Of a DNA stretch of 64,000 bases, positions 1-64,000 are shown piece after piece. A model generated the notes under the pieces. That model had not been told where the DNA came from, searched no databases, and worked only from the letters and a program-made list of their open reading frames with translations. The stretch covers positions 7,426,001 through 7,490,000 of the forward strand of contig NZ_CP050440.1 in the NCBI RefSeq assembly GCF_011769525.1, written 5' to 3'. Source of the DNA: Tolypothrix sp. PCC 7910. GTDB lineage: Bacteria; Cyanobacteriota; Cyanobacteriia; Cyanobacteriales; Nostocaceae. A program made the translations under genes and the position numbers. The stretch's first letter is position 1, and each line of letters begins with the position of its first letter.

Positions 1-485
1 TAGGTATGAACAGTAACTTTTGCTTTTTGGGCTGTTTGGATGGAATTATCAGCGGCTTTAATATCTTTTTGCTCTGTTTTATCTCCACCGCCTTCGAGTG
101 CTTCATCACCCAGATAAAAAATTGCTCGTAGTGCATCTTTGCGCCAATCAAAGTAGTCGCATATATCTTCAATTGCTCGTGCCGCATCTTCCTGCGCTCC
201 TGCAGATTTGAGTTCGCCTCTTTTTCTACCCCGCAGCTTAGATTCTGATACCTTTACTTTTTGAGTTAGATAATTTCTGATAGTTTGGTCGAAGTTTGTC
301 CCTTTCCAAACACCTTCTATACCTAACCAAACTACTCTTAAATCGGAAGGACAACTAGATTTAGCTTTAGCGATCGCACTAGCAGCAGCATCACTTAAAG
401 CTTGGGCTTCATCTCTCATCGAAGGGCTAGTATCGATGACAATTACTAAATCAACAGCAGGTGTAGAATTTGCTTGTTTATTCAT
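1..485 (-). CDS. vWA domain protein, C-terminus cut by window edge
   Basis: Reading the minus strand from an ATG at 485 gives an open frame of 161 codons that runs off the window edge. The protein begins MNKQANSTPAVDLVIVIDTS, and residues 18-22 (DTSPS) form the DxSxS metal-ion-dependent adhesion site of a von Willebrand factor A domain. After it come an amphipathic Ala-rich helix and a stretch with YLGDEALEGGGD near residue 130, which would suit the later acidic metal ligand of the fold. Such proteins act as intracellular scaffolds, often with AAA+ ATPases. It is divergent from the plus-strand genes that follow, with 470 bases between. The fold is well supported; the role is not known. Confidence 0.85.
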   Translation of the reverse strand, partial: MNKQANSTPAVDLVIVIDTSPSMRDEAQALSDAAASAIAKAKSSCPSDLRVVWLGIEGVWKGTNFDQTIRNYLTQKVKVSESKLRGRKRGELKSAGAQEDAARAIEDICDYFDWRKDALRAIFYLGDEALEGGGDKTEQKDIKAADNSIQTAQKAKVTVHT

Positions 486-955
486 TCTGATTTCCCTTTT
501 TTTCTTCTTGAGGAAACTGAATAATTTCATATTTGCAGAGGTTTACGACTTCAACATAAAGGAATTGAAACCCAAGCAGTAGACAGAAATCTTGTAGATG
601 AGTTTGATGGGAACACTTAGTGCTTGTGTCTAGTCAAACACACCTAATTAGATAATTACAAGGTTATAAATGTCATAAATTTATCTTTAATGTTAAATAT
701 TTTGACATGAATGCATATAATTTTGTTTTTGTAAATACCCATTAATAAGTAATTTTTTTGTTTTTATGTCATAAAATTTACCGCGCTACATAGAAATGTT
801 GCTATGTCAAGGACTAAAAATCATATTTAGTTGAAGAATAAAATTAATTAGTATTAAAAAATCAAATCTAAATCATTTGTGAAAACTAACCATAATAGTA
901 GACAATTCATTGTGTGTAGTAGTTTATTTATTATTAGTGAAACTTGCTCAACAGA
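486..955. other. AT-rich intergenic region with repeated motif
   Basis: This 470-base divergent spacer has no convincing ORF. The heptamer-plus motif ATGTCATAAA followed by TTTA occurs twice, at 670-684 and 766-780. A short inverted repeat, ACATAG/CTATGT, lies at 788-807. These could be operator sites for the divergent vWA and pentapeptide genes, but that is inference. No clear sigma-70 promoter with normal 16-18 base spacing stands out: TTGACA at about 703 and TATAAT at about 717 are too close together. Confidence 0.4.
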
Positions 956-1885
956 ATGATTGACCAAGACATTATCAAACGATATGCAGAGCGAGAAAGA
1001 AATTTTCAACACCTTAATTTAAGCCAAATTTTTTTGCAAGGTGTTGATTTTAGTAATGTTGATTTTAGTTATGCTAACCTTAGTAGTGCCAATCTTAGTG
1101 ATGCTAATTTAAGTTTTGCCAAGCTAATTTGGACAGATTTGAATCGAGCCGACTTTCAAAAAAGTAATTTAACTCAAGCAAATCTGTCGAATGTGAGTTT
1201 ATTGTGGGCAAACTTGAGCTATGCTATTTTAGCTAAAGCGAACTTAACAGGCGCTCACTTAAGTTACGCCCAGCTAGATCATGTATGTTTACAAGATGCA
1301 AATTTAACGGAAATCAATTTAGAAAAAGCTTGTTTAATTAAAGCAGATTTAACAGGAGCTAATTTATTTAGAGCTAGCCTCAAAGCAGCAGATTTTACTA
1401 ACGCTATTTTGGAGCGTGCCAATCTTTGCCAATGTAATGGTGAAGGGGCTATTTTATATGGTGCTTGTTTACGAAAAGTTGATTTAGAAGGAGCGCAATT
1501 ACAGGATGCTATTTTAAAAGGTGCAGATTTAACTGGGTCAGATTTAATTAATATAGATTTGAGTAATGCAGATTTGAGTGATGCGATTTTACGTCAAGTT
1601 GCCTTAGAGTTAGCTTCTTTATTGAATGCAGATTTGAGTGATGCTGACTTAGGATTAGCTTCTTTATTTAAAGCTAACTTAGAGGAGGCAGTTTTGAATG
1701 GTGCGAATTTGAGTGATAGTGATTTAAGACATACAAATTTTACAAATACTAAATTAGAAGGGGTAAATTTTTCCGGTTCTCGTGTTAAGGGAGCACAGTT
1801 TACTGATGCAATTGGATTAACTCCTCAACAAAAGCAATGGCTGAAAGAAAATGGAGCATTGAATATTCCTGATTTAGAATCATAA
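956..1885 (+). CDS. pentapeptide repeat protein
   Basis: About 309 residues are almost entirely tandem A(D/N)LXX-type pentapeptides (for example ANLSSANLSDANLS and ADLTGSDLINIDLS). This predicts a right-handed quadrilateral beta-helix with roughly 11-12 coils and no catalytic site. There is no signal peptide, so it is probably cytoplasmic. The frame opens with a TTG at 944, but ATG at 956 (MIDQDIIKRYAERERNF) is the more natural start; neither has a strong ribosome binding site. A short Gln/Lys-rich tail (TPQQKQWLKENG) ends the helix and is common in cyanobacterial members. Function is unknown: family members range from DNA-mimic gyrase regulators to scaffolds. The AAA-like ATPase gene follows in the same direction after 116 bases. 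Confidence 0.9.
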   Translation: MIDQDIIKRYAERERNFQHLNLSQIFLQGVDFSNVDFSYANLSSANLSDANLSFAKLIWTDLNRADFQKSNLTQANLSNVSLLWANLSYAILAKANLTGAHLSYAQLDHVCLQDANLTEINLEKACLIKADLTGANLFRASLKAADFTNAILERANLCQCNGEGAILYGACLRKVDLEGAQLQDAILKGADLTGSDLINIDLSNADLSDAILRQVALELASLLNADLSDADLGLASLFKANLEEAVLNGANLSDSDLRHTNFTNTKLEGVNFSGSRVKGAQFTDAIGLTPQQKQWLKENGALNIPDLES

Positions 1886-2001
1886 TTTTAAGTTGGGATT
1901 TTCATAGCTGTTGTTTTAATAAACTTCTGTCTTATGTACCGATATTTTGGCTTAAATAGTCAAAAAATATGAGCTTGAAATGTTTCTGGCTTTAAAAACA
2001 A

Positions 2002-3429
2002 ATGAATAACATAGAAGAAATCATTGCCACTACTGAAGCATTAATTGTTAATAAAACAGGAAAATCTCTATCGTTTATTCAGAAAGCTATATTGTCGGCA
2101 TCTCTATCAGAAACTAAAAAAAATTATGCACAAATTGCTTTAGAAAACAACTATTCGGAAAATTATATTAGGCGAATGGTTGCTCCCAAGCTATGGCAAC
2201 TACTTTCTGATATTTTTGGTGAGAAAATTAATCGGACTAATTGTCGTGCTGTACTAGAGCATCAATTAGAACCGAAATTTTTAGAACCGAAATTTTCTCA
2301 AACGGCATTAAAGCATACGGAAAAGCCACAGAAGATATATTTGGAACCTCCAGAAGGGCAAGTTCCTCTTGCTTCTCCTTTTTATATTGAATGTAGCTTA
2401 GAAAAGATATGTTATGAAGAAATTCTGCGGCCTCGTGCATTTATTCACATCAGAGCGCCGCGCAAGATGGGCAAAACTTCTTTAATGACTAGAATTATTG
2501 CTCATGGCATTTTGCATCATCATCAGACAGTAAGGTTAAGCTTACATCGTGCTGAAACAGAAGTTTTCACCTCATTAGAAAAATTTTTGCGTTGGTTTTG
2601 CGCTAATGCCACTTACCAATTAGGAATCGCATCAAGGCTAGAGGAATTTTGGAATCAAGATATGGGAGCTTTGATGAACTGTACTATTTACTTTCAAAAG
2701 TATTTATTACAAGAAATATCCAGTCCCATTATCTTAGCATTGGATGAATTAAATAAATTGTTTGAGTACCCTCAACTGACCCGTGATTTTTTAGGTTTAC
2801 TGCGCTCATGGTATGAAGAAACTAGAGATATATCTATTTGGCAGAAATTACGCTTATTAATTGTCACATCCAGTGATATTTATATTAATTTAGATATTAA
2901 TAATTTTTTGTTTAACGTAGGATTGAGAATTGAATTACCTCGGTTTACAACATTACAAATAGAGGATTTAGCTCAACGTCATAAACTTTACCTTTCTACT
3001 TTAGAGTTGGAAAAAATAATGGCGCTTACTGGAGGATTTCCTTACTTAGTACGGCTATTATTTTATCATAGCGTTCAATCTCAAATTACAGTTGATGATT
3101 TACTCCAAAATGCTACTAGCGATACTGGAATATTTGGCAACCATTTACACGAACAATTAAACTTTTTAATGCAAAGCTCCAATTTAATTAACAGTTTTGA
3201 GGAAGTCATAAAATCATCATTACCAATTACTTTAGAGCAAGAAACTGCATTGAAACTAAAGAATTTAGGACTAATTCATATAGATAATAAACTTGCAAAA
3301 GTTAGTTGCCTTTTATATAAAAATTATTTTAGCGATTATTTTAGAAAAAAGTTTGAGGTAAAGGAGAAAAATAGCAAGTTAAAGTATATTAGTAGTAAGC
3401 AGAAATCTTGGAGTAAAGTTAGCTCTTAA
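2002..3429 (+). CDS. AAA-like ATPase with VMAP-type HTH N-terminus
   Basis: This 475-residue protein begins with an approximately 90-residue helical HTH-like module (KSLSFIQKAILSASL...YIRRMVAPKLWQLL), the N-terminal domain of many cyanobacterial vWA-MoxR-associated (VMAP-type) proteins. An AAA-like (AAA_35) STAND-type domain follows. Its P-loop is APRKMGKTS at residues 152-160, where an Ala replaces the first Gly as usual for this family, and its Walker B is ILALDEL at 244-250. The remainder looks like a helical lid plus winged helix ending in a basic tail. It probably senses a signal and oligomerises on ATP. A 15-base direct duplication encodes LEPKF twice (residues 89-98). The family call is firm; the biological role (conflict or signalling) is inference. 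Confidence 0.8.
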   Translation: MNNIEEIIATTEALIVNKTGKSLSFIQKAILSASLSETKKNYAQIALENNYSENYIRRMVAPKLWQLLSDIFGEKINRTNCRAVLEHQLEPKFLEPKFSQTALKHTEKPQKIYLEPPEGQVPLASPFYIECSLEKICYEEILRPRAFIHIRAPRKMGKTSLMTRIIAHGILHHHQTVRLSLHRAETEVFTSLEKFLRWFCANATYQLGIASRLEEFWNQDMGALMNCTIYFQKYLLQEISSPIILALDELNKLFEYPQLTRDFLGLLRSWYEETRDISIWQKLRLLIVTSSDIYINLDINNFLFNVGLRIELPRFTTLQIEDLAQRHKLYLSTLELEKIMALTGGFPYLVRLLFYHSVQSQITVDDLLQNATSDTGIFGNHLHEQLNFLMQSSNLINSFEEVIKSSLPITLEQETALKLKNLGLIHIDNKLAKVSCLLYKNYFSDYFRKKFEVKEKNSKLKYISSKQKSWSKVSS

Positions 3430-3463
3430 AAATATTTAATAATATTTTGTAGCTGATATCAGA

Positions 3464-3500
3464 TGCGTTAGCGATAGCGTAACGCGTCCTACGCAAGTAT
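3464..3500. repeat. small palindromic dispersed repeat
   Basis: GCGTTA and TAACGC form a perfect inverted repeat around GCGATAGCG, followed by GCGTCCTACGCAAG. This is the style of short GC-rich palindromic repeats scattered through Nostocales intergenic regions. It lies between two convergent genes, so it may also help end transcription. The copy number cannot be judged from one window. Confidence 0.55.
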
Positions 3501-3570
3501 AAAAATTTATAAAATCAATGTCTTTTAGCTATGAATAAGTAAGGAATTGCTATTTTAAATTGATAATTAT

Positions 3571-4038
3571 TTAACGTAAAAATCGAATTGTTACAGGATA
3601 GCGATAATGCTTACCTTTATAAGCTTTCATTGCAGCAAAATTAACTAAGAATAATTGTAATAATATCATTAATCCAGTTAATCCCAGCCATAACGATAAT
3701 AAAATATTTAAACCTGTTTGAATTTCTTTTCCGTTACTATTATTAATTAATGCTATACCAAACATTGTTAACATCATCAATAAGGATAAGATAATTACAA
3801 TCAGAATATACATTGTAAGCGAAATTTGAAAATTTAAAGCTTCTTTACCCTGAAAATCAATCCAAGAAGATTTAAATTTATTGAATCGCCAAATTACTAG
3901 AGGAAATAAAATATTTAAAGGTAAATACAAAGGAATTCCGAGAAATACCAAAAAAAATAATAGCATCCAAGCGAATAAAGCCGAGAGATGACAAAACATT
4001 GCCCAGATACGTATTTGTTGATTTGGTTTTTCTCTCAT
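3571..4038 (-). CDS. DUF4870 family small membrane protein
   Basis: The 155-residue protein has hydrophobic segments at about residues 15-50, 70-97 and 108-135. Between the first two it carries the DUF4870 signature, a polar loop with FQGKEALNFQI (usually DxQGKEALNFQ). Members are small inner-membrane proteins of unknown function, sometimes called Tic20-like because the topology is similar. The length is slightly above the usual 110-130. A short basic tail (KAYKGKHYRYPVTIRFLR) should be cytoplasmic. It lies 73 bases downstream of the DUF1822 gene on the same strand and could be co-transcribed with it. Confidence 0.8.
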   Translation of the reverse strand: MREKPNQQIRIWAMFCHLSALFAWMLLFFLVFLGIPLYLPLNILFPLVIWRFNKFKSSWIDFQGKEALNFQISLTMYILIVIILSLLMMLTMFGIALINNSNGKEIQTGLNILLSLWLGLTGLMILLQLFLVNFAAMKAYKGKHYRYPVTIRFLR

Positions 4039-4111
4039 GGCTTTTTATTTATAGGGAAATTGAGGAAATAATTCTCCATCCTAGTATCTATAAAAAAAGC
4101 CAAACTTAAAT

Positions 4112-5272
4112 TTAAAATTTGAGTATTTCTCGGTCATAGTTTTCCGGGAGAGGTTCTATTTCCCAGACTATACCTTCGCCGGATTCTAGAGCAACTTCTA
4201 CAAAGAGTTGTTCTACAGCAGTTCTGGCAATATCTTCGTTGTTAGGGAAAGGTTGTAAATCTTCAGTGAGTAGTCGCAATTTAAAACCGCCGGGGATAGC
4301 TGCACCTACTGTGGCGTTACGCAATTCAAACCGCCAAATAACTTGATCTCTTTCGCCTTGGGGTATAACTAAAAGTTCATAAGTTTGACCTGCGATCGCT
4401 AACTGCCGAGACAAGATAGAATCTGCTTGTCCTCTTTCCGCACCTCTACCACCAAAACTCAATTGCAAATTCAATCTTCCCCAACCGATAGTTTCCGCAG
4501 CTTGGGAAACGCCACTTTGCAACCATTGCAATACTGACCATTGTTCTGGGATTCCTAAACGTTGTTGATATAAGCTTTGTCGCCAACCGCCATGTTCAAT
4601 TAACCCACCCCAGAGTGGAAACGGGACAGCTAAACGGGGTGTCACGACTTCCGGCTTTCCCAGGCGAGTAATCAGGTTTTGGGCTTGTGGTTGTGCTAGG
4701 GTGGGCAAGGGTGAAATAGCAGCGCGTGTAATTGCTTGGTGGCAAAGTTCTTGGGTAAGCGCTAACACGCTAATATCATGGATAATTTCAGTCGCATCTA
4801 CAGCATAAGTGCGATCGCCTGCATCATAATTACCCCGATTTTTCAGTTGTTCGTGGGTACAGTAACCCCAAACCCTAACGTAGCCTTCATCTGGTTCTAC
4901 TTGTACAGCCAAATAGTAATCACCAGCCCAAGTAGTTAAATCCACCCATTCTTGAGGAACGCGTAATTCGCTGTCATCAATATTTTCACTAGGAACCAGA
5001 ATAAACCTCGTTACGTCTACTACTACAGCGGTTCCATTTACCAGTTCCCAAAAACTGGGTAAAACAGTGGTAGTTGGCCAGACCTTTGCCTGTGATGTAA
5101 ATTCCTCTTGTATCCAAGGCAAGACTGCACTCAGGCAAAGTTCATTAATATAACCTTGATAGCGCGAAGTGGGGTTAGAAAAATATGAACTCCGAAGATC
5201 CGCCAAATTTGGATTTTTAGCCGGAATTTCTAGAAATAAATCAGTGGAATTGGCAAAGGTAAATGTTGTCAT
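4112..5272 (-). CDS. DUF1822 family protein
   Basis: The 386-residue protein matches the cyanobacterial DUF1822 family. It starts FTFANSTDLFLEIP, then has a region reading SRYQGYINELCLSAVLPWIQEE and a later LTTWAGDYYLAVQVEPDEGYVRVWGYCTHEQLK segment typical of the family. No signal peptide or membrane segment is seen. Members commonly sit next to a cyanobacterium-specific sigma-70-like factor, as here (5443-6609), which suggests a functional partnership such as regulating or reading out that factor. No biochemical function is established as far as I know. A tandem-repeat spacer of about 170 bases separates the two genes. Confidence 0.8.
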   Translation of the reverse strand: MTTFTFANSTDLFLEIPAKNPNLADLRSSYFSNPTSRYQGYINELCLSAVLPWIQEEFTSQAKVWPTTTVLPSFWELVNGTAVVVDVTRFILVPSENIDDSELRVPQEWVDLTTWAGDYYLAVQVEPDEGYVRVWGYCTHEQLKNRGNYDAGDRTYAVDATEIIHDISVLALTQELCHQAITRAAISPLPTLAQPQAQNLITRLGKPEVVTPRLAVPFPLWGGLIEHGGWRQSLYQQRLGIPEQWSVLQWLQSGVSQAAETIGWGRLNLQLSFGGRGAERGQADSILSRQLAIAGQTYELLVIPQGERDQVIWRFELRNATVGAAIPGGFKLRLLTEDLQPFPNNEDIARTAVEQLFVEVALESGEGIVWEIEPLPENYDREILKF

Positions 5273-5295
5273 GGCGGTTTCTCTGAAAAGTTGTT

Positions 5296-5443
5296 ATTTG
5301 GTCATTGGTAATGGGTAATTGGTCATTGGTGTTTGTTCTTTCTCCTTGTCCCCAATCCCTAGTCCCCAGTCCCCATTACCCCTAATCCCCACTCCCTGCG
5401 GTCGTGGGGGCCCCGAGTTCCCCAATCCCCAGTTCCCAATCCC
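5296..5443. repeat. short tandem repeat (STRR-like) tract
   Basis: The spacer between the DUF1822 and sigma-like genes is made of degenerate short tandem repeats. ATTGGT-type units lie at 5300-5332. CCCCAATC/CCCCAGTC-type heptamers run through 5346-5397 and 5418-5443, broken by a GGGGGCCCC block. This is the STRR class common in heterocystous cyanobacteria. The repeat ends right at the stop codon of the sigma-like gene. Confidence 0.75.
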
Positions 5444-6609
5444 TAAACACCGTAATAACTTTGCAACCATTCCTCCATTAATGTACTCATGCTTTTGAGT
5501 AGGTCGGGTGTAATGGAAATATGCAAGGTATCTTGACTCCAATTTGCTAAAGATTTCAGCAAATTTTCTCTAGCCTTTGTCAATCGCCGTGATACTGTAT
5601 ATTGCTTTATTTCTAGCTGCTTGGCGATTTTATCTTGATTGAGTCCTTGAGCATAATATAGTTGCACAATCTGTTGCGCTTCTGGTTCTAATTGAGCGAT
5701 CGCATGAACTAAAATCTGATGAATTTCGCTTTGTTGAGAAGTTCTGGTTTGTTCTTCTTCTTGGCTAATAATTTCTTCAATTAAGGAGGGTTGTTGATTT
5801 CCTGGGAGGTTATCTAATAACTCAAAGGAATTATCTCCGCCTTGGGTAACATTTAGAGATTCGGGGGTGGGATAAAGGTATTTACGTGCAGCTTTGGCTG
5901 CTGTTAGCAACCATTTCTCGAGAGTTGGGATACTTATTTTCTGGTTACTTTGAGAAGTATAAGCTGTGGCGATCGCCTGCCATATTTGCTCGTCTGGTCG
6001 AGACAGCTTGCGGGAAGTTCCGGCGGTAGTGGGGACATAAAAGGTTTTAAAACCATTCCACGCCAGGATATAAGCACGAATATCGTCTGCAGATAAGCCA
6101 GCACTTTGCAAGGCTTCTTGTAACCGCTTTTGGGAGATTTTGCGTAACAATCCCCAATCGGTACAGATATCAACTTCGTGGCGTTGGCGTAAAGTTTCGC
6201 GGATTGCACTTGCAAACAAAGGCCCAGCATAGTTTTTTAAGGTAAAACCTTGGCTGTGGTTAAAACCTTTGAGGACGCGATCAATTTGGGCGATCGCAAC
6301 TTGAAAACAGTCTGATAATTGGAATTGAGTACTGGCGAAACCATTCACGGTTTTTTGAGATACCCAATAGCAGGTTTCTTGCAAGTAAGCAGCCAGATGT
6401 TGCTTCGCCAACGACTGAGATTCAGGAAGCTGCCAAAACTTATACCAATAAAGCGCCCAAAAAGATTCTGAAGTTTCTTGGGGTGTGCGTTTGACGCAAC
6501 CTTGCATACTACTACGCAATCTTGATTCTGTCGCCCAATGACCGAAGCGATCGCCATCGAATTGCACAAAAGTTGAAAAGATTTCAATGATGCTTTGCCG
6601 AGGGTGCAT
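5443..6609 (-). CDS. sigma-70 family RNA polymerase sigma-like factor
   Basis: The 388-residue protein has a C-terminal sigma region 4 helix-turn-helix at about residues 295-350 (LEPEAQQIVQLYYAQGLNQD...IAKQLEIKQYTVSRRLTKA), giving DNA binding to -35-like elements. The N-terminal two thirds form a divergent helical region (HPRQSIIEIFSTFVQFDGDR onward) that does not show the standard region 2 motifs clearly. This is a known cyanobacterial variant that pairs with DUF1822 genes. It is divergent from the secreted protein at 6691, so the 81-base gap probably holds both promoters. Target genes are unknown. The start is the first ATG and its sequence fits the family. Confidence 0.8.
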   Translation of the reverse strand: MHPRQSIIEIFSTFVQFDGDRFGHWATESRLRSSMQGCVKRTPQETSESFWALYWYKFWQLPESQSLAKQHLAAYLQETCYWVSQKTVNGFASTQFQLSDCFQVAIAQIDRVLKGFNHSQGFTLKNYAGPLFASAIRETLRQRHEVDICTDWGLLRKISQKRLQEALQSAGLSADDIRAYILAWNGFKTFYVPTTAGTSRKLSRPDEQIWQAIATAYTSQSNQKISIPTLEKWLLTAAKAARKYLYPTPESLNVTQGGDNSFELLDNLPGNQQPSLIEEIISQEEEQTRTSQQSEIHQILVHAIAQLEPEAQQIVQLYYAQGLNQDKIAKQLEIKQYTVSRRLTKARENLLKSLANWSQDTLHISITPDLLKSMSTLMEEWLQSYYGV

Positions 6610-6690
6610 AAAAAACTCGAGGCCTACCTAGAGAAGTAGTGAAGGCGTTTAAAACTGCCTCCACAAACTTTACTACACCAAATTATTATT

Positions 6691-7482
6691 ATGTTGAGAC
6701 TTTCAATGAAATCTTTAGCACTTGGTAGTATGGTAGCCCTCTCTACAGCAACTAGTGCTTTTGCTCAAATATCTGGACTACAAAATTTACATTTAACTCA
6801 AGTACCTGGCTTTAGTTGTGGCCCCCATACTCGGACTTACATTGTTAAACCTTTAGATAACCGCCAAGGTCAAGGTATCCGTTGCGTCAAATTAAGTGAA
6901 GCTAAACCTGGTACAAAGATTCCCAAATTAGCGTGGTACGGCGAAGGTAATTGGGGTGGTGCAACCTATCGCCACGTAGGACAAGCATTTTATCTAGGTT
7001 ATAACCTAGTTGGTTTTGCTTCTGATATTCACGGCAATGGTGAAAATATTAATAATAATTTTCCCGGAAATCTCAAGGTACAAATCATCAATCCTGCAAC
7101 TATTCGCGTAACTGGTGCATGGAATGAAGTATGGCAATTAGTTAATACCACTAACTATAAACCTTTACCCAGACCAACAACTTGCGGTGGCTATTTTGAT
7201 GAATACAAGGTTTCTGATTTAACCGGAAATCGCAATGGTGAAGGGTTGCGTTGTGTTCTCCGCGTAGGGTTAAAAAATACAACTTGGTTTGGTAATGGAA
7301 ATTGGGAAGGTTCTACTTATTCTCACATCGGTACTCGTTCATTTAATGGTTATGGTGCAGGAGATATTTGTGGGAATGGTTTTGGCCCAATTTGTAACAA
7401 CTTTGGTTGGGGTTCATTAAAGTTAACTCCTGTAACTGGCGGTTTTGATGTTACAGGTGCATGGAGTGAAAAATGGCGTTAA
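6691..7482 (+). CDS. secreted protein with two internal repeats
   Basis: A 263-residue product with a clear signal peptide (MKSLALGSMVALSTATSAFA, start perhaps at the internal ATG 6706; cleavage after AFA). The mature part consists of two copies of a domain of about 110 residues. Each begins near a Cys-Gly (CGPHTRTYIV; CGGYFDEYKV) and runs through QGIRCVKL/EGLRCVLR, WYGEGNW/WFGNGNW and ATYRHVG/STYSHIG. Each ends in VTGAW, followed by NEVWQL in the first copy and SEKWR in the second. Conserved Cys suggest disulphides in the periplasm or outside the cell. I do not recognise a named family. A 12-bp inverted repeat begins 2 bases after the stop. Confidence 0.75.
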   Translation: MLRLSMKSLALGSMVALSTATSAFAQISGLQNLHLTQVPGFSCGPHTRTYIVKPLDNRQGQGIRCVKLSEAKPGTKIPKLAWYGEGNWGGATYRHVGQAFYLGYNLVGFASDIHGNGENINNNFPGNLKVQIINPATIRVTGAWNEVWQLVNTTNYKPLPRPTTCGGYFDEYKVSDLTGNRNGEGLRCVLRVGLKNTTWFGNGNWEGSTYSHIGTRSFNGYGAGDICGNGFGPICNNFGWGSLKLTPVTGGFDVTGAWSEKWR

Positions 7483-7483
7483 T

Positions 7484-7555
7484 TTGAGTAATTTTAACCG
7501 CCGATGCACGCTGATATTTTAAGCTAATCCAAAAACTATGCATAAAATTACTCAA
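7484..7555 (+). terminator. inverted repeat after secreted-protein gene
   Basis: TTGAGTAATTTT at 7484-7495 and AAAATTACTCAA at 7544-7555 are a perfect 12-bp inverted pair around a 48-base interior containing CCGATGCACGCTGAT. The pair starts right after the stop codon of the secreted protein. It may act as a weak terminator or be a dispersed-repeat remnant. No U-tract follows. Confidence 0.4.
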
Positions 7556-7599
7556 GTATACTTATTTAATTAATGAAGGGTAAAACATCACGCAATATG

Positions 7600-7637
7600 C
7601 TAGAGGGCACGGCATTGCCCATTGGTGTCAACTTAAG
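7600..7637 (+). repeat. left terminal inverted repeat of IS
   Basis: The 38-bp left end matches the reverse complement of 9056-9093 except at two positions (C/A at the tenth base after the leading CTAGAGGG block, and T/G five bases later). It contains the TAA stop of the transposase frame. Confidence 0.9.
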
Positions 7638-8994
7638 AAGATTTTGCCCAAAGTTGTTGGGTGTAAGCGTCAATCTCACGATGGCGCTTACGCCTTGTTT
7701 TGACCAATCCAAACAGCTTTTGATGTTCGACAAGATAGGTCACAACTTCATTGGCATCACCACGGAGAACAGCTTGGGAGAAATGGTATAAACTAAGGAA
7801 AACCATCTCTGTAGAAATTCGGTCTAAAGGCTGCTGAAGAGCGAGAGTGCTTCGCACACGCTTCTCTGCCAGAGGCTTTGCCAACGCGAACGCTACATCG
7901 ATGCATAATTGATTGAGAACAGCATAAAAAATCCAAGTGGCAAAAATTTGGATTTGTACGCCGTTTGTATCACCCACCCAGATATAAGCCAGACCCAAAA
8001 GCCGTTTTGTGAGCAGAAAAGCATCTTCAACACGCCAACGACGATATAATTCAAATACCTGTTGGGCAGATAAGATTTGAGGATCAAGTACGTTTGTCAG
8101 ATAGTAATACCAAGTTGAACCCCATAAAACAGAAACTAAACCTACCTGGCGCTCTTCAGGATGAGAGCGATATTCCCCCATAGATATAATTTCATCACGA
8201 TAGAATGGGGCATGGGTCAAACAACGAATCACTTTGTAAGAAGTTTTTTCTGGCAGTCTTGTCAAAAAAAACTTATCAGCTTCTGTGAACGCATCAAACC
8301 AAGGAAACTTGAAAAATCCTAAATCAAAAATCAGCAATCCACCAATTGGTAGGCGTTCAAGTAATTGATCGCACCAAGTTTTATCATTGGCTTTGCTGTT
8401 TGTTGTATACCAGGTTGTGACTGGGCGATGGGTAAACGCTTCTACCACCATCATGATTTTTCCAGCCAGTGTTTTTTCTTGTTCTTGTAGTGCTTTTAGC
8501 TTCCTTCTCAATGCTTCCAGGGTCGAACCGTCAGCGATCCAAATGGCTGTGAATCTACCACATACTAACTGCCAATTCTCTGGAATTGCTTGATGTTTTG
8601 GTTTGGTAATGGTTGTTTGCATTACTTGCTCAAAAATTTGTGCAAATAATTCAATTGGTAGTGCTTGCAATCTTTTGGAAACTGCTTGGGCACTTACTTC
8701 GATTCGCTCCACCCATAACAATCCTTCTTGTGACAATACCCTTTGCACTTCTCTTAAGCCAGGAATCTGACGATACACTAAACTCACAACGCTCGCCATC
8801 ATCACTGGTCAAGTCAAGATTCTGTCTCGAAATTTTTTCTTGTCTTCGGTTTTATGCAACTTTAGTGGTTTAAAGTTCCTAGGAGATAGTAATGAAAATA
8901 TTTCTTGCTCGATTTCCGCAATCGGCGGTGCTGGTACATGCTTTTGCTGCCGCAGATCTGGGTTTCCTGTTCGCGCTGGGCGTTTTCTACTCAT
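7633..8994 (-). pseudogene. IS4 family transposase, in-frame stop
   Basis: One reading frame from ATG 8994 to TAA 7633 encodes an IS4-type DDE transposase of about 453 codons, broken by TGA at 8809-8811. The junction reads RILT-stop-PVMMASVVS with no frame change, so a Leu codon (TTA or TTG) probably became TGA by one substitution. Downstream, GTG 8805 could restart a 390-residue product. DDE residues are visible: IWIADGS, LLIFDLGF and the R-x3-E-x6-K box in YRRWRVEDAFLLTKR. Near the C-terminus, residues AFALAKPLAEKRVRSTLA are encoded by a GC-rich dispersed repeat apparently inserted in frame. Whether the truncated product works is unknown. Confidence 0.85.
7843..7896. repeat. GC-rich dispersed repeat inside transposase
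   Basis: A block of about 54 bp contains GTGCTTCGCAC, CTCTGCCAGAG and GCCAACGCGAACGCT. It has the nested small palindromes typical of Nostocales interspersed repeats and is more GC-rich than the surrounding gene. Its length is about 18 codons, so the transposase frame stays open through it. Removing it would join CIDVA directly to LQQPLDRIS. The exact edges are inferred. Confidence 0.6.
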
Positions 8995-9004
8995 GATGTA
9001 TCAC

Positions 9005-9030
9005 TAAGAACATCAATATTGATGTTCTTA
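9005..9030. promoter_or_regulatory. perfect 26-bp palindrome upstream of transposase
   Basis: TAAGAACATCAAT at 9005-9017 is exactly mirrored by ATTGATGTTCTTA at 9018-9030, with no spacer. It lies 10 bases before the transposase ATG at 8994 on the coding strand. It could be a dimeric repressor operator, or an RNA hairpin that hides the ribosome binding site in transcripts entering from outside the element, a control known for IS10 and IS50. Which of these applies is inference. Confidence 0.6.
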
Positions 9031-9055
9031 GATTACATCTTATGCTTCCTTTAAG

Positions 9056-9093
9056 CTTAAGTTGACACCAATGGGCACTGCCTTGCCCTCTAG
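9056..9093 (-). repeat. right terminal inverted repeat of IS
   Basis: This is the right end of the IS, reading CTTAAGTTGACACCAATGGG inward to outward and ending GCCCTCTAG. It lies on the upstream side of the transposase gene, so it may carry part of its promoter. Confidence 0.9.
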
Positions 9094-9201
9094 AATATTA
9101 TTGATGTCTCGCAAACATTATTTTATTTGGTATTAAAAACCCAAAATCGATACAGCATTACAAAAAGGAAAAGGGGAAAGAAAACAGGTTGTAATTTAAC
9201 C

Positions 9202-9249
9202 TTTTCCCTTTCCCCAATCCCCAATCCCCAATCCCCAGTCCCTACTCCC
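9202..9249. repeat. GGGGATT heptamer tandem repeat
   Basis: On the minus strand this reads GGGACT then three consecutive GGGGATT units, then GGGG and a purine-rich tail. It is a short tandem repeat of the cyanobacterial STRR class. It overlaps the last codons of the SPFH gene: the TAG stop at 9242-9244 lies at the repeat edge, so repeat variation could change the end of that protein. Confidence 0.8.
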
Positions 9250-10828
9250 GATTAATCCGAATTAACTCGGTTAAAATACTATCCAAGCTGCCATTAACTT
9301 GAATTTTTTCAATTTTCTCAGCAATTCTTTCTAGTACTTCCAATTCCTTCAACCGCAAAGCTACGGGGTTATCCTCCATTACCTTGGCAGTATTCAACAT
9401 ACTGCGAGTAGCAGCAGTTTCTTCACGACGACGAACTACGTTAGCTTGAGCAGCTTTTTCTGCTTCTACTACCTTGCTCAAAATCGTCTTGATTTCACCA
9501 GGGAGAATAATATCTTTCACCCCTACGGAATCTACTTCAATTCCATAGTCTGCGGTTTTCTGGCGAATATATTCAGAGATACTTCTATCAATTGCACCTT
9601 TATCCTCTAGCAACGCATCCAGAGTTTTTTCCCCAACTGCGCCACGCAAAGCAAACTGTAGCTCTTTGTATAAGTAGCCAGTAATATCTACTAAAGCATT
9701 TTTGGCTCTCAGGGGATCGAGAATGCGAAAACCAGCAGTTAAGTTTAAACGCAAAGGCACTTTATCCTTAGAAAGGATATCTTGGCCAGATACTTCGAGA
9801 GTTTGCTGACGCAAATCAAAGACTTGCGTTTGCCAAGAACGCCCAAACACCCACCATGCGTGTTTTCCAGGCTGGAGTTGAGTTTGAAATTCTTGATCAA
9901 TGTACAGTAAGCCTACGTGCTGTGTTGGTACTTCGCAAATATGCAAACTATTGCGGCTCAAAGATAAAGCCTCTGGTAAACCTGCTACTAACTCTGCAAC
10001 TAAGCAAGATGGCAACTTCGCATCGGTGCTGATGTCAATCACTTCGACTGCAACACCTTGCCAGAAAAGTTTGCGATCGCATGGTGCTAAAATAGCAATT
10101 ACTTTTCCTTGATAGCGTACAATTGCTACTTGCTGAGTATGTAATTGTACTGTCTCACAGTAAGCCGCTACAAATTCCGGATGATTTTCAATTAGTACAT
10201 CTTCTAAAGGAAAGCCAGGATTAGGAACAATTCGACTCAAAGAGCGAACTGACACATCTCGATTCACAGTCCAAAAAGCATAATCTCCCGGTTCTAGGGG
10301 CCGCACAAAGTTATTTTGCTCATACAGCAAACCAATTTCGTACTCAGAAATTATGAACTTTTTTAGCCCATTTATCGTAGTTAGACGTACTTGCTGTACA
10401 AATTCAGCAGGTAATTCTAAACTTTCATCCAAGTTGAATATATGAGATTCTACTTCAATAAAACCACGCCAAAAAGCCCGCAGTTGATTGGGTAGAACAC
10501 TCACCCAAGTTTGCCCCACACGTACTAAAGCAATTTGATTAAATGCAGTTCTTACTACTAATAAATATTCTTGTAATTGTGAACTGTGATTTCTCAGTAA
10601 CAATTCCAAGTTATTAATATTAGCTTCTGGTTGGTTAAGGTCATAGGTTTTTACTTGCCAATGCCAACCAAAGTAAGTATGGGTACCAGGCTGTAAGATT
10701 CTTTTAAAATCACTGCGATGATATAAAATTCCAATTTCGTTAGGTTTGATATAGAAAGTCTTCCACATAGAAACTTGTATAGATAACTTAGGTAGTCGTA
10801 GCCGAAGCAAAAAGTTTGATAACAACAT
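9242..10828 (-). CDS. SPFH/band-7 (slipin-like) protein, duplicated N-module
   Basis: A 528-residue protein. The C-terminal half (about 340-500) is an SPFH/band-7 domain (LSKDKVPLRLNLTAGFRILD...DSVGVKDIILPGEIKTILSK), followed by an Ala/Glu-rich coiled coil (VVEAEKAAQANVVRRREETA) of the type that drives oligomerisation. The N-terminal part repeats a module. IGILY...LQPG...W at 32-56, IGLLY...LEPG...W at 165-186 and VGLLY...LQPG...W at 305-326 are each spaced by about 135 residues. The first two are followed by QIALVRVGQ...FWRG and QVAIVRYQG...FWQG. Most slipins have one such module. There is no obvious membrane helix. It is probably a membrane-associated scaffold. Confidence 0.85.
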   Translation of the reverse strand: MLLSNFLLRLRLPKLSIQVSMWKTFYIKPNEIGILYHRSDFKRILQPGTHTYFGWHWQVKTYDLNQPEANINNLELLLRNHSSQLQEYLLVVRTAFNQIALVRVGQTWVSVLPNQLRAFWRGFIEVESHIFNLDESLELPAEFVQQVRLTTINGLKKFIISEYEIGLLYEQNNFVRPLEPGDYAFWTVNRDVSVRSLSRIVPNPGFPLEDVLIENHPEFVAAYCETVQLHTQQVAIVRYQGKVIAILAPCDRKLFWQGVAVEVIDISTDAKLPSCLVAELVAGLPEALSLSRNSLHICEVPTQHVGLLYIDQEFQTQLQPGKHAWWVFGRSWQTQVFDLRQQTLEVSGQDILSKDKVPLRLNLTAGFRILDPLRAKNALVDITGYLYKELQFALRGAVGEKTLDALLEDKGAIDRSISEYIRQKTADYGIEVDSVGVKDIILPGEIKTILSKVVEAEKAAQANVVRRREETAATRSMLNTAKVMEDNPVALRLKELEVLERIAEKIEKIQVNGSLDSILTELIRINRE

Positions 10829-11303
10829 TTATAACTTTTCTTAAGAGAATTAACCCTGTGTTCTGGTTAAGCTAATTTTTGTTATAACCAACAGAAAAAT
10901 ACTCTTGTGTTACATCAGCTAACTCAGTCAAATAGCAAATAAAATACTTCTGTAATACAAATACTACACTATATTTTAAAACTCTGCAAATGCAGATATT
11001 TACAGTTCAGTTGCGGGCAAATAGCATTTCCAAAACTGGATTAAGAGAACTGCTAAATTCCCTAAATTACCCAAAGGTAACCTAGAAAAAACAGCGCTCA
11101 GATATACCGTTCGCCTTGCCAAGTCCAGAATCTCCCAAGAGAAACCAGATATGACAAAGGAAGGGAAATACTCAAGTTAGGGAGAGAACATTTGCTCTAG
11201 CTCCTTCACTGTTACTACTTCGCATCACAGAGCGATCCAAAGTAGTAAGCACCTACACCGCAGAGTTTTGCATTAAGTTACATGGGCTACCGTGACAGGG
11301 TAG
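10829..11303. other. intergenic region, one hairpin, no gene seen
   Basis: About 475 bases separate the SPFH gene from the tRNA array. TTACTACTT at 11212-11220 and AAGTAGTAA at 11240-11248 form a perfect 9-bp inverted repeat with a 19-base loop. CTACC/GGTAG flank GTGACAG at about 11287-11304 just after the array. The hairpins lie downstream of the tRNAs in the direction of transcription and may end that transcript. The promoter of the SPFH gene should lie in 10829-10950, but no strong consensus is seen. No supported ORF. Confidence 0.4.
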
Positions 11304-11327
11304 TGTCTTTTGACCCGGACAGGGTTT
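11304..11327 (-). repeat. tRNA-array spacer repeat, copy 1
   Basis: This 24-bp sequence contains GACCCGGACAGGG and is identical to 11407-11430. It lies immediately 3' of the tRNA-Arg-like gene on the minus strand. It can form a small ACCC/GGGT hairpin, which may guide 3' processing. Confidence 0.75.
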
Positions 11328-11328
11328 T

Positions 11329-11402
11329 TGGGGCAGAAAGTGGATTTGAACCACTGATCTTTGGATACGAAGTCCAACGAGCTACCGCTGCTCTATTCCG
11401 CA
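11329..11402 (-). tRNA. tRNA-Arg(UCG)-like gene, somewhat degenerate
   Basis: The minus strand folds as a cloverleaf. The acceptor TGCGGAA pairs with TTCTGCC, with a mismatch at the first pair and one G-U pair. The D arm is GAGC/GCTC. The anticodon arm is TTGGA/TCCAA around CTTCGTA (anticodon TCG, reading CGA arginine codons). The T arm is AGTGG/CCACT with loop TTCAAAT. Position 37 is a pyrimidine and the CCA end is incomplete (CCA only if the discriminator is dropped), so function is uncertain. It lies between two identical spacer repeats. Confidence 0.7.
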
Positions 11403-11406
11403 AATT

Positions 11407-11430
11407 TGTCTTTTGACCCGGACAGGGTTT
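11407..11430 (-). repeat. tRNA-array spacer repeat, copy 2
   Basis: This is the second exact copy of the 24-bp spacer, between the 3' end of the CAT tRNA and the 5' end of the Arg-like tRNA. Each of these two tRNA genes is therefore followed by the same spacer, implying growth of the array by unit duplication. Confidence 0.75.
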
Positions 11431-11431
11431 G

Positions 11432-11506
11432 TGGTTGAAAGTACAGGAATCGAACCTGTAACACATCGATTATGAGTCGATTGCTCTACCAATGAGCTAA
11501 CTTCCT
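11432..11506 (-). tRNA. tRNA with CAU anticodon (Met or Ile2)
   Basis: A 75-base cloverleaf on the minus strand. The acceptor AGGAAGT pairs with ACTTTCA, with an A-A mismatch at the end and one G-U pair. The D arm is GCTC/GAGC with loop ATTGGTA. The anticodon arm is ATCGA/TCGAT around CTCATAA (anticodon CAT). The T arm is ACAGG/CCTGT with loop TTCGATT. The ending is ACCA, so the CCA is encoded. CAT could be elongator Met or lysidine-modified Ile2; the sequence alone does not settle this. It is the best preserved tRNA of the array. Confidence 0.85.
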
Positions 11507-11509
11507 GGG

Positions 11510-11575
11510 TGTTTGATGTAGGACTCGAACCTACGTCCGACCTCTTCGGCTGCTCTACCACTGAGCTAATCAAAC
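11510..11575 (-). tRNA. truncated tRNA-like gene (pseudo-tRNA)
   Basis: The minus strand has a perfect acceptor stem (GTTTGAT/ATCAAAC), a normal D arm (GCTC/GAGC, loop AGTGGTA) and a T arm (GTAGG/CCTAC, loop TTCGAGT). Only 16 bases (GCCGAAGAGGTCGGAC) lie between the D and T arms, where about 22 are normal. They can fold as a 4-bp stem with a 5-base loop, so no standard anticodon can be read. It is separated from the CAT tRNA by just three bases. Probably a decayed tRNA or a tRNA-like processing signal. Confidence 0.6.
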
Positions 11576-11752
11576 GATGGATCAACAACACATTGCTCGG
11601 CGGTATACGCTCAATTCAGAGTTTGGCGTACCAGACGGGTATACAGAACCCGAACCATAGCTTTGCTAATGTATTATTATTCTACTACTTAATGTAGCAC
11701 GAGTATTTGTCAGGTGGCAGTGAATAATTACTTATACCAAGTAAGGCGTGGC

Positions 11753-12376
11753 TCAAGTTTTAGGCGGCTGGTTATCAGGACGAGTAATTTGATATAAATC
11801 GTGAGTACTTGTATACCAATTCCCCGACAGGCGACCGATCGCATGTAGTTTGCTAACATCAATGGTGTTTTCAGGTGTAAGTAAATCGTCGCGGACGTGC
11901 CACATCACTGCTTCAGCGATAATTAATCCCGATTCACTACCTTCATTGCCAACATAAACTACTTGTTTGAGTACACACTCAATATTAATTGGTGACTCAG
12001 CAACTCGCGGCGCACGCACGCGTTTGCAAGGTGCAGGGGTTAGCCCTGCAATTTGAAATTCATCAACATCAGGCGGAAACTCACCACTAGTGAGGTTCAT
12101 GCGATCGCCTAATTCTTCTGCAACGATGTTGACTACTAATTCTCCTGACTGCTCTACATTCACCAGTGTGTCTTTTTTTGTCCCACGACGAGAACCGCAA
12201 GAGATAGCTAGAGTAGGTGGGTTTGCAGCCACACCCATAAAGAAACTGAAAGGCGCAAGATTTAACGTACCATCGCTAGCAATTGTAGACACCCAAGCGA
12301 TCGGACGGGGAACAATCGAGCCAATCAGTAATTGGTAGCTATTTCTAGGATCAATTTGTGAAGGATCAATAATCAT
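11753..12376 (-). CDS. flavin reductase family (FMN-binding split barrel)
   Basis: The 207-residue protein matches the flavin reductase-like split-barrel family. It starts with RNSYQLLIGSIVPRPIAWVS, followed by TLNLAPFSFFMGVAANPPTL, where the N-x-APFS loop binds FMN, and then an S-x-RRGTKKDTLVNV segment. Such proteins use NAD(P)H to reduce FMN, or act as general FMN-dependent reductases. It is the usual length and has no signal peptide, so it is cytoplasmic. It appears to be a single-gene unit, divergent from the hydrolase at 12579. Confidence 0.85.
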   Translation of the reverse strand: MIIDPSQIDPRNSYQLLIGSIVPRPIAWVSTIASDGTLNLAPFSFFMGVAANPPTLAISCGSRRGTKKDTLVNVEQSGELVVNIVAEELGDRMNLTSGEFPPDVDEFQIAGLTPAPCKRVRAPRVAESPINIECVLKQVVYVGNEGSESGLIIAEAVMWHVRDDLLTPENTIDVSKLHAIGRLSGNWYTSTHDLYQITRPDNQPPKT

Positions 12377-12578
12377 GTAGACTGCCCAGATAAAAACTAC
12401 AGTTTAATTTGAACCCGTACTACGTGTAACTGTGTCTTTAGGACGATGAATGCTCTCAAATACTGGGGTGAACTAGTAGTCAAACATTCAATGCACGTGA
12501 GATTTATTCACCTCCAAGCAGAAAGCTGAAAATTCTCTCCTGTGCTGCCTTCACAATCAGTCTTTAGCTGAACACGAT

Positions 12579-13430
12579 ATGATGGACAACCCTACTCAAC
12601 TTGTCTTGCCTACAGACAGCAACAAAGCAGATATTGAAACGGGTGAAATCTTATTTATTGGCACTGCAACTGTGCTTTTGCGCTATGCAGGATTCACAAT
12701 ACTTACCGACCCGAACTTTCTCCATAAAGGAGAACACGTGCATCTGCATTATGGCATCCGCTCGGCTCGAAAAACTAATCCAGCAATAGAAATGACGGAG
12801 TTACCACCCCTGGATTTAATTGTGCTGTCGCATATGCATGAGGATCATTTTGACCGCGTTGTTGAGCAAAAACTCGACAAAAACTTACCAATTATCACAA
12901 CCCCGCATGCAGCAAATAAGCTGAAACAAAAAGGATTTAAAGCAACGCAAGCACTTGATACTTGGGAAAGTATAACTGTTACCAAGGGCAATAATTCACT
13001 GCGAATTAGCGCTATGCCAGGAAGACATGGCCCTGGTGTGATCAATGCTCTACTTCCGCCTGTAATGGGCAGTATGTTGGAGTTTCAAAATTCTACCAAA
13101 GAAACTCTATATCGCCTCTACATTACTGGCGATACACTCTTATATGAAGAGTTAAAAGAAATTCCCCAAAAGTATCCTGACATTGACCTTGCATTACTGC
13201 ACTTAGGAGGAACAAAAATATTTGGTATTCTCCTAACTATGGATGCAATACAGGGAGTACAAGCAATTAAAATTATTGCTCCCCATACTGCTATACCAAT
13301 TCACTATAACGATTACACAGTTTTCAAATCACCGCTTGAAGACTTTATGCAGGCGGTTGCAGCAGCAGGGTTAGAAACTCAGGTGAGATACTTAAATCAT
13401 GGTGAAACTTACAAATTTGCTATGAAATAA
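12579..13430 (+). CDS. metallo-beta-lactamase-fold hydrolase (UlaG/NAPE-PLD-like)
   Basis: A 283-residue MBL-fold protein. The metal motif HMHEDH is at residues 85-90 (HxHxDH), preceded by ILFIGTATVLLRYAGFTILT, the substrate-side strand pair of UlaG-like lactonases and NAPE-PLD-type phosphodiesterases. Further ligands are expected at GRHGPG, the Asp of YITGDTLL and the His of HYNDY. Two Met codons start the frame, and either could be used. It is cytoplasmic (no signal peptide). The substrate is unknown; UlaG-like proteins hydrolyse lactones or phosphoesters. Confidence 0.85.
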   Translation: MMDNPTQLVLPTDSNKADIETGEILFIGTATVLLRYAGFTILTDPNFLHKGEHVHLHYGIRSARKTNPAIEMTELPPLDLIVLSHMHEDHFDRVVEQKLDKNLPIITTPHAANKLKQKGFKATQALDTWESITVTKGNNSLRISAMPGRHGPGVINALLPPVMGSMLEFQNSTKETLYRLYITGDTLLYEELKEIPQKYPDIDLALLHLGGTKIFGILLTMDAIQGVQAIKIIAPHTAIPIHYNDYTVFKSPLEDFMQAVAAAGLETQVRYLNHGETYKFAMK

Positions 13431-13773
13431 GTTTTTTTATCCCAATTTAACAACACAATACAACAGATAAGTAGGCGCACACAACATTGTTATGCCTTGA
13501 AAATATTTGAGGCTGAACAGCTTAATACTACAAAGAGATTCAGCCTTGCTTTAGACAATAAGCTTGAAATCCTTATCAATGACAAAGCGCAAAGTCGAGT
13601 CAGTCGTGTGGGCGGTGAGTGCAGCCACACGTGCGGCTATGCCGCCGAGTGGACTGCCGAATCCGAAGGGGTCTCCCGACTTGAACGAACTGACTTTGAG
13701 CGGAGGTTTCCTCCGCTCAGAACTTTGTAAAAATGGCAGCCTCAGCCAGTTATCTTTAATTTTGCCGGCCTAC
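13431..13773. other. intergenic with GC-rich hairpin cluster
   Basis: This 343-base convergent spacer holds a GC-rich block at about 13582-13725 unlike its AT-rich surroundings. It contains GCGGC-TAT-GCCGC and a 9-bp perfect hairpin, GAGCGGAGG-TTT-CCTCCGCTC (13698-13718). Flanking CAAAGTC (near 13590) and GACTTTG (near 13692) are inverted. The block reads as a dispersed structured repeat. Short ORFs across it are not supported. Confidence 0.55.
13698..13718. terminator. strong GC hairpin between convergent genes
   Basis: GAGCGGAGG, loop TTT, then CCTCCGCTC: a perfect 9-bp stem placed between the convergent hydrolase and VirB10-like genes. It could stop transcription in both directions, although no clear U-tract follows on either side. 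It is also part of the larger repeat block. Confidence 0.45.
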
Positions 13774-15372
13774 TTACAATTGCATTAATTGATTAACATA
13801 GATTTCAACTGCTGTACCCGCAGGTAAAAACCAAACATTAGATCTTTGGCTCATTTGGGCGATCGCTTGTTGATTGCGTTGGGTAATTTGGGGAACCACA
13901 GTGTTCATCCCACCTTCTAAAACTCCCGCCCAAATATTACGTTGTGGGTTGGTATTACTAATGATAGTGCCACCAGCATTTGTAGTCACAACTTGAGATT
14001 CAGTACGGTTAGTTAACTCTGCTGCTTTGCCAAGTCCACCTAAGACAAATAGCCCTATATCCATACCTAAGATAGATGAACCCCTATTAGGGAATTGGTT
14101 GGCGATTAGAGGTCTACCTTGGGACGCACGAACCATCATCGCATTTTCTGGTAAGCTTCTTTCCGTAAGATTACCATTTTCTTTTGCAATAATTTTTACT
14201 ACTTTCAATTGGAGTAAGCCTTGTTCGGACAGAGAACCAATTTCAGCCAACAATTCGGTATTTGCAGGAATAGCGATCGCACCATCCACTGCTTTTAATG
14301 GCTCTTTCAAACGCACTACAAATACATTTTTGTTATCGCTATTGGAAGACTTACTGGTTTCTCCAAATACCGCTGTCGCCAAAACAGCTTTAGCACTACT
14401 ACCAATTGCTATAGATTTTGGACTCTGCGGCGCTACTTGGCTAACCACAGAAGTTTGCTGTCTAGGTGTTTGTTCAGACTGAGGATTATTAGTCTGTGGC
14501 GGTACCTGCTCATTTCCTTGGTTGATCGCAGTTGTTGTATTCACATTAGGCGTACTATTAACAGCAACCTGTCCATAGCTACCTAACTTTGCTAACTTTG
14601 CCCATTCTTGGAGCGGATTCGGTGTGGGTGATGGAGTTACATTGATTATTGGTTGAGGAGTGGGGTTAGTAGCTATTGGCTGTGGTAACAGCGAAGGTAG
14701 AGGAAAAGGCGTTTGTTGAGGATAAGGGGGTCTGACAATGCGCTCAACAGTGACTACACGCGGTGCATTAACTGCTGATGGTGGTAATGGGGGTGTTGGG
14801 ATTATAGGTAACACAGTTCGTCTATCTGGAAAAGTATCTGGTTGCGAATTACGTTGATTGGCTAACTGAGTAGTTGAGATTAGTTTTCCGCTTCTTAACT
14901 TTTGTTGTGCTAATTTGATAGCGTCTGCTTGTTCTGTGAGGGCTAATTTAGTTTTAAGAGTCTCTACTTCTGCTGCTAAATCTTCAGAAATGGAATCTTT
15001 TGTGGTTGTCGGCTGCATTTCTGGAGAAACAATAATATTCTTTTTGGGCTTTTGATTACTACCCATCAACTGCGATAAAAACGTGCCAGCAACTAACACT
15101 ATAGCTAAAGTCGCAGTACTGACCACACCTAACTTGGCAAAGGGATTGGATGACAGTGACTGCTCAGTTTTAACTTCTGATGGTTCAGGTAATGATGGTT
15201 GCGATTCAGCGGCTTCTGATACTGCTTCTATATCAACAGATGCAGATTCCTCTTCAAAACCAACTAAATGTGCTATTCTTAATTCCCATTCATCAGAGTG
15301 TACCTCTAACGGAGAATCATCAGATTTGAGTAGCACTAAATCTTGTGGAGGGCTTTCTGAAGAAATTAGCAT
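13774..15372 (-). CDS. TrbI/VirB10-like membrane-anchored protein
   Basis: The 532-residue protein has an acidic cytoplasmic N-terminus, one membrane segment at residues 81-102 (LGVVSTATLAIVLVAGTFLS) and a predicted coiled coil at about 130-157. A long Pro/Thr/Gln-rich linker follows (190-315). The C-terminal globular part (SSAKAVLATAVFGE...VRLKEPLKAVDGAIAIPANT...VWFLPAGTAVEIYV) has the layout of VirB10/TrbI, the channel component of type IV secretion systems. No other secretion genes are in view, so this is an orphan, perhaps serving an envelope-spanning role specific to cyanobacteria. The call rests on architecture and the C-terminal pattern, so confidence is moderate. Confidence 0.6.
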   Translation of the reverse strand: MLISSESPPQDLVLLKSDDSPLEVHSDEWELRIAHLVGFEEESASVDIEAVSEAAESQPSLPEPSEVKTEQSLSSNPFAKLGVVSTATLAIVLVAGTFLSQLMGSNQKPKKNIIVSPEMQPTTTKDSISEDLAAEVETLKTKLALTEQADAIKLAQQKLRSGKLISTTQLANQRNSQPDTFPDRRTVLPIIPTPPLPPSAVNAPRVVTVERIVRPPYPQQTPFPLPSLLPQPIATNPTPQPIINVTPSPTPNPLQEWAKLAKLGSYGQVAVNSTPNVNTTTAINQGNEQVPPQTNNPQSEQTPRQQTSVVSQVAPQSPKSIAIGSSAKAVLATAVFGETSKSSNSDNKNVFVVRLKEPLKAVDGAIAIPANTELLAEIGSLSEQGLLQLKVVKIIAKENGNLTERSLPENAMMVRASQGRPLIANQFPNRGSSILGMDIGLFVLGGLGKAAELTNRTESQVVTTNAGGTIISNTNPQRNIWAGVLEGGMNTVVPQITQRNQQAIAQMSQRSNVWFLPAGTAVEIYVNQLMQL

Positions 15373-16196
15373 TTTTGTTATACTTAGCTATATATAATTT
15401 TGTTTTAGTTGTACTGGTAAAGCACCGAATCGTTGCTAGATATATTTCTAAGTTTTTCTCCTGTGTCTCATATTACATTCCTTACATTAGTAAGTAATAT
15501 CAAAGTTTGCAGTTGGAGTTTGCCTATCTAAACTACTGCAAAATAGACCAGTAGAACATAGATACTAGTAAATTTAACAAATCTAATCTCAATGTTAACA
15601 CCGGAAACAGTGGTAATAGTATTAGTTTATGTATTTTAGGTCTTCATCAGCCGCTTTTACCAATAAATATTTAAATTTCGCTGTTCAAAACTTTATATAA
15701 CAGTATATTTGATGCATTTGCGAGAGTAATAAAACCTCCTCAATACTTGGCTAGTTATCTGCTAGTTGCACTATATAGAAGACATTACTTCTAGCCTTCT
15801 TGCATGCATAAAACTTAATTCCACTGCTATCATCTTCCTGACAATGCTCAAATGAGCTATTTTTATCAGGCAATTTTGGGGGGTAATCAGCCTATTAAAA
15901 TTCTACTTTTAGAGAAAAATTAGCAAATAAAAATACAAAATTAATTTAACTGTAATTATGCGTTTAGCTCAGTCCATCTTGAAACTTTGAGTTTTCGGAA
16001 TCTTATTACATAAAACTCAAAGTCCCAAAATAAGCGAGGTTTAAACACTTTAACCTGTTTGATTGGCAGCGAACTTTTTCAGGTATAGATGAGAAGTAGC
16101 TTGCCGCAAAATCACCAAAATTTCTTCAAAGTTTGCCTGAAATGATTCTTTTTTAAGATTGCCAAAATAGGCACAAATCTTAACGTGGGTTCGATA
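15373..16196. other. 824-base intergenic region, hairpin only
   Basis: No supported gene. ACTTTGAGTTTT at 15984-15995 and AAAACTCAAAGT at 16012-16023 form a perfect 12-bp inverted repeat with a 16-base loop, downstream of the WcaF-like gene, and are a plausible end for the polysaccharide transcript. The part next to 15372 should contain the promoter of the VirB10-like gene. The region marks the boundary between the mixed accessory genes and the surface-glycan locus. Confidence 0.5.
15984..16023 (-). terminator. 12-bp stem hairpin at end of glycan locus
   Basis: A perfect AT-rich inverted repeat (ACTTTGAGTTTT/AAAACTCAAAGT) about 170 bases after the last gene of the locus. The downstream U-tract is weak, so termination is probable but not certain. 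Confidence 0.45.
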
Positions 16197-16739
16197 TTAA
16201 TAATTAAATCTTTTCTTGATAGGTTGAGCAGGGTTACCAGCATAAATAATCATGGGATCTAAAGAAGACCCAGTTACACCACCCAAGGTCAAAACAGCAC
16301 CTTTACCAACTGTAACCCCTGGGCCAATTACTGACTTAGCTGCAATCCAACTACTCTCTTGAATGTAAATAGGAGCAGGCATCAGTTTGAAATCAGGGTG
16401 ATTCCAGTCATGATTGCCAGTGCAGAGATAGACTCCTTGAGATAAACAAACATGACTTTCAATAATCACAGGTGCTAAGTTATCAATCCAGGTATTTTCT
16501 CCAATCCAAGCAAAATCACCAATGGTTAATCGCCAAGGAAACTTTACTTTTACTCCTGGTTTAATGCGAACTTTTTGACCAATAATAGCACCAAATCTTC
16601 GCAGTATCCAGACTTTTAGGGTTGATATGGGAAGCCAATAACTTTCAACCAAAGGCGACCCGATAAAATACCAGAGAAGTTGTTTCCAATATGGTGCACC
16701 AGGGGTATAAGTACCGACGGTATATTGATCTAGACGCAT
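16197..16739 (-). CDS. WcaF-like hexapeptide acetyltransferase
   Basis: The 180-residue protein belongs to the left-handed beta-helix acetyltransferases of the WcaF type (colanic acid O-acetylation in E. coli). It has the family N-terminus (YTPGAPYWKQLLWYFIGSPL), hexapeptide rungs (IGQKVRIKPGVKVKFP, IGDFAWIGENTWID), the catalytic-His region CTGNHDWNHPDF and the closing GNPAQPIKKR. It would transfer acetyl from acetyl-CoA to a sugar hydroxyl on the exported glycan or its lipid-linked precursor. It is the most distal gene of the locus. Confidence 0.85.
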   Translation of the reverse strand: MRLDQYTVGTYTPGAPYWKQLLWYFIGSPLVESYWLPISTLKVWILRRFGAIIGQKVRIKPGVKVKFPWRLTIGDFAWIGENTWIDNLAPVIIESHVCLSQGVYLCTGNHDWNHPDFKLMPAPIYIQESSWIAAKSVIGPGVTVGKGAVLTLGGVTGSSLDPMIIYAGNPAQPIKKRFNY

Positions 16740-16866
16740 AATTTATCGATGCAAAAAAGTATCTGTAGCCTGGTACTCAAGGTGAAGATGGGTCTTAGGA
16801 ATACCGACGGCTTAAAAATTTTGTATAGTACATCCGGCGGTGACCCGTAAAACGCTGTTCGCTAGT

Positions 16867-17679
16867 CTAGACTTTTGCACTTGAGTCTACAAGGTTTTTG
16901 AGCACAAGTTTTCCTTTGCGCTTTTGATATTCAATCAGGTGAATTGACAATAAAATCTCTGCTAGCAGACGCTGAAAAGAATAATACCAGCCATTCCAAC
17001 CGTCAAGGATACAACCTTTAACAATGAGGCAATAGATTAAGATAATAAATGGAGCAAGTACTTTTTGTTGACGGATGCGATCGCTCCAACTCAATTCACT
17101 GATGGGAGTTTCATGTAATTTTTTTGCTTCAATTACCATATAACGATCTTGCGCCCACAACCAGCGGCTGAGAGATTTGCGATCGTCATGATAAATGTAG
17201 CTAGAAAGCATCTGTGAATTTCCCTTTACCATAACTCGATGGGCGTGGCCATCATCTTGGTAATTTGCTTTGTCTGTTCTGTAGAGTACTTTTCGAGGTG
17301 GAAGTAAAGTACCGCGTAGAGGTTTACCGTGTACACAGTATTTGAATCTAACACTATAGCTGTTTACATTTGGCTCTTCCACAAGTGTACTAATTTCATT
17401 AATGAACTTGTCAGTACAAACATAGTCAGCATCTAATGAAAGTACCCACTTAGATGTAATTTTGTCTATCCCATAGTTACACTGAGCAGCGAAGGAATCA
17501 AACTTTCTTTGGAAAACCTCCACTTGAGGATAAGCAGACAAAATCTCTAAGGTTTCATCTGTGCTGTAACTATCAATTACAACTATTCTAGTTGCCCAAG
17601 TTAATTTTTGAAGGGTGCGATCGATGTTAGATGCTTCATTATATGTGAGTATGAGAGGAGTAATGTCTTTTAACAACAT
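16867..17679 (-). CDS. family 2 glycosyltransferase (WaaE/KdtX-like)
   Basis: A 270-residue GT-A fold enzyme with PLILTYNEASNIDRTL at the start, VVIDSYSTDETLEI as the nucleotide-binding strand and SLDADYV as the metal-binding DxD-like motif. The layout matches the WaaE/KdtX subgroup that adds sugars to lipopolysaccharide core. A C-terminal hydrophobic stretch (FIILIYCLIVKGCI) probably touches the membrane. The GT39 gene lies 26 bases upstream on the same strand. Donor and acceptor cannot be told from sequence. Confidence 0.85.
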   Translation of the reverse strand: MLLKDITPLILTYNEASNIDRTLQKLTWATRIVVIDSYSTDETLEILSAYPQVEVFQRKFDSFAAQCNYGIDKITSKWVLSLDADYVCTDKFINEISTLVEEPNVNSYSVRFKYCVHGKPLRGTLLPPRKVLYRTDKANYQDDGHAHRVMVKGNSQMLSSYIYHDDRKSLSRWLWAQDRYMVIEAKKLHETPISELSWSDRIRQQKVLAPFIILIYCLIVKGCILDGWNGWYYSFQRLLAEILLSIHLIEYQKRKGKLVLKNLVDSSAKV

Positions 17680-17704
17680 AATTTGATGGCAATAGAGGGT
17701 AAAA

Positions 17705-19216
17705 TTAAGATTTTTTATCTACAATATCTTTACGAAGCATAATTACAGTGTGAGTGTTATTGGCTGGATGCTCACTTGTAGATATTTCAATCAACTGATA
17801 TTTAGGGAACTTATGAATATGCTTTGGTAAAGCATCTTTAGTTGTTTCTAAAATTGCACCTGCAGCTTCACCTTTTACCAGTAAATTGGCAGCATTATCT
17901 AAGCTAGGAATTTTACTATTTAGCCAACCCGAACCATAGTAGTAAATATATTTGATCGGTGGTTTACGCCCACTCATATAGTATATTCTTGGTGCATTAT
18001 CAGATAAAGCTAATATTGGTTTTTCAGGTGTTAGATAAAGATTTAATTTGCTTTGAATCTCGGACATTTGGGCTAAATCATATCCCAAGCGTTTTTGGGA
18101 AATCATCAAGTTGCCTCCCCAAATAATAGCTAAAAGATAGGCAAGAAAAATAGAAAATATTAAAATAAATGTAATTCTTATTTTAGATAAAGACATCTGA
18201 TTTTTAATGTACAACAATACACTGCTTAATATAACTGCTGCACTAATAGATAGAAAAACGAGAGAGGAACCTATATAATGTGTATTACTAGACTGCTTTA
18301 AGCTAGGAATAAGAGATAAACATCCAACTACTACAATCAATAATAGGTCAGAAGTATTAGCAATAGCTTGTGTTTTGTACAGTATTTTTTTATTAATTAT
18401 TAATACTAAGAAACAAGGTATATTTAACCAAACTGCTGGAATTTTAACCCATAGTTTAAGAACATCAATAATATTAATTGATTGTTCGGCCAAGGGTAAG
18501 GTACTTAGAAAAACTGCATCATAAAAATCTGGGAGTATTTCATATAAAAGAATAATATAAAATGTAATTAACTGTGGTATAGCGAACCCAGTAATAAGTA
18601 AAATATAATTATTTATTATTTTATTAAAAAATATTTTTCCTCGAATAAGTTTTGTTGTAAAGAAACAAAGAATAGCTACTAGATAAATAACAGCTACTTG
18701 TTTGAAAAGGAATGCTAATCCTATAAATAAACCAGCGAGAAACCATGAATATCTAGCTTGAGAATGTTTGCTAGATATAGCAACAACAGCAGCAAATCCG
18801 AAAAAAGCGCAGAATTGGTCGGTATGAAAACTATAGCCCTGGGTAATCGTATAAGATAAACCAAATATCCAAGCTACAAGATAAGCTGCTACATCTCCCC
18901 AATAGTTACGAGTGTATTTAATGACCCAAATGCCGAATAAAGCAGCAAATACAAACAAGAAAAGCCGTGGTGCTAACCAATGATTATTACTAATTGCAGC
19001 AATTAACGCTGCCAGATAGTATATCCCAGGAGGTTTATTGTCAAATACATCTCGATAGGGAACTAAGCCATCAACTATTAATTCTCCTATTTTTAAAAAT
19101 ACAGAGTCATCAAATATGCCAATCCCTCTTAGAAAGAAAAGAGGAGATGAGAATAGTAAGCATATACTTAAAGCTGTGTAAGGTGATTTGAGAATACTCG
19201 GCCACTTTCTAATCAT
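17705..19216 (-). CDS. GT39/ArnT-like membrane glycosyltransferase
   Basis: The 503-residue protein has about 10-12 membrane segments. Its first external loop carries FDDSVFLKIGELIVDG and YRDVFDNKPPGIYYLA, the Asp-rich, KPPG pattern of PMT_2/ArnT-type enzymes that take a sugar from a polyprenyl phosphate and transfer it on the outer face. The C-terminal soluble part is short. The neighbouring gene (19360-20631) encodes a polyprenyl-phosphate sugar synthase fused to GtrA, which would supply the donor. Together they probably add a side sugar to the glycan or lipid outside the membrane. Confidence 0.85.
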   Translation of the reverse strand: MIRKWPSILKSPYTALSICLLFSSPLFFLRGIGIFDDSVFLKIGELIVDGLVPYRDVFDNKPPGIYYLAALIAAISNNHWLAPRLFLFVFAALFGIWVIKYTRNYWGDVAAYLVAWIFGLSYTITQGYSFHTDQFCAFFGFAAVVAISSKHSQARYSWFLAGLFIGLAFLFKQVAVIYLVAILCFFTTKLIRGKIFFNKIINNYILLITGFAIPQLITFYIILLYEILPDFYDAVFLSTLPLAEQSINIIDVLKLWVKIPAVWLNIPCFLVLIINKKILYKTQAIANTSDLLLIVVVGCLSLIPSLKQSSNTHYIGSSLVFLSISAAVILSSVLLYIKNQMSLSKIRITFILIFSIFLAYLLAIIWGGNLMISQKRLGYDLAQMSEIQSKLNLYLTPEKPILALSDNAPRIYYMSGRKPPIKYIYYYGSGWLNSKIPSLDNAANLLVKGEAAGAILETTKDALPKHIHKFPKYQLIEISTSEHPANNTHTVIMLRKDIVDKKS

Positions 19217-19359
19217 TATTTTACTGTTAAAAAATTATATGTAAACTTGCTATTTTTGCCTTATTTAAAAAAGTTTAACTATATTTTTAAGCTAAAAATA
19301 TGTTCTAAAAATAGAGCGTATATGCTTTTTTTATAGAGAATATATGATTATTTTTGATA

Positions 19360-20631
19360 CTATTTTGTATCTGTGCTCCGCCAGCTGAGCTTTAAATTTA
19401 TCCAGAAGTTCCAAAATGTAACAATTGCGATCGCCATCACATTAGCAACTAAATAATGTACACCTAGGAGGTTGAATAATAAATTTAAAATCAGTACATT
19501 TAAAATCAACCCCATGAGGCAAATAAAGTTAAATTTGAAAAACCGCTCTAATCTTTTTAACCAGCCTTTTTGTTGACGAGATAAGTCGTTAAATGTCCAG
19601 GCATCATTCCAGAAAAAATTGTTAATAATAGCCACTTCAGCGGCGAAAATCTTGCTGCGAGTTAATCCTAAACCTAAAAATGACGGATCGTGGAGTATGT
19701 AAAGTAATAACATATCTACGAATACACCTGTTAGTCCTACTAAACAGAACTGCAAAAATCGCTTATTAGGAAAGCTGATTCTTTGTTTGATGCGATTGAT
19801 TTTTCCTCGAGAAAAGCGTAATCGTAACAAGTGTTGTATATATTCTACATATTGCTTCCAAGTAACTTTACTCTCTCCTTGAAGACGCTCTTGGAATACA
19901 TAAGCAACTTCTGCAATTTGATGAATTTTTCCTCGTCCCAACACTTCGAGCAGAATTTTGTAACCTGAGGGGTTTAGAGTATATTCAGCGATCGCACTCC
20001 GATGAACTAAAAAGTAGCCACTCATGGGATCTGATACTCGCCCCAATACATCTGGTAATATAACTAGTCCCAGAAGTTGTGCACCCCTAGACAAGAAACG
20101 TCTAATAAAACTCCAGTCGCTAACGCCACCTTTACCAACATAACGACTTGCTAGTGCAATATCTGCATTATTTCTCATAGCAGTCAAAAGCTGCAGTAAA
20201 ATCTCAGGAGGATGCTGTAAATCTGCATCAATTACGCCTAAAATTTTTCCTCTAGCAACTTGCCAACCACGAATCACGGCTGTGGATAATCCTTTTTCAG
20301 ACACACGGCGCATGACTCGCAGCTGAGGATATTGGCTAATGAGAGATTGAGCTATTTCCCAACAGCGATCGGGGCTGTTGTCATCCACTACTATCAATTC
20401 ATAGTCATTTGGTAGCACCTGATCAAGGATATAGCTCAATTTCTCAATGAGATGGGGAATATTTTTACTTTCATTGTAGGTAGGTATTATCAGTGACAAC
20501 TCTACAAGTTGTCCACCTTCTATGGGAAAAGAAGAAACCCTAAATCTACCTGAAGGTACTTCAACAAGGTAATTGTCTAAGTTGTTCAAATCTACATCAG
20601 ATTTTTTATGTATCTTCTTGTCAAAATTCAT
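19360..20631 (-). CDS. polyprenyl-phosphate glycosyltransferase fused to GtrA
   Basis: A 423-residue fusion. Residues about 45-270 are a GT2 domain of the dolichol-phosphate mannose synthase type (LSLIIPTYNESKNIPHL, VVDDNSPDRCW, GVIDADLQHPP). Residues about 290-415 are a GtrA-like membrane domain with four helices (FLQFCLVGLTGVFVDMLLLY and ANVMAIAIVTFWNFWINLKL). It would charge polyprenyl phosphate with a sugar and assist its flipping across the membrane. The fused form is common in bacteria. It stands 143 bases upstream of the GT39 gene, the likely user of its product. Confidence 0.88.
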   Translation of the reverse strand: MNFDKKIHKKSDVDLNNLDNYLVEVPSGRFRVSSFPIEGGQLVELSLIIPTYNESKNIPHLIEKLSYILDQVLPNDYELIVVDDNSPDRCWEIAQSLISQYPQLRVMRRVSEKGLSTAVIRGWQVARGKILGVIDADLQHPPEILLQLLTAMRNNADIALASRYVGKGGVSDWSFIRRFLSRGAQLLGLVILPDVLGRVSDPMSGYFLVHRSAIAEYTLNPSGYKILLEVLGRGKIHQIAEVAYVFQERLQGESKVTWKQYVEYIQHLLRLRFSRGKINRIKQRISFPNKRFLQFCLVGLTGVFVDMLLLYILHDPSFLGLGLTRSKIFAAEVAIINNFFWNDAWTFNDLSRQQKGWLKRLERFFKFNFICLMGLILNVLILNLLFNLLGVHYLVANVMAIAIVTFWNFWINLKLSWRSTDTK

Positions 20632-20848
20632 AAGCTTATTAATTTCAAATATAGTAAATAGAAGTTGAGTGAAATAGATTTTACTAGTCTATTGCCAAAA
20701 TCACAAGCATAAAAAATTTTGACAAACCTGGCTAAATATCTCATTCGTGAGTATTTAAGTGACAAGATTTATTTAATTGATAAAACTTGTATACGGCAGG
20801 CAATACATAAAAACCTGAGATCAACCTTATTAATAGAGAGTTCAGAAA

Positions 20849-22066
20849 TTAACCCACTCTCGTAAATTGACGAACGTATTGATATTTGTAATCTCGCTCT
20901 GACAAAATATCTTGGTAAATTTCGCTCATTTTGATTGCTATTGTTTCCCAGGTGTAGTGTTCAAGTATAAATTTGTGATGATGATTAACCATATTTTGTG
21001 CTGCCTGCGGATCGCTAAAATAGCGATTAAGTGCAGAGGCGATCGCAGATACATTCAGTTCTGAAACATAACCAAGTTGGAATTGTTTAACCAGAGAAGC
21101 TAAGGCAACACCAAGGGTAATAAGAACTGGAGTACCTACAGCTAAAGCTTCCAAAACAACAACGGCAAAGTTTTCGGAGTGAGATGTGAGGACAAATAAA
21201 TCTGAACCTTGAATGAGTATATTTTTGGTTTCTCCTTCGACAAAGCCGATAAAATGGGTGCGATCGTCAATGCCATATGAACTTAAAAGAGAGTTGATTT
21301 CTGCTTGATATTCTTTAGAACCGCTACCAGCGATCACAAAAGTAAAGCGATAGCTAGCCAGCTTACCCAAAGCAGGGATTAAATAATCTAACCCTTTTTT
21401 GGGATGTAGACGGGACATAAATAAAATTACAGGTTCATCAGCAGGAACCTCTAGGTATTCGCGCAGTCGACAATGGGCATTAGGAATCAAATTTGGTAAT
21501 GAAATGCCTAATCTTAAGACAAAACTACGAATATTCAGCCTTAATTTTTCAGCTTCTTGCTGTTCTTTTTGAGATGTAAAGTGGACTGCTTGGCTACTTT
21601 CTAAGTTGGCTTGCTCTATTAATTTCAAATAAATTTGCTTTTTGCATTTTTTTTGTTGCAAAGACCACTCACATAATAAACCATGTGGTATCACAATATA
21701 AGGAACATTTTTTTTTCTCGCGATCAGCATCGCCATTGTAGATGCATAAGAGAAAATAGCATGAACGTGCAAAATATCATACTTACTAATATTCTGCCAC
21801 AGCCAAACTGTTAACTGCCAAGAAAAAGCAAATTCTCTAATAATTTTGAATTTTGGTGAAAACCGTTGAAAAAATCTGATAGGGACTTGTTCATATTCAA
21901 TAAGTTTATTTAAACTAACATTTAATAAGGTATCATGGTTATCATTAGTCGTTATAATTTCGGCATTAACATTGTTTTCTCTTAATGCCTTGACCATGCT
22001 GAGAGCAACTTGGCTAGTACCACCACGTACCTTACTCACAGAAGGGATAACGTGAAGAATTTTCAT
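20849..22066 (-). CDS. family 4 glycosyltransferase (paralogue A)
   Basis: A GT-B fold enzyme of about 405 residues, starting [20 protein letters not shown]. The frame can be extended to a TTG at 22081, but the ATG at 22066 aligns with its paralogue and is preferred. It has RGG in the acceptor domain and the C-terminal donor-binding run [20 protein letters not shown], followed by [20 protein letters not shown], a GT4 EX7E motif in which the first Glu is kept. It is a close relative of the gene at 24682-25899, with long identical stretches such as [14 protein letters not shown], so one is a duplicate of the other. The sugar is unknown. Its 5' spacer of about 270 bases may contain a promoter. 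Confidence 0.87.
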   Translation of the reverse strand: MKILHVIPSVSKVRGGTSQVALSMVKALRENNVNAEIITTNDNHDTLLNVSLNKLIEYEQVPIRFFQRFSPKFKIIREFAFSWQLTVWLWQNISKYDILHVHAIFSYASTMAMLIARKKNVPYIVIPHGLLCEWSLQQKKCKKQIYLKLIEQANLESSQAVHFTSQKEQQEAEKLRLNIRSFVLRLGISLPNLIPNAHCRLREYLEVPADEPVILFMSRLHPKKGLDYLIPALGKLASYRFTFVIAGSGSKEYQAEINSLLSSYGIDDRTHFIGFVEGETKNILIQGSDLFVLTSHSENFAVVVLEALAVGTPVLITLGVALASLVKQFQLGYVSELNVSAIASALNRYFSDPQAAQNMVNHHHKFILEHYTWETIAIKMSEIYQDILSERDYKYQYVRQFTRVG

Positions 22067-22338
22067 ATAGTGCAGGGCCAATAAATTGGTTATTGATAAT
22101 AGCTTGTGTAAAATTTTTAAATTTATTTAATCAAAATATATTTTTGAAGTTGCATATTGCGGAATGACTTATCTGACCCAGTGCGTAAGAACTTAACCTG
22201 AAGATGCCTATTTGTAAAAACTACCATTAAAATGTCTGTCATATCCAAATGCATAAAAATAAGAATCTTAAGATTTCAATACATTAAAATTTATTCATGT
22301 GAATTACTAATGATATATTTTAAAATCTCAAGCAATCA

Positions 22339-23478
22339 TTAATTTGCATTAATAGGCGTTTTATCATCTATCAATTTCTCGTATATTGAAATATATCGAT
22401 TTATCATTATTTCTGTGGAATATTTTTGCAAATTAATAAATCCTTTTGACTTCATTTCTCCTAAATTACAAAGGTTATCAATAATTTTCTCTGCAGATGA
22501 TTGAGGATTATTTGGCTCTATATATATAGCTGCATCTCCTCCGACAATATTCATTGGAGGGCGATTTGATGTAAATACAGGACAACCACAAGCTTGAGCT
22601 TCAATAATAGGCCAGCCAAAGCCTTCATATAAGGAAGGAAATAATAAAGCAGTTGCAGAAGAATAAAGAGCCCGTAAATTTTCGTTATCGACTTCTACAA
22701 GTTCTATCACCTTTTTTGACAGATCGTACTTCTTGATGAACTGATGCATTTCCTTTGTCATTGGTTTACCTACCATTACCAAATAAAAATTTGGTTTTTG
22801 TAGTTTTAGCCTCAGTTCATAAAATATTGATAAAACTCCCAAGCGATTTTTATACCAGTGGTTTGCCCCTACATGGAGAATAAATTCACTATCACGAGGA
22901 ATGCCCAAATCTCCTAAACGTTGCTGGGCTGTTTTAGCTTTCATTGGCGTATAAGGATAGTTCAAACCCGAAGGAATTACAGATATTGCTTTTTCTGAAA
23001 GAGAGCTAAGACGTAATACATCACTGCTAGTTTGTTCAGAAACACATATCACTTTTTGGGCTTGATTTAATCCCTTTAATATCATTTGCTGTAATTGTTT
23101 ACCAGTCCAGCCTGTTTTGTGTTCTGGAAATTCACCCAAACCTGCACGAATTGGAAACAAATCGTGACAAGTTACGACATGAGGTATATTTTGCAAATAT
23201 TTTGTGTAAATTGCATTACCTTGATCGCATATATGAACAATATCTGCCCAAGATATCGCTTGCCGTAATCTAAATGGAAATAAAATAAATTTATCAACGT
23301 AACCTAACCATTTTCGAGATTTTACGGGTGCAGCAATTATACCTCCTAAAAACGGCTCGGGACGAACTACGCGTACTTGGTGATTAAATTGAATTAAATA
23401 GTTTTCTAGCATGGCAGCAAATCTATCCATGCTTTGTATGGCATCTGCCTTGTAGTTACCTATTAACAAAATTTTCAT
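22339..23478 (-). CDS. family 4 glycosyltransferase
   Basis: A 379-residue GT-B glycosyltransferase. The N-terminal domain reads MKILLIGNYKADAIQSMDRF with a ligand-side VTCHDLFP. The C-terminal donor domain has FILHVGANHWYKNRLGVLSI and the EX7E region SLYEGFGWPIIEAQACGCPV. No membrane segment. It follows the PhyH-like gene by 11 bases, so the two are probably co-translated. Specificity is unknown; the class uses nucleotide-activated sugars on the cytoplasmic face. Confidence 0.87.
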   Translation of the reverse strand: MKILLIGNYKADAIQSMDRFAAMLENYLIQFNHQVRVVRPEPFLGGIIAAPVKSRKWLGYVDKFILFPFRLRQAISWADIVHICDQGNAIYTKYLQNIPHVVTCHDLFPIRAGLGEFPEHKTGWTGKQLQQMILKGLNQAQKVICVSEQTSSDVLRLSSLSEKAISVIPSGLNYPYTPMKAKTAQQRLGDLGIPRDSEFILHVGANHWYKNRLGVLSIFYELRLKLQKPNFYLVMVGKPMTKEMHQFIKKYDLSKKVIELVEVDNENLRALYSSATALLFPSLYEGFGWPIIEAQACGCPVFTSNRPPMNIVGGDAAIYIEPNNPQSSAEKIIDNLCNLGEMKSKGFINLQKYSTEIMINRYISIYEKLIDDKTPINAN

Positions 23479-23489
23479 TTATGTATATC

Positions 23490-24461
23490 TCAATTCGTTA
23501 TTTTTGAATATTTAGATTTGAGATACCATAAAAGGCGTTTAGCATTAATCACTGCCTCGGCAGGTAAGATAGATTTTACCATGCTCTTGTTCAGCGCTTT
23601 AATGGTTTGCATGAATAGGTTCTGCTGTAATGACAAAATATCTTTAGGTGGCATAGTAGAAACAGAAGAGTTAGGAAATGCCGGATAATTTCGCTTAAAG
23701 CCAAATCCCAGATAATCCATTACTTCGGGACTTAAATTATCAAGATATTCGGTATTAACTATATTTTTTTCCCCATGCCCTATATATTGGCTACCAACCT
23801 GATCAACCTGAAAAAGTAAGGAAGTTCTGGTGTAATTTTTATCTTGAAAAGGTTCTGCTCTATGCACTCCGTGGATATCACAGATAATAATAGTCCCTTT
23901 TTGCATGGGGAATGCAAGTATCTCTTGTTGATAATTTTTTTCTATAAAACTATCACTCAAGTAAATTTCTCCATTATATTTTTGAGACCATTTATGAGAG
24001 TTTTTGACATATTGAAATGCATTCTTGGTAACATCTGATAAGTAAAATAAAAATAATAAACCTGGCATATCATGCTTATCACTGAGTTGATTGCCGATTT
24101 GAAGATTATTATCAGTATGCCAAGGCATATGAGAATTTCTACTAACTTGAAAAATTCGATGATTTGTGAGTTTATAATTATCAGTAAAATAATTTTTACA
24201 AATATCTAATATTTTTTGGGAAGTAATGATTTCATAGGCTTTTTTAGAGTTAGCCAGACAGTGGGTTAAGAATTTATAAGATTGGGCAGTAACTACACCA
24301 ACATCGTTAGTATTAACTAAGATTTGGTTAAAATCAACTTCTTGAAGCATTTCCTCAACATAACTTTTATTTAGGGCCTGCTCAAAAACGAAATAACCCT
24401 TGTCTTTCAGGTCATTCACTATTTGACTAGTACTAATTTTGGTAAAACTTGTATTATACAT
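23490..24461 (-). CDS. phytanoyl-CoA dioxygenase (PhyH)-like Fe(II)/2OG enzyme
   Basis: The 323-residue protein starts with a PhyH-type GYFVFEQALNKSYVEEML segment. It contains the metal facial triad as HTD in MPWHTDNNLQ and the distal His in CDIHGVHRAEPF, followed by an Arg (TRTSLLFQ) positioned to bind 2-oxoglutarate. Such enzymes hydroxylate small molecules or lipids using oxygen and 2-oxoglutarate. Its position between glycosyltransferases suggests that it modifies a sugar, a lipid carrier or an attached acyl group, but no substrate can be assigned. The neighbour at 22339 lies 11 bases downstream. Confidence 0.8.
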   Translation of the reverse strand: MYNTSFTKISTSQIVNDLKDKGYFVFEQALNKSYVEEMLQEVDFNQILVNTNDVGVVTAQSYKFLTHCLANSKKAYEIITSQKILDICKNYFTDNYKLTNHRIFQVSRNSHMPWHTDNNLQIGNQLSDKHDMPGLLFLFYLSDVTKNAFQYVKNSHKWSQKYNGEIYLSDSFIEKNYQQEILAFPMQKGTIIICDIHGVHRAEPFQDKNYTRTSLLFQVDQVGSQYIGHGEKNIVNTEYLDNLSPEVMDYLGFGFKRNYPAFPNSSVSTMPPKDILSLQQNLFMQTIKALNKSMVKSILPAEAVINAKRLLWYLKSKYSKITN

Positions 24462-24681
24462 ATAGAAATTTCAGTTAATTTTGAAAAAATCTTGACATTT
24501 TGGGTGAAAAAAAAAGAAGTCTAGCTTTTGCGGAAATAACCCAAGGTAAGTATGAAAAGAGTTTGTTCTGTCCTACCTCAAAGCAAATTGATATAGGGCA
24601 GAAGATTATCAAGCCTCTCTACAAAAACCATCAATGATTTTATTGGTGTAGTTATTGACTACTAAGCAAAACAATTTAATA

Positions 24682-25899
24682 TTATTTTGCTTTGCTCTCT
24701 GCCAATGCTTTGGAATTAACAGAGGTATTGTTTTGAATGATACTTTTATAATTATCAATCATTCTGGCTGCTATTTTTTCCCAAGTGTATTGTTCCAAAA
24801 TGATTTGACGAGCACGCTCACCCATTTGTTTAACTTGCTGAGGATGGGAAAGATAGTTTTCTAGAGAAGATGCGATCGCAGGCACATTCATGGGTGTGAC
24901 ATAACCAAGTTGATATTCCTGAACAATAGAAGCAAGGGCAACGCCAGGAGTAATCAAAACAGGAAGACCGACAGCTAAAGCTTCTAAGACAACAACAGCA
25001 AAGTTTTCGGAGTAAGATGTCAGGGCAAATAAATCTGAACCTTGGATAAACATATTTTTAGTTTCTCCTTGCACAAATCCCGCAAAGCGAGTGCGATCGC
25101 TAATACCAGCTGTAACTAGAAGAGATTGAATCTCTGCTTCATATTCTTTTGAACCACTACCTGCAATGACAAAAGTGAAACGATGACTAGAAACTTTACT
25201 TAAGGCTGGGATTAAATAGTCTAGACCTTTTTTAGGATGCAGCCGTGACAAGAATAAGATGATCGGCTCATCTGCAGGAAGGTTGAGGTATTTTCGCAAG
25301 GAAGTACGAGCGTTGGGAATAGTAGGAGGAATAGAAAGCCCGTGAGGTAAAACAAAATTAGAAGCTTTGAAATTTAAACGAGCAACTTCTTGCTTTTCTT
25401 GTTCGGAGGTAAAGTGAAGTGCTTGAGAATTATTAAGGTTTGCTTGTTCAATTAAGTTTAGATAAATCTGTTTTTTGCGAGCGCTTTGCTGGAGTGACCA
25501 TTCACATAGCTGTCCTAGAGGACGAACAACATAGGGAACCTTTTGCAAACGAGCGATCGCCATTGCAGCTGTAGAAGTATAGGAAAAAATAGCATGGACA
25601 TGTACTAAGTCATACTTAGTAACATTCTTCCACAACCATGCAGTTAGCTCACTAGAAAAAGCAAATTCTCTGATAGCATGGACATTAGGAGAAAAGCGGG
25701 GAAAAAAACGAACTGGTACTTGTTTGTACTCAATAAGTTTATATAAAGGTACATCTAATACATCATCAGCATTATCATTAGTAGTGAGAATCTCAGCTTC
25801 AATCCCAAGATATCTCAATGCTTTAACTGTTTCTAATATGGCTTGGCTCGGCCCGCCTCTTAATAAAGCTACTGAAGGAATAACATGAAGAATTTTCAT
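24682..25899 (-). CDS. family 4 glycosyltransferase (paralogue B)
   Basis: A 405-residue GT-B enzyme, [20 protein letters not shown]. It is closely related to 20849-22066 across the whole length (shared [14 protein letters not shown]-like and [14 protein letters not shown] segments; EX7E region [20 protein letters not shown]). The start at ATG 25899 is well supported by the paralogue. A strong hairpin with a U-tract lies about 40 bases upstream (25938-25969), so this gene either has its own promoter in a very short space or depends on readthrough. Confidence 0.88.
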
Positions 25900-26217
25900 A
25901 TCGCTACTGGTATATAATTGGTGAACTGATGGCCAAGCAAAAAATATGTCAGGCTAATTTTGCCTGACAGTAATTGATATCAAGTAGCAATCATGCTCTT
26001 GATATGTAAGAATTCTGTGGTAAGATTTACATCCGTTTTGTATTTATTTTTGCTACCATTCGGTCATTGAGTTTCAAGTTTTTGTTTGAGTGGATTTGGA
26101 AGAGATTATTTACTCAATAATTTGCTTTTACGACTTCATTTTCAAAATAATGCTCAAGCCAAATCTCGTGGCAAAGTTATTCTGAAGTCAATTAAAACTA
26201 GCCATCTATATTAGTTT
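25900..26217. other. 318-base gap with intrinsic terminator
   Basis: No ORF is supported. The main content is a hairpin with a T-run at 25938-25969 on the minus strand (annotated separately). Between it and the next ATG at 25899 lie only about 39 bases, including a TATATA-like stretch that could serve as a -10 element. Confidence 0.5.
25938..25969 (-). terminator. rho-independent terminator after asnB-like gene
   Basis: On the minus strand TGTCAGGC and GCCTGACA form a perfect 8-bp stem with a 7-base loop, followed by TATTTTTTG. This is a textbook intrinsic terminator, about 250 bases after the asparagine-synthase-like stop and about 40 bases before the next gene. Confidence 0.85.
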
Positions 26218-28029
26218 TTAAGAGAAAGTTTGATTAAGCCAATATTGAAAAATTGCCAAGCTCCACTGACGATACCATAATTTCAAGTCGATTTTTTTGT
26301 TTAATTCATGAGATGGGAAATAATCATGCCAATCTTTCTCTAGCCATTGCTGAAATGGAAAAAAGAATCCTCTTTTTGGGCGATTCAGGAGCCAATTTGG
26401 TAATTCAGGTATTGATTTAATTAATAGCTGTTTGCCTGCTGCTAATCGTAGGTTATAGGGAATAGATGATATAGACTCTAGCAATACCCGATCAACTAAA
26501 GGTACTCGTAATTCTAATCCCCAAGCCATACTCATAATATCACTATCGCGTAATAGTTGATTACGCATATAACAGCTCAATTCTAGGAAACTCACTTCAT
26601 CCTCTAAAGAAGGAAAGTTGGTAGGTTGGCTACTCTGATGAGCCATTTTACCTTCTATAATTTTGGAAGAAAAATCTTTGAGATAATATTGAGTCAAATC
26701 CCAAGCTTCTTGATGAGAAAAGATACCCCTAAAACTGTGGTAGGCTCTTTGAGTTGTAGGTTGGTCTTGAAAAAAATCTCCTATACGCTTTAACTGGGGT
26801 GATTTTCCCCAAGATGCTAATCCCCAGCCTAGGCTAGTAGTGATCGGTTGAATCTTTTGGAGTTGCTTTCCCCAGCGAACCATTTGCGGAACTGTTTGGA
26901 AGGTTTTATAACCTCCGAATAGTTCATCTCCTCCTAATCCTGATAGGACTACTTTAGTGCCGTCTTGGTGAGCAATTTGAGATACACAAAAAGTATTAAA
27001 ACCATCAATACTTGGTTGATCGATTCTTTGTAAAAATTGTGGAAATAATTCTTTGCCTATAGTAGATGTAATTTTATATTCTGTATGATCAGTTTCAAAA
27101 TTTTGGGCTATATCGCGGGCAATATCTCCTTCATTCCATTCCTTTTCTGCAAAAGCGATAGAGTAAGTGCGTAATTTACTTTTTTGTGTTTGACGTGCTA
27201 GGGCAACAATAGAAGATGAGTCAATTCCACCACTTAGAAAGATACCAACAGGTACATCGCTAATAAAGTGATGTTCGATAGAGTTAATCAAAGCATGACG
27301 AACTTTTTCTGTGGCTTCTGGTAAAGATATGCTATTATCACTAGTAAAATTAATTTGCCAGTACTGGTGTTGACTAACTCTGCCAGCATACCAATGTAAC
27401 CAATGACCAGCTTCTAAACAATAAATGCCATCAATTAAAGTGTAAGGTTCTGGTACTGTACCGCTAGTAAAATAGCCATATAAACCTTGAGAATTCAAGC
27501 AAAGATTGGGTAATCCAGAAGCAAGTATTGCCCTAAGTTCTGAAGCAAATACTAAAGTACCACCAGATTGCCAGTAATAAAGTGGTTTAATTCCTAAAGG
27601 ATCGCGAGCGATAAAACAAGTCTTGTCTTGGTTATCCCAAATAGCAAAAGCAAACATTCCCTGTAACTGGTTAACGCAATCTTTTCCCAGTTTCTGATAA
27701 AGCCTGAGAATGACTTCAGTATCAGTGCGGGACATAAAATGCTCACCTTGAGCTTCTAGCTGCGATCGCAAAGATTGAAAGTTGTAAATTTCTCCATTAA
27801 AGACGATCCAATAGCGTCCATCGGGTGTAGACATAGGTTGATGTCCCGCTGGACTGAGATCTAAGATAGACAAACGAGTGTGGGCAAGAGCAGCTTGACG
27901 TTCGTTAGCTATGTAAATTCCCTGATCATCTGGGCCACGATGGTATAAAGACTTTTGCATCTGCTGAATTGGATGCTCCAGATGCTTTTGATGAGAATCT
28001 ATGGTGAGAATGCCTGCTATACCACACAT
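26218..28029 (-). CDS. asparagine synthase-type amidotransferase (AsnB family)
   Basis: A 603-residue class II glutamine amidotransferase. Cys2 in MCGIAGIL is the glutaminase nucleophile. RGPDDQG, LAHTRLSILDLSPAGHQPM and FNGEIYNF line the glutamine site. The synthetase half has the ATP loop LSGGIDSSS and SGLGGDELFGGY. The length suits AsnB. In O-antigen loci such enzymes (for example WbpS) convert uronic acids to uronamides with glutamine and ATP, which would suit the diamino-uronate pathway genes at 49-53 kb. It overlaps the upstream GT4 gene by 13 bases, so the two are probably translationally coupled. Confidence 0.9.
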   Translation of the reverse strand: MCGIAGILTIDSHQKHLEHPIQQMQKSLYHRGPDDQGIYIANERQAALAHTRLSILDLSPAGHQPMSTPDGRYWIVFNGEIYNFQSLRSQLEAQGEHFMSRTDTEVILRLYQKLGKDCVNQLQGMFAFAIWDNQDKTCFIARDPLGIKPLYYWQSGGTLVFASELRAILASGLPNLCLNSQGLYGYFTSGTVPEPYTLIDGIYCLEAGHWLHWYAGRVSQHQYWQINFTSDNSISLPEATEKVRHALINSIEHHFISDVPVGIFLSGGIDSSSIVALARQTQKSKLRTYSIAFAEKEWNEGDIARDIAQNFETDHTEYKITSTIGKELFPQFLQRIDQPSIDGFNTFCVSQIAHQDGTKVVLSGLGGDELFGGYKTFQTVPQMVRWGKQLQKIQPITTSLGWGLASWGKSPQLKRIGDFFQDQPTTQRAYHSFRGIFSHQEAWDLTQYYLKDFSSKIIEGKMAHQSSQPTNFPSLEDEVSFLELSCYMRNQLLRDSDIMSMAWGLELRVPLVDRVLLESISSIPYNLRLAAGKQLLIKSIPELPNWLLNRPKRGFFFPFQQWLEKDWHDYFPSHELNKKIDLKLWYRQWSLAIFQYWLNQTFS

Positions 28030-29192
28030 TTAGATAAACCTAAGTATTTTTCTAAATAAATGCCAAGAGTTTGTTTAAAGCTTTCAAAGCCAAATCGCTC
28101 AATTACTTTTTCTCGTAATACATCTGGTTGATAGAGAAGAGAATTGCTATGAGTACCTTGTAATATTTGAATTAGAGCTTGTGCGATCGCTTCTATATCA
28201 TCAGGATCAACAAGTACGCCTAATTCTCCCTGACACAGAGCATCCTGCGCCCCATCTTGATTACCTGCAAGGGTGGGTTTACCGCAAGCTAAAGCCTCTA
28301 GGTAAACAATACCAAATCCTTCACCTTTACTGGGCATTGCAAATATATCGCACATATGGTAATGAGCACTAAGTTCTTCATCGGGAACAAACCCAGTTAA
28401 GGTAACGCAATCTTGGAGTTGATATTGAGAAATTAGCTGTTTAATCCGCGGTTCATCGTCTCCCTTACCGACTAAAATGTAATGCACATGAGGAATAGCC
28501 TGACGAATTTGAGGTAAAGCCGCCAAAATTTTATCGTAACCCTTGTACTGCTCTGATTGAGACAGCCGAGCCACAGTCAGGATAATTGGTTGCTGTGGAT
28601 TTAAACCATATCGTTGAAGCAAGTAATCAGGCTTAGGTGCAATCTGAAAATTATCAGCATCAAATGTATTCGGGAGAACCACAACTTTTTGTGGATCGAG
28701 GTCTTGTTCTTGAAGCAGGCGATCGCGTGTATAGTGACTAACAGCTAGGATGATATCTGCGTGCTTGAGGGCTAACTTCCGAGTTGAGTTTTGCAGATTC
28801 CAAACTTCAATTCCATGAGCAACAACCCCATAAGGAATACCTAAAAACCACTTTAACAAGTACGCAGGAAAGCTAAAGTTAAGATGAGAGGTGATAATCA
28901 GACTAGGGTGTTGCCAGATTCCATATCCTAAAATTTGAGCAGCAAACACAAATGTCCTTAAAGGTAATGACCACGCTCCTGCAAAATGTAATTGGGTGCG
29001 AGCTTTAAAGGAATAGTTTGGAGAGCAGTGAGTATCTTGTTTCAGAAAAATATGATAATCCTGTTGAGGATATATTTGTTGTAATGCTTCTAATAAAAAT
29101 GCTGAATAAACTTGAATTCCACCCTTAAATTGAAAAATTTCAGGAAACCATAAAGAGATTTTTTGTAATTTATCATATTTGGTTTTTCCCAT
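28017..29192 (-). CDS. family 4 glycosyltransferase
   Basis: A GT-B enzyme of about 391 residues. The frame can begin at a TTG (29231), but ATG 29192 (MGKTKYDKLQ) is more likely and leaves a short extension before ISLWFPEIFQFKGGIQVYSA. The donor domain has PIILTVARLSQSEQYKGYDK and the EX7E motif in GEGFGIVYLEALACGKPTLA. It ends 13 bases inside the asnB-like gene and follows the polymerase-like gene closely. It probably transfers a nucleotide sugar to the lipid-linked repeat unit on the cytoplasmic side. Confidence 0.86.
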   Translation of the reverse strand: MGKTKYDKLQKISLWFPEIFQFKGGIQVYSAFLLEALQQIYPQQDYHIFLKQDTHCSPNYSFKARTQLHFAGAWSLPLRTFVFAAQILGYGIWQHPSLIITSHLNFSFPAYLLKWFLGIPYGVVAHGIEVWNLQNSTRKLALKHADIILAVSHYTRDRLLQEQDLDPQKVVVLPNTFDADNFQIAPKPDYLLQRYGLNPQQPIILTVARLSQSEQYKGYDKILAALPQIRQAIPHVHYILVGKGDDEPRIKQLISQYQLQDCVTLTGFVPDEELSAHYHMCDIFAMPSKGEGFGIVYLEALACGKPTLAGNQDGAQDALCQGELGVLVDPDDIEAIAQALIQILQGTHSNSLLYQPDVLREKVIERFGFESFKQTLGIYLEKYLGLSKCVV

Positions 29193-29240
29193 ATAAAACT
29201 CTGAGGATTTAGTTTTTATGATATCTAACAATTTAGGCTG

Positions 29241-30713
29241 CTAAACTACATTTTTTTGAGCCTGTTGTTGGCGCAAGATAAATCTAAATATGAGATATAT
29301 AACTAATGATACAGTAAATACATTGCCAAACATGAGGGAGAAATTCCATTCATGGGAAGTAAAAGAGTATAAAATACCAATCCCTATGACGATTTCTACG
29401 CTACCCATTTTGGGTGAATTAAGCTTTTGCTCAAATAAAGAAAATAATGCCCCTAAAAGAGCCATTCCTATCTGCACACCTTGAGCACCAAAATTAGCAT
29501 ACATTTCTGCTATCAAGGGTAGATTAAAAGTAGTTGAGTAATCTTTTTTTCCAATATATCTGTAACGTCTGCCAAATTCATTACCTATACCCTCTGACGG
29601 TTTGTCAGGCCACAAAGCACGAGGAATAAACTTGGAGAAGAAACCCAAGTAACTCCCACCACTCCAATAAGGTATTGGTTGAGGAGTATCAGCGATAATA
29701 TTAGAAAATAATATAATATGTGCTGTTCTAGACATTGCAGAAGCGCTGGCAGACTCTTTGTCTTCTTTACTATTAAGATTAGGATTAGAGTAATATTTTA
29801 CAGCGATATCTATAAACAATTGAGCCTTTTCTATAGGGCTTGCATTAGCATACGGGCCTCCGAACCAAGTCAATTGTCTATACTCACCTTTCACTATATT
29901 AAAAGTCATAAAGAATACTAATAAAATACTAATCAGTACAATTGGTATACGTTTACGTTCGTAAAAAATAACTATACCCATAAATGTACCGATAAATCCA
30001 ACATTAGCTAATGAACCTCCAACAAACCGAATGAGTAAGTCAAATAGAAAACATGAACCTACAATTAATTTATTTTTTAAAGATAAGTTTTTATTGCGTG
30101 ACCAAATAATATAAAATATTCCATAACCTATATTACCCATTACATTTGATAACTGGTCTACCGATGGCAGTTTAATAAAGTAAGAAAAAACAATATGCAA
30201 TACTACTATTGTTTGAATTGGATTAATCAGTTTATTTAATGAATAAGACGGTAGCTTAATAGGAGAAATTTGTTTCCAGATAGTTAATTTTGTGGCGTAA
30301 AAAACTCCAACCATACCTATTAACCCGATCAGAGTCAATTGCAATGACTGAATGCTTACAGATGCCTGAGACCAACGACCTATACCTAACTTCTCGCTGG
30401 AAAAAATAGGTACGGCAAAGCTATTAACGTAAAAAACTCCCATTAATGGGAGGAATGGCATAGGAGGACGGTTACGATCTAATAGATATTGTATACTTGG
30501 AAAAAATCCTATCCAAAGGATACCTAGTGCTAGAAATCCTTTATCTGTTGACAGCGATACTGGGCGGTGATTCCATAAATAAAAACTACCGACGACTAAA
30601 CCAAATATCAGCAAGAAGCAGATTCTCTTTAAATAAGTCTCTTGCTCCCTTTTTGCCCTAATACTAGCAATTAAATATTGATTTTGTGTATTTTGATTAT
30701 AATAATTATGCAT
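29241..30713 (-). CDS. wzy: Wzy-like oligosaccharide repeat-unit polymerase
   Basis: The 490-residue integral membrane protein has about 12 hydrophobic segments and one large periplasmic loop with SGGSYLGFFSKFIPRALWPD and FNLPLIAEMYANFGAQG. That is the PR-LWPDKP plus E-Y-N-FG pattern of O-antigen/exopolysaccharide polymerases. Wzy enzymes join lipid-linked repeat units on the outer face. Sequences of this family are very divergent, so the call rests on topology, loop motifs and position among glycosyltransferases. No Wzx flippase is seen in this window. Confidence 0.75.
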   Translation of the reverse strand: MHNYYNQNTQNQYLIASIRAKREQETYLKRICFLLIFGLVVGSFYLWNHRPVSLSTDKGFLALGILWIGFFPSIQYLLDRNRPPMPFLPLMGVFYVNSFAVPIFSSEKLGIGRWSQASVSIQSLQLTLIGLIGMVGVFYATKLTIWKQISPIKLPSYSLNKLINPIQTIVVLHIVFSYFIKLPSVDQLSNVMGNIGYGIFYIIWSRNKNLSLKNKLIVGSCFLFDLLIRFVGGSLANVGFIGTFMGIVIFYERKRIPIVLISILLVFFMTFNIVKGEYRQLTWFGGPYANASPIEKAQLFIDIAVKYYSNPNLNSKEDKESASASAMSRTAHIILFSNIIADTPQPIPYWSGGSYLGFFSKFIPRALWPDKPSEGIGNEFGRRYRYIGKKDYSTTFNLPLIAEMYANFGAQGVQIGMALLGALFSLFEQKLNSPKMGSVEIVIGIGILYSFTSHEWNFSLMFGNVFTVSLVIYLIFRFILRQQQAQKNVV

Positions 30714-30725
30714 TAGTTTAGTTAA

Positions 30726-31913
30726 CTAGTTCTTTGCTAGCGTACTACAATTCACCAAATATTGTATTTTAGCGAACAAAGAAGAAAAAGCTGACTCATA
30801 GTTATACTTCTCTTCAAAAGCTTGTCGAGCCGCTAAACAAAGTTGTGCATATTTTTCCTGGTTACTAAAGATATCTTTAACAGCATATGCAATAGATTCA
30901 GGACGATCGGGATCGGCAAAGCGTACCCAAATCTCGTTACCAAGATTTGCTCGATAGTCAGGCTGATCGCTGACAATCACAGGTAATCCACAAGCAGCAT
31001 ACTCATAAATTTTATTTGAAGCTGTTCCCATTGTTTGATGATTAATATCTGCTTTTTTGTATAAACAAACACCAAGAGAGGCTTCCCAAGTATGTGAAGC
31101 TAGTTCACGGTAAGGAACTGGCAAATAATATTTTACACGTTCAGTTAAATGATTGCGAATAGCCAAATCTATCATTAAATCTTTGTCTTGTTTTTCAATA
31201 GGCCCAATCAGTTTAAGTTTGACAAAATCATCTAAATAATTGAGTGAATTAATTAATTCCAGCAAAGAATTTTTTATAGATATATTACCTTGTAGTAAAA
31301 TTGTATTTTTTTGTAATCTTTGCGATATGATATGTTGAAAATTAGGATTTTCTGTAAAATATGATTTTCTAGGGAAATTAGGTACAATCGTTATCTCACC
31401 CTGAAAATCTGTGAGTTTTTGGAATAACAAAGCTCGCTCCTGAGAGGGAAACACAACAACATCAGCTTTATGCACCCACTTTTTTTCTCCTCTTTGAACC
31501 CAACCGGATAAGGAAGATAGAGGAAACAATTGCCCACTGAGATCGTGGTTATGATAAATTAGCGGAATTGAACGGTTTTGCATCTGTTGGCAAAGATAAG
31601 CTGCTACATAAGCAAAAGCATCATAGGCATATATAAGAGATACATTTTTGATGAGCAGCCTAGCTTTGATAACAAAATTAATGTATTCCCAAATTTTAGT
31701 GATAGCCGATTTTTGTTCTCTTTCTCTGACTGATGTATAGTTACCTAAACGATGCACTTTGACATTAGCTGGATATTCCCAAACTGGAAGGTCTTGATTA
31801 CGACCAATCAATACCATATCAAAATGTTCTGCTAATAAGTGAATAGCATTGATGGTAGGAGGATAGTGGTCTGGATTGGCATATATAATGATGCCGATAG
31901 TTTTTTTACCCAT
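30726..31913 (-). CDS. GT-B glycosyltransferase (family 4-like)
   Basis: A GT-B protein of about 395 residues with MGKKTIGIIIYANPDHYPPT at its start. The frame can reach a TTG at 32006, which would overlap the upstream gene by 14 bases and add a Ser-rich extension, but ATG 31913 has an AGAGA-type ribosome binding site and is preferred. The C-terminal half holds NTILLQGNISIKNSLLELIN and an NKIYEYAACGLPVIVSDQPD segment typical of GT4-like enzymes, though the first EX7E Glu is not obvious. Substrate unknown. Confidence 0.8.
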   Translation of the reverse strand: MGKKTIGIIIYANPDHYPPTINAIHLLAEHFDMVLIGRNQDLPVWEYPANVKVHRLGNYTSVREREQKSAITKIWEYINFVIKARLLIKNVSLIYAYDAFAYVAAYLCQQMQNRSIPLIYHNHDLSGQLFPLSSLSGWVQRGEKKWVHKADVVVFPSQERALLFQKLTDFQGEITIVPNFPRKSYFTENPNFQHIISQRLQKNTILLQGNISIKNSLLELINSLNYLDDFVKLKLIGPIEKQDKDLMIDLAIRNHLTERVKYYLPVPYRELASHTWEASLGVCLYKKADINHQTMGTASNKIYEYAACGLPVIVSDQPDYRANLGNEIWVRFADPDRPESIAYAVKDIFSNQEKYAQLCLAARQAFEEKYNYESAFSSLFAKIQYLVNCSTLAKN

Positions 31914-31992
31914 TGTGATCTCTGAGACAGAGCTAGTAGAAATGCTTGATGAAGTGTACAATTTTGTTGAACTTTTCAAAAGGCAAGATTTA

Positions 31993-32937
31993 CTAACAAT
32001 GCTCAAATACTGATTTAATATTACGAACTAGTAAATCTGATGGTTGCATACACTCAGGATCAAACCCACCTTCAAATACACTTTGGCTAATATCGGGAGA
32101 GAAAACTCCTGCATGAAAATGTGCTGGATGCCAGATAGTAGGACAATGTCCCAAATAGGAAGCCCAGTAACTAAATGTACTGCCACTAGAAGCAATCAAA
32201 AGTTTACTTCTAGATAAAGTCAGCATATCAGATAAAGCAGAGTCCGTAGATGCACGCGACACTTGGGTTAGTTTGAGTAAATCACTTAGCTCATGATCGT
32301 GACCATCTGAGAATATGGTTACTGGCACATCATAACCAGCAATTGTACGTATAGCATCAATAACACGAATGAACCAACTAAAAGGAGTGCGAACGCCACC
32401 TAATTTAGTAAAATCATCTTCTGGTTTCAAAACTTTAAAATCACCCATTCTAATATGAAGGCCAATTTCGGGTGCTGGGCGCTGAGAGATATTTTCTAGT
32501 ATAGATGAACGAATACTGGTAAGTAATTTATTTTTAATAATTGGTTGATGCTCTTTTAAATCTACAAAAAAGTCACTCCAATGAGGCAATTGATTAAAAA
32601 CAAATAGATAATAATTTGCTTTTTTAAGTTCTAAATTAGATGCTTTAACTTGAGCAATGACAGGATTTTCCTCAATATGTATATTATTGCTTAACCTGGC
32701 AAGCAGATAATTAACCCAAGATACATAATTTTTGTTATCAAATAAATGCCCATAATATCTTTTATCTTTTTCACCTCTTAAATAAGGGCCTATGACAAAC
32801 TTACCCCAAGCTGGAGCAACAACAGAAAAGCTATTAATGTGCGCGAATAAAACAGCCCTAGCCCAAACTAAAAGCATGTTGCCTAAACCCGCTTTAGGTA
32901 ATTCGGGATTAACTAAAAAAATAGTTTTTTTTTCCAT
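31993..32937 (-). CDS. fucosyltransferase-like (GT11-type) protein
   Basis: A 314-residue protein with the hallmarks of the GT11/O-fucosyltransferase-like group. These are an N-terminal GLGNMLLVWARAV (the nucleotide-binding GxGN), the central HIRMGDF (HxRxGDx) that contacts GDP-fucose, FSDG, and a C-terminal SKLLIASSGSTFSYWASYLG. If correct, the glycan contains fucose or a related 6-deoxyhexose given by a GDP-sugar. No GDP-fucose synthesis genes are in the window. Similarity is motif-level only. Confidence 0.65.
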   Translation of the reverse strand: MEKKTIFLVNPELPKAGLGNMLLVWARAVLFAHINSFSVVAPAWGKFVIGPYLRGEKDKRYYGHLFDNKNYVSWVNYLLARLSNNIHIEENPVIAQVKASNLELKKANYYLFVFNQLPHWSDFFVDLKEHQPIIKNKLLTSIRSSILENISQRPAPEIGLHIRMGDFKVLKPEDDFTKLGGVRTPFSWFIRVIDAIRTIAGYDVPVTIFSDGHDHELSDLLKLTQVSRASTDSALSDMLTLSRSKLLIASSGSTFSYWASYLGHCPTIWHPAHFHAGVFSPDISQSVFEGGFDPECMQPSDLLVRNIKSVFEHC

Positions 32938-32996
32938 AAATAGTAGTTAATTTTTTAAATAGCTAATTTTTATAATTAATTGTTTAATTAGTCTTA

Positions 32997-34142
32997 CTAG
33001 ACAATTTGTGAATAAGCTTTGATCATCTTTACCCCATAGTCATCCCAAGATAAAGAACTACGTGCCTGTTTTAAAGCATTTATCCCCATCTGATTTCGCT
33101 TTTCTGGATGTTCGTAGAGAAAAAGGATTTTTTCTTTAAGCGCTTCTACATCTCTAATTGGTACGCAAAAACCATCTATCCCATCTCGCACTATATCCTC
33201 GCCACCTGTATTAGTAGTATGAATAACAGGTAGCCCACAAGCCATTGCTTGCGGAATCACCATGCCAAAACCATCTTCAATTGAAGCTAAACAAAATATC
33301 GAACATTGAGAATAGAACCAACGTAGCTGATTTTGAGGGTGTGTCCCTTTTAAAATAATTTTCTCATTGTGATATTTTTGGAAGAAAGGCTCTATTTCTG
33401 GGCTAATTGAACCTACAAGCCATAGTTCGGCATCTGCTAGGTTTAATTCATGAAAAGCTTGCAATAAATATTGTACGCCTTTACGTAGTGAGAGAGCGCC
33501 ACAGTGAATAATGCGGAAAACATTATCTTCTTTAGCAACTGGGTAAAACTCTGCTAGAGAAGTTCCATAAGGAACATGAATTAATTTACTTTCGGGAATA
33601 CCTTGTTCTAAAAAAGTACGTTTGGCAAATAGGCTCGGAATAGCGATTCGGTCAGCATCATCATAAGATTTGATTTCTCTATCGTATATTCCTGGATGAG
33701 TTTCAGCAAAATTTAAACCCCATTTTTCATATTCTTCTTGAAGAATGGTTGTTTGGTAATGCATATGGCTACTACCACGCTCAATTACTGTTTTCGCACC
33801 CAACTCTTTAGCTCGTTGCAGAGACCAGAAATTAGAGCCTGACCAACCGACAAACAAATCAAAGCCTGGCGATAAAAATTTAGTAACTGAGCGGTCAAAT
33901 TGCTCTAAAAACCATAGTTGTAAGTTGCGATCGCCTCGGAGCCAAGTTGGTAATCTATACCAACTACGGGATAAAACTTCTAAATGCCAAATTGAATGGA
34001 TCAACTGCCTATCAATGCCAAATTTAGTAATGGCAAAAGTTGGATAAGTAGATATTAATTGATGTAAATATCCTATCTTTTGTAATTGTTGAGCTAAGTT
34101 AAAGGCATGAAATCTTCCACAGACCGAAACAGTGACTTTCAT
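32997..34142 (-). CDS. family 4 glycosyltransferase
   Basis: A 381-residue GT-B enzyme starting MKVTVSVCGRFHAFNLAQQL. It has a VIERGSSHMHYQTTIL acceptor-side segment. The donor half reads FRIIHCGALSLRKGVQYLLQ, and the EX7E region is EDGFGMVIPQAMACGLPVIH, in which the second Glu is replaced by Gln, a variant seen in some GT4 enzymes. It lies 7 bases after the CgeB-like gene, so it is probably co-translated with it. Confidence 0.85.
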   Translation of the reverse strand: MKVTVSVCGRFHAFNLAQQLQKIGYLHQLISTYPTFAITKFGIDRQLIHSIWHLEVLSRSWYRLPTWLRGDRNLQLWFLEQFDRSVTKFLSPGFDLFVGWSGSNFWSLQRAKELGAKTVIERGSSHMHYQTTILQEEYEKWGLNFAETHPGIYDREIKSYDDADRIAIPSLFAKRTFLEQGIPESKLIHVPYGTSLAEFYPVAKEDNVFRIIHCGALSLRKGVQYLLQAFHELNLADAELWLVGSISPEIEPFFQKYHNEKIILKGTHPQNQLRWFYSQCSIFCLASIEDGFGMVIPQAMACGLPVIHTTNTGGEDIVRDGIDGFCVPIRDVEALKEKILFLYEHPEKRNQMGINALKQARSSLSWDDYGVKMIKAYSQIV

Positions 34143-34149
34143 ATTTATT

Positions 34150-35211
34150 CTAAGCTTCTTGAATATTGGCTAGCAGCAAGTCACCGTCTTGATTTAATTT
34201 TATTTTTTGATAAATCGTAGACATTTCTGTTACTCGAACGCCAATTTTGTTTGCCAATGCTTTTTGATAACCTGCCTCAGCAATAGATGCCATCAAAGCC
34301 GGGTTCTTTAACAGATAATCAACTTTTTGTCTTAATTCTTCTGGGTGGGAAAAGTAAACTGCTTCTTTATCTTCTACAAATAAATTTAATAAGTCCTGAC
34401 TGCGTTCGCTGAGCATTAACGTTTTGGTAGCAGGAATCTCATATGTTCTAATATTATGCCCTTCTTCATTTTGGGGACGGAGAATATTGAGGCCCATGTG
34501 AGCAGAGCCTAAAATTTTTGGTATTTCTTGATAGCTGCACATTCCTTGACACAGACCTTTCAAGGACGGTTCTTGACAATGAGTATTCCAGTAATTCGAC
34601 CCCCAAAGTCCTAAACGATGATTAGCGATCGCTTTTAAATATTGTTCTCTTTTACGACTAGCATCCCAGTTACCAATAAATGCTACATCATATAATGGGT
34701 TAGTCTGGCGTTGAGGAAAATGATATTCTATATCGCTACAAAAAGGATGAAAGAAAGCTTTTTTCACCCCATGATTCTTGAGACGTTCAACAATTTCTTG
34801 GCTCCAAATAAAAGTAGCATCCCATAGAGGGAATCCACCTTGTACCCAAGAATTGGTATGGGTATGATGGGAATCTATGGGATTATCTGTATAAAAAACA
34901 AATACTAAACCATGTTGCTGTAAAGCCTTAATACTTTCAGGGTGAACTAAACGAGGTGAAATGACTAAAGTCAAATCTGGTTGAAACTGATTAGCTTTTT
35001 CTAGTAATTGATGATTTGCTAGCTTTCCTAGAAATTGCCATGCTAATCGCCAAGCTGCTCTACCCCATAATGAACTAGAAGATACTGTGGCTGTTGCTTC
35101 TTTCCAGGTAAAAATTTGTACCTTACAGCCTAAGGCAGAAAATCCTCGCCCGTAAACTTCCTCGGTACGCCCTATTTCCAGGTTTTCTCCGATAATTAAT
35201 ACTTTTTTCAT
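34150..35211 (-). CDS. CgeB-like glycosyltransferase family protein
   Basis: A 353-residue protein resembling the CgeB/DUF3880 group. It starts MKKVLIIGENLEIGRTEEVY, has an N-terminal Rossmann half with LTLVISPRLVHPESIKAL and FVFYTDNP, and a C-terminal half with YDVAFIGNWDASRKREQYL. A closing segment, ILRPQNEEGHNIRTYEIPAT, is diagnostic of this group. CgeB is a predicted glycosyltransferase from Bacillus spore surfaces. The start codon directly abuts the stop of the upstream GT4 gene, indicating coupled translation. Sugar unknown. Confidence 0.8.
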   Translation of the reverse strand: MKKVLIIGENLEIGRTEEVYGRGFSALGCKVQIFTWKEATATVSSSSLWGRAAWRLAWQFLGKLANHQLLEKANQFQPDLTLVISPRLVHPESIKALQQHGLVFVFYTDNPIDSHHTHTNSWVQGGFPLWDATFIWSQEIVERLKNHGVKKAFFHPFCSDIEYHFPQRQTNPLYDVAFIGNWDASRKREQYLKAIANHRLGLWGSNYWNTHCQEPSLKGLCQGMCSYQEIPKILGSAHMGLNILRPQNEEGHNIRTYEIPATKTLMLSERSQDLLNLFVEDKEAVYFSHPEELRQKVDYLLKNPALMASIAEAGYQKALANKIGVRVTEMSTIYQKIKLNQDGDLLLANIQEA

Positions 35212-36402
35212 TTATGCTACTTTCACCTGCAAATAATTTAAGGCTTGTTTAAGTCCCTGTATATCTTCTTGATAGCTCCAGTTTTGAATTATTTTGAGGC
35301 TGCAATCTCCTGCAGTACCATGATTAGCGATCGCCCAGCGAATTGAATCTGCTAAAGCTGCAATATCCCCTACAGGGTAAATTCGGCCATTTTGTTGCTC
35401 TTTCACTAAGTCTGGCGCACAGCCGACGCGATCGCTCACAACTACTGGTTTACCTGTATTCATGACCTCATTAATTGCTAATCCCCACGGCTCGAAACCA
35501 GATGGCAAGACAAATACATCACACAAGTCATACATAGCAGGCATTTGCGACTGATTGCGAAAACCCAAAAAGCGAATTGAATCCCAACCCGTCTCTTTTG
35601 CTGCAGCTTCTAGATCTGGCCGCAATACCCCATCTCCTACAAACAAAAGATAAGGTTCTGGTTCTTGCACCCCATTAGTGGATAACAAGCGATAAGCTGC
35701 TAATAAATCATGGGGACGCTTGACATCAATCAGTTTCGCAGCATAAAGAATAATTGGCCTATTTGGCTCTAAATTAAGCGATCGCCGCAGTTCTTCACGC
35801 TTATGTCGGGCTAAAGTTGCTAATTTCTGAAAATAGTCATTATCAACAGCATAGGGGACACAAAATAGACGGTGATCTGCAATTCCATACTCATTGTAAA
35901 ATTGACGGTTGAGAGTGCCGATGTTGAGAAATCCGCTCACTTTTTGAAACAACCACTCCAGAAAAACTGTTTTGGCAATTTTTTTCAGTGGATTTGTGCT
36001 TTTGTTTAAGCCGTTGGCTTCTCCCCTGAGTAAAACAGGAATGCCTAATTTATTGGCTGCCTGTATTGCCTGTATACTACATAGCCAAGACCATCCATGC
36101 ACCCAAATGGCATCAAATTGTCCGGCTTTTAACTGTTGCAAAATATCTTTAGCTAGGGACTTTTGTGCGACACCTTGCTGGTTATTACTACCCCAACAGT
36201 TTAAAAATTGATACTTATAACCATCCGTGAGTGGTACATCCCACTCAATTAAGCGACCAAATCCCTCATCTTGATAAGCTTTTAGAGAAAAATCACTATA
36301 GAAAAAAACTGTCAGATCAATTTCTGGTTCGGCTGCAAGCAGTCGCAATAAAGGAGCTTGATACTGAATGGGGTGAGATACAAAGTAAGCTAAACGTAGC
36401 AT
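35212..36402 (-). CDS. family 4 glycosyltransferase
   Basis: A 396-residue GT-B enzyme. The N-terminus YFVSHPIQYQAPLLRLLAAE is typical of a well-populated surface-glycan GT4 subgroup. The donor domain has PIILYAAKLIDVKRPHDLLA and the EX7E region SGFEPWGLAINEVMNTGKPV with both Glu residues present. It abuts the CgeB-like gene downstream and is five bases from the unrecognised gene at 36408, so three consecutive genes are tightly packed. Confidence 0.87.
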   Translation of the reverse strand: MLRLAYFVSHPIQYQAPLLRLLAAEPEIDLTVFFYSDFSLKAYQDEGFGRLIEWDVPLTDGYKYQFLNCWGSNNQQGVAQKSLAKDILQQLKAGQFDAIWVHGWSWLCSIQAIQAANKLGIPVLLRGEANGLNKSTNPLKKIAKTVFLEWLFQKVSGFLNIGTLNRQFYNEYGIADHRLFCVPYAVDNDYFQKLATLARHKREELRRSLNLEPNRPIILYAAKLIDVKRPHDLLAAYRLLSTNGVQEPEPYLLFVGDGVLRPDLEAAAKETGWDSIRFLGFRNQSQMPAMYDLCDVFVLPSGFEPWGLAINEVMNTGKPVVVSDRVGCAPDLVKEQQNGRIYPVGDIAALADSIRWAIANHGTAGDCSLKIIQNWSYQEDIQGLKQALNYLQVKVA

Positions 36403-36407
36403 TAGGA

Positions 36408-37175
36408 TTATTTAGTTATAAAATTCAAAATCTTAGTTTCTAATAAGTTGGTTTTTATCTTGTCTAGTAGCTTAGTCTTGATACGACTTGCTATCCAACT
36501 AAAATAATCTTTAATTAGCTGATTTCTAAATTGCTTAGCTTCTGGAGTTTTAACTTTCCATATCGCCTCCCAAACAGGATGTTTGCCATGCAGAAAACCG
36601 TTAAATACACTTGGCCAATAATATTCAGACACATAATGTTGTTCATCTGAGACTATTTTTTCAAAAGACCAAGGATCTAAAAAATTATTGTCTAGTGCAT
36701 ATTGGCAAATATTTAGTAAATGGTTCATATTCCAGATAGCTGGTTGCAACTGGCTATATTGCTCAAAGCTACGAGGTACTTGGTAAAGTTTTATGCTATC
36801 TAATGTAACAATGTTATTTCCTAAATATTTGTGTGGATACACCACAAAACTCACACATTTGAGTTGATGTTGATAAATAATATTTTCTATTTTGCTAAGA
36901 TGGGAATCGGAAACTGGGGAAAGAGGAAGCAAATCTTCTAAAACTAAATAGGTATAATCAAGGCCATTATATTTATTTTTTAGCTGTTTTAGTCCTTCAT
37001 ATAAAACAATTAACCATTTATCTGATTTTACTGTAATGACATTGGGATGGTTGATAGCGCCACCATCAGTTAAAAACCAAACCTCTGGATGATTTGGCCA
37101 ACTATACTTGAGATAATCGATAAAATAGTTACAATATTTTTCATAACCATGATATGTCAATATAATTAAAATCAT
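36408..37175 (-). CDS. unrecognised protein, probable GT-A glycosyltransferase
   Basis: A 255-residue protein, MILIILTYHGYEKYCNYFID. There is no firm family name. It resembles a group found in capsule loci by an acidic strand (YTYLVLEDLLPLSPV, a possible metal-binding site) followed by LQPAIWNMNHLLNICQ and DPWSFEKIVS. Those two segments recall the acceptor region of GT-A enzymes whose pattern is LQP-x-W...PW-x-FE. It has a basic amphipathic C-terminus (RIKTKLLDKIKTNLL) that may bind the membrane surface. Position among glycosyltransferases supports the guess; no activity is shown. Confidence 0.55.
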   Translation of the reverse strand: MILIILTYHGYEKYCNYFIDYLKYSWPNHPEVWFLTDGGAINHPNVITVKSDKWLIVLYEGLKQLKNKYNGLDYTYLVLEDLLPLSPVSDSHLSKIENIIYQHQLKCVSFVVYPHKYLGNNIVTLDSIKLYQVPRSFEQYSQLQPAIWNMNHLLNICQYALDNNFLDPWSFEKIVSDEQHYVSEYYWPSVFNGFLHGKHPVWEAIWKVKTPEAKQFRNQLIKDYFSWIASRIKTKLLDKIKTNLLETKILNFITK

Positions 37176-37235
37176 CTGGAAGTAAGCCTACAATTTTATG
37201 GTTATTATGAATAAAAATTACTCAAAACTGAAACA

Positions 37236-38555
37236 CTATATAGCTTTAGTAATAGATTGGTAAATAGACAACATCTGAGTTGCCACAGTTGACATTGTTG
37301 GTGGAGATTTGATGCCAGCACGAAGTTGAGGTAGCAGTTGTTTGTCCTGGTATAGTTGTTGTAAAGCTTGACTCCAGGACTGAATGGAAGTTGCTTCTAC
37401 AAGAATGCCATTGACTTGATTTTGAACCAATTCGGCAATACCACCTAGGTTAGAACCAATCACCGGAATCCCTGCTGCAAAGGCTTCTAAAACTACCATT
37501 GGCCCAGTTTCCAACCACTGAGAAGGTACAGCTAATATGTCATATGCTTGCAGAGTCGCTACAACTTGATCTGCTGCAACTGGTAGTTTAAAGGTAATAC
37601 GAAGGTCTGTTGCTGCTATAGCTTGCAACTGTTGTAGGTAAGCATCATTTGCTTGGGAAATACCATAGATATCTAAGCTAATGGGTAATTGGGGAATTGT
37701 TTGCAACGCTTTGAGCAAAATATGGATTCCCTTAGTGGGGTCAAGGCGGCCCAAGAAAGCAATTTTTAAGGTTGCTGGAGTAGATATGTGAGCGGAGTTT
37801 GCTGTTTTTGGCAAATCATGGCATATTCCTTGACGAATAACGTTAATTTTTTGAGATGGAACATGGTTTAGTAGTAGGACATCCTTGACCCAGTTACACA
37901 CGGCTATAATCTGGTCAACCTCAGATAGTAGATGCTGTAAAGCGGTATGGCGAAAGCTAAGTAATTCTGTCATGCGTAGTGCTGTCCAGACTCCCCCTTG
38001 TAAATTAAAGCTACCTAAGCCACTTCCTAGTAGGGGTGGTAGGCTAGCGATCGCTTTCGCAGCTGTTTGGTGTAGCCCTAACCCTTGCAAAGTACACTGG
38101 GTACAAGTCTGCAAATTTACTTGGCCATTACATATTTCACTTCCCCAGCGCATCATCGTTCCCCGTTGGCAGCTGACTGTGGGGGTATGGTAGGTGAACA
38201 CAACAGGTATTTGCTGTTGTTTAGCAGCTTGCACTATAAGTTGCGAAACACCACTGGTGAAGGCATGGAGATGTACTACATCAGGCCGTTCTGCTGCTAA
38301 GATTTGACTGAACTCTAACGCTGCTTGGCGATCGCCTGCTCCATAAATTTCCCGCAAATTGTGGCTTTTTTGGGATATAGCATAGCGACGTATAGGTAGC
38401 TCATTATATAGGTAAGATTGACTGTTTATCCCTGGTGCGGCTACCAAAACCTCGATTCCCTGTTGCTGCAAGTTACGAGACAAAGCATCAACATATACTT
38501 CCGTACCACCAACAGGATCAGGATAAAAACAGAAAGGAACTTGAATAACTTTCAC
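37236..38555 (-). CDS. family 4 glycosyltransferase with Cys cluster
   Basis: A 439-residue GT-B enzyme. VPFCFYPDPVGGTEVYVDAL marks the acceptor domain. An insertion with four Cys (CQRGTMMRWGSEIC...CTQC) lies after the conserved VVFTYHTPTVS and could bind a metal. The donor domain has LKIAFLGRLDPTKGIHILLK and ETGPMVVLEAFAAGIPVIGS (EX7E). The Cys insertion occurs in a recurring GT4 subgroup; its role is unknown. Only one base separates its stop from the next gene's start region upstream, so it is part of a packed operon. Confidence 0.87.
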   Translation of the reverse strand: MKVIQVPFCFYPDPVGGTEVYVDALSRNLQQQGIEVLVAAPGINSQSYLYNELPIRRYAISQKSHNLREIYGAGDRQAALEFSQILAAERPDVVHLHAFTSGVSQLIVQAAKQQQIPVVFTYHTPTVSCQRGTMMRWGSEICNGQVNLQTCTQCTLQGLGLHQTAAKAIASLPPLLGSGLGSFNLQGGVWTALRMTELLSFRHTALQHLLSEVDQIIAVCNWVKDVLLLNHVPSQKINVIRQGICHDLPKTANSAHISTPATLKIAFLGRLDPTKGIHILLKALQTIPQLPISLDIYGISQANDAYLQQLQAIAATDLRITFKLPVAADQVVATLQAYDILAVPSQWLETGPMVVLEAFAAGIPVIGSNLGGIAELVQNQVNGILVEATSIQSWSQALQQLYQDKQLLPQLRAGIKSPPTMSTVATQMLSIYQSITKAI

Positions 38556-38556
38556 G

Positions 38557-39552
38557 TTAGGCGGAAGTAATGGGAATCTTTTTGGTGAAACTGTGAGTAA
38601 AGTTTTTCAGGCGACGATAGTTAAGGGCGATCGCTTCAGCCTGCTCATATCCAAACAATTTGGAAAGCTGTCGTAAGCTTCTAGGCCCAGCAGGGAGATA
38701 ATTGGGATTTAAAGCGTGAATTTTGGCTAAAGCTTCGTAGAATGTAGGGCGATCGTGCTCAAAGAAAAATCGCGCTACTCCTCCGTAAACCTGTTCCAAT
38801 GTAGCTTGACGCTCTGAGGTTATCCCACCATTCACTTTCCAGAACTCTTCTACTTGGCAAGCATTATTGAAACAATCTACAACAAATTTAATCGGGTTCC
38901 GTCGAGACAAACTATTAGCTTTGTGGACTCTATAATCTGCTTGCACGCCAGGTACATAAACAAATTTCCCACCCATCAAAGCTGCATCCAACAGAAAGCG
39001 TGCATCCTGAATAATCGGCAAAGATTCATTCCATGAACCAATAGCTTCTACAATCCGACGATGGTATAAAAGAGCCGCGGGTGGTGCCCAGAAATCCGTA
39101 AATAAGGCAATTTGGGGATCGCTATGCACATCTTCAATCCGTCTAGAAATCACATCACCGAGTAAAAATTTACCTGCTTGATTCTCTGTCAACCTTTGCC
39201 AATCTGAGTAAGCCACATCAGCGTCACTGCTAACTAAAGCTTGAATTCGTTTTTCTAGAGCATCAGGTCGCAAAAGATCATCGGCATCCAAATATTGAAT
39301 AAACTTACCTCTAGCTAATGTAGTGCCTAAGTTACGCGCAGCGCTAGCTCCTCGATTCGGGCTAAACTCAGCTCTGATTTTTGACCCATAAGAGCGTAAG
39401 AGATTTGCAGTGTTATCAGTAGAGCCATCATCAACTGCAATTATCTCAAAGTCTTGCCATGTTTGAGATAACACGCTGGTAATAGTTTCAGCTAGGTATT
39501 GTTCAGCATTGTAACAAGGGATAACAACTGAAACTAATGGAACTGCATGCAT
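38557..39552 (-). CDS. family 2 glycosyltransferase
   Basis: A 331-residue GT-A enzyme with all the GT2 hallmarks: VSVVIPCYNAEQYLAETITS, IAVDDGSTDNT, RGASAARNLGTTLARGKFIQ and the metal-binding LDADD. A C-terminal extension of about 100 residues is helical. It ends one base before the downstream GT4 gene starts, so translation is probably coupled. The activity is transfer of a sugar from a nucleotide donor on the cytoplasmic side; donor not determined. Confidence 0.9.
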   Translation of the reverse strand: MHAVPLVSVVIPCYNAEQYLAETITSVLSQTWQDFEIIAVDDGSTDNTANLLRSYGSKIRAEFSPNRGASAARNLGTTLARGKFIQYLDADDLLRPDALEKRIQALVSSDADVAYSDWQRLTENQAGKFLLGDVISRRIEDVHSDPQIALFTDFWAPPAALLYHRRIVEAIGSWNESLPIIQDARFLLDAALMGGKFVYVPGVQADYRVHKANSLSRRNPIKFVVDCFNNACQVEEFWKVNGGITSERQATLEQVYGGVARFFFEHDRPTFYEALAKIHALNPNYLPAGPRSLRQLSKLFGYEQAEAIALNYRRLKNFTHSFTKKIPITSA

Positions 39553-39564
39553 TCTTCAGCCTAC

Positions 39565-40794
39565 CTAATAATTCTGCAATACCTGACGATATAAATCTAT
39601 GTAGCGCTGGGCTTGTAACTCTAGGGGATACTCTTGCAGTGCAATTTCTCGACAATTTTGGCTCATGCGATCGCGCTGTTGATGGTCTTCTAAAAGCTCA
39701 ATAATGCCATGACCAAAATCTTGTGTATCTTCTGGTGAGGCTAAATAGCCAGTCATATCAGGACGTACTAAATCAGGGACACCGCCAATTTTGAAGGAAA
39801 TCATCGGTGTTCCGCAAGCCATGCTCTCTTGCAATACTAAGGGTAAATTATCAGCACGAGTGGGAAAAATAAATAGATCGGCAGCAGAATAGGCAATGCT
39901 TTTTAAGCGATCGCTGTTAAGATAACCAAGGTTATAAGTTGCCATATCTACGGCTTTTGAAATATCTTCACCACTATTACCGATTGTCAACAGTACCGTT
40001 TCCGCTTTTAGTGAGTTGGGTAAATTTTGGAGAATTTTTAACAGTAAGTCACCTCCTTTGCGTTTGTCTTTAAGGCTCAATGCAGCAAACAATAAAACTT
40101 TTTTATGGGGCGCAATACCAAGAATTGAACGGCACTGTTCGCGTTCCAGAGGCTGATAAGCTTCTGTATCAATACCATAAGGTATATGATGAATCGGAAT
40201 ATCTTGAAGAAGACTCTGCCTAGCTTTTTCCGCCAGCCAATTACTAGGAGCCACAATATTAATATTTGAATGTCTAAAAACCCACTTTTTTAATTTCCAT
40301 TCTAGGTGAGTATTATCTATATAACAGCCTGGATAAGTATCTGGATAAGGACATTTTCCACAACCAATTTTCCAGCGTTCGCAATCATAACTATAAGAAC
40401 AATGTCCAGTAAAGCTCCACATATCATGGAGTGTAAACACTGCAGGTTTTGCTGATGTTAATGAAGGAACTGCTAAATAATTAAAGTAACCATGATGTAG
40501 ATTATGAAAATTGAGTATATCAGCTTGCTGATAGTCAGAATTTTTGGAGATATCAAAACTACTAATCCAGTTAATATCATTCAGTCCATAATGCCAAGTA
40601 AAATTAAAAATAATTTTTTCTATTAATGTTTTACTACGAGGTATTGCTTTTATTCGCTCATCGTTAGTTTTCCGCATTCCTACTAACATCTGAGAATTTA
40701 AACCATGAGCTAGTAAACCTTGATGTAGTCGGTAGCCTGCAATCCCGGCTCCATTACCGAAGTTATCAGATAGATTAAAATGTAAAATATTCAT
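39565..40794 (-). CDS. family 4 glycosyltransferase (LHDMW/Cys-type)
   Basis: A 409-residue GT-B enzyme. It has the distinctive acceptor-side segment VFTLHDMWSFTGHCSYSYDC followed by GCGKCP. These Cys-rich elements define a common GT4 subgroup in O-antigen and exopolysaccharide loci. The donor domain reads KVLLFAALSLKDKRKGGDLL, with the EX7E-like ADNLPLVLQESMACGTPMIS, where Asn-Leu-Pro replaces the first Glu context, as usual in this subgroup. Adjacent genes lie within 20 bases on both sides. Confidence 0.88.
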   Translation of the reverse strand: MNILHFNLSDNFGNGAGIAGYRLHQGLLAHGLNSQMLVGMRKTNDERIKAIPRSKTLIEKIIFNFTWHYGLNDINWISSFDISKNSDYQQADILNFHNLHHGYFNYLAVPSLTSAKPAVFTLHDMWSFTGHCSYSYDCERWKIGCGKCPYPDTYPGCYIDNTHLEWKLKKWVFRHSNINIVAPSNWLAEKARQSLLQDIPIHHIPYGIDTEAYQPLEREQCRSILGIAPHKKVLLFAALSLKDKRKGGDLLLKILQNLPNSLKAETVLLTIGNSGEDISKAVDMATYNLGYLNSDRLKSIAYSAADLFIFPTRADNLPLVLQESMACGTPMISFKIGGVPDLVRPDMTGYLASPEDTQDFGHGIIELLEDHQQRDRMSQNCREIALQEYPLELQAQRYIDLYRQVLQNY

Positions 40795-40812
40795 TTATGA
40801 TCTGCATAAAAT

Positions 40813-42474
40813 TTAAGTAGAAATCTTCCACATCTGCAATGCAGAACGTAAAGGTAAATAGTAGCGCAAGCGGAACCACTCAGGTAGTAAAAGGCTCACT
40901 TGCTTATTTAAGCCACGTGTTTTGACTAACCTGAACCAATGATAAAATCTCTGTGTTACAGGCATAATTTGTAGTCTGGATTGAATCAAATCATCGAGTT
41001 GATAGTTCCAACTATGATCGCGAATCCAAAAAACATCCGGCTCACCAAGAAAAATTTTATCCTGTGGCGGTGAGGTCAGTTGTATCCGAGGCAAAGTAAG
41101 TGCTTGGATATATATCTGTTCTAAGGAACGTAGCCAGTTATCTCCCATATGTAAATCTACAATACTCTCTTGAGTCTTTTCTCCTAAAGCCAGCCTGAAT
41201 TCCTCATTTTCTATTAAGCCTGATAGCACAGTTTTGTATTCTTCTAGATCGTGAACCCGAATTAGATTGCCAGTTAAACCTGGCATATCAGCACCAAAAA
41301 TTTCACATGTATCAGAGGAATAAGGGTAGCGGCTTACTAAAGGTACACCATAGCTCCCTGCTTCTAATAGAGAAGTAATCGAAACAAAGGGATAGGAGTC
41401 AACGTAGATGTCAGCGGCTTGATAATATATGGCAGTATCTTCAGTATGTCCCAAAACAATAATTCTGCCTTGGGTTTGCTGGATCGCAGTTGACCAATCT
41501 TCCCTACCACCAGGGCCAATAACAATCAAAATAGCGCGTTCATATTTTTTTAATAGTGATACATGTGCGTCAGCAAAGCTCATTCCATCAGTCTTTCTGT
41601 ACTTAGGCGCTCTAGCAATGGAGAGTAGTAATATACTATTTTCATCAATACCAAGCTCTCGTTTTGCTTCTGGGCGAGATAGCGATCTGTGAGCAGGTTC
41701 TAAAATAGTCGGTAGGAGCATGTTACGCTCTGGTTGAATATATCGGCGCTTTTGTGAAAAACGCATACCAGACTCACGCAAATTCGCCACAATGTCACTG
41801 ACGCTAGAACCTAACCAAAAGCAGTGATCGCCGTGATTGACATAAATAACTGGTGGACATTGCTCTTTATTGGCAAATGCAATGATCGGAATAACATCAT
41901 GTTCCCAGATATGTAGTACTACGACATCAAATTGAGATGCAATTTCCCGTAATCTTTTGGCACGGGAGACATAACCACCTATTGTTTCGTTGAGTAAATA
42001 AGTGTTGCCTTGACTATTGGTGACTAACTCTTGCAGAATCGGCGGTACTTCATCAGGAGCTTGCTTTGTCAAGGCCAATGAATGCGATCGCTCTGTATCC
42101 TGTTGCATCCAACGTCGCAGAAATCTTGGAATACCACCAAAAGGCGAAGCAATGTTGGTAGATACATGAAGTATCTTTTGTGGTGTTTTGCCCAGAGAAG
42201 ATGTCTGACTGCGATTCAAGCTGGTGTATTTAATTTGGCGACCTATGGTCAACAAAATATCTTCTAGTTCTAGGCTGGCGAAAATCCCACAATGTTTAAA
42301 CTGTGCATGATAAGCTGCAATTTCTGCATACACAGCTGCTGCATTATATTGCCGGCTTTGAGCAAAATCTCTGGCTTGATGTAGCAGACTGCGAAATACA
42401 GCAAAATTTTCTTGTATAAGTTGAATACCTTCTTCTCGCCTGACACCAAGTCTATCTTGAGTAACTATTTCCAT
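40813..42474 (-). CDS. GT-B glycosyltransferase with helical N-domain (paralogue C)
   Basis: A 553-residue protein. An N-terminal helical, TPR-like domain of about 100 residues (FRSLLHQARDFAQSRQYNAA) precedes a GT-B region beginning KILHVSTNIASPFGGIPRFL. The donor half includes ILLLSIARAPKYRKTDG and DIYVDSYPFVSITSLLEAGS. A C-terminal tail of about 90 residues carries FLGEPDVFWIRD. It is clearly homologous over its full length to 43499-45217. The duplicated pair with an unusual N-domain suggests two related transfer steps. Substrate unknown. Confidence 0.8.
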   Translation of the reverse strand: MEIVTQDRLGVRREEGIQLIQENFAVFRSLLHQARDFAQSRQYNAAAVYAEIAAYHAQFKHCGIFASLELEDILLTIGRQIKYTSLNRSQTSSLGKTPQKILHVSTNIASPFGGIPRFLRRWMQQDTERSHSLALTKQAPDEVPPILQELVTNSQGNTYLLNETIGGYVSRAKRLREIASQFDVVVLHIWEHDVIPIIAFANKEQCPPVIYVNHGDHCFWLGSSVSDIVANLRESGMRFSQKRRYIQPERNMLLPTILEPAHRSLSRPEAKRELGIDENSILLLSIARAPKYRKTDGMSFADAHVSLLKKYERAILIVIGPGGREDWSTAIQQTQGRIIVLGHTEDTAIYYQAADIYVDSYPFVSITSLLEAGSYGVPLVSRYPYSSDTCEIFGADMPGLTGNLIRVHDLEEYKTVLSGLIENEEFRLALGEKTQESIVDLHMGDNWLRSLEQIYIQALTLPRIQLTSPPQDKIFLGEPDVFWIRDHSWNYQLDDLIQSRLQIMPVTQRFYHWFRLVKTRGLNKQVSLLLPEWFRLRYYLPLRSALQMWKIST

Positions 42475-42490
42475 ACAGCTAAATTTCTCT

Positions 42491-43387
42491 CTAAATAGTT
42501 CCGAGTGGAATAGGAGTTGGTTCTACCCATGTATCAGGCAATATATCTAATAATTTACTTAAGTTATCTTTATCAGCTTTAATACCTTTAACTAGCAATC
42601 CTCCAACTAGCACAGCATTTTTACTTGATTCATCAGCTGTATTCAGCCATATGCTACCAGGATGAACTCTGTGAAAGTAGGGAGCGTTAGTTAAAATTTC
42701 TAATTTATTACCATGAGATAGCCAAATATAATTAGCAAAAATCACATCTGCTAGAGCTTTAAAATTTTTGTATGGTAAAAGCGTATTTAAAAAATTTTCT
42801 TTATGCAAAAAATAATTGCCGTCATTCATAAACGGTGCAAACTTTTGAAAGTCAAAACTTGAGCTTTTTTCAAAATCTATCACTTTTCCACTTAATCCTC
42901 TAAAGTCAAAATTAGGGTAAGCAAAATCAGGACAATATATTGTATTTTGATCCCAAGTTGACAACTTAAATATAGCATCAATGTATTTTCTAAAAATACT
43001 GTTATCGCTATCTAGTAAAATCACCCACTCATTACTACATAAACTTACAGCCTGGATTTTGGTACGGAATGGTCCTATATTTTTTTCTCGACGGAAGAGT
43101 TTGATTTTGCTATTAAACCGAGATAAATTTTTTAATAATTCATGAAATTCTTCTTTACTAGAGCCATCATCTAGAATAACTATTTCATTGATGCGACTAT
43201 CTTTTAAAATATTTTTTAAAGTCACATGAATTTTCTTACCTCTTTGGTAATGAGGTATAGCTACAGATATGGTTTTGTTAAATTTGTTTTTACATATCGT
43301 ATCCAAGTTTTTTATATAAAATGGTGAAAAAATCAATGGCTTGGCTGCTTGAAAAAATTTATACTTTACTCTCTCTATTAATTGCAT
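42491..43387 (-). CDS. family 2 glycosyltransferase
   Basis: A 298-residue GT-A enzyme: TISVAIPHYQRGKKIHVTLK, EIVILDDGSSKEEF and the metal motif LLDSDNS. The middle part differs from common GT2 enzymes, including FMNDGNYFLHKENFLNTLLP. It lies between the two homologous GT-B genes C and D, and a spacer of about 110 bases upstream separates it from gene D. Donor unknown. Confidence 0.83.
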   Translation of the reverse strand: MQLIERVKYKFFQAAKPLIFSPFYIKNLDTICKNKFNKTISVAIPHYQRGKKIHVTLKNILKDSRINEIVILDDGSSKEEFHELLKNLSRFNSKIKLFRREKNIGPFRTKIQAVSLCSNEWVILLDSDNSIFRKYIDAIFKLSTWDQNTIYCPDFAYPNFDFRGLSGKVIDFEKSSSFDFQKFAPFMNDGNYFLHKENFLNTLLPYKNFKALADVIFANYIWLSHGNKLEILTNAPYFHRVHPGSIWLNTADESSKNAVLVGGLLVKGIKADKDNLSKLLDILPDTWVEPTPIPLGTI

Positions 43388-43498
43388 AATTAACCAATTA
43401 GCTCGATTATTCTTGGTATGATTTGCGGATTTTGCTAGTGATAAACTCTATTAGATGATTTATTCTCAAGTAATCATGGTTAGTTATTAGCAATAGAC

Positions 43499-45217
43499 TC
43501 ACCTATCAAGCTCTATAAGCTTTTTTACACGAATAATCACATATTTTCTCAATTGCCAATACAGCCATTGCGGTAGCAAAATGTCTATCGCACCATTGCG
43601 ACCCAAACCATGCTTTTTAATGATTTGCATCCAAAAGGCAAATCTTTGAATGAAAGGCATCATATGCCATTTCTTGAGATTTTCTGGCTCGATTTGATCG
43701 TGACCACAGGCATTCCAAAATATTCTTGTTAAAAGAACATCTGGCTCACCGAGAAACATTTCATCTCGTAAATTTGACTTCACAGTTACACGAGGTAAAT
43801 TCATCGCCTTAGCATATATTTCTTCCAAGGAGCTTTGCCAATTGCTACCCGTATGTTTTTCCGCAATACATTTGCTAGTAGCATCACCTTGGCTGCAGCG
43901 GAATTCTGCATCTTCAATCAAGCGAGACAGAATTGCTGTGTATTGCTCCAAATTTCGCGCCCGTAGCAGATGCTCGTCCAAGCCTGGTGCATCAGAACCA
44001 AGTATGGCGCAGGCATCAGAGTAAGGATAACGAGTTACTAACGGTACACCATAACTGCCAGCTTCTAACAAAGAAGTGATGGAGATAATAGGAAAAGAGT
44101 CAACATAGATGTCCGCAGCTTGGTAAAACACTGCAGTATCTTCGCGCTCTGCAAAAATTTTAATCCGCTCCTGTGTGCGTTCAACTGCTGCTGACCAATC
44201 CTCACTATCACCAGGGCCAATCACTACTAAAACAGCATTGTCATGCTTTTCTAATAGGGGAACATGGGCATCAGCAAAGTTCGGCTCCTCAATCGTGCGG
44301 TATTTAGGCGCTCTAGCAATGGAGAGCAGTAATACTGTGTTTTCATCAAACCCAAGTTTTTGCTTTGCTTCTGTCCGCGAAAGCGTTCTGGTAGTGGGAG
44401 GCAAAATAATTGGCAGCAAGCCTATGCGTTCAGCCTCAAAGCCTCTGCGTTCTTGTGCCAAGCGCATTCCAGAGGAGCGGAGATTAATCAAAATATCACT
44501 AATGCTAGCTCCTAACCAAAAGCCGTGGTCGGCATGATCTAAGTAGAGAATTGGTGGAGATTGCTCTTTATTGGCAAAGGCAATTATGGGAATTGCGTCA
44601 TCTGGCCAGATATGCAGCACTACTACATCTGCATCTGCGGCGATTTGGCGTAGCCGTTTTGCCCAAACTAAAATGCCGCCGATGGTAGTTTCATTGAGCG
44701 AATATATTTTGCCACCGCTATTGTACACAGCATCTCTCAAAATGGTAGGTACAGAGCTTGATGCTTGCTGTGTCAAAACTAAAGAGTGGCAACTTTTTGT
44801 ATCTTGCTGCATCCAGCGCCAAATCATTCTGCCTAGTCCACCAATGCCTTGTACCGCACTAGCAACATGTAGTACTTTTCTGGTTGCTCCAGGTGAAGGC
44901 TGGCTTTTTTGGGGATAAATCGGTATAGTTTGTTGTGCGATCGCACGTAGAACTTGCTCAAGTTCGGGACTAGCAAACAGACCACTATGCCGCCAGAAGC
45001 CATACAAAGCAGCCATTTGCACATACACGGCAGCTTCAGTATATTTACCTTGCTGTGCATAGTCTTTGGCTTGGGCAACTAGACTGGCAAACGCTTTGTA
45101 GTTTGCTTGAATTAATTGCCTGCCTGCTAATGGCCCTATATTGAGTGCATTATTAGCTATTTTTTCCATAAAATTCTCTTGGGAATATTGTTCAGCTTTG
45201 CTAACTAATAGACTCAA
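43499..45217 (-). CDS. GT-B glycosyltransferase with helical N-domain (paralogue D)
   Basis: A 572-residue protein homologous to 40813-42474. It has a helical N-domain (LVAQAKDYAQQGKYTEAAVY) and a GT-B region from KVLHVASAVQGIGGLGRMIW through VLLLSIARAPKYRTIEEP and DIYVDSFPIISITSLLEAGS. The same C-terminal FLGEPDVLLTR tail follows. Its start overlaps the stop of the aminotransferase by four bases (ATGA), so translation is coupled. The preference of ATG 45217 over an internal Met (MEKIANNALN) is supported by this overlap. Confidence 0.8.
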   Translation of the reverse strand: MSLLVSKAEQYSQENFMEKIANNALNIGPLAGRQLIQANYKAFASLVAQAKDYAQQGKYTEAAVYVQMAALYGFWRHSGLFASPELEQVLRAIAQQTIPIYPQKSQPSPGATRKVLHVASAVQGIGGLGRMIWRWMQQDTKSCHSLVLTQQASSSVPTILRDAVYNSGGKIYSLNETTIGGILVWAKRLRQIAADADVVVLHIWPDDAIPIIAFANKEQSPPILYLDHADHGFWLGASISDILINLRSSGMRLAQERRGFEAERIGLLPIILPPTTRTLSRTEAKQKLGFDENTVLLLSIARAPKYRTIEEPNFADAHVPLLEKHDNAVLVVIGPGDSEDWSAAVERTQERIKIFAEREDTAVFYQAADIYVDSFPIISITSLLEAGSYGVPLVTRYPYSDACAILGSDAPGLDEHLLRARNLEQYTAILSRLIEDAEFRCSQGDATSKCIAEKHTGSNWQSSLEEIYAKAMNLPRVTVKSNLRDEMFLGEPDVLLTRIFWNACGHDQIEPENLKKWHMMPFIQRFAFWMQIIKKHGLGRNGAIDILLPQWLYWQLRKYVIIRVKKLIELDR

Positions 45218-46416
45218 ATCTGACAGGCAGTTTGCAAAACCTGAACTACCCGATTTTGTTCTTGCTCAGTCATTTGATGAAATAGAGGCAAAATAATTGC
45301 TCTTTCTTGAGCTTGTTCGCTCTCAATTAAGCGCTGACAACTTCCTGCTTCACAGTTACAGCTTTGATTGGTAATTCCACAAGACCAAGCTTCAATTTGA
45401 TAAGCACTTTCACGATGGGTGCACATAATACCACGTCTGGTAGATACGCCGGCATCTAACATTGCTTGCATCACTTGCACTTGATCGCATTTTTCTGGAA
45501 GCCGGACACAAAAGCTTTGCCAGTTACTCTTTGCCCAAGCTGGTTCTGTTGGTAATTTTAATCCTGGGACATCTGCTAGCAATTCTTGATACCGTTGTGC
45601 CAAATAACGCCGACGTTCCACAATCTCTGGTAAGCGTTTGAGTTGTTCCCGTCCTACTGCTGCTTGGATATCGGTTATGCGGTAGTTATAGCCCAACATT
45701 GGGTAGGACTCAAATATTACCTGTTTGGCTCCATGACGTACGGTGTCAGGTACGCTCATTCCATGCTGTCGCCAGAGGCGGAATTGTTTATCCCACTCTG
45801 GGTGGTTGGTAGTAAGCATTCCACCGTCGCCAGTAGAGATAATTTTGCGGGGGTGGAAGGAAAAGCAAGCTATGTCTCCATGTGGCTTACCGATTTTTTC
45901 CCACTGTCCATCCCAAAGAATTTCACTACCAATAGCACAAGCTGCGTCCTCAATTACTGGTAAATTGTAACGGCGGGCAATGTCTAAAATTGCTTTCAAG
46001 TCACAAGGCATTCCAATTTGATGGACTACCAAAATTGCACGGGTGGAATTGCTAATTACATCTTCAATTAACATCGGGTTGATGTTGTATGTTTGCGGTT
46101 CAATATCCACAAACACTGGAATCGCACCACAGTAGCGAATGCTGTTAGCGGTGGCAATGTAAGAATGGCTGACGGTAATTACTTCATCGCCAGGTTGTAC
46201 ACCAACAGCTAACAATGCTAGATGCAGCGCTGTCGTGCAATTGGACACAGCACAAGCATATTTTGCTCCTACATAGGCAGCAAACTCTTGTTCAAAAGCA
46301 GCAACTTCTGGCCCCTGTGTTACCCATCCAGCTAAAATCGGGCGCTTTGCTGCTTCTGCTTCAGCTTCACCCATCCAAGGTTTAGCAATAGGGATAGTTT
46401 GAATTTTTTCAGACAT
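45214..46416 (-). CDS. DegT/DnrJ/EryC1 sugar aminotransferase (1)
   Basis: A 400-residue PLP-dependent aminotransferase of the DegT/DnrJ/EryC1/StrS family. It has [20 protein letters not shown] (phosphate-binding), VIEDAACAIGSE (Asp to the PLP nitrogen) and SFHPRKIISTGDGG, which contains the Schiff-base Lys. It transfers an amino group to a keto nucleotide sugar. A Cys-rich insertion (CGITNQSCNCEAGSCQ) near the C-terminus is a variant and might bind metal. It overlaps the epimerase gene by eight bases. The keto substrate is unknown. Confidence 0.9.
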   Translation of the reverse strand: MSEKIQTIPIAKPWMGEAEAEAAKRPILAGWVTQGPEVAAFEQEFAAYVGAKYACAVSNCTTALHLALLAVGVQPGDEVITVSHSYIATANSIRYCGAIPVFVDIEPQTYNINPMLIEDVISNSTRAILVVHQIGMPCDLKAILDIARRYNLPVIEDAACAIGSEILWDGQWEKIGKPHGDIACFSFHPRKIISTGDGGMLTTNHPEWDKQFRLWRQHGMSVPDTVRHGAKQVIFESYPMLGYNYRITDIQAAVGREQLKRLPEIVERRRYLAQRYQELLADVPGLKLPTEPAWAKSNWQSFCVRLPEKCDQVQVMQAMLDAGVSTRRGIMCTHRESAYQIEAWSCGITNQSCNCEAGSCQRLIESEQAQERAIILPLFHQMTEQEQNRVVQVLQTACQI

Positions 46417-47383
46417 TGCTTGCTTCCTTTGCCAGCTTTTGTTCGCGCCACCAACTTACCAACCGTTGCAATCCCTCTTCTAAAGATACTTGGGCTTCAA
46501 AACCCAATAATTCTTTAGCTTTGCTCACATCTGCTAACCGACGCTGTACAGGGTTGACTTTGCGTTCTGGGCCATATTCTGGTTGTAAATCTGACCCCAT
46601 GACTTTCGCCAAACTATAAGCGAGGTCATTCAAACTGCTTTCTACACCACTAGCAATGTTAAACACCTCATCGCTAACATCAGCTTTAGCTGCTAAAATG
46701 TTGGCTCTAGCAATGTCTTCGATATATACAAAGTCCATTGTTTGTTTGCCATCACCAAAAATTAATGGTGGTTGACCTGCGGCGATGCGTTCCATCCAGC
46801 GAATCAAAACTTCAGTATAGACACCGTATATATCCATACGCGGGCCGTAGACATTGAAGTAGCGCAACCCTACATAATCTAGACCATACATATCATGGAA
46901 ACTGCGTAATAAGCCTTCATTAAAGACCTTGGCTGCACCATAAAGGGTGCGGTTATTGTATGGGTGATGGGATTCTGTAGTAGGGAAATCCTCTGCCATT
47001 CCGTAAATAGAAGCAGAAGAAGCAGCTACTACCTTTTTCACGCCTGCTTTGACAGCGGCTTCCAACACATTGAAAGTGCCATCTGCTAAAACTTCTAAAG
47101 CTAAACGTGGTTCTTCTGCACATTGAGTAATGCGAATTGCTGCTTGATGAAAGACAACATCAACACCTTGCATAACTTCGCCTAGCAGTTTTTGGTCTCT
47201 AATATCGCCTTCTACAACTACTAAGGGCCCGTGTTCTTTTGCCCATGCCAAATTTTTAATTTGTCCGCGTGTGAAATTATCAAGAATAATAATTTCCGAT
47301 ACGCCTTCCTTAACTAATAAATCAGCAATATGGGAGCCAACTAAACCTGCTCCACCTGTAATTAATACACGTTTATTTTGCAT
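46409..47383 (-). CDS. NAD-dependent sugar epimerase/dehydratase
   Basis: A 324-residue extended SDR enzyme. The NAD-binding loop is ITGGAGLVGSHIADLL, the catalytic Ser region is VAASSASIYG, and the active-site YxxxK is YGAAK. Later segments GLRYFNVYGPRMDIYG and FVYIEDIARANILA are typical of UDP-glucose 4-epimerase/UDP-GlcNAc epimerase-like members. It could act as a 4-epimerase or a 4,6-dehydratase. The gene overlaps its neighbours on both sides (8 and 11 bases), so it is part of the coupled nucleotide-sugar block. Confidence 0.9.
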   Translation of the reverse strand: MQNKRVLITGGAGLVGSHIADLLVKEGVSEIIILDNFTRGQIKNLAWAKEHGPLVVVEGDIRDQKLLGEVMQGVDVVFHQAAIRITQCAEEPRLALEVLADGTFNVLEAAVKAGVKKVVAASSASIYGMAEDFPTTESHHPYNNRTLYGAAKVFNEGLLRSFHDMYGLDYVGLRYFNVYGPRMDIYGVYTEVLIRWMERIAAGQPPLIFGDGKQTMDFVYIEDIARANILAAKADVSDEVFNIASGVESSLNDLAYSLAKVMGSDLQPEYGPERKVNPVQRRLADVSKAKELLGFEAQVSLEEGLQRLVSWWREQKLAKEASNV

Positions 47384-48341
47384 TTTCTTGTAATTGAGTA
47401 ATTTGTGCTTCTAAAATTTGAATACGATTTAGCAAATCAGAAGTTTGTAAGCCTAAAGTAGTTTTCACAGACTTAATGATATTAGATGCTGCTGTTTTTT
47501 CTTCTCCAGTCAATTGAACTGTAAAAATTCTCAGTACTCCATCACTAGTCAACACATCAACAAAACCATCTGTTTTAGATCTATTGATAATTCTACCGGG
47601 TATGCGTCCTACATAAATAGGTGGATTATCAACAGGCTGGGCTTGCCAAATGGTGAGTTTCGTGCCTTGAAAATATGTGTAAGCACCAGGAAAAGGAGCA
47701 ACTAAAGCCCGAATTAAACAATCTATACTTCTAGTAGAAGCCGACCAATTAATCTCACCATCTTCAGGTAGGCGAGTACAACCATAAGTAGCTTCAGCGT
47801 TATTTTGCTGAACTCCTGGGTAACCATTAAAAGCTTTAACAACAGTCTCGCCTAAATTTTGCCGCTGAATTTCATTTAATCTGTCATACAAATCAGCTAC
47901 CGTGTCATGGCGGTGAATGGGAATTAGCTGCTGAAATACAATATTTCCCTCATCTAAATCAGATGAAATTTTATGAATGCTAATTGCTGCACAAGGTTCA
48001 TCATTAATAATTGCCCAATTAACGTTAGCCCGTCCTCGATATTGGGGTAAAGGAGAATAATGAACATTGATGAATGTAGACAGTTCAATCAGTGCAGGTG
48101 GCAGAATTTGATTATAGGAAGAAACTACCACGCAATCTGGCTGAAGTTTGAGAATGAGTGCTTTAATTGCTTTTTGTGAGGTATCTGTAAATATGGGAAT
48201 ATTTGCCGTTTGAGCCAAATTAGCTACAGGATCATCTGTGTCGGGATAACGCACTATTCCTTGAACATGACACTGAGAAATTAATGATTCTAAGGCAGTT
48301 AAAGTAGTGGTACCTATACCAATCAGCAGTACATTTACCAT
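47373..48341 (-). CDS. sugar N-formyltransferase-like protein
   Basis: A 322-residue protein with a formyltransferase domain. Its INVHYSPLPQYRGRANVNWA segment corresponds to the HxSLLPxYRG region of methionyl-tRNA and sugar formyltransferases, and SSDLDEGNIVFQ contains the catalytic Asp. It has an Fmt-like C-terminal domain (TRLPEDGEINWSASTRSIDC, RIPGRIINRSKTDG). Placed between an epimerase and aminotransferases, it probably transfers formyl from N10-formyl-tetrahydrofolate to an amino sugar nucleotide. It is not the housekeeping Fmt, since the tRNA-specific neighbours (def) are absent. A short coiled coil ends the protein. Confidence 0.8.
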   Translation of the reverse strand: MVNVLLIGIGTTTLTALESLISQCHVQGIVRYPDTDDPVANLAQTANIPIFTDTSQKAIKALILKLQPDCVVVSSYNQILPPALIELSTFINVHYSPLPQYRGRANVNWAIINDEPCAAISIHKISSDLDEGNIVFQQLIPIHRHDTVADLYDRLNEIQRQNLGETVVKAFNGYPGVQQNNAEATYGCTRLPEDGEINWSASTRSIDCLIRALVAPFPGAYTYFQGTKLTIWQAQPVDNPPIYVGRIPGRIINRSKTDGFVDVLTSDGVLRIFTVQLTGEEKTAASNIIKSVKTTLGLQTSDLLNRIQILEAQITQLQENAK

Positions 48342-48352
48342 TGACTAATTCC

Positions 48353-49360
48353 TCACAGCAGTTGCACAAATTCCAAACCAGATGTTTGCGGTTGGAAAGA
48401 TTGCCGCCAAATTACTTCCGCAGCTTTGAGTCCGCCTGTTTGCAAGCGTACAATTGGTTCTGGCCCCACGGCTGATGGGAGAATGCCCATGTGCCCTGGT
48501 TTTGGCTCAACTTCTGAGCATACAGGGATATTCTGGGCAGCAAAAGCCGATCGCTCGATGTCTCCCCAGTATTGAGCAACTAATGTACCTGGCCAATACT
48601 TAGCGATCACGGCCGCATCTTTAGCGCCTAATATTGGTTCTAGGCGTGGTTGTAAAGCTACGAGAATGGCATCGTAGTTTTTATTAATAGATGCAGTGGC
48701 AAGGCTATCAACAGTATCTACTGTGGCACCAGCTTGGACTAAACCACGCTCAATAAATCGCTGAAAAGGGTTATCACATAACAATAAAATATTGCTGGTG
48801 TAAACGGAAATTCCGGCATCCAGCAATTGTTTGACTGCCATAATTCCCAAAAAGGAAAAGACATCTACTGCTGGATGACGTTCGTTCACGCCTACAACCT
48901 GGATACCTTTGAGGCGACAGGTAATTAGATCCAAGTCTTCTGGTCTAAATTCCCAAGCTTCGTACATTAAGCCAATGACAGCATTTGGTTTCATCCAACC
49001 AATCATCTCTGCATTGATGGGGCGAACATGGCCGCTGTTGGTAATGATATCGGCTTGAGCAACAATATCTGGAGTTTTTTCGGCGATAAATTCAATGCGA
49101 TCGCTGACTCCGGCAATATCAGCTAGTTGCTTTGTCAAAGCTTGCACTTGTTCTACGCTACCATAGCGGGTAGTCTTGGCGATCGCCAAGACTTTCTCGG
49201 CTCTAGCGATCGCAGCTACAATCGGTGTGACTGCATAGGCACCTGTTGCGGCTTCTGTCAGCACGATCGCGTTTTGCAATCGCAAATCACAACGTTCAAC
49301 AGCTTGGTGTACCAAGGAAACAAGGCGATGGGGATTTAAACCAGGACGGGGATCGCTCAT
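48353..49360 (-). CDS. unrecognised two-Rossmann-fold protein in sugar block
   Basis: A 335-residue protein of no family I can name. It has helices and strands consistent with two Rossmann-like halves: NAIVLTEAATGAYAVTPIVA with KVLAIAKTTRYGSVEQ, and then VSFLG-type loops such as VNERHPAVDVFSFLG and DAILVALQPRLEPILG. No canonical GxGxxG is present. A conserved-looking SEVEPKPGHMGILPSAVGPE lies near the end. The ATG overlaps the stop of the upstream aminotransferase by one base (TAATG), and the formyltransferase follows after 11 bases, so it should act in the same pathway. It may bind a nucleotide or a sugar nucleotide. Confidence 0.55.
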   Translation of the reverse strand: MSDPRPGLNPHRLVSLVHQAVERCDLRLQNAIVLTEAATGAYAVTPIVAAIARAEKVLAIAKTTRYGSVEQVQALTKQLADIAGVSDRIEFIAEKTPDIVAQADIITNSGHVRPINAEMIGWMKPNAVIGLMYEAWEFRPEDLDLITCRLKGIQVVGVNERHPAVDVFSFLGIMAVKQLLDAGISVYTSNILLLCDNPFQRFIERGLVQAGATVDTVDSLATASINKNYDAILVALQPRLEPILGAKDAAVIAKYWPGTLVAQYWGDIERSAFAAQNIPVCSEVEPKPGHMGILPSAVGPEPIVRLQTGGLKAAEVIWRQSFQPQTSGLEFVQLL

Positions 49361-50469
49361 TAAACAGCCACTCCCTGCAGAATGTTTTGGAGGCTATTAG
49401 CGACTTTGCTCACCTGTGTGGCTGTGAGTTCAGCATACATCGGTAGGGAAAGTACTTCTCTAGCCGCTAATTCTGAGTGGGGAAAATCACCAGGTTTGTA
49501 ACCTAAATCAGAGTAAGCTGTTTGCAAGTGAACTGGGATTGGATAGTGAATACCTGTTTGAATTTCTTGTGCATTCAGTTGTTGCTGTAGCCATTCCCTT
49601 TGGGAAGTCCGCACTGCATAAACATGATACACGTGGCGATTATGAGATAAGGTTACAGGTGTAGTTAAACCAGAATTGGCTAAAAGTTGATTGTACTGGG
49701 CTGCGTGTGTTCTTCTAGCTTCTGTCCACTCTTCGATGTACCGTAACTTGACCCGTAAAATCGCGCCCTGGATGCCATCCATGCGATAGTTATAACCTTT
49801 AAGAATATGGTGATATCTGCGTTCTTGACCCCAGTCGCGTAACATCTGCATGGTGTGTGTATATTCCGGGTTACTGGTGACGATCATCCCGCCTTCACCA
49901 TAAGCTCCTAAGTTCTTACCTGGGTAAAAGCTAAAGCACCCAATGTCACCAATACTACCTACCCTTTTTCCTTTATACTCTGCACCATGAGCTTGGGCAG
50001 CATCTTCAATTACGGTCAAACCATGACGGCGAGCGATTTCCATAATTGGTTCCATATCTGCTGGTTGACCGTACAAATGTACAGGCAGAATGGCTTTGGT
50101 GCGTTCGGTAATCGCTTGTTCGATTTTGTTGACATCTATTGTGTAAGTAATCGGATCGATATCAACAAAAACAGGTTTGGCTCCGGTATAACAAATGGCC
50201 GCTGCAGTTGCTACAAAGGTGAAAGGTACGGTAATGACTTCGTCACCTGCACCGATACCTGCTGCTAATAATGCTAGGTGGAGGGCGCTAGTACCTGTAT
50301 TGACAGCGATACCAAAATCTGCATTGCAATAGTCAGCAAATTCTGCTTCTAAAGCTTTAACTTCATTACCCAAAACAAATTGAGTACTTTCTAAAACTTT
50401 CAGAACAGCAGTATCAATTTCGTCTTTGATGCTGAGATATTGAGTTTTGAGATCTACAAATGGAATCAT
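49360..50469 (-). CDS. WbpE-like DegT family aminotransferase (2)
   Basis: A 369-residue PLP aminotransferase with [19 protein letters not shown] at the start, [20 protein letters not shown] for the phosphate and [15 protein letters not shown] holding the Schiff-base Lys. It resembles WbpE/WlbC-type enzymes, which aminate 3-keto UDP-uronic acids. The gene overlaps the Gfo/Idh gene by four bases, the same pairing as wbpB-wbpE, where the dehydrogenase product is passed to the aminotransferase. It is one of two DegT paralogues here and the one most likely to be in the uronate branch. Confidence 0.87.
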
Positions 50470-51503
50470 GCTGCCACCTCTGCTAAATTTAGTTCAACTA
50501 ATCGGCCCTGTTGCTTGAGAGACTGGCTTGCAGCTTCAAGAATTCTCACTACCCGCAGTCCTGCTTCCCCATCAGTAATGGGGCGATCGCCTTTTTGGAT
50601 ACAATTAATGAAATGTAATCCTTCGGTTCGCAATGCTTCTGTCATGTCTAATTGAGGTGACCACATATCACCTGTGCGGTAACCAATCAGCATCTGGTAA
50701 ACGCTTTCAGTATTGCCGTTGAGGGTAATTCCTTTGTCGTATACCTTCAGCTTTTCACTGGGTTCCAAATCATCAAACACAATCATCTTTTGAGAACCAC
50801 CAATCAGAGTCCGGCGAACTTTTACGGGTGCTAGCCAGTTAACATGGATATGTGCCATCAAGTTGCTTTCAAAGAATAGAGTTAAATAAGCTATATTTTC
50901 TGGTTCTCCGGGAACATGGCTCATCCCTGTTGCCGACACTGCATAAGGTTGGGATTGCAATACATAGCTCATGATTGATAGGTCATGTACTGCTAAATCC
51001 CAAATCACGTTCACATCATGCTGAAATAGCCCTAAGTTAACGCGTACAGAGTCATAGTAATAAATATCGCCTAAAGCATTTGAGACCACCAAGTCTCTCA
51101 TTTTGCGTACTGCACCAGTGTAGACAAAGGTGTGATCTACCATGAGCACCAAATTGCGTTTTTCAGCCTCATCGATCAAACGCATAGCTTGCTCAGAGGA
51201 AACAGTCATTGGTTTTTCTACCAGTACATGCTTTCCAGCCTTCAATGCAGACAAAGCTAAATCAAAGTGGGTGGACACTGGTGTGGCAATTACTACCGCA
51301 TCAATTGTAGGATCTGTGTAGATATCGCGACAATCTGTTGTCACATTAATTTTGGGATATCTCGCCTGTACCTTTGCGAGTAACTCTGGTTTAAAATCAC
51401 TAACCGTTTTGATTTCTGCTCCTGGGATTTCCGAAAAATTCCTGACTAAATTCGGGCCCCAATAACCATAGCCAATGACACCAATTTTAATGTTGCTTCC
51501 CAT
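50466..51503 (-). CDS. WbpB-like Gfo/Idh/MocA oxidoreductase
   Basis: A 345-residue Gfo/Idh/MocA protein. The NAD site is [20 protein letters not shown], the EKP motif is in [12 protein letters not shown], and the central His/Asp region [13 protein letters not shown] is catalytic. This subgroup (WbpB/WlbA) oxidises UDP-GlcNAc-uronic acid at C3. The gene is first in a coupled run with the aminotransferase (four-base overlap). It starts shortly after a 243-base spacer that contains a terminator hairpin for the upstream gene, so it probably begins a new operon. Confidence 0.87.
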
Positions 51504-51678
51504 TGTTCTTAGATGAAGAGAATTTTATTTTAGATGAACTAGCAATTGCAGCTATTATTTAATAGCTGTCGTTTGTGGTTATAGGTTTTGGCTGTAAATG
51601 TAGAAAGTGATGTTGTTGAAAAAGCTTCAACTCTGAGAAATTTTAATTTTTTCCAGCCTACATAAATCCCAACAGTAA

Positions 51679-51719
51679 ACACTCTTGACTACTTTGTAAG
51701 TAAAAGTATTCAAGAGTGT
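51679..51719 (-). terminator. long hairpin after PEP-CTERM-like gene
   Basis: ACACTCTTGA (51679-51688) and TCAAGAGTGT (51710-51719) pair perfectly. TACTTT/AAAGTA extend the stem inside with a single C/T mismatch, leaving a 7-base loop. It lies 27 bases after the stop of the PEP-CTERM-like gene. The following T-tract is weak (TTTACTG), but the stem is strong. Confidence 0.7.
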
Positions 51720-51745
51720 GTTTAAAGTTATCTGATTTTGGAATT

Positions 51746-52399
51746 TCAGTTTTTGCTCATTTGTTTTTTAGAGGTAATTTTCTCCATTTTTCTCTTCGCA
51801 GTAATTCCACCCAGAAATAAAAAGCCAGCTATTGCAGTAGCTAACATATTACCTTCGGGAACTGCATCCGATGATTGATTGATGTTAACTATTGCATAGT
51901 TAGCTTGTTCATTACCACGTGTGAAAATATCTTGACTTTCTCCCCGATAATTATCCCACCTTGTAATATAACTATCGACCTTACTGACAAGAAATAGCGT
52001 GCCATTGGAAGCAACTACTCCGCGATATGGAACTAAGGCTGATGGATAATTATTAACTCGCGTTGGTATATTTGGTTGAGAATTTAGTAATAATGCGATA
52101 CTGTCAACCAGATTCTTTGCCCCAGGAGCATTATTCCAAAAAGTGGGTGCTTTAAAATCGGGATTACTAGGAGAACCAAACAAGTTGATAAATGAATCAT
52201 ACTTGAAGGTAACATCATAACTAATATCATCAACTACTAAGTCCTCAATTTTACTAACATTACCAGGGCTACCATATTTTAGTTGTACAGCAGCAGTAGG
52301 GTTAGCAAAAATAGTAGCAATACTCAAAACCGAAAACAGAGAAATAACTGTTGATTTAATTTGGGTTTCGAGCAGGTAGATTTGACTAAACATTTGCAC
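51746..52399 (-). CDS. PEP-CTERM-like secreted protein
   Basis: A 217-residue protein with an N-terminal signal segment (TVISLFSVLSIATIFANPTA). The mature domain is unrecognised. The C-terminus is of the PEP-CTERM sorting type: VPEGNMLATAIAGFLFLGGI followed by TAKRKMEK, that is a VPE motif, a hydrophobic helix and a basic tail. Here the second Pro of VPEP is Gly. PEP-CTERM proteins are processed by exosortase, often in organisms with large exopolysaccharide loci. No exosortase gene is in this window. The substitution may reduce recognition. Function of the domain unknown. Confidence 0.7.
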   Translation of the reverse strand: MQMFSQIYLLETQIKSTVISLFSVLSIATIFANPTAAVQLKYGSPGNVSKIEDLVVDDISYDVTFKYDSFINLFGSPSNPDFKAPTFWNNAPGAKNLVDSIALLLNSQPNIPTRVNNYPSALVPYRGVVASNGTLFLVSKVDSYITRWDNYRGESQDIFTRGNEQANYAIVNINQSSDAVPEGNMLATAIAGFLFLGGITAKRKMEKITSKKQMSKN

Positions 52400-52660
52400 C
52401 TCATACCAAAGTCTGGATCTTCTTTAGCATCTAAAAACTATGTAACCAATAGCAATACCTTCAGCAAAATTAAAGGATTAGGAATCAATATAAAAGCTTA
52501 ATTCTTATGAGCAAAGAAAATTTTGATGTGCGAATTAGATTTTAAAGCTATGTCCTAAACACCAGATTTCGCTTAATTTCTAAAAGTTATTGAAGGTGAT
52601 AAAAGCTATTAATTATTGGTGTTTCCTGACTTTGATATGCTAATTGACTATGTTGCTGCG

Positions 52661-53173
52661 TTATCTCACACTTGTAGTGGCTATTTCTAGGTTGCTTTTG
52701 TTATCGCGTACATCACCAATTACACGGGCAGGTACTCCCACTACAATTGCATAATCAGGAACATCATGGGTAACTACGGCTCCAGCCCCAACAATAGCTT
52801 TTTCACCAATTGTTACGCCCGGCAAGATAGTCGCATTACTACCAATAGAGGCACCTAGTTTGACAACAGTTTCAACTACATCCCAATCAGATTCTAGTTT
52901 TAAACTACCATCATCATTAGCTGCACGAGGATAAATGTCATTCGTGAACATTACCCCATGTCCAATAAATACTTCATCTTCAATAATCACACCTTCACAG
53001 AGAAAACTGTGTGATGAAATTTTACATCTGCTACCTACAACAACATTTTTTTGGATTTCAACAAAGGTGCCAATTTTAGTATCATCGCCAATAGTACAAC
53101 CATAGAGGTTGACTAATTGGGGATGGAAAATTTTGACGTTACGACCTAACTTGATATCATCTTTCATTGGCAT
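52661..53173 (-). CDS. WbpD-like hexapeptide N-acetyltransferase
   Basis: A 170-residue left-handed beta-helix protein: [64 protein letters not shown] and a closing [11 protein letters not shown]. This resembles WbpD/WlbB enzymes, which acetylate the 3-amino group of the UDP-diamino uronic acid made by the WbpB-WbpE pair. The gene lies upstream of that pair, separated by the PEP-CTERM-like gene. The alternative is acetylation of a different amino sugar. The catalytic His is probably in SHSFLCEG or HGVMF. Confidence 0.82.
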
Positions 53174-53258
53174 AATATGCGTGCCTTTCTATAACAAACA
53201 CTCAACAATTTTTTGAATTCCCGTCTCTTGAATTATCCAAAAATTAAGTAAACAAAAT

Positions 53259-53295
53259 GGGAGCATACTAAAATTTTTATATTTAGCATACTCCC
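53259..53295 (-). terminator. 14-bp hairpin after giant secreted protein gene 1
   Basis: On the minus strand the arms pair over 14 bases, with two G-U pairs and a 9-base loop (GGGAG...CTAAA against TTTAG...CTCCC). They are followed by ATTTTGTTTAC. It lies about 50 bases after the stop of the 1209-residue protein gene. Confidence 0.75.
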
Positions 53296-53345
53296 CAGTG
53301 AAATTGTGCCTAGAAATCAGTCTGATAATTCATGAGTCAGCGTTG

Positions 53346-56300
53346 CTAAGGGTTAGTACTAAACAATACATCAACCCAGTAATTGCTAGCAGCGTAAGAG
53401 CTATTGGGGAAGCTAGGGCCAGCACTATAGTTATAAACACCATTACCGCCGCTTTCGCCATTACTTAATGCACGCAATGGCACATTATCTACCCCAGAAG
53501 AGAAGAAATTTTCTGTCACAGAATACTTACCAACATTAGTGTGATATGAAGCAACGTAGGTAGTATTGGCTGTGATTGCTATTGGTGTAGCAAAATTTGC
53601 TTGTTGCCACCCAGATGCTGTTTCACTGGTAAAAGTTACTTGAGCTAACTGAGTACCAGTACTACTCCACAATGTCCCCACATGGGTATTAGTATTTTGG
53701 GGACTCTTGTAGAACCTGATGCCTTTGATATAGCCATTGGCACTAGAGCGGAACTTCACACCTAATTCTACAGAGGAGTTGTCCGGATCTGTGATGATCG
53801 CAGGCGTAGCACTGTTATTCCAGATACTAATTACTGGTGATGTGGCACTAGTAGTAAATGACCAGGTGGAATTTGCAGCTAAAGCATTACCTGCTAGATC
53901 CTTGACTCGTGGATCAGTTGTACCACCTTTAACTGTAGCAGTATAGGTAGTATTTGCTGCTAGTGCAGTACTTGGTGTGAGGGTTGCAGTATTGTTTGCT
54001 GAGTTGTAACTGATAGTAGCAGTTACTAATGTATTGTTTGAGTTACGTAACTCAAATGTAGTTGTGTTGATTGTTGCTGGATCAACTGCCTCATTAAAGG
54101 TGGCTGTCACAGTTGTAGTAGTGCTGACGTTTGTTGCACTGCTAGCTGGAGTTGTAGCAGTTACCGTTGGCGGTGTTGTGTCAGCTGCAGCTGTAGTAAA
54201 TGACCAGGTGGAATTTACAGCTAAAGCATTACCTGCTATGTCCTTGACTCGTGGGTCAGTTGTACCACCTTTCACTGTGGCAGTATAGGTAGTGCTTGCT
54301 GCCAGTGCGGCACTTGGTGTGAGAGTTGCAGTATTATTTGCTGAGTTATAGGTGACAGTAGCAGTTACTAATGTAGTGCTTGGACTACGTAACTCAAATG
54401 TAATGCCATTAATTGTTGTTGGATCAATTGCCTCATTAAAGGCGGCTGTAACAGTTGTAGCAGTGCTGACGTTTGTTGCTCCATTGCTGGGAGTTGTAGC
54501 AGTTACCGTTGGCGGTGTCGTGTCAGCTATAGTACTTGTAGTGAAAACAACATCTACCCAGTAGTTGCTAGCGTTAAATGTTGAGGTGGGGAAAGCTGGG
54601 TTAGCATTATAAGTATAAACGCCATTACCACCACTCTCACCATTACGCAAAGCATAAAGTGGGTAGCTATCTACACCAGAATTGGCAAAGTATCCATCGT
54701 TAATGGAATAACGTCCAACATTAGTATGATAGGAAGCTACATAAGTAGTATTTGCCGCAATTGCTACTGGGTTGGCAAAATTAACTTGCTGCCAACCAGA
54801 AGCCGATTCGTTGGTAAAAGTTGCCCTTGCTAGTTGAGTTCCACTGCTATCCCACAGAGTACCCACATGTGTACCAGTATTTTGCGGCCCTTTATAGAAG
54901 CGGATACCAGTAATGTTGCCACTTACTTGAGAGCGGAATTTCAGCCCTAGTTCTACTGCACTAGTTTCAGAATCAGTGATTAAGCTGGGTGTAGCGCTAC
55001 TATCCCAAATAGTGCTACAAGGATTATTTGTACTACATCTAGATCCAACTGTGACAGTGATCTGTGTATCTGATGTCTGAATATTACCGCTATCATCAAT
55101 AGCACGGCTTTTAATTGTATATGTGCCAGCAGTTGTAGGTTTCCAACTGTAACTCCAACTAGCGCGACCATTAGCTGGATGCCATGTTGTCCCTCCATCA
55201 ACTGAGACTTCTACACCACCTACAATACCGCCACCAAAGTCAGTAGCTGTACCACTTATAGTTAATTGGGTATTGGTTTGTACAGTTGTGCCATTTGTTG
55301 GTGAGGTAATTGTTGATGTGGGGACTTGAATATCACCCGAAGCAGAAGCTGAAACTAGACCAGATTGGAGATTTGCCGGTTGTACGCCCATATCAGCAAA
55401 CAGGTTAACAGTAGCCTGCTTCATACTGACATTTGGTGTTGTAGTACCGCGATCATGATTTCCGTCAAGACCCCAAGACCACTGTACTGTTCCAGTACCA
55501 AATACCAAGGCCTCCTTACCCGTACTACCTTTATACTTGTACAGCGTTAGGCTGTGAATGGCTGTACCAGATCCAAAAGTTGATCCATAGTCTGTGAGAA
55601 CAGGGGCATTGGGCACTGTGGTGGTTGACAGCCGAAACGAACCAGCCGGTCGAAAGCCGTTATCGATATCTTCGTCCCACTCATAACCCAAAGTGCCACT
55701 AGTAAGTGTGGCTGTACTATTTGATGAAAGGTTGGCAATGCTGGTATTGCGCCAGAAGCGCATCTTGCCGTCTGCTGCCGGTACTTGAATCGCTGTAGTT
55801 GCTCCATCGTTGACCGTAAATAAGGTACCAGTCAAGGAGTTTTCAGGACGACCGCCATCAGCAGGTGGGCTAAAACGCGGGTCACGCCAGGTGCCAGTCC
55901 ACTCTGGACTAGGATCAATTTTGGCATTAGCGTGAGTTTCCTTATAACAAACTAGTGTGCGGTAAGGTGTACCTGAACTGTCAATACTATTTTCCCAACG
56001 GGTTTTCCAGAAGACTTCATTGCCACTGAAGAATGCTAAATGGACACCTGCATCCCTTGCTGCTTCCACTTTTGCCCGTTGCTGCTTTGACCAATACTCG
56101 TCATGACCTACTGATAGGAAGATTTTATGGTTTTTGATCAAATCACCACGGCGATCGCTATCTACGCCAGTAAAATAGCTAACGTTGTAACCATTAGCCT
56201 CTAACCAACGTACCATCGGGTATTCAGCATTAAATACCCAGTCCTGACCATTATCAACAGAACGAGTATTGAACGGACGGTTATAACTGACTTTGTAAGC

Positions 56301-56975
56301 ACCACCTTTAGGTCCTGGCCCACCACTATACAGGTTTGCTCCACCGTAGCTGTTATATGCTTGCCAAGTAGTATCAGAAGTCTGGAAGAGAATATCAGAT
56401 GTACTTGAGTCGTCCCGAACAATGAAGAAAATATGGCTAGAACCTGTTGCGCCACCTGTCAATACAGCCTTGGCAAAATAAATTCCGGAAGTGGCGTTTG
56501 TTGGAATCGTCCACGATCCAGACACTTGCCAGTTGCCACAATCATATAGTGCAGTTGCCGCATCTGTGTTACAAGGAACTTGATTTCGCGCACTTGAAAT
56601 CTGCTGTGCAGTAGGATTTACAGTGGCTACTTTCCGAGCACCATTTCCACCATAGTAACCCATGCGGTAGATATCCAGGCGGTAATTAGTAGCTGCGCTG
56701 CTAATTTTAATCTTGAAGTCTACTGTGACTGGGTTAGCTAAATCGCCTCGATTGTAACTAATATCAGTAGTAAAACCTTGAATAGTGTCGCTACCAGCGC
56801 CTGTGATATCCCATTCAGATTTGGGATTACCTGTTAAAGCGTTTTCGGTAACAATGGGGTTTGATACAGCCTGGGCACGTACAAACAGTGTTCCCAGTTG
56901 AAAATCTCCGTTGAGGTTGATCGTTAATAGCGCCGTAATGATAGCTATTGTGATCGCGCGAATAAATTTTCTCAT
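53346..56975 (-). CDS. giant secreted protein, DMFase-beta-like plus DUF4082
   Basis: A 1209-residue protein with an N-terminal signal (RAITIAIITALLTINLNG; cleavage probably near VRAQA). Residues about 45-550 resemble the C-terminal region of N,N-dimethylformamidase beta subunit (FFIVRDDSSTSDILFQTSDT, LSVGHDEYWS, FFSGNEVFWKTRWE), a fold widely found in secreted hydrolase-like proteins. An Ig-like domain follows (about 555-645). Then come DUF4082 (about 655-815), two SbsA-type Ig domains (TPPTVTATTPSNGATNVS and a near copy) and a second DUF4082 at the end. The Ig and DUF4082 modules are close copies of those in the next gene. Role: unknown surface or matrix protein, perhaps carbohydrate-binding. 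Confidence 0.8.
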   Translation of the reverse strand: MRKFIRAITIAIITALLTINLNGDFQLGTLFVRAQAVSNPIVTENALTGNPKSEWDITGAGSDTIQGFTTDISYNRGDLANPVTVDFKIKISSAATNYRLDIYRMGYYGGNGARKVATVNPTAQQISSARNQVPCNTDAATALYDCGNWQVSGSWTIPTNATSGIYFAKAVLTGGATGSSHIFFIVRDDSSTSDILFQTSDTTWQAYNSYGGANLYSGGPGPKGGAYKVSYNRPFNTRSVDNGQDWVFNAEYPMVRWLEANGYNVSYFTGVDSDRRGDLIKNHKIFLSVGHDEYWSKQQRAKVEAARDAGVHLAFFSGNEVFWKTRWENSIDSSGTPYRTLVCYKETHANAKIDPSPEWTGTWRDPRFSPPADGGRPENSLTGTLFTVNDGATTAIQVPAADGKMRFWRNTSIANLSSNSTATLTSGTLGYEWDEDIDNGFRPAGSFRLSTTTVPNAPVLTDYGSTFGSGTAIHSLTLYKYKGSTGKEALVFGTGTVQWSWGLDGNHDRGTTTPNVSMKQATVNLFADMGVQPANLQSGLVSASASGDIQVPTSTITSPTNGTTVQTNTQLTISGTATDFGGGIVGGVEVSVDGGTTWHPANGRASWSYSWKPTTAGTYTIKSRAIDDSGNIQTSDTQITVTVGSRCSTNNPCSTIWDSSATPSLITDSETSAVELGLKFRSQVSGNITGIRFYKGPQNTGTHVGTLWDSSGTQLARATFTNESASGWQQVNFANPVAIAANTTYVASYHTNVGRYSINDGYFANSGVDSYPLYALRNGESGGNGVYTYNANPAFPTSTFNASNYWVDVVFTTSTIADTTPPTVTATTPSNGATNVSTATTVTAAFNEAIDPTTINGITFELRSPSTTLVTATVTYNSANNTATLTPSAALAASTTYTATVKGGTTDPRVKDIAGNALAVNSTWSFTTAAADTTPPTVTATTPASSATNVSTTTTVTATFNEAVDPATINTTTFELRNSNNTLVTATISYNSANNTATLTPSTALAANTTYTATVKGGTTDPRVKDLAGNALAANSTWSFTTSATSPVISIWNNSATPAIITDPDNSSVELGVKFRSSANGYIKGIRFYKSPQNTNTHVGTLWSSTGTQLAQVTFTSETASGWQQANFATPIAITANTTYVASYHTNVGKYSVTENFFSSGVDNVPLRALSNGESGGNGVYNYSAGPSFPNSSYAASNYWVDVLFSTNP

Positions 56976-57299
56976 ACAGCTTCCTTTTGCTTTGCAAGCT
57001 GGTAGTAGCTGCTAAATAACAGTCTTGGAATATACAAGTTGCTTTCTAATAATCGTAAATTTGTTATATTTTTTACTCTATTAATCAGTAACTTGAAATT
57101 TGTGAATAAATTAATAAATAAAACGCCTCTAATCAACATGATTCTTTCAAAAACTAATGATTGTTGGGAATAGTTTTGGTAGATGACAAATTCCTGATGA
57201 CTGTCAAATCAAAATTTTTACTCGTGAATAAACAAGGGGGTAAAAGAATTTTGCAATCAAAATTCTTTTACCCCCCCTGTTTTCTATCTATGCGTTACC
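56976..57299. other. 324-base gap with strong terminator
   Basis: No ORF is supported. A perfect 18-bp stem hairpin lies at 57236-57275, right after the 1533-residue protein gene. The remainder, AT-rich, should carry the promoter and leader of the 1209-residue protein gene starting at 56975. Confidence 0.55.
57236..57275 (-). terminator. 18-bp perfect-stem terminator
   Basis: GGGGGTAAAAGAATTTTG and CAAAATTCTTTTACCCCC pair without a mismatch around CAAT, 24 bases after the stop of the 1533-residue protein gene. On the minus strand it is followed by TTGTTTATTC. A very stable transcription stop. Confidence 0.85.
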
Positions 57300-60200
57300 C
57301 TAAGGCGTTGTACTAAACACAACATCCACCCAGTAGTTGCTGGATTGATAGCTTGAGTTAGGGAAACCAGGGGTTGAACTGTAACGGTAAACTCCGTTAC
57401 CACCATTCACTCCATTTTGCAATGCATGAAGTGGTGGTGTATCTACACCAGAGTTGGCAAAGTAATTCAAGTTAATAGAGTAGCGACCAATACTTGTCAA
57501 GTAAGAAGCTACATACACTGTGTTAGCTGTAATTGCTACTGGGGTAGTAAAGTTAACTGTTTGCCAACCAGTACCGCTCACATTACTCACAGATGCAGTT
57601 CCTAGACTTGACTGAGTACTGTTGTTCCAAAGGTTAACGGTATAGTTTGCTGTATTGCTATTTCCTTTGTAGAAACGAATCGCCTTGATATAACCGTTGT
57701 TATCGGAGCGGAACTTCACGCCCAGGTTTACTGCACCAGTATCCGAGTCTTGTAACACAGTTGGAGTTACAGAGTCATTCCAAAGGGTGATTCCACTACC
57801 CGTAATAAATGACCAGGTATAATTCTGTGCTAAGGCATTACCTGCTTGGTCTTTAACCCCAGAACTACCACCAGTAATAATGGCAGTATAGGAGGTATTA
57901 GCTACCAAGGGAGCGGTTGGGGTCAGTGTTGCCGTCTTATTAGCAGTATCATAAGCCACATTAGCATTTACTATTGTGTTGTTTGAGCCCAGCAACTGAA
58001 AAGTACTACTACTAATAGTTGCCGAATTCATAGCTTCACTAAAGGCAGCTTGGACTGTTGTGTTAACAGCAATACCCGTAGCACTGTTGCTAGGAGTGGT
58101 TGAAGTAACTGTTGGAGGTATTGTATCTGCAGATACATTATTACTGAATAAAACATCTACCCAGTAGTTACTGGATTGATAACTATTGTTGGGGAATCCG
58201 CTATTACCATACTTGTAAACACCATTACCTCCAGCCACACTATTACTTAAGGCAGTTAATGGTGGTTTAGTCACACCAGAACTAGCAAAGAAGCTATTAT
58301 CAGATGCGTATCTGCCAATACTTGTGTAGTAGGAAGCTATGTACGTGGTGTTAGCAGTAATTGCTACTGGGCTAGCAAAGTTAACTTGTTGCCAACCAGA
58401 AGCACTCAAGTTGTTACGAGTTGCTGTACCTAGATTCTGACCATTACTGTTCCACAGGTTAACAATATAGTTGCCTGTGCTGGCATTACCTTTGTAAAAG
58501 CGGATACCAGTGATATAACCATCACTATCTGAACGGAACTTAACTCCCAGTTCCACAGCATTGGTATCGTTTTCCGATGGGTTGTTTGGAACAGCCGAAT
58601 TAGTCCAAATACTACAAGGTTGCTGCTCAGAACAAGCTAATCCTGGTGTAGTAAAAGACCAAGTAAAGTCAGATGCTAAAGCATTAGCGGCCTGATCTTT
58701 GACTATATTGCCTTTCAGGGTAGCAGTATAGGTAGTGTTATTGACTAAATTAGCGATCGGGTTCAATTTAGCAGTACGAGTTGCAGCATCATAGGTGACT
58801 GTAGCAGTTACCAATGCATTCGATGAATCTCTCAACTCAAAGGAACTGTTACTAATTGTTGCTGCATCAATTGCTTCGTTAAAAGTAGCTGACACTGTGG
58901 TACCAACACTTACGTTTGTCGCTCCATTCGCAGGCACTGGAGAAGGAAGTGTATTATTTGTTATTACCTGTGGAGATGTTGTGTCTGGGTCATAAGTAGC
59001 AACATAATTACCAGTATCACCAGAGAAAATCGCGTACTCAACACCTTTTATAGCCTGTGTATTACCAGTAGATGGTGTATAAAGAGTACTGCCGTTAAGA
59101 GTAATACTGCTGAGACTACCGTTGCTAGACCTAGTTGGTAGCATTGCTTGTAAACCAGTTGCACCTGTAGCTTTGGTTATATTAAAGCTTAATGTGCTGC
59201 TAGTCTGAGGGTTTGTCTGTCCGGGAGTCCAAACTAAAGAGTTAAAAGTCGAATTATTACGAGCATCCAACCAAGTTAGCACTTGACGAGCGGAAACAAC
59301 TGGTACACCACGAGTTTTAGCTGAGTTGACAACATCATCCGATTCTTGTTGAGAACCTGTACTACTGTTATCTGTGTGAGCATTAACTGTAAAAATACCG
59401 TAGTATCCTTCTGCTCCTATAGCCCGATCTAGTAATGTATTGACGGTATAAGGGAATGACTGACCTGATTCATCAGTCATTTGCGTAGCTGCCTTATAAA
59501 CATCAATCAATGTCCCATCTAACTTGGTTAAACGCATTGGCATACCACTACCAGTAAAGAATCCTGGGCGATCAGCAACCCAAGTAGGTGGCCAGTAATA
59601 ATAGGTAGTGTCAAGCCTTATCCCTTTACTCAGTTCTACTTCTGGTGTACCAGACCAGTCACTCCATACTAGACAATGGTGACGTTGAGTAGTAGGTGCT
59701 GGGAGGCTAGGAAACTTGCTGCTAAATCCATTTAATTGCTGGGTGTAATTACTATTTAGTGAAGTCGTTGTGTAATCTGCACAGCCTGTATTAACGTGTA
59801 AGGCAATTTCAAAGCCTTGTGCATTGTAATTTACTGCTTGAGCGTTGGTGAACGGTACAGTAGTGTAGACATAGGAAGTCCCACGAATACATTCCCAATT
59901 GTCAACTGAACAATTAGCTGGGCTATATGCTATGTACTGGTCAAAACGAAGTGTAGTTCCGCCATTACCATGATCGTCACCGCTCATCAGTACAACAGCT
60001 TTTTTGCCATTGGGGAAATACCAGAAATGCGGTAGTGGCTTTTTAGCCAAGTTCATTTTGGTAATTAGGTTCGCCAACAAGCGCTGTTGCTCATCTGCTT
60101 GTGGAATAGCAACCTTGTCAAGATTGACCCAATCTGACTTTGGATCAAAGCTGGCAGCGCCATAGAATTGGTCGTCAGAGCGAATTGGAGAAAATCCATC

Positions 60201-61901
60201 ACGCTCCTGTCCTGCCCAAGCAGGATTACCTTGGCGAGTGTAGACTACTGAACGCGCTAAATCGTAAGTAAATGCAGCAACCTTACCACTACCTACATTA
60301 CGCAGTGTGACAGCAGGATTATTATTAGTAGTCGCTGTTGTCGCATTGCTATAGAGTGTAGCGACACTATCAGCACCATTTAAGTTATAACGGTCTGCTG
60401 TGCCATGAAACTGGATGGTTTGATTGACAATACCATTGCCAGGAGCTTTAGAGGTGTCTACAAGTAAATAGCCTTCACTTAAGGTTGAACCTGCATCTGT
60501 CAGACCTAGCAAACTAGCCAGTTGCTTGTCAGGACGCATAGCAATTAGATTTCCACCACTGTTCACCCAATCAGTAAATGTATTTACTTGAGTGGAGGTA
60601 AGAGCCATCTCAGCCAAGATGACAACATCATAGCTGCTTAAGGTTTGAGCATTAATGGTGGAAATATCACTGACGTTAAAGTAGTTAAATCCTTCATTAC
60701 GCAAAATTTCAGCGTAGTAGTCACCAAATTTATTGGTACTACTAGTAACCACCAGAATCGGCCCTCCTGGTGGGGACGGTATCGCAGCTAGGAGTGTTTC
60801 AGAGCTAGACATCACACTAGCATTGCTGATTTGATTATCAAATTTCTCAGCTTTTAAGGCTTTTTGTTGAGAAGCTTTAGCGGGTACTCGGCGACTTTGC
60901 TTTTTAGTTCCCTTTGCTACATCCCAATCTGAAATCTCACCATCATCGTCTCCTGTAACCAAGCTGTTATTATCAACTGGATTAAAGGCAACTATATTTG
61001 TCCTAGCAGCTTTATTTTTCGCTAAGTTTTTGAGTAATTTCCCGTTTGCTACATTCCACACAAAAGCTTGGTCTCCTGCGCCTGCAGCAGCCAATAAATT
61101 ACCATTGGAGTTGAATGCAACTGTCTTAATTACTTTACTTGTTCCCTCAAGGATCTGGCTTTGCGTACCCGTATTCTTGACTAAATCCCAGAGTCTGACT
61201 GTACCATCATTACCGCCACTAGCTAAAAGCTGTTCACGAGGACTAAATGCTACCGATGTAACTCCAGCAGCATGACCTCGCAGAATCAAAACTTTTTTAC
61301 CAGAATTTACATCCCAAACGATAATTCGGCCATCTTCTGAACAACTTGCTAACCTTTTACCATCTGGGCTAAAAGCAAGGTCGTTAACAAAGCCAATATG
61401 ACCCTGCAAAATGCGGAGGATTTTATCACCATTCCACAAGGTGATTCTAGTATCTTCACCTGCCGTAGCTATAATTAAACCATCAGGAGCATAAGCAACT
61501 GTCCTAGTAGGGTTTTCATGCGAGGTTTGACTCTGGGTTTGTTCTCCAGTTTCTACATCCCAGATCCGAAGTACTGTATCCCTACCCACACTAGCAAGCT
61601 TACCTCCTTTGGGATTGAAGGCTACTTTGGTAACAGGAAGACCTTCATGTCCTTTTAAGGTTCTTTTCTCTTGGCCAGTTTTTGCATCTGAGATAATGAT
61701 TCGAGAATCATTTGTCCCAATTGCTATGTTATTAGCATCCGCGCTAAAGGCCAGGGAAGTTACTGCATCACTAGAGTTGTCTTTTACTTGCTTCGAGCCT
61801 AACGAGTTTTGAGGAAAGGCTACTTTTACTTGGCTAACAACCAAGAAAAGACTAAAGATAAATGCCAAAATATACTTGACATAACGGTTTTTTAATATCA
61901 T
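57300..61901 (-). CDS. giant secreted WD40-deacetylase-like-DUF4082 protein
   Basis: A 1533-residue protein. A signal/anchor helix at 9-29 (KYILAFIFSLFLVVSQVKVA) precedes about seven WD40 repeats at about 42-335 (LAFSPDGKRLASCSEDGRII, VRLWD). Next is an alpha/beta region at about 380-560 (PILVVTSSTNKFGDYYAEIL, DWVNSGGNLIAMRPD) like ThuA/glutamine-amidotransferase folds. Residues about 630-880 resemble a NodB-type polysaccharide deacetylase: VVLMSGDDHG (acidic motif), EIALHVNTGC, IRLDTTYYYWPP and VNAHTDN. Then come SbsA-Ig, DUF4082, SbsA-Ig and DUF4082. The combination is unusual. If active it might deacetylate the exported glycan; catalytic residues need confirmation. Confidence 0.78.
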   Translation of the reverse strand: MILKNRYVKYILAFIFSLFLVVSQVKVAFPQNSLGSKQVKDNSSDAVTSLAFSADANNIAIGTNDSRIIISDAKTGQEKRTLKGHEGLPVTKVAFNPKGGKLASVGRDTVLRIWDVETGEQTQSQTSHENPTRTVAYAPDGLIIATAGEDTRITLWNGDKILRILQGHIGFVNDLAFSPDGKRLASCSEDGRIIVWDVNSGKKVLILRGHAAGVTSVAFSPREQLLASGGNDGTVRLWDLVKNTGTQSQILEGTSKVIKTVAFNSNGNLLAAAGAGDQAFVWNVANGKLLKNLAKNKAARTNIVAFNPVDNNSLVTGDDDGEISDWDVAKGTKKQSRRVPAKASQQKALKAEKFDNQISNASVMSSSETLLAAIPSPPGGPILVVTSSTNKFGDYYAEILRNEGFNYFNVSDISTINAQTLSSYDVVILAEMALTSTQVNTFTDWVNSGGNLIAMRPDKQLASLLGLTDAGSTLSEGYLLVDTSKAPGNGIVNQTIQFHGTADRYNLNGADSVATLYSNATTATTNNNPAVTLRNVGSGKVAAFTYDLARSVVYTRQGNPAWAGQERDGFSPIRSDDQFYGAASFDPKSDWVNLDKVAIPQADEQQRLLANLITKMNLAKKPLPHFWYFPNGKKAVVLMSGDDHGNGGTTLRFDQYIAYSPANCSVDNWECIRGTSYVYTTVPFTNAQAVNYNAQGFEIALHVNTGCADYTTTSLNSNYTQQLNGFSSKFPSLPAPTTQRHHCLVWSDWSGTPEVELSKGIRLDTTYYYWPPTWVADRPGFFTGSGMPMRLTKLDGTLIDVYKAATQMTDESGQSFPYTVNTLLDRAIGAEGYYGIFTVNAHTDNSSTGSQQESDDVVNSAKTRGVPVVSARQVLTWLDARNNSTFNSLVWTPGQTNPQTSSTLSFNITKATGATGLQAMLPTRSSNGSLSSITLNGSTLYTPSTGNTQAIKGVEYAIFSGDTGNYVATYDPDTTSPQVITNNTLPSPVPANGATNVSVGTTVSATFNEAIDAATISNSSFELRDSSNALVTATVTYDAATRTAKLNPIANLVNNTTYTATLKGNIVKDQAANALASDFTWSFTTPGLACSEQQPCSIWTNSAVPNNPSENDTNAVELGVKFRSDSDGYITGIRFYKGNASTGNYIVNLWNSNGQNLGTATRNNLSASGWQQVNFASPVAITANTTYIASYYTSIGRYASDNSFFASSGVTKPPLTALSNSVAGGNGVYKYGNSGFPNNSYQSSNYWVDVLFSNNVSADTIPPTVTSTTPSNSATGIAVNTTVQAAFSEAMNSATISSSTFQLLGSNNTIVNANVAYDTANKTATLTPTAPLVANTSYTAIITGGSSGVKDQAGNALAQNYTWSFITGSGITLWNDSVTPTVLQDSDTGAVNLGVKFRSDNNGYIKAIRFYKGNSNTANYTVNLWNNSTQSSLGTASVSNVSGTGWQTVNFTTPVAITANTVYVASYLTSIGRYSINLNYFANSGVDTPPLHALQNGVNGGNGVYRYSSTPGFPNSSYQSSNYWVDVVFSTTP

Positions 61902-61985
61902 AAAAGATGATTTTTAGCCTCACTTAATAAAACATTTGATGGGAGTGCAACTATGATTAAATAATTTTTCTTCCCTATTCCAATC

Positions 61986-62031
61986 ATTTTAATAACACAT
62001 AAATTATTCATAATTTATGTGTTATTAAAAT
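61986..62031. terminator. 46-bp near-perfect palindrome
   Basis: ATTTTAATAACACATAAATT... at 61986-62007 is mirrored exactly at 62010-62031, a 22-bp stem around TC. It lies 137 bases after the Wzt stop and 85 bases before the giant gene. It can end the exporter transcript in either orientation, or bind a dimeric regulator of the next gene. Confidence 0.75.
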
Positions 62032-62168
62032 TTCTGTCGCCTATTTTTTTAATAGTCAAAATAAAAGATTTAAATAGATAATATATTCAAATTTCCAAGT
62101 AAATATGTTACTTGGAATTAAAAAATAAAAACCATTTATTATTTGTTACTTAATTGCTAATTAAATAA

Positions 62169-63437
62169 CTAAACCATCTTCCATGTACCCTTTTCTAAGT
62201 AAGTACATTCATCAGCTTGCCATTGATATTCGGGGCGCTCGAAATTATGCATACTGACTTCAAAATTGCAAATCCCCACCAGGTTTTCTAGTAAAGTTTC
62301 ACTGCGGCGCTCAGAAAGCCATGTTGTTAACGCATAGGAACCCATGTAGAGCCTTAATTTTGGTATCTCACATCGAATAATGAATGTCCCTGGTTCACGG
62401 CGAAATGGCGCTTGTGGTTCGTAATACCAAAATATACAAATAGGTTGTTGCAGAGAGTTGACTATTTGAAAAGAAAACCATAAGGTTTCATGGGGTTGAG
62501 CAACATGGAGAGCAAACTCAAAGGCAATTGGTTCTCCCCAGCAGTGAATACCTTGCCCTTCTGAAGTCTCTACTTTTGCCCAGGCTACGTGGTTACCATT
62601 TTTATTGGCAGGTGCATGATAATAGCCAGATTTGACTGCTTCGTCTTCATTACCTGCTAGATACAATTGCACCGCTTTACTAGTATTGCCATCAAACTGA
62701 ACCTTACCTTTAGATAGTAAGATACAACGCTGAGTTAACTGAGCGATCGCTTGCATACTATGGCTAACAAATAAAACTGTGCGGCCTTCTTTGGTAGCTA
62801 CATCCCCCATTTTCCCCAAGCATTTCTTTTGAAAGGAAGAATCCCCTACAGCTAAAACTTCATCAACAATTAAAATCTCTGGTTCTAAATGAGCGGCTAC
62901 AGCAAAAGCAAGGCGGACATACATTCCGGAGGAATAACGCTTTACTGGCGTATCTAAAAACTTTTCTATCTCAGCAAAACCAACAATATCATCAAATTTC
63001 TGACGAATTTGGGCTTTACTCATACCCAGAATAGAACCGTTGAGATAGATGTTCTCTCTTCCTGTTAGTTCTGCATGAAATCCCGTACCTACTTCTAATA
63101 GGCTGGCTACTCGTCCTTTAATAGCGATACGTCCCTTGGTGGGTTCTGTAATGCGGCTCAATACTTTTAAAAGTGTTGATTTACCTGCACCATTACGTCC
63201 AATAACACCAATAGCTTCACCTTGTTTAATTTCAAAAGAAACATCATTTAGTGCCCAGAATTCTTCTCTATATGCATTGGCAGCTTGTTTACTATTAGGT
63301 TTAATAAACTTTGTACTGAGCGATTTAGTGCCATCAGCAATTGCATCACGCAGAGTTTTATAACCAGAATTCTCTTTCTGATGGCTAATAATATATTTTT
63401 TACTCAGGTTGTCTACATGAATTACACTATTAGACAT
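62169..63437 (-). CDS. wzt: ABC transporter ATPase for polysaccharide export (Wzt-like)
   Basis: A 422-residue ATP-binding protein: Walker A GRNGAGKST (80-88), signature YSSGMYVRL (168-176) and Walker B ILIVDE (188-193). After the nucleotide-binding domain there is a C-terminal extension of about 150 residues with beta strands (HCWGEPIAFEFALHVAQPHE, FSFQIVNSLQQPICIF), like the Wzt_C domain that recognises the non-reducing end of the O-antigen. It powers export of lipid-linked polysaccharide together with the permease encoded just upstream (16-base gap). Confidence 0.92.
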   Translation of the reverse strand: MSNSVIHVDNLSKKYIISHQKENSGYKTLRDAIADGTKSLSTKFIKPNSKQAANAYREEFWALNDVSFEIKQGEAIGVIGRNGAGKSTLLKVLSRITEPTKGRIAIKGRVASLLEVGTGFHAELTGRENIYLNGSILGMSKAQIRQKFDDIVGFAEIEKFLDTPVKRYSSGMYVRLAFAVAAHLEPEILIVDEVLAVGDSSFQKKCLGKMGDVATKEGRTVLFVSHSMQAIAQLTQRCILLSKGKVQFDGNTSKAVQLYLAGNEDEAVKSGYYHAPANKNGNHVAWAKVETSEGQGIHCWGEPIAFEFALHVAQPHETLWFSFQIVNSLQQPICIFWYYEPQAPFRREPGTFIIRCEIPKLRLYMGSYALTTWLSERRSETLLENLVGICNFEVSMHNFERPEYQWQADECTYLEKGTWKMV

Positions 63438-63452
63438 CTGCTTTACTCCTTC

Positions 63453-64000
63453 CTAAATTACATCAGCAAACGTCCGTTCGGTTTTCCGAAAATACCAGAT
63501 ACCTGTGATCAGTAAAAACACAACTAATCCCATAGATAAGATGAATCCTGGCAAGTAAATTTTTGAATTCCCACCTATAATCGCCCAGCGAAAACCATCA
63601 ATTACCCCTACCATTGGATTTAAAGAATAGAGCAAACGCCACTTTTCAGGTACAACGCTACTACTAAATCCTACTGGTGAGATATACAGCCCAAACTGCA
63701 TAATAAAAGGCACAATATAGCGAAAGTCTCGATATTCTACATTTAATGCTGCTAACCACAGCCCTACTCCCATTGAAGCAGCAAAGGCGATAGCTATAAA
63801 TAAGGGTAACGTTAATATCCGCCAAGTAGGTACAAAATTATACCAAGCCATCAATCCTAACAAAATCATGCCAGAAACCATGAAATCAACAAAGCTGACA
63901 GTTACTGCACTGATAGGTACAATCAGACGCGGGAAGTAAACCTTGGATATCAAGTTGGCATTACTAATCAGACTGTTACTGCACTCACCCAAGGCATTAG
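63453..64000 (-). CDS. wzm: ABC-2 polysaccharide export permease (Wzm-like), N-terminus outside window
   Basis: An open frame continuing beyond the window edge; at least 182 residues are visible (codons continue upstream as N-A-L-G-E-C-S-N-S). It contains SKVYFPRLIVPISAVTVSFV, the YFPRLI...P motif of ABC-2 permeases of the Wzm/RfbD type, then about four membrane segments. These include FGLYISPVGFSSSVVPEKWR and LNPMVGVIDGFRWAIIGG, which are diagnostic. The full protein is usually about 260-280 residues, so roughly the first third is missing here. It forms the channel for the Wzt-like ATPase. Confidence 0.9.
   Translation of the reverse strand, partial: NALGECSNSLISNANLISKVYFPRLIVPISAVTVSFVDFMVSGMILLGLMAWYNFVPTWRILTLPLFIAIAFAASMGVGLWLAALNVEYRDFRYIVPFIMQFGLYISPVGFSSSVVPEKWRLLYSLNPMVGVIDGFRWAIIGGNSKIYLPGFILSMGLVVFLLITGIWYFRKTERTFADVI

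What the first reader, a model, noticed from the sequence alone, without database searches (positions are those of the whole stretch)
26218..53173. Predicted new surface glycan built on a diamino uronic acid, with amide and formyl decoration
A WbpB-like dehydrogenase and WbpE-like aminotransferase overlap by four bases. A WbpD-like acetyltransferase, a sugar formyltransferase-like gene, an epimerase, a second aminotransferase and an AsnB-type amidotransferase lie in the same run of glycosyltransferases. In Pseudomonas the Wbp enzymes make 2,3-diacetamido uronic acids and WbpS, an AsnB homologue, makes uronamides. Having all these together suggests an unusual charged or neutralised amino-uronamide sugar, possibly N-formylated. 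The UDP-GlcNAc 6-dehydrogenase is not in view. The full pathway is inference; the families are read from motifs.
Basis: partly seen in the sequence, partly recalled or inferred. Interest (0 to 1): 0.75.

Follow-up and report, generated by a model that had tools for sequence, protein, structure and literature searches.

The report
Modular triamino-sugar cassette, probably N-formylated
This cyanobacterium carries a gene cassette, shared by very different bacteria, that probably builds an unusual surface sugar with two added amino groups and an exchangeable cap (here formyl), using one enzyme family without a name; it is probably not the uronic acid sugar first suggested.

Summary
The genes described are there. 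The uronic acid and uronamide reading is not supported. The complete 8.76 Mb genome (a Nostocaceae cyanobacterium by its nearest relatives) has one nucleotide-sugar 6-dehydrogenase, of UDP-glucose type, 2 Mb away. The 'WbpB-like' gene falls far from WbpB. AsnB is separable. What is real is a cassette at 45214-53173: acyltransferase, Gfo/Idh dehydrogenase, aminotransferase 1, a protein with no family (48353-49360, 'UNK'), formyltransferase, SDR, aminotransferase 2. I found 71 UNK relatives. Of 53 with 5 kb on both sides, 45 keep dehydrogenase, SDR and aminotransferase 2, and 50 have an N-acyl 'cap' gene: formyl-, LpxD-like, FemAB-like or FkbH/GNAT. In cassettes without UNK a different acyltransferase fills the slot, never both. 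Best reading: UDP-GlcNAc is aminated at C3, then C4, and capped, here by formyl, giving a neutral triamino sugar. Regiochemistry and the role of UNK are inferred. Side finding: secreted-looking DUF4082 proteins track the cassette (7 of 10 genomes with it, 5 of 138 without).

The parts
52661..53173 (-). acyl: left-handed beta-helix N-acyltransferase; proposed to acetylate the 3-amine
   Evidence: PDB nearest WxcM-like 4mzu 6.1e-29 and 3mqg 8.5e-28 (that 3mqg is WlbB is recalled); NeuD family 85 bits, below cut-off; in 44 of 53 UNK loci with 5 kb flanks
51746..52399 (-). small secreted-looking protein with a PEP-CTERM-like tail, inserted between acyl and dehydrogenase
   Evidence: no Pfam match; same place (-3) in 9 of 71 relatives; tail read by eye
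50466..51503 (-). Gfo: Gfo/Idh/MocA dehydrogenase; proposed UDP-GlcNAc C3 oxidase
   Evidence: best NCBIfam UDP-GlcNAc 3-dehydrogenase (archaeal) 182 bits, cut-off 450; tree
49360..50469 (-). AT1: DegT aminotransferase; proposed C3 aminotransferase
   Evidence: PDB 7b0d 9.1e-133, QdtB 1.9e-110, 2oga (DesV, recalled) 3e-104, WbpE 2.5e-95
48353..49360 (-). UNK: family without a name; two-domain Rossmann-like fold; never seen together with acyl2
   Evidence: no NCBIfam, Pfam or PDB sequence match; AF2 model pLDDT 94.2; Foldseek best dipicolinate synthase A, TM 0.56; 71 relatives
47373..48341 (-). FT: 10-formyl-THF-type formyltransferase (Fmt/ArnA-like); proposed to cap the second amine
   Evidence: N92, H94, D130 in 45 of 45
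46409..47383 (-). SDR: extended short-chain dehydrogenase with GalE-type SSASIYG motif; proposed C4 oxidation for AT2
   Evidence: S-[ST]-A-S-x-Y-G in 55 of 62 SDR hits
45214..46416 (-). AT2: second DegT aminotransferase; proposed C4 aminotransferase
   Evidence: PDB 7b0d 8.1e-61, perosamine synthetase 8.5e-61, ArnB 3.9e-59, 8vr3 4.7e-58, QdtB only 2.9e-48
43499..45217 (-). glycosyltransferase-like protein with an extra N-terminal region; kin lie next to AT2 in many relatives
   Evidence: Pfam Glyco_trans_1_4, weak
40813..42474 (-). paralogue of 43499-45217
53346..56975 (-). secreted-looking protein: N,N-dimethylformamidase-beta-like domain (DMFA2_C), Ig-like domains, two DUF4082 domains
   Evidence: Pfam; signal region by eye
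57300..61901 (-). secreted-looking protein: WD40 propeller, middle not assigned by me, Ig-like domains, two DUF4082 domains
   Evidence: Pfam, 25 of 48 families shown
62169..63437 (-). ABC transporter ATP-binding protein, Wzt-like, with C-terminal extension
   Evidence: read from sequence; a cluster that looks like its kin by eye holds 14 relatives, 13 at -4 to -7 and one at +6 from UNK; an annotated ABC exporter flanks the cassette in CP151668.1
26218..28029 (-). AsnB-type amidotransferase; goes with the variable glycosyltransferase block rather than with the cassette
   Evidence: TIGR01536 457 bits, over its cut-off; in 2 of the 4 nearest relatives
29241..30713 (-). Wzy-like polymerase of the variable block
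   Evidence: NCBIfam XrtY-associated Wzy-like, 36 bits, far below cut-off

Best explanation
The run 45214-53173 is one exchangeable cassette that makes a nucleotide-linked (most likely UDP-) 2,3-diacetamido-4-formamido-2,3,4-trideoxy-hexose from UDP-GlcNAc, without passing through a uronic acid. Steps: Gfo oxidises C3; AT1 aminates C3; acyl acetylates it; SDR oxidises C4 and hands the 4-keto sugar to AT2, which aminates it; FT formylates the new amine. UNK (48353-49360) is a new enzyme family with a dehydrogenase-like two-domain fold. It works on the amino sugar before or with the cap enzyme and is needed whenever the cap is not the alternative acyltransferase 'acyl2'. The sugar then enters a surface glycan whose glycosyltransferase/Wzy/AsnB block differs between strains. 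Shown: gene content, conservation, mutual exclusion of UNK and acyl2, cap exchange, SDR exchange with AT2 kept, absence of a second nucleotide-sugar 6-dehydrogenase. Inferred: nucleotide, positions of the amines, order of steps, stereochemistry, role of UNK.
For: Whole genome has one PF03721 gene, of UDP-glucose type. From 22 cyanobacterial cassette genomes I compared 24 full-length genes: 23 are 75-99% identical to it, one is of WbpA/WecC type. Cassette kept across 71 UNK loci; of 53 with 5 kb flanks: Gfo 48 (plus WbpB type 2), AT1 46, SDR 46, AT2 51, acyl 44, a cap gene 50. Same seven genes, in another order, on a Planctomycetota plasmid. Slot exchange in an SDR-anchored sample of 15 genomes: 7 UNK plus cap, 7 acyl2, 1 with broken acyl2 pieces, none with both. 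SDR exchange: L020 and L021 have the same gene order and near-equal identities to the window (AT2 87.5% and 88%) but SSSEVYG against SSASIYG SDRs; L026, L055, L057 and L058 also carry the SE type. This fits an SDR that supplies a 4-keto substrate. AT1 scores best with 3-aminotransferases, AT2 with 4-aminotransferases, 7b0d (role unknown to me) leading both lists (positions of the named enzymes recalled except WbpE). FT triad 45 of 45.
Against: The window SDR lacks the acidic residue of dehydratases and decarboxylases and looks like a 4-epimerase, so release of a 4-keto sugar is assumed. L060 and L078 carry Gfo, SDR, AT2 and UNK without AT1 or acyl nearby, though AT1-like genes (51-52%) exist elsewhere in those genomes. 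L164 has one aminotransferase (44% to AT2, opposite strand) with two acyltransferases, and L165 shows AT2 but no AT1 in the stretch fetched. The 3-dehydrogenase NCBIfam model also matches Gfo2 of L147, which sits beside a WbpA/WecC-type gene (157 bits), so it does not settle the substrate; the tree does not support the window type as one clade apart from Gfo2 (17/34). Outside cyanobacteria second 6-dehydrogenase genes are frequent, so a uronate route is open there. UNK has no demonstrated cofactor.
Confidence: 0.45

Rival explanations
1. One reading: UDP-GlcNAc goes to UDP-GlcNAcA, then a 2,3-diacetamido uronic acid, amidated by AsnB and formylated.
For: WbpE- and WlbB-like genes; AsnB in the same gene run and in the same cluster on a planctomycete plasmid; distant relatives L071, L073 and L074 do combine a WbpB-type dehydrogenase, AsnB, UNK and (L071, L074) FT.
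Against: No UDP-GlcNAc-type 6-dehydrogenase in the genome; dehydrogenase far from WbpB; AsnB separable.
Confidence: 0.1
2. Two different sugars: Gfo, AT1 and acyl make UDP-GlcNAc3NAc, while SDR, AT2, UNK and FT make a separate 4-acylamido sugar, both used in one glycan.
For: Either half would be a complete pathway by itself; L060, L067 and L078 have SDR, AT2 and UNK without AT1 and acyl nearby.
Against: The halves stay together in most loci across many phyla and are interleaved in one overlapping run; L060 and L078 keep Gfo.
Confidence: 0.22
3. SDR is a plain 4-epimerase (galacto configuration); AT2 aminates another carbon whose ketone UNK makes.
For: GalE-type SDR motif; dehydrogenase-like fold of UNK.
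Against: Nine cassettes without UNK (L140, L141, L148, L158, L161-L165) keep SDR, and eight of them keep AT2 at 63-82% identity, so UNK cannot be the only source of the AT2 substrate; SDR swap with AT2 kept.
Confidence: 0.13
4. GnnA/GnnB-type UDP-GlcNAc3N for an amide-linked lipid A.
For: Same kind of dehydrogenase plus 3-aminotransferase pair (GnnA/GnnB recalled; papers seen in the listing only).
Against: Acetyl- and formyltransferases, SDR, AT2 and surface-glycan genes in the same run.
Confidence: 0.03

Closest known systems
WbpA/B/D/E/I pathway to UDP-ManNAc3NAcA (PMC10622841, abstract and start of the introduction seen)
   Same: C3 oxidation, C3 transamination, N-acetylation with enzymes of the same superfamilies
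   Different: no UDP-GlcNAc-type 6-dehydrogenase in the genome, dehydrogenase of another clade, plus a second aminotransferase, SDR, formyltransferase and UNK
2,3,4-triacetamido-2,3,4-trideoxy-L-arabinose of Psychrobacter cryohalolentis K5T (PMC8040287, three passages seen)
   Same: a known bacterial sugar with nitrogen on C2, C3 and C4
   Different: a pentose, all acetylated; its pathway was called unknown in 2021 (PMC8040287). The decarboxylase route is my recall and inference; our SDR lacks the decarboxylase motif
ArnA/ArnB/ArnC (UDP-Ara4N, Ara4FN)
   Same: 4-aminotransferase plus 10-formyl-THF formyltransferase of the same families; ArnC/PgfS-like GT2 in 29 of 71 relatives
   Different: no oxidative decarboxylase, an additional C3 amino module; in the window the nearest candidate for ArnC is 19360-20631 (53 bits, cut-off 529), 25 kb from the cassette
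Dipicolinate synthase A, FolD and D-2-hydroxyacid dehydrogenase folds (for UNK)
   Same: two Rossmann-like domains, Foldseek E 8.6e-9, TM 0.56
   Different: about 12% identity, no GxGxxG, Glu in the loop after the first strand; no sequence family

Membership tests
Wbp/Wlb diacetamido uronic acid pathway | UDP-GlcNAc 6-dehydrogenase (WbpA) in the genome | tested here: not met
   one PF03721 gene, UDP-glucose type, beside a UXS-like gene; that it might accept UDP-GlcNAc is not excluded
Wbp/Wlb diacetamido uronic acid pathway | WbpB/WlbA-type dehydrogenase | tested here: not met
   29 bits to the L071 WbpB homologue; 3oa2 not among the 60 best of 62 PDB matches; tree
Wbp/Wlb diacetamido uronic acid pathway | WbpE-type C3 aminotransferase | tested here: inconclusive
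   WbpE E 2.5e-95, but 7b0d, QdtB and 2oga score higher
Wbp/Wlb diacetamido uronic acid pathway | WbpD/WlbB-type N-acetyltransferase | tested here: inconclusive
   3mqg 8.5e-28, second to 4mzu
Wbp/Wlb diacetamido uronic acid pathway | WbpI-type 2-epimerase | not tested
   none in the cassette; genome not searched
Uronamide system (AsnB/WbpS) | amidotransferase conserved with the pathway | tested here: not met
   AsnB block in 2 of the 4 nearest relatives within 20 kb, cassette in 4 of 4. AsnB-like genes do lie near UNK in L015, L055, L071, L073, L074, L076 of 71 loci and in the cluster of CP151668.1
Arn pathway | oxidative decarboxylase with acidic residue in the S-x-S-E motif | tested here: not met
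   SSASIYG in the window SDR
Arn pathway | 10-formyl-THF formyltransferase with Asn-His-Asp | tested here: met
   N92, H94, D130 in 45 of 45
Perosamine / Qui3N / bacillosamine pathways | 4,6-dehydratase in the cassette | tested here: not met
   window SDR lacks the acidic residue; an SE-type SDR is seen in L020, L026, L055, L057, L058
NAD(P)-dependent 2-hydroxyacid or FolD-like dehydrogenases (UNK) | glycine-rich dinucleotide motif | tested here: not met
   the loop reads TEAATGAY; E36 invariant in 38 aligned sequences
NAD(P)-dependent 2-hydroxyacid or FolD-like dehydrogenases (UNK) | cofactor and substrate | not testable with these tools
   needs purified protein

The most novel reading that the evidence does not exclude
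A widespread sugar-nucleotide system that I found described nowhere: a fixed core (Gfo, SDR, AT2, usually AT1 and acyl) makes 2,3,4-triamino sugars. A cap slot behind a new enzyme family (UNK) is re-equipped with formyl-, LpxD-like, FemAB-like or FkbH/GNAT enzymes, while UNK-free versions use one acetyltransferase-like gene. Secreted DUF4082 domain proteins are the partners (binders or processors) of the resulting glycan.
Probability: 0.35. Interest if true: 0.75.

Novelty: new variant of a known kind. Interest (0 to 1): 0.6.

Why it matters
If right, one cassette with members in ten phyla explains a class of surface sugars for which I found no description (searches named in the field on what was tried). 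It puts a job within reach for a protein family that two plasmid records call hypothetical. It also gives DUF4082, found in a single paper of the library, a first functional lead.

Tried and rejected
UNK as a folate enzyme feeding FT (the FolD-like fold hits suggested it): rejected, because UNK also occurs with LpxD-like, FemAB-like and FkbH caps. UNK as a 6-dehydrogenase: no invariant Cys among 38 sequences. DMFA2_C as a deformylase for the formyl cap: weakened, because it also lies beside UNK-free cassettes without FT (L140, L141, L148, L163). DUF4082 model against PDB: weak beta-sandwich matches only (phage baseplates, PHR, CBM35/CBM6), no claim made. Viral fold library for UNK: no useful match. 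Papers: the listings and the empty results showed none whose title or abstract start describes this cassette; PMC10622841 seen as outline with abstract and start of introduction, PMC8040287 as three passages, the others in listings only; the library lacks most subscription journals. The chance that 8vr2/8vr3/8vr6 are the Psychrobacter triacetamido-arabinose enzymes is a guess of mine; no paper was found.
Full report
Observation. The run from the dehydrogenase (ending at 51503) down to the first glycosyltransferase-like gene (43499) is tightly packed: dehydrogenase/AT1 overlap 4 bases, AT1/UNK 1, UNK to FT gap 11, FT/SDR overlap 11, SDR/AT2 8, AT2/glycosyltransferase 4. The acyltransferase lies one small secreted-looking gene upstream.

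No uronate route in this genome. The window lies in an 8.76 Mb genome (7 contigs, listed as 100% complete). A search for the nucleotide-sugar 6-dehydrogenase family PF03721 found one gene, 2 Mb away, next to a UDP-glucuronate-decarboxylase-like gene (read from sequence); its best NCBIfam model is UDP-glucose 6-dehydrogenase TuaD, 530 bits, below the cut-off of 700. That it also takes UDP-GlcNAc is not excluded. In 22 cyanobacterial genomes with the cassette I compared 24 full-length PF03721 genes: 23 are 75-99% identical to this gene, one, in the L029 genome, is of WbpA/WecC type. One genome (L018) has none over the cut-off; a third strong gene in the L023 genome was not compared. Outside cyanobacteria (31 genomes) second genes that score like the WbpA/WecC-type ones are frequent; only L137-L139 of them were compared and are nearer that type. 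So there the uronate route stays open. I searched the genomes of 53 of the 71 loci this way.

The dehydrogenase. WbpB is no close relative: the homologue in L071 (Pseudomonadales) matches WbpB 3oa2 at 4.6e-113 and matches the window protein with 29 bits. In a tree of 28 sequences the three WbpB-type rows split off at 100/100 on the longest inner branch; three Gfo2 rows from L145-L147 form another clade, 100/98; the 22 window-type rows as one clade have only 17/34, so their relation to Gfo2 is open (treekit warns that the long branches of WbpB and Gfo2 may attract each other). The best NCBIfam match of the window protein is UDP-GlcNAc 3-dehydrogenase, 182 bits, cut-off 450, but Gfo2 also gets 157 bits, so the model does not fix the substrate.

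UNK. 48353-49360 has no match in NCBIfam or Pfam; of 38 aligned relatives scanned singly, two had the best, chance-level, Pfam match (E 0.0037). PDB sequences gave nothing, the profile three weak hits, best E 0.15. AlphaFold gave a confident model (pLDDT 94.2, pTM 0.90) of two Rossmann-like domains; Foldseek puts dipicolinate synthase A first (E 8.6e-9, TM 0.56, 12% identity), with FolD, formate and 2-hydroxyacid dehydrogenases and SAH hydrolase below. The usual GxGxxG is replaced by TEAATGAY, and T35, E36, Y42, M132, E134, W136, E137 and E160 are among the 15 invariant positions of 38 sequences. A redox role is thus suggested by fold only. Two plasmid records carry relatives annotated as hypothetical protein. 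UNK was found in 4 of 148 genomes of the window's order.

The cassette. A scan of genome contigs (one genome for each of 84,980 species) with four UNK sequences gave 71 loci. The scan looks for two peptide patterns, so it is a lower bound. By record titles and tree labels they lie in Cyanobacteriota, Bacteroidota, Pseudomonadota, Actinomycetota, Chloroflexota, Acidobacteriota, Gemmatimonadota (L033, the part before the contig end), Verrucomicrobiota and Omnitrophota; a Planctomycetota plasmid adds a tenth phylum, with the same seven genes in another order. Of the 71, 53 have at least 5 kb on each side of UNK. Within 9 kb, on the same strand, at identity limits set by me for each gene: Gfo 48, WbpB-type 2, AT1 46, SDR 46, AT2 51, acyl 44; Gfo or WbpB with SDR and AT2 45. 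A cap gene is found in 50 of 53: FT 37, LpxD-like 5, FemAB-like 5 (one together with FT), FkbH with GNAT 3, GNAT alone 1; three have none by these limits (L040, L068, L076), though L040 is in the looser FemAB cluster. The WbpB-type gene of L074 fell below my limit. L060 and L078 lack AT1 and acyl near UNK but have AT1-like genes elsewhere.

Cap-slot exchange. Three DUF4082-bearing cyanobacteria without UNK (L140, L141, L148) have the same core with a different, 235-238 aa LbH acyltransferase, acyl2, between AT1 and SDR. To avoid searching by UNK, I anchored on the SDR: 15 of 388 genomes of the class have it at E 1e-130 or better. Seven have UNK with FT and/or a FemAB-like gene, seven have acyl2, one (L162) has broken acyl2 pieces, none has both. 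Counting L162 as neither, Fisher p = 0.0014; relatedness is not corrected for. In the 71 UNK loci acyl2 above 50% identity is not seen. UNK-type and acyl2-type rows are mixed in the dehydrogenase tree (L140 and L141 with L023, 100/98), so the slot was exchanged while the core stayed. acyl2 is an LbH acyltransferase of no precise family (NeuD model 66-68 bits, cut-off 161; PDB best 1.7e-16). L164 and L165 show no AT1 in the stretch fetched.

SDR exchange. 55 of 62 SDR hits carry the GalE-like S-[ST]-A-S-x-Y-G motif; of the other seven, L041 was not resolved. L020, L026, L055, L057 and L058 have an SDR with S-x-S-E instead, nearest LegB/RmlB models (194-243 bits, below cut-offs), and L054 one that also resembles 4-keto-pentose synthases (126 bits). 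L020 and L021 have the same gene order and near-equal identities to the window, AT2 87.5% and 88%. AT2 is therefore most simply a C4 aminotransferase fed by whichever SDR is present. This is inference; no enzyme was assayed.

Cap and glycan. The formyltransferase has N92, H94 and D130 in 45 of 45 aligned sequences (one short piece under 216 aa or more per interrupted locus was left out of that alignment). In 29 of 71 loci, chiefly Bacteroidota, an ArnC/PgfS-like GT2 lies near UNK (131-141 bits for L047), which suggests an undecaprenyl-phosphate-linked sugar there. In the window's nearest relatives the cassette is kept in 4 of 4 (L009-L012), while the glycosyltransferase/Wzy/AsnB block is found within the next 20 kb in 2 of 4. 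AsnB-like genes do occur near UNK in six of the 71 loci (L015, L055, L071, L073, L074, L076) and in the planctomycete cluster.

DUF4082. The two large secreted-looking genes upstream (53346-56975, 57300-61901) carry DUF4082, one also DMFA2_C. DUF4082 occurs in 28 of 32 and 15 of 37 cassette genomes, 43 of 69 together (own genome plus those of 68 of 71 loci; L037, L074, L079 not given). In one order sample of 148 genomes, 7 of 10 with the SDR orthologue and 5 of 138 without have DUF4082 (odds ratio 62, p 3.2e-7; phylogeny not corrected). Counted by UNK instead it is 3 of 4 against 9 of 144 (p 0.0016). Three of the five have the Gfo2 cluster near it, two neither. The DUF4082 model (pLDDT 96.2) is a beta-sandwich with weak matches.

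Verdict. Observation confirmed, chemistry re-read: most likely a neutral, formyl-capped triamino hexose made by a modular cassette with one unnamed enzyme family; regiochemistry and the role of UNK are open.

Noticed in passing
window 53346-61901; kin in many loci: DUF4082 secreted-looking proteins, often with DMFA2_C, track the cassette: 7 of 10 genomes with the SDR orthologue against 5 of 138 without.
   Followed up: partly
   Followed up: partly
L008 8551-9945; L054 7505-8909: A flavin-reductase-like gene (Pfam, L008) sits between AT1 and UNK in a cyanobacterium; L054 (Chitinophagaceae) has similar-looking pieces just before AT1, judged by eye. Role unknown.
   Followed up: no
L156 4346-5890; L157 12457-13347: A gene that reads like a metallo-beta-lactamase-fold enzyme (by eye) lies between AT1 and UNK in two cyanobacteria; perhaps a further tailoring step.
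   Followed up: no
window 23490-24461: PhyH-type dioxygenase gene beside the glycosyltransferase block; also in the two relatives that share the block.
   Followed up: no
window 31993-32937: GT11 (alpha-1,2-fucosyltransferase family) member, weak Pfam match.
   Followed up: no
L170 (CP151668.1), L171 (NZ_CP040759.1): The cassette, or much of it, is carried on plasmids of a planctomycete and of Paracoccus, in line with horizontal spread.
   Followed up: partly
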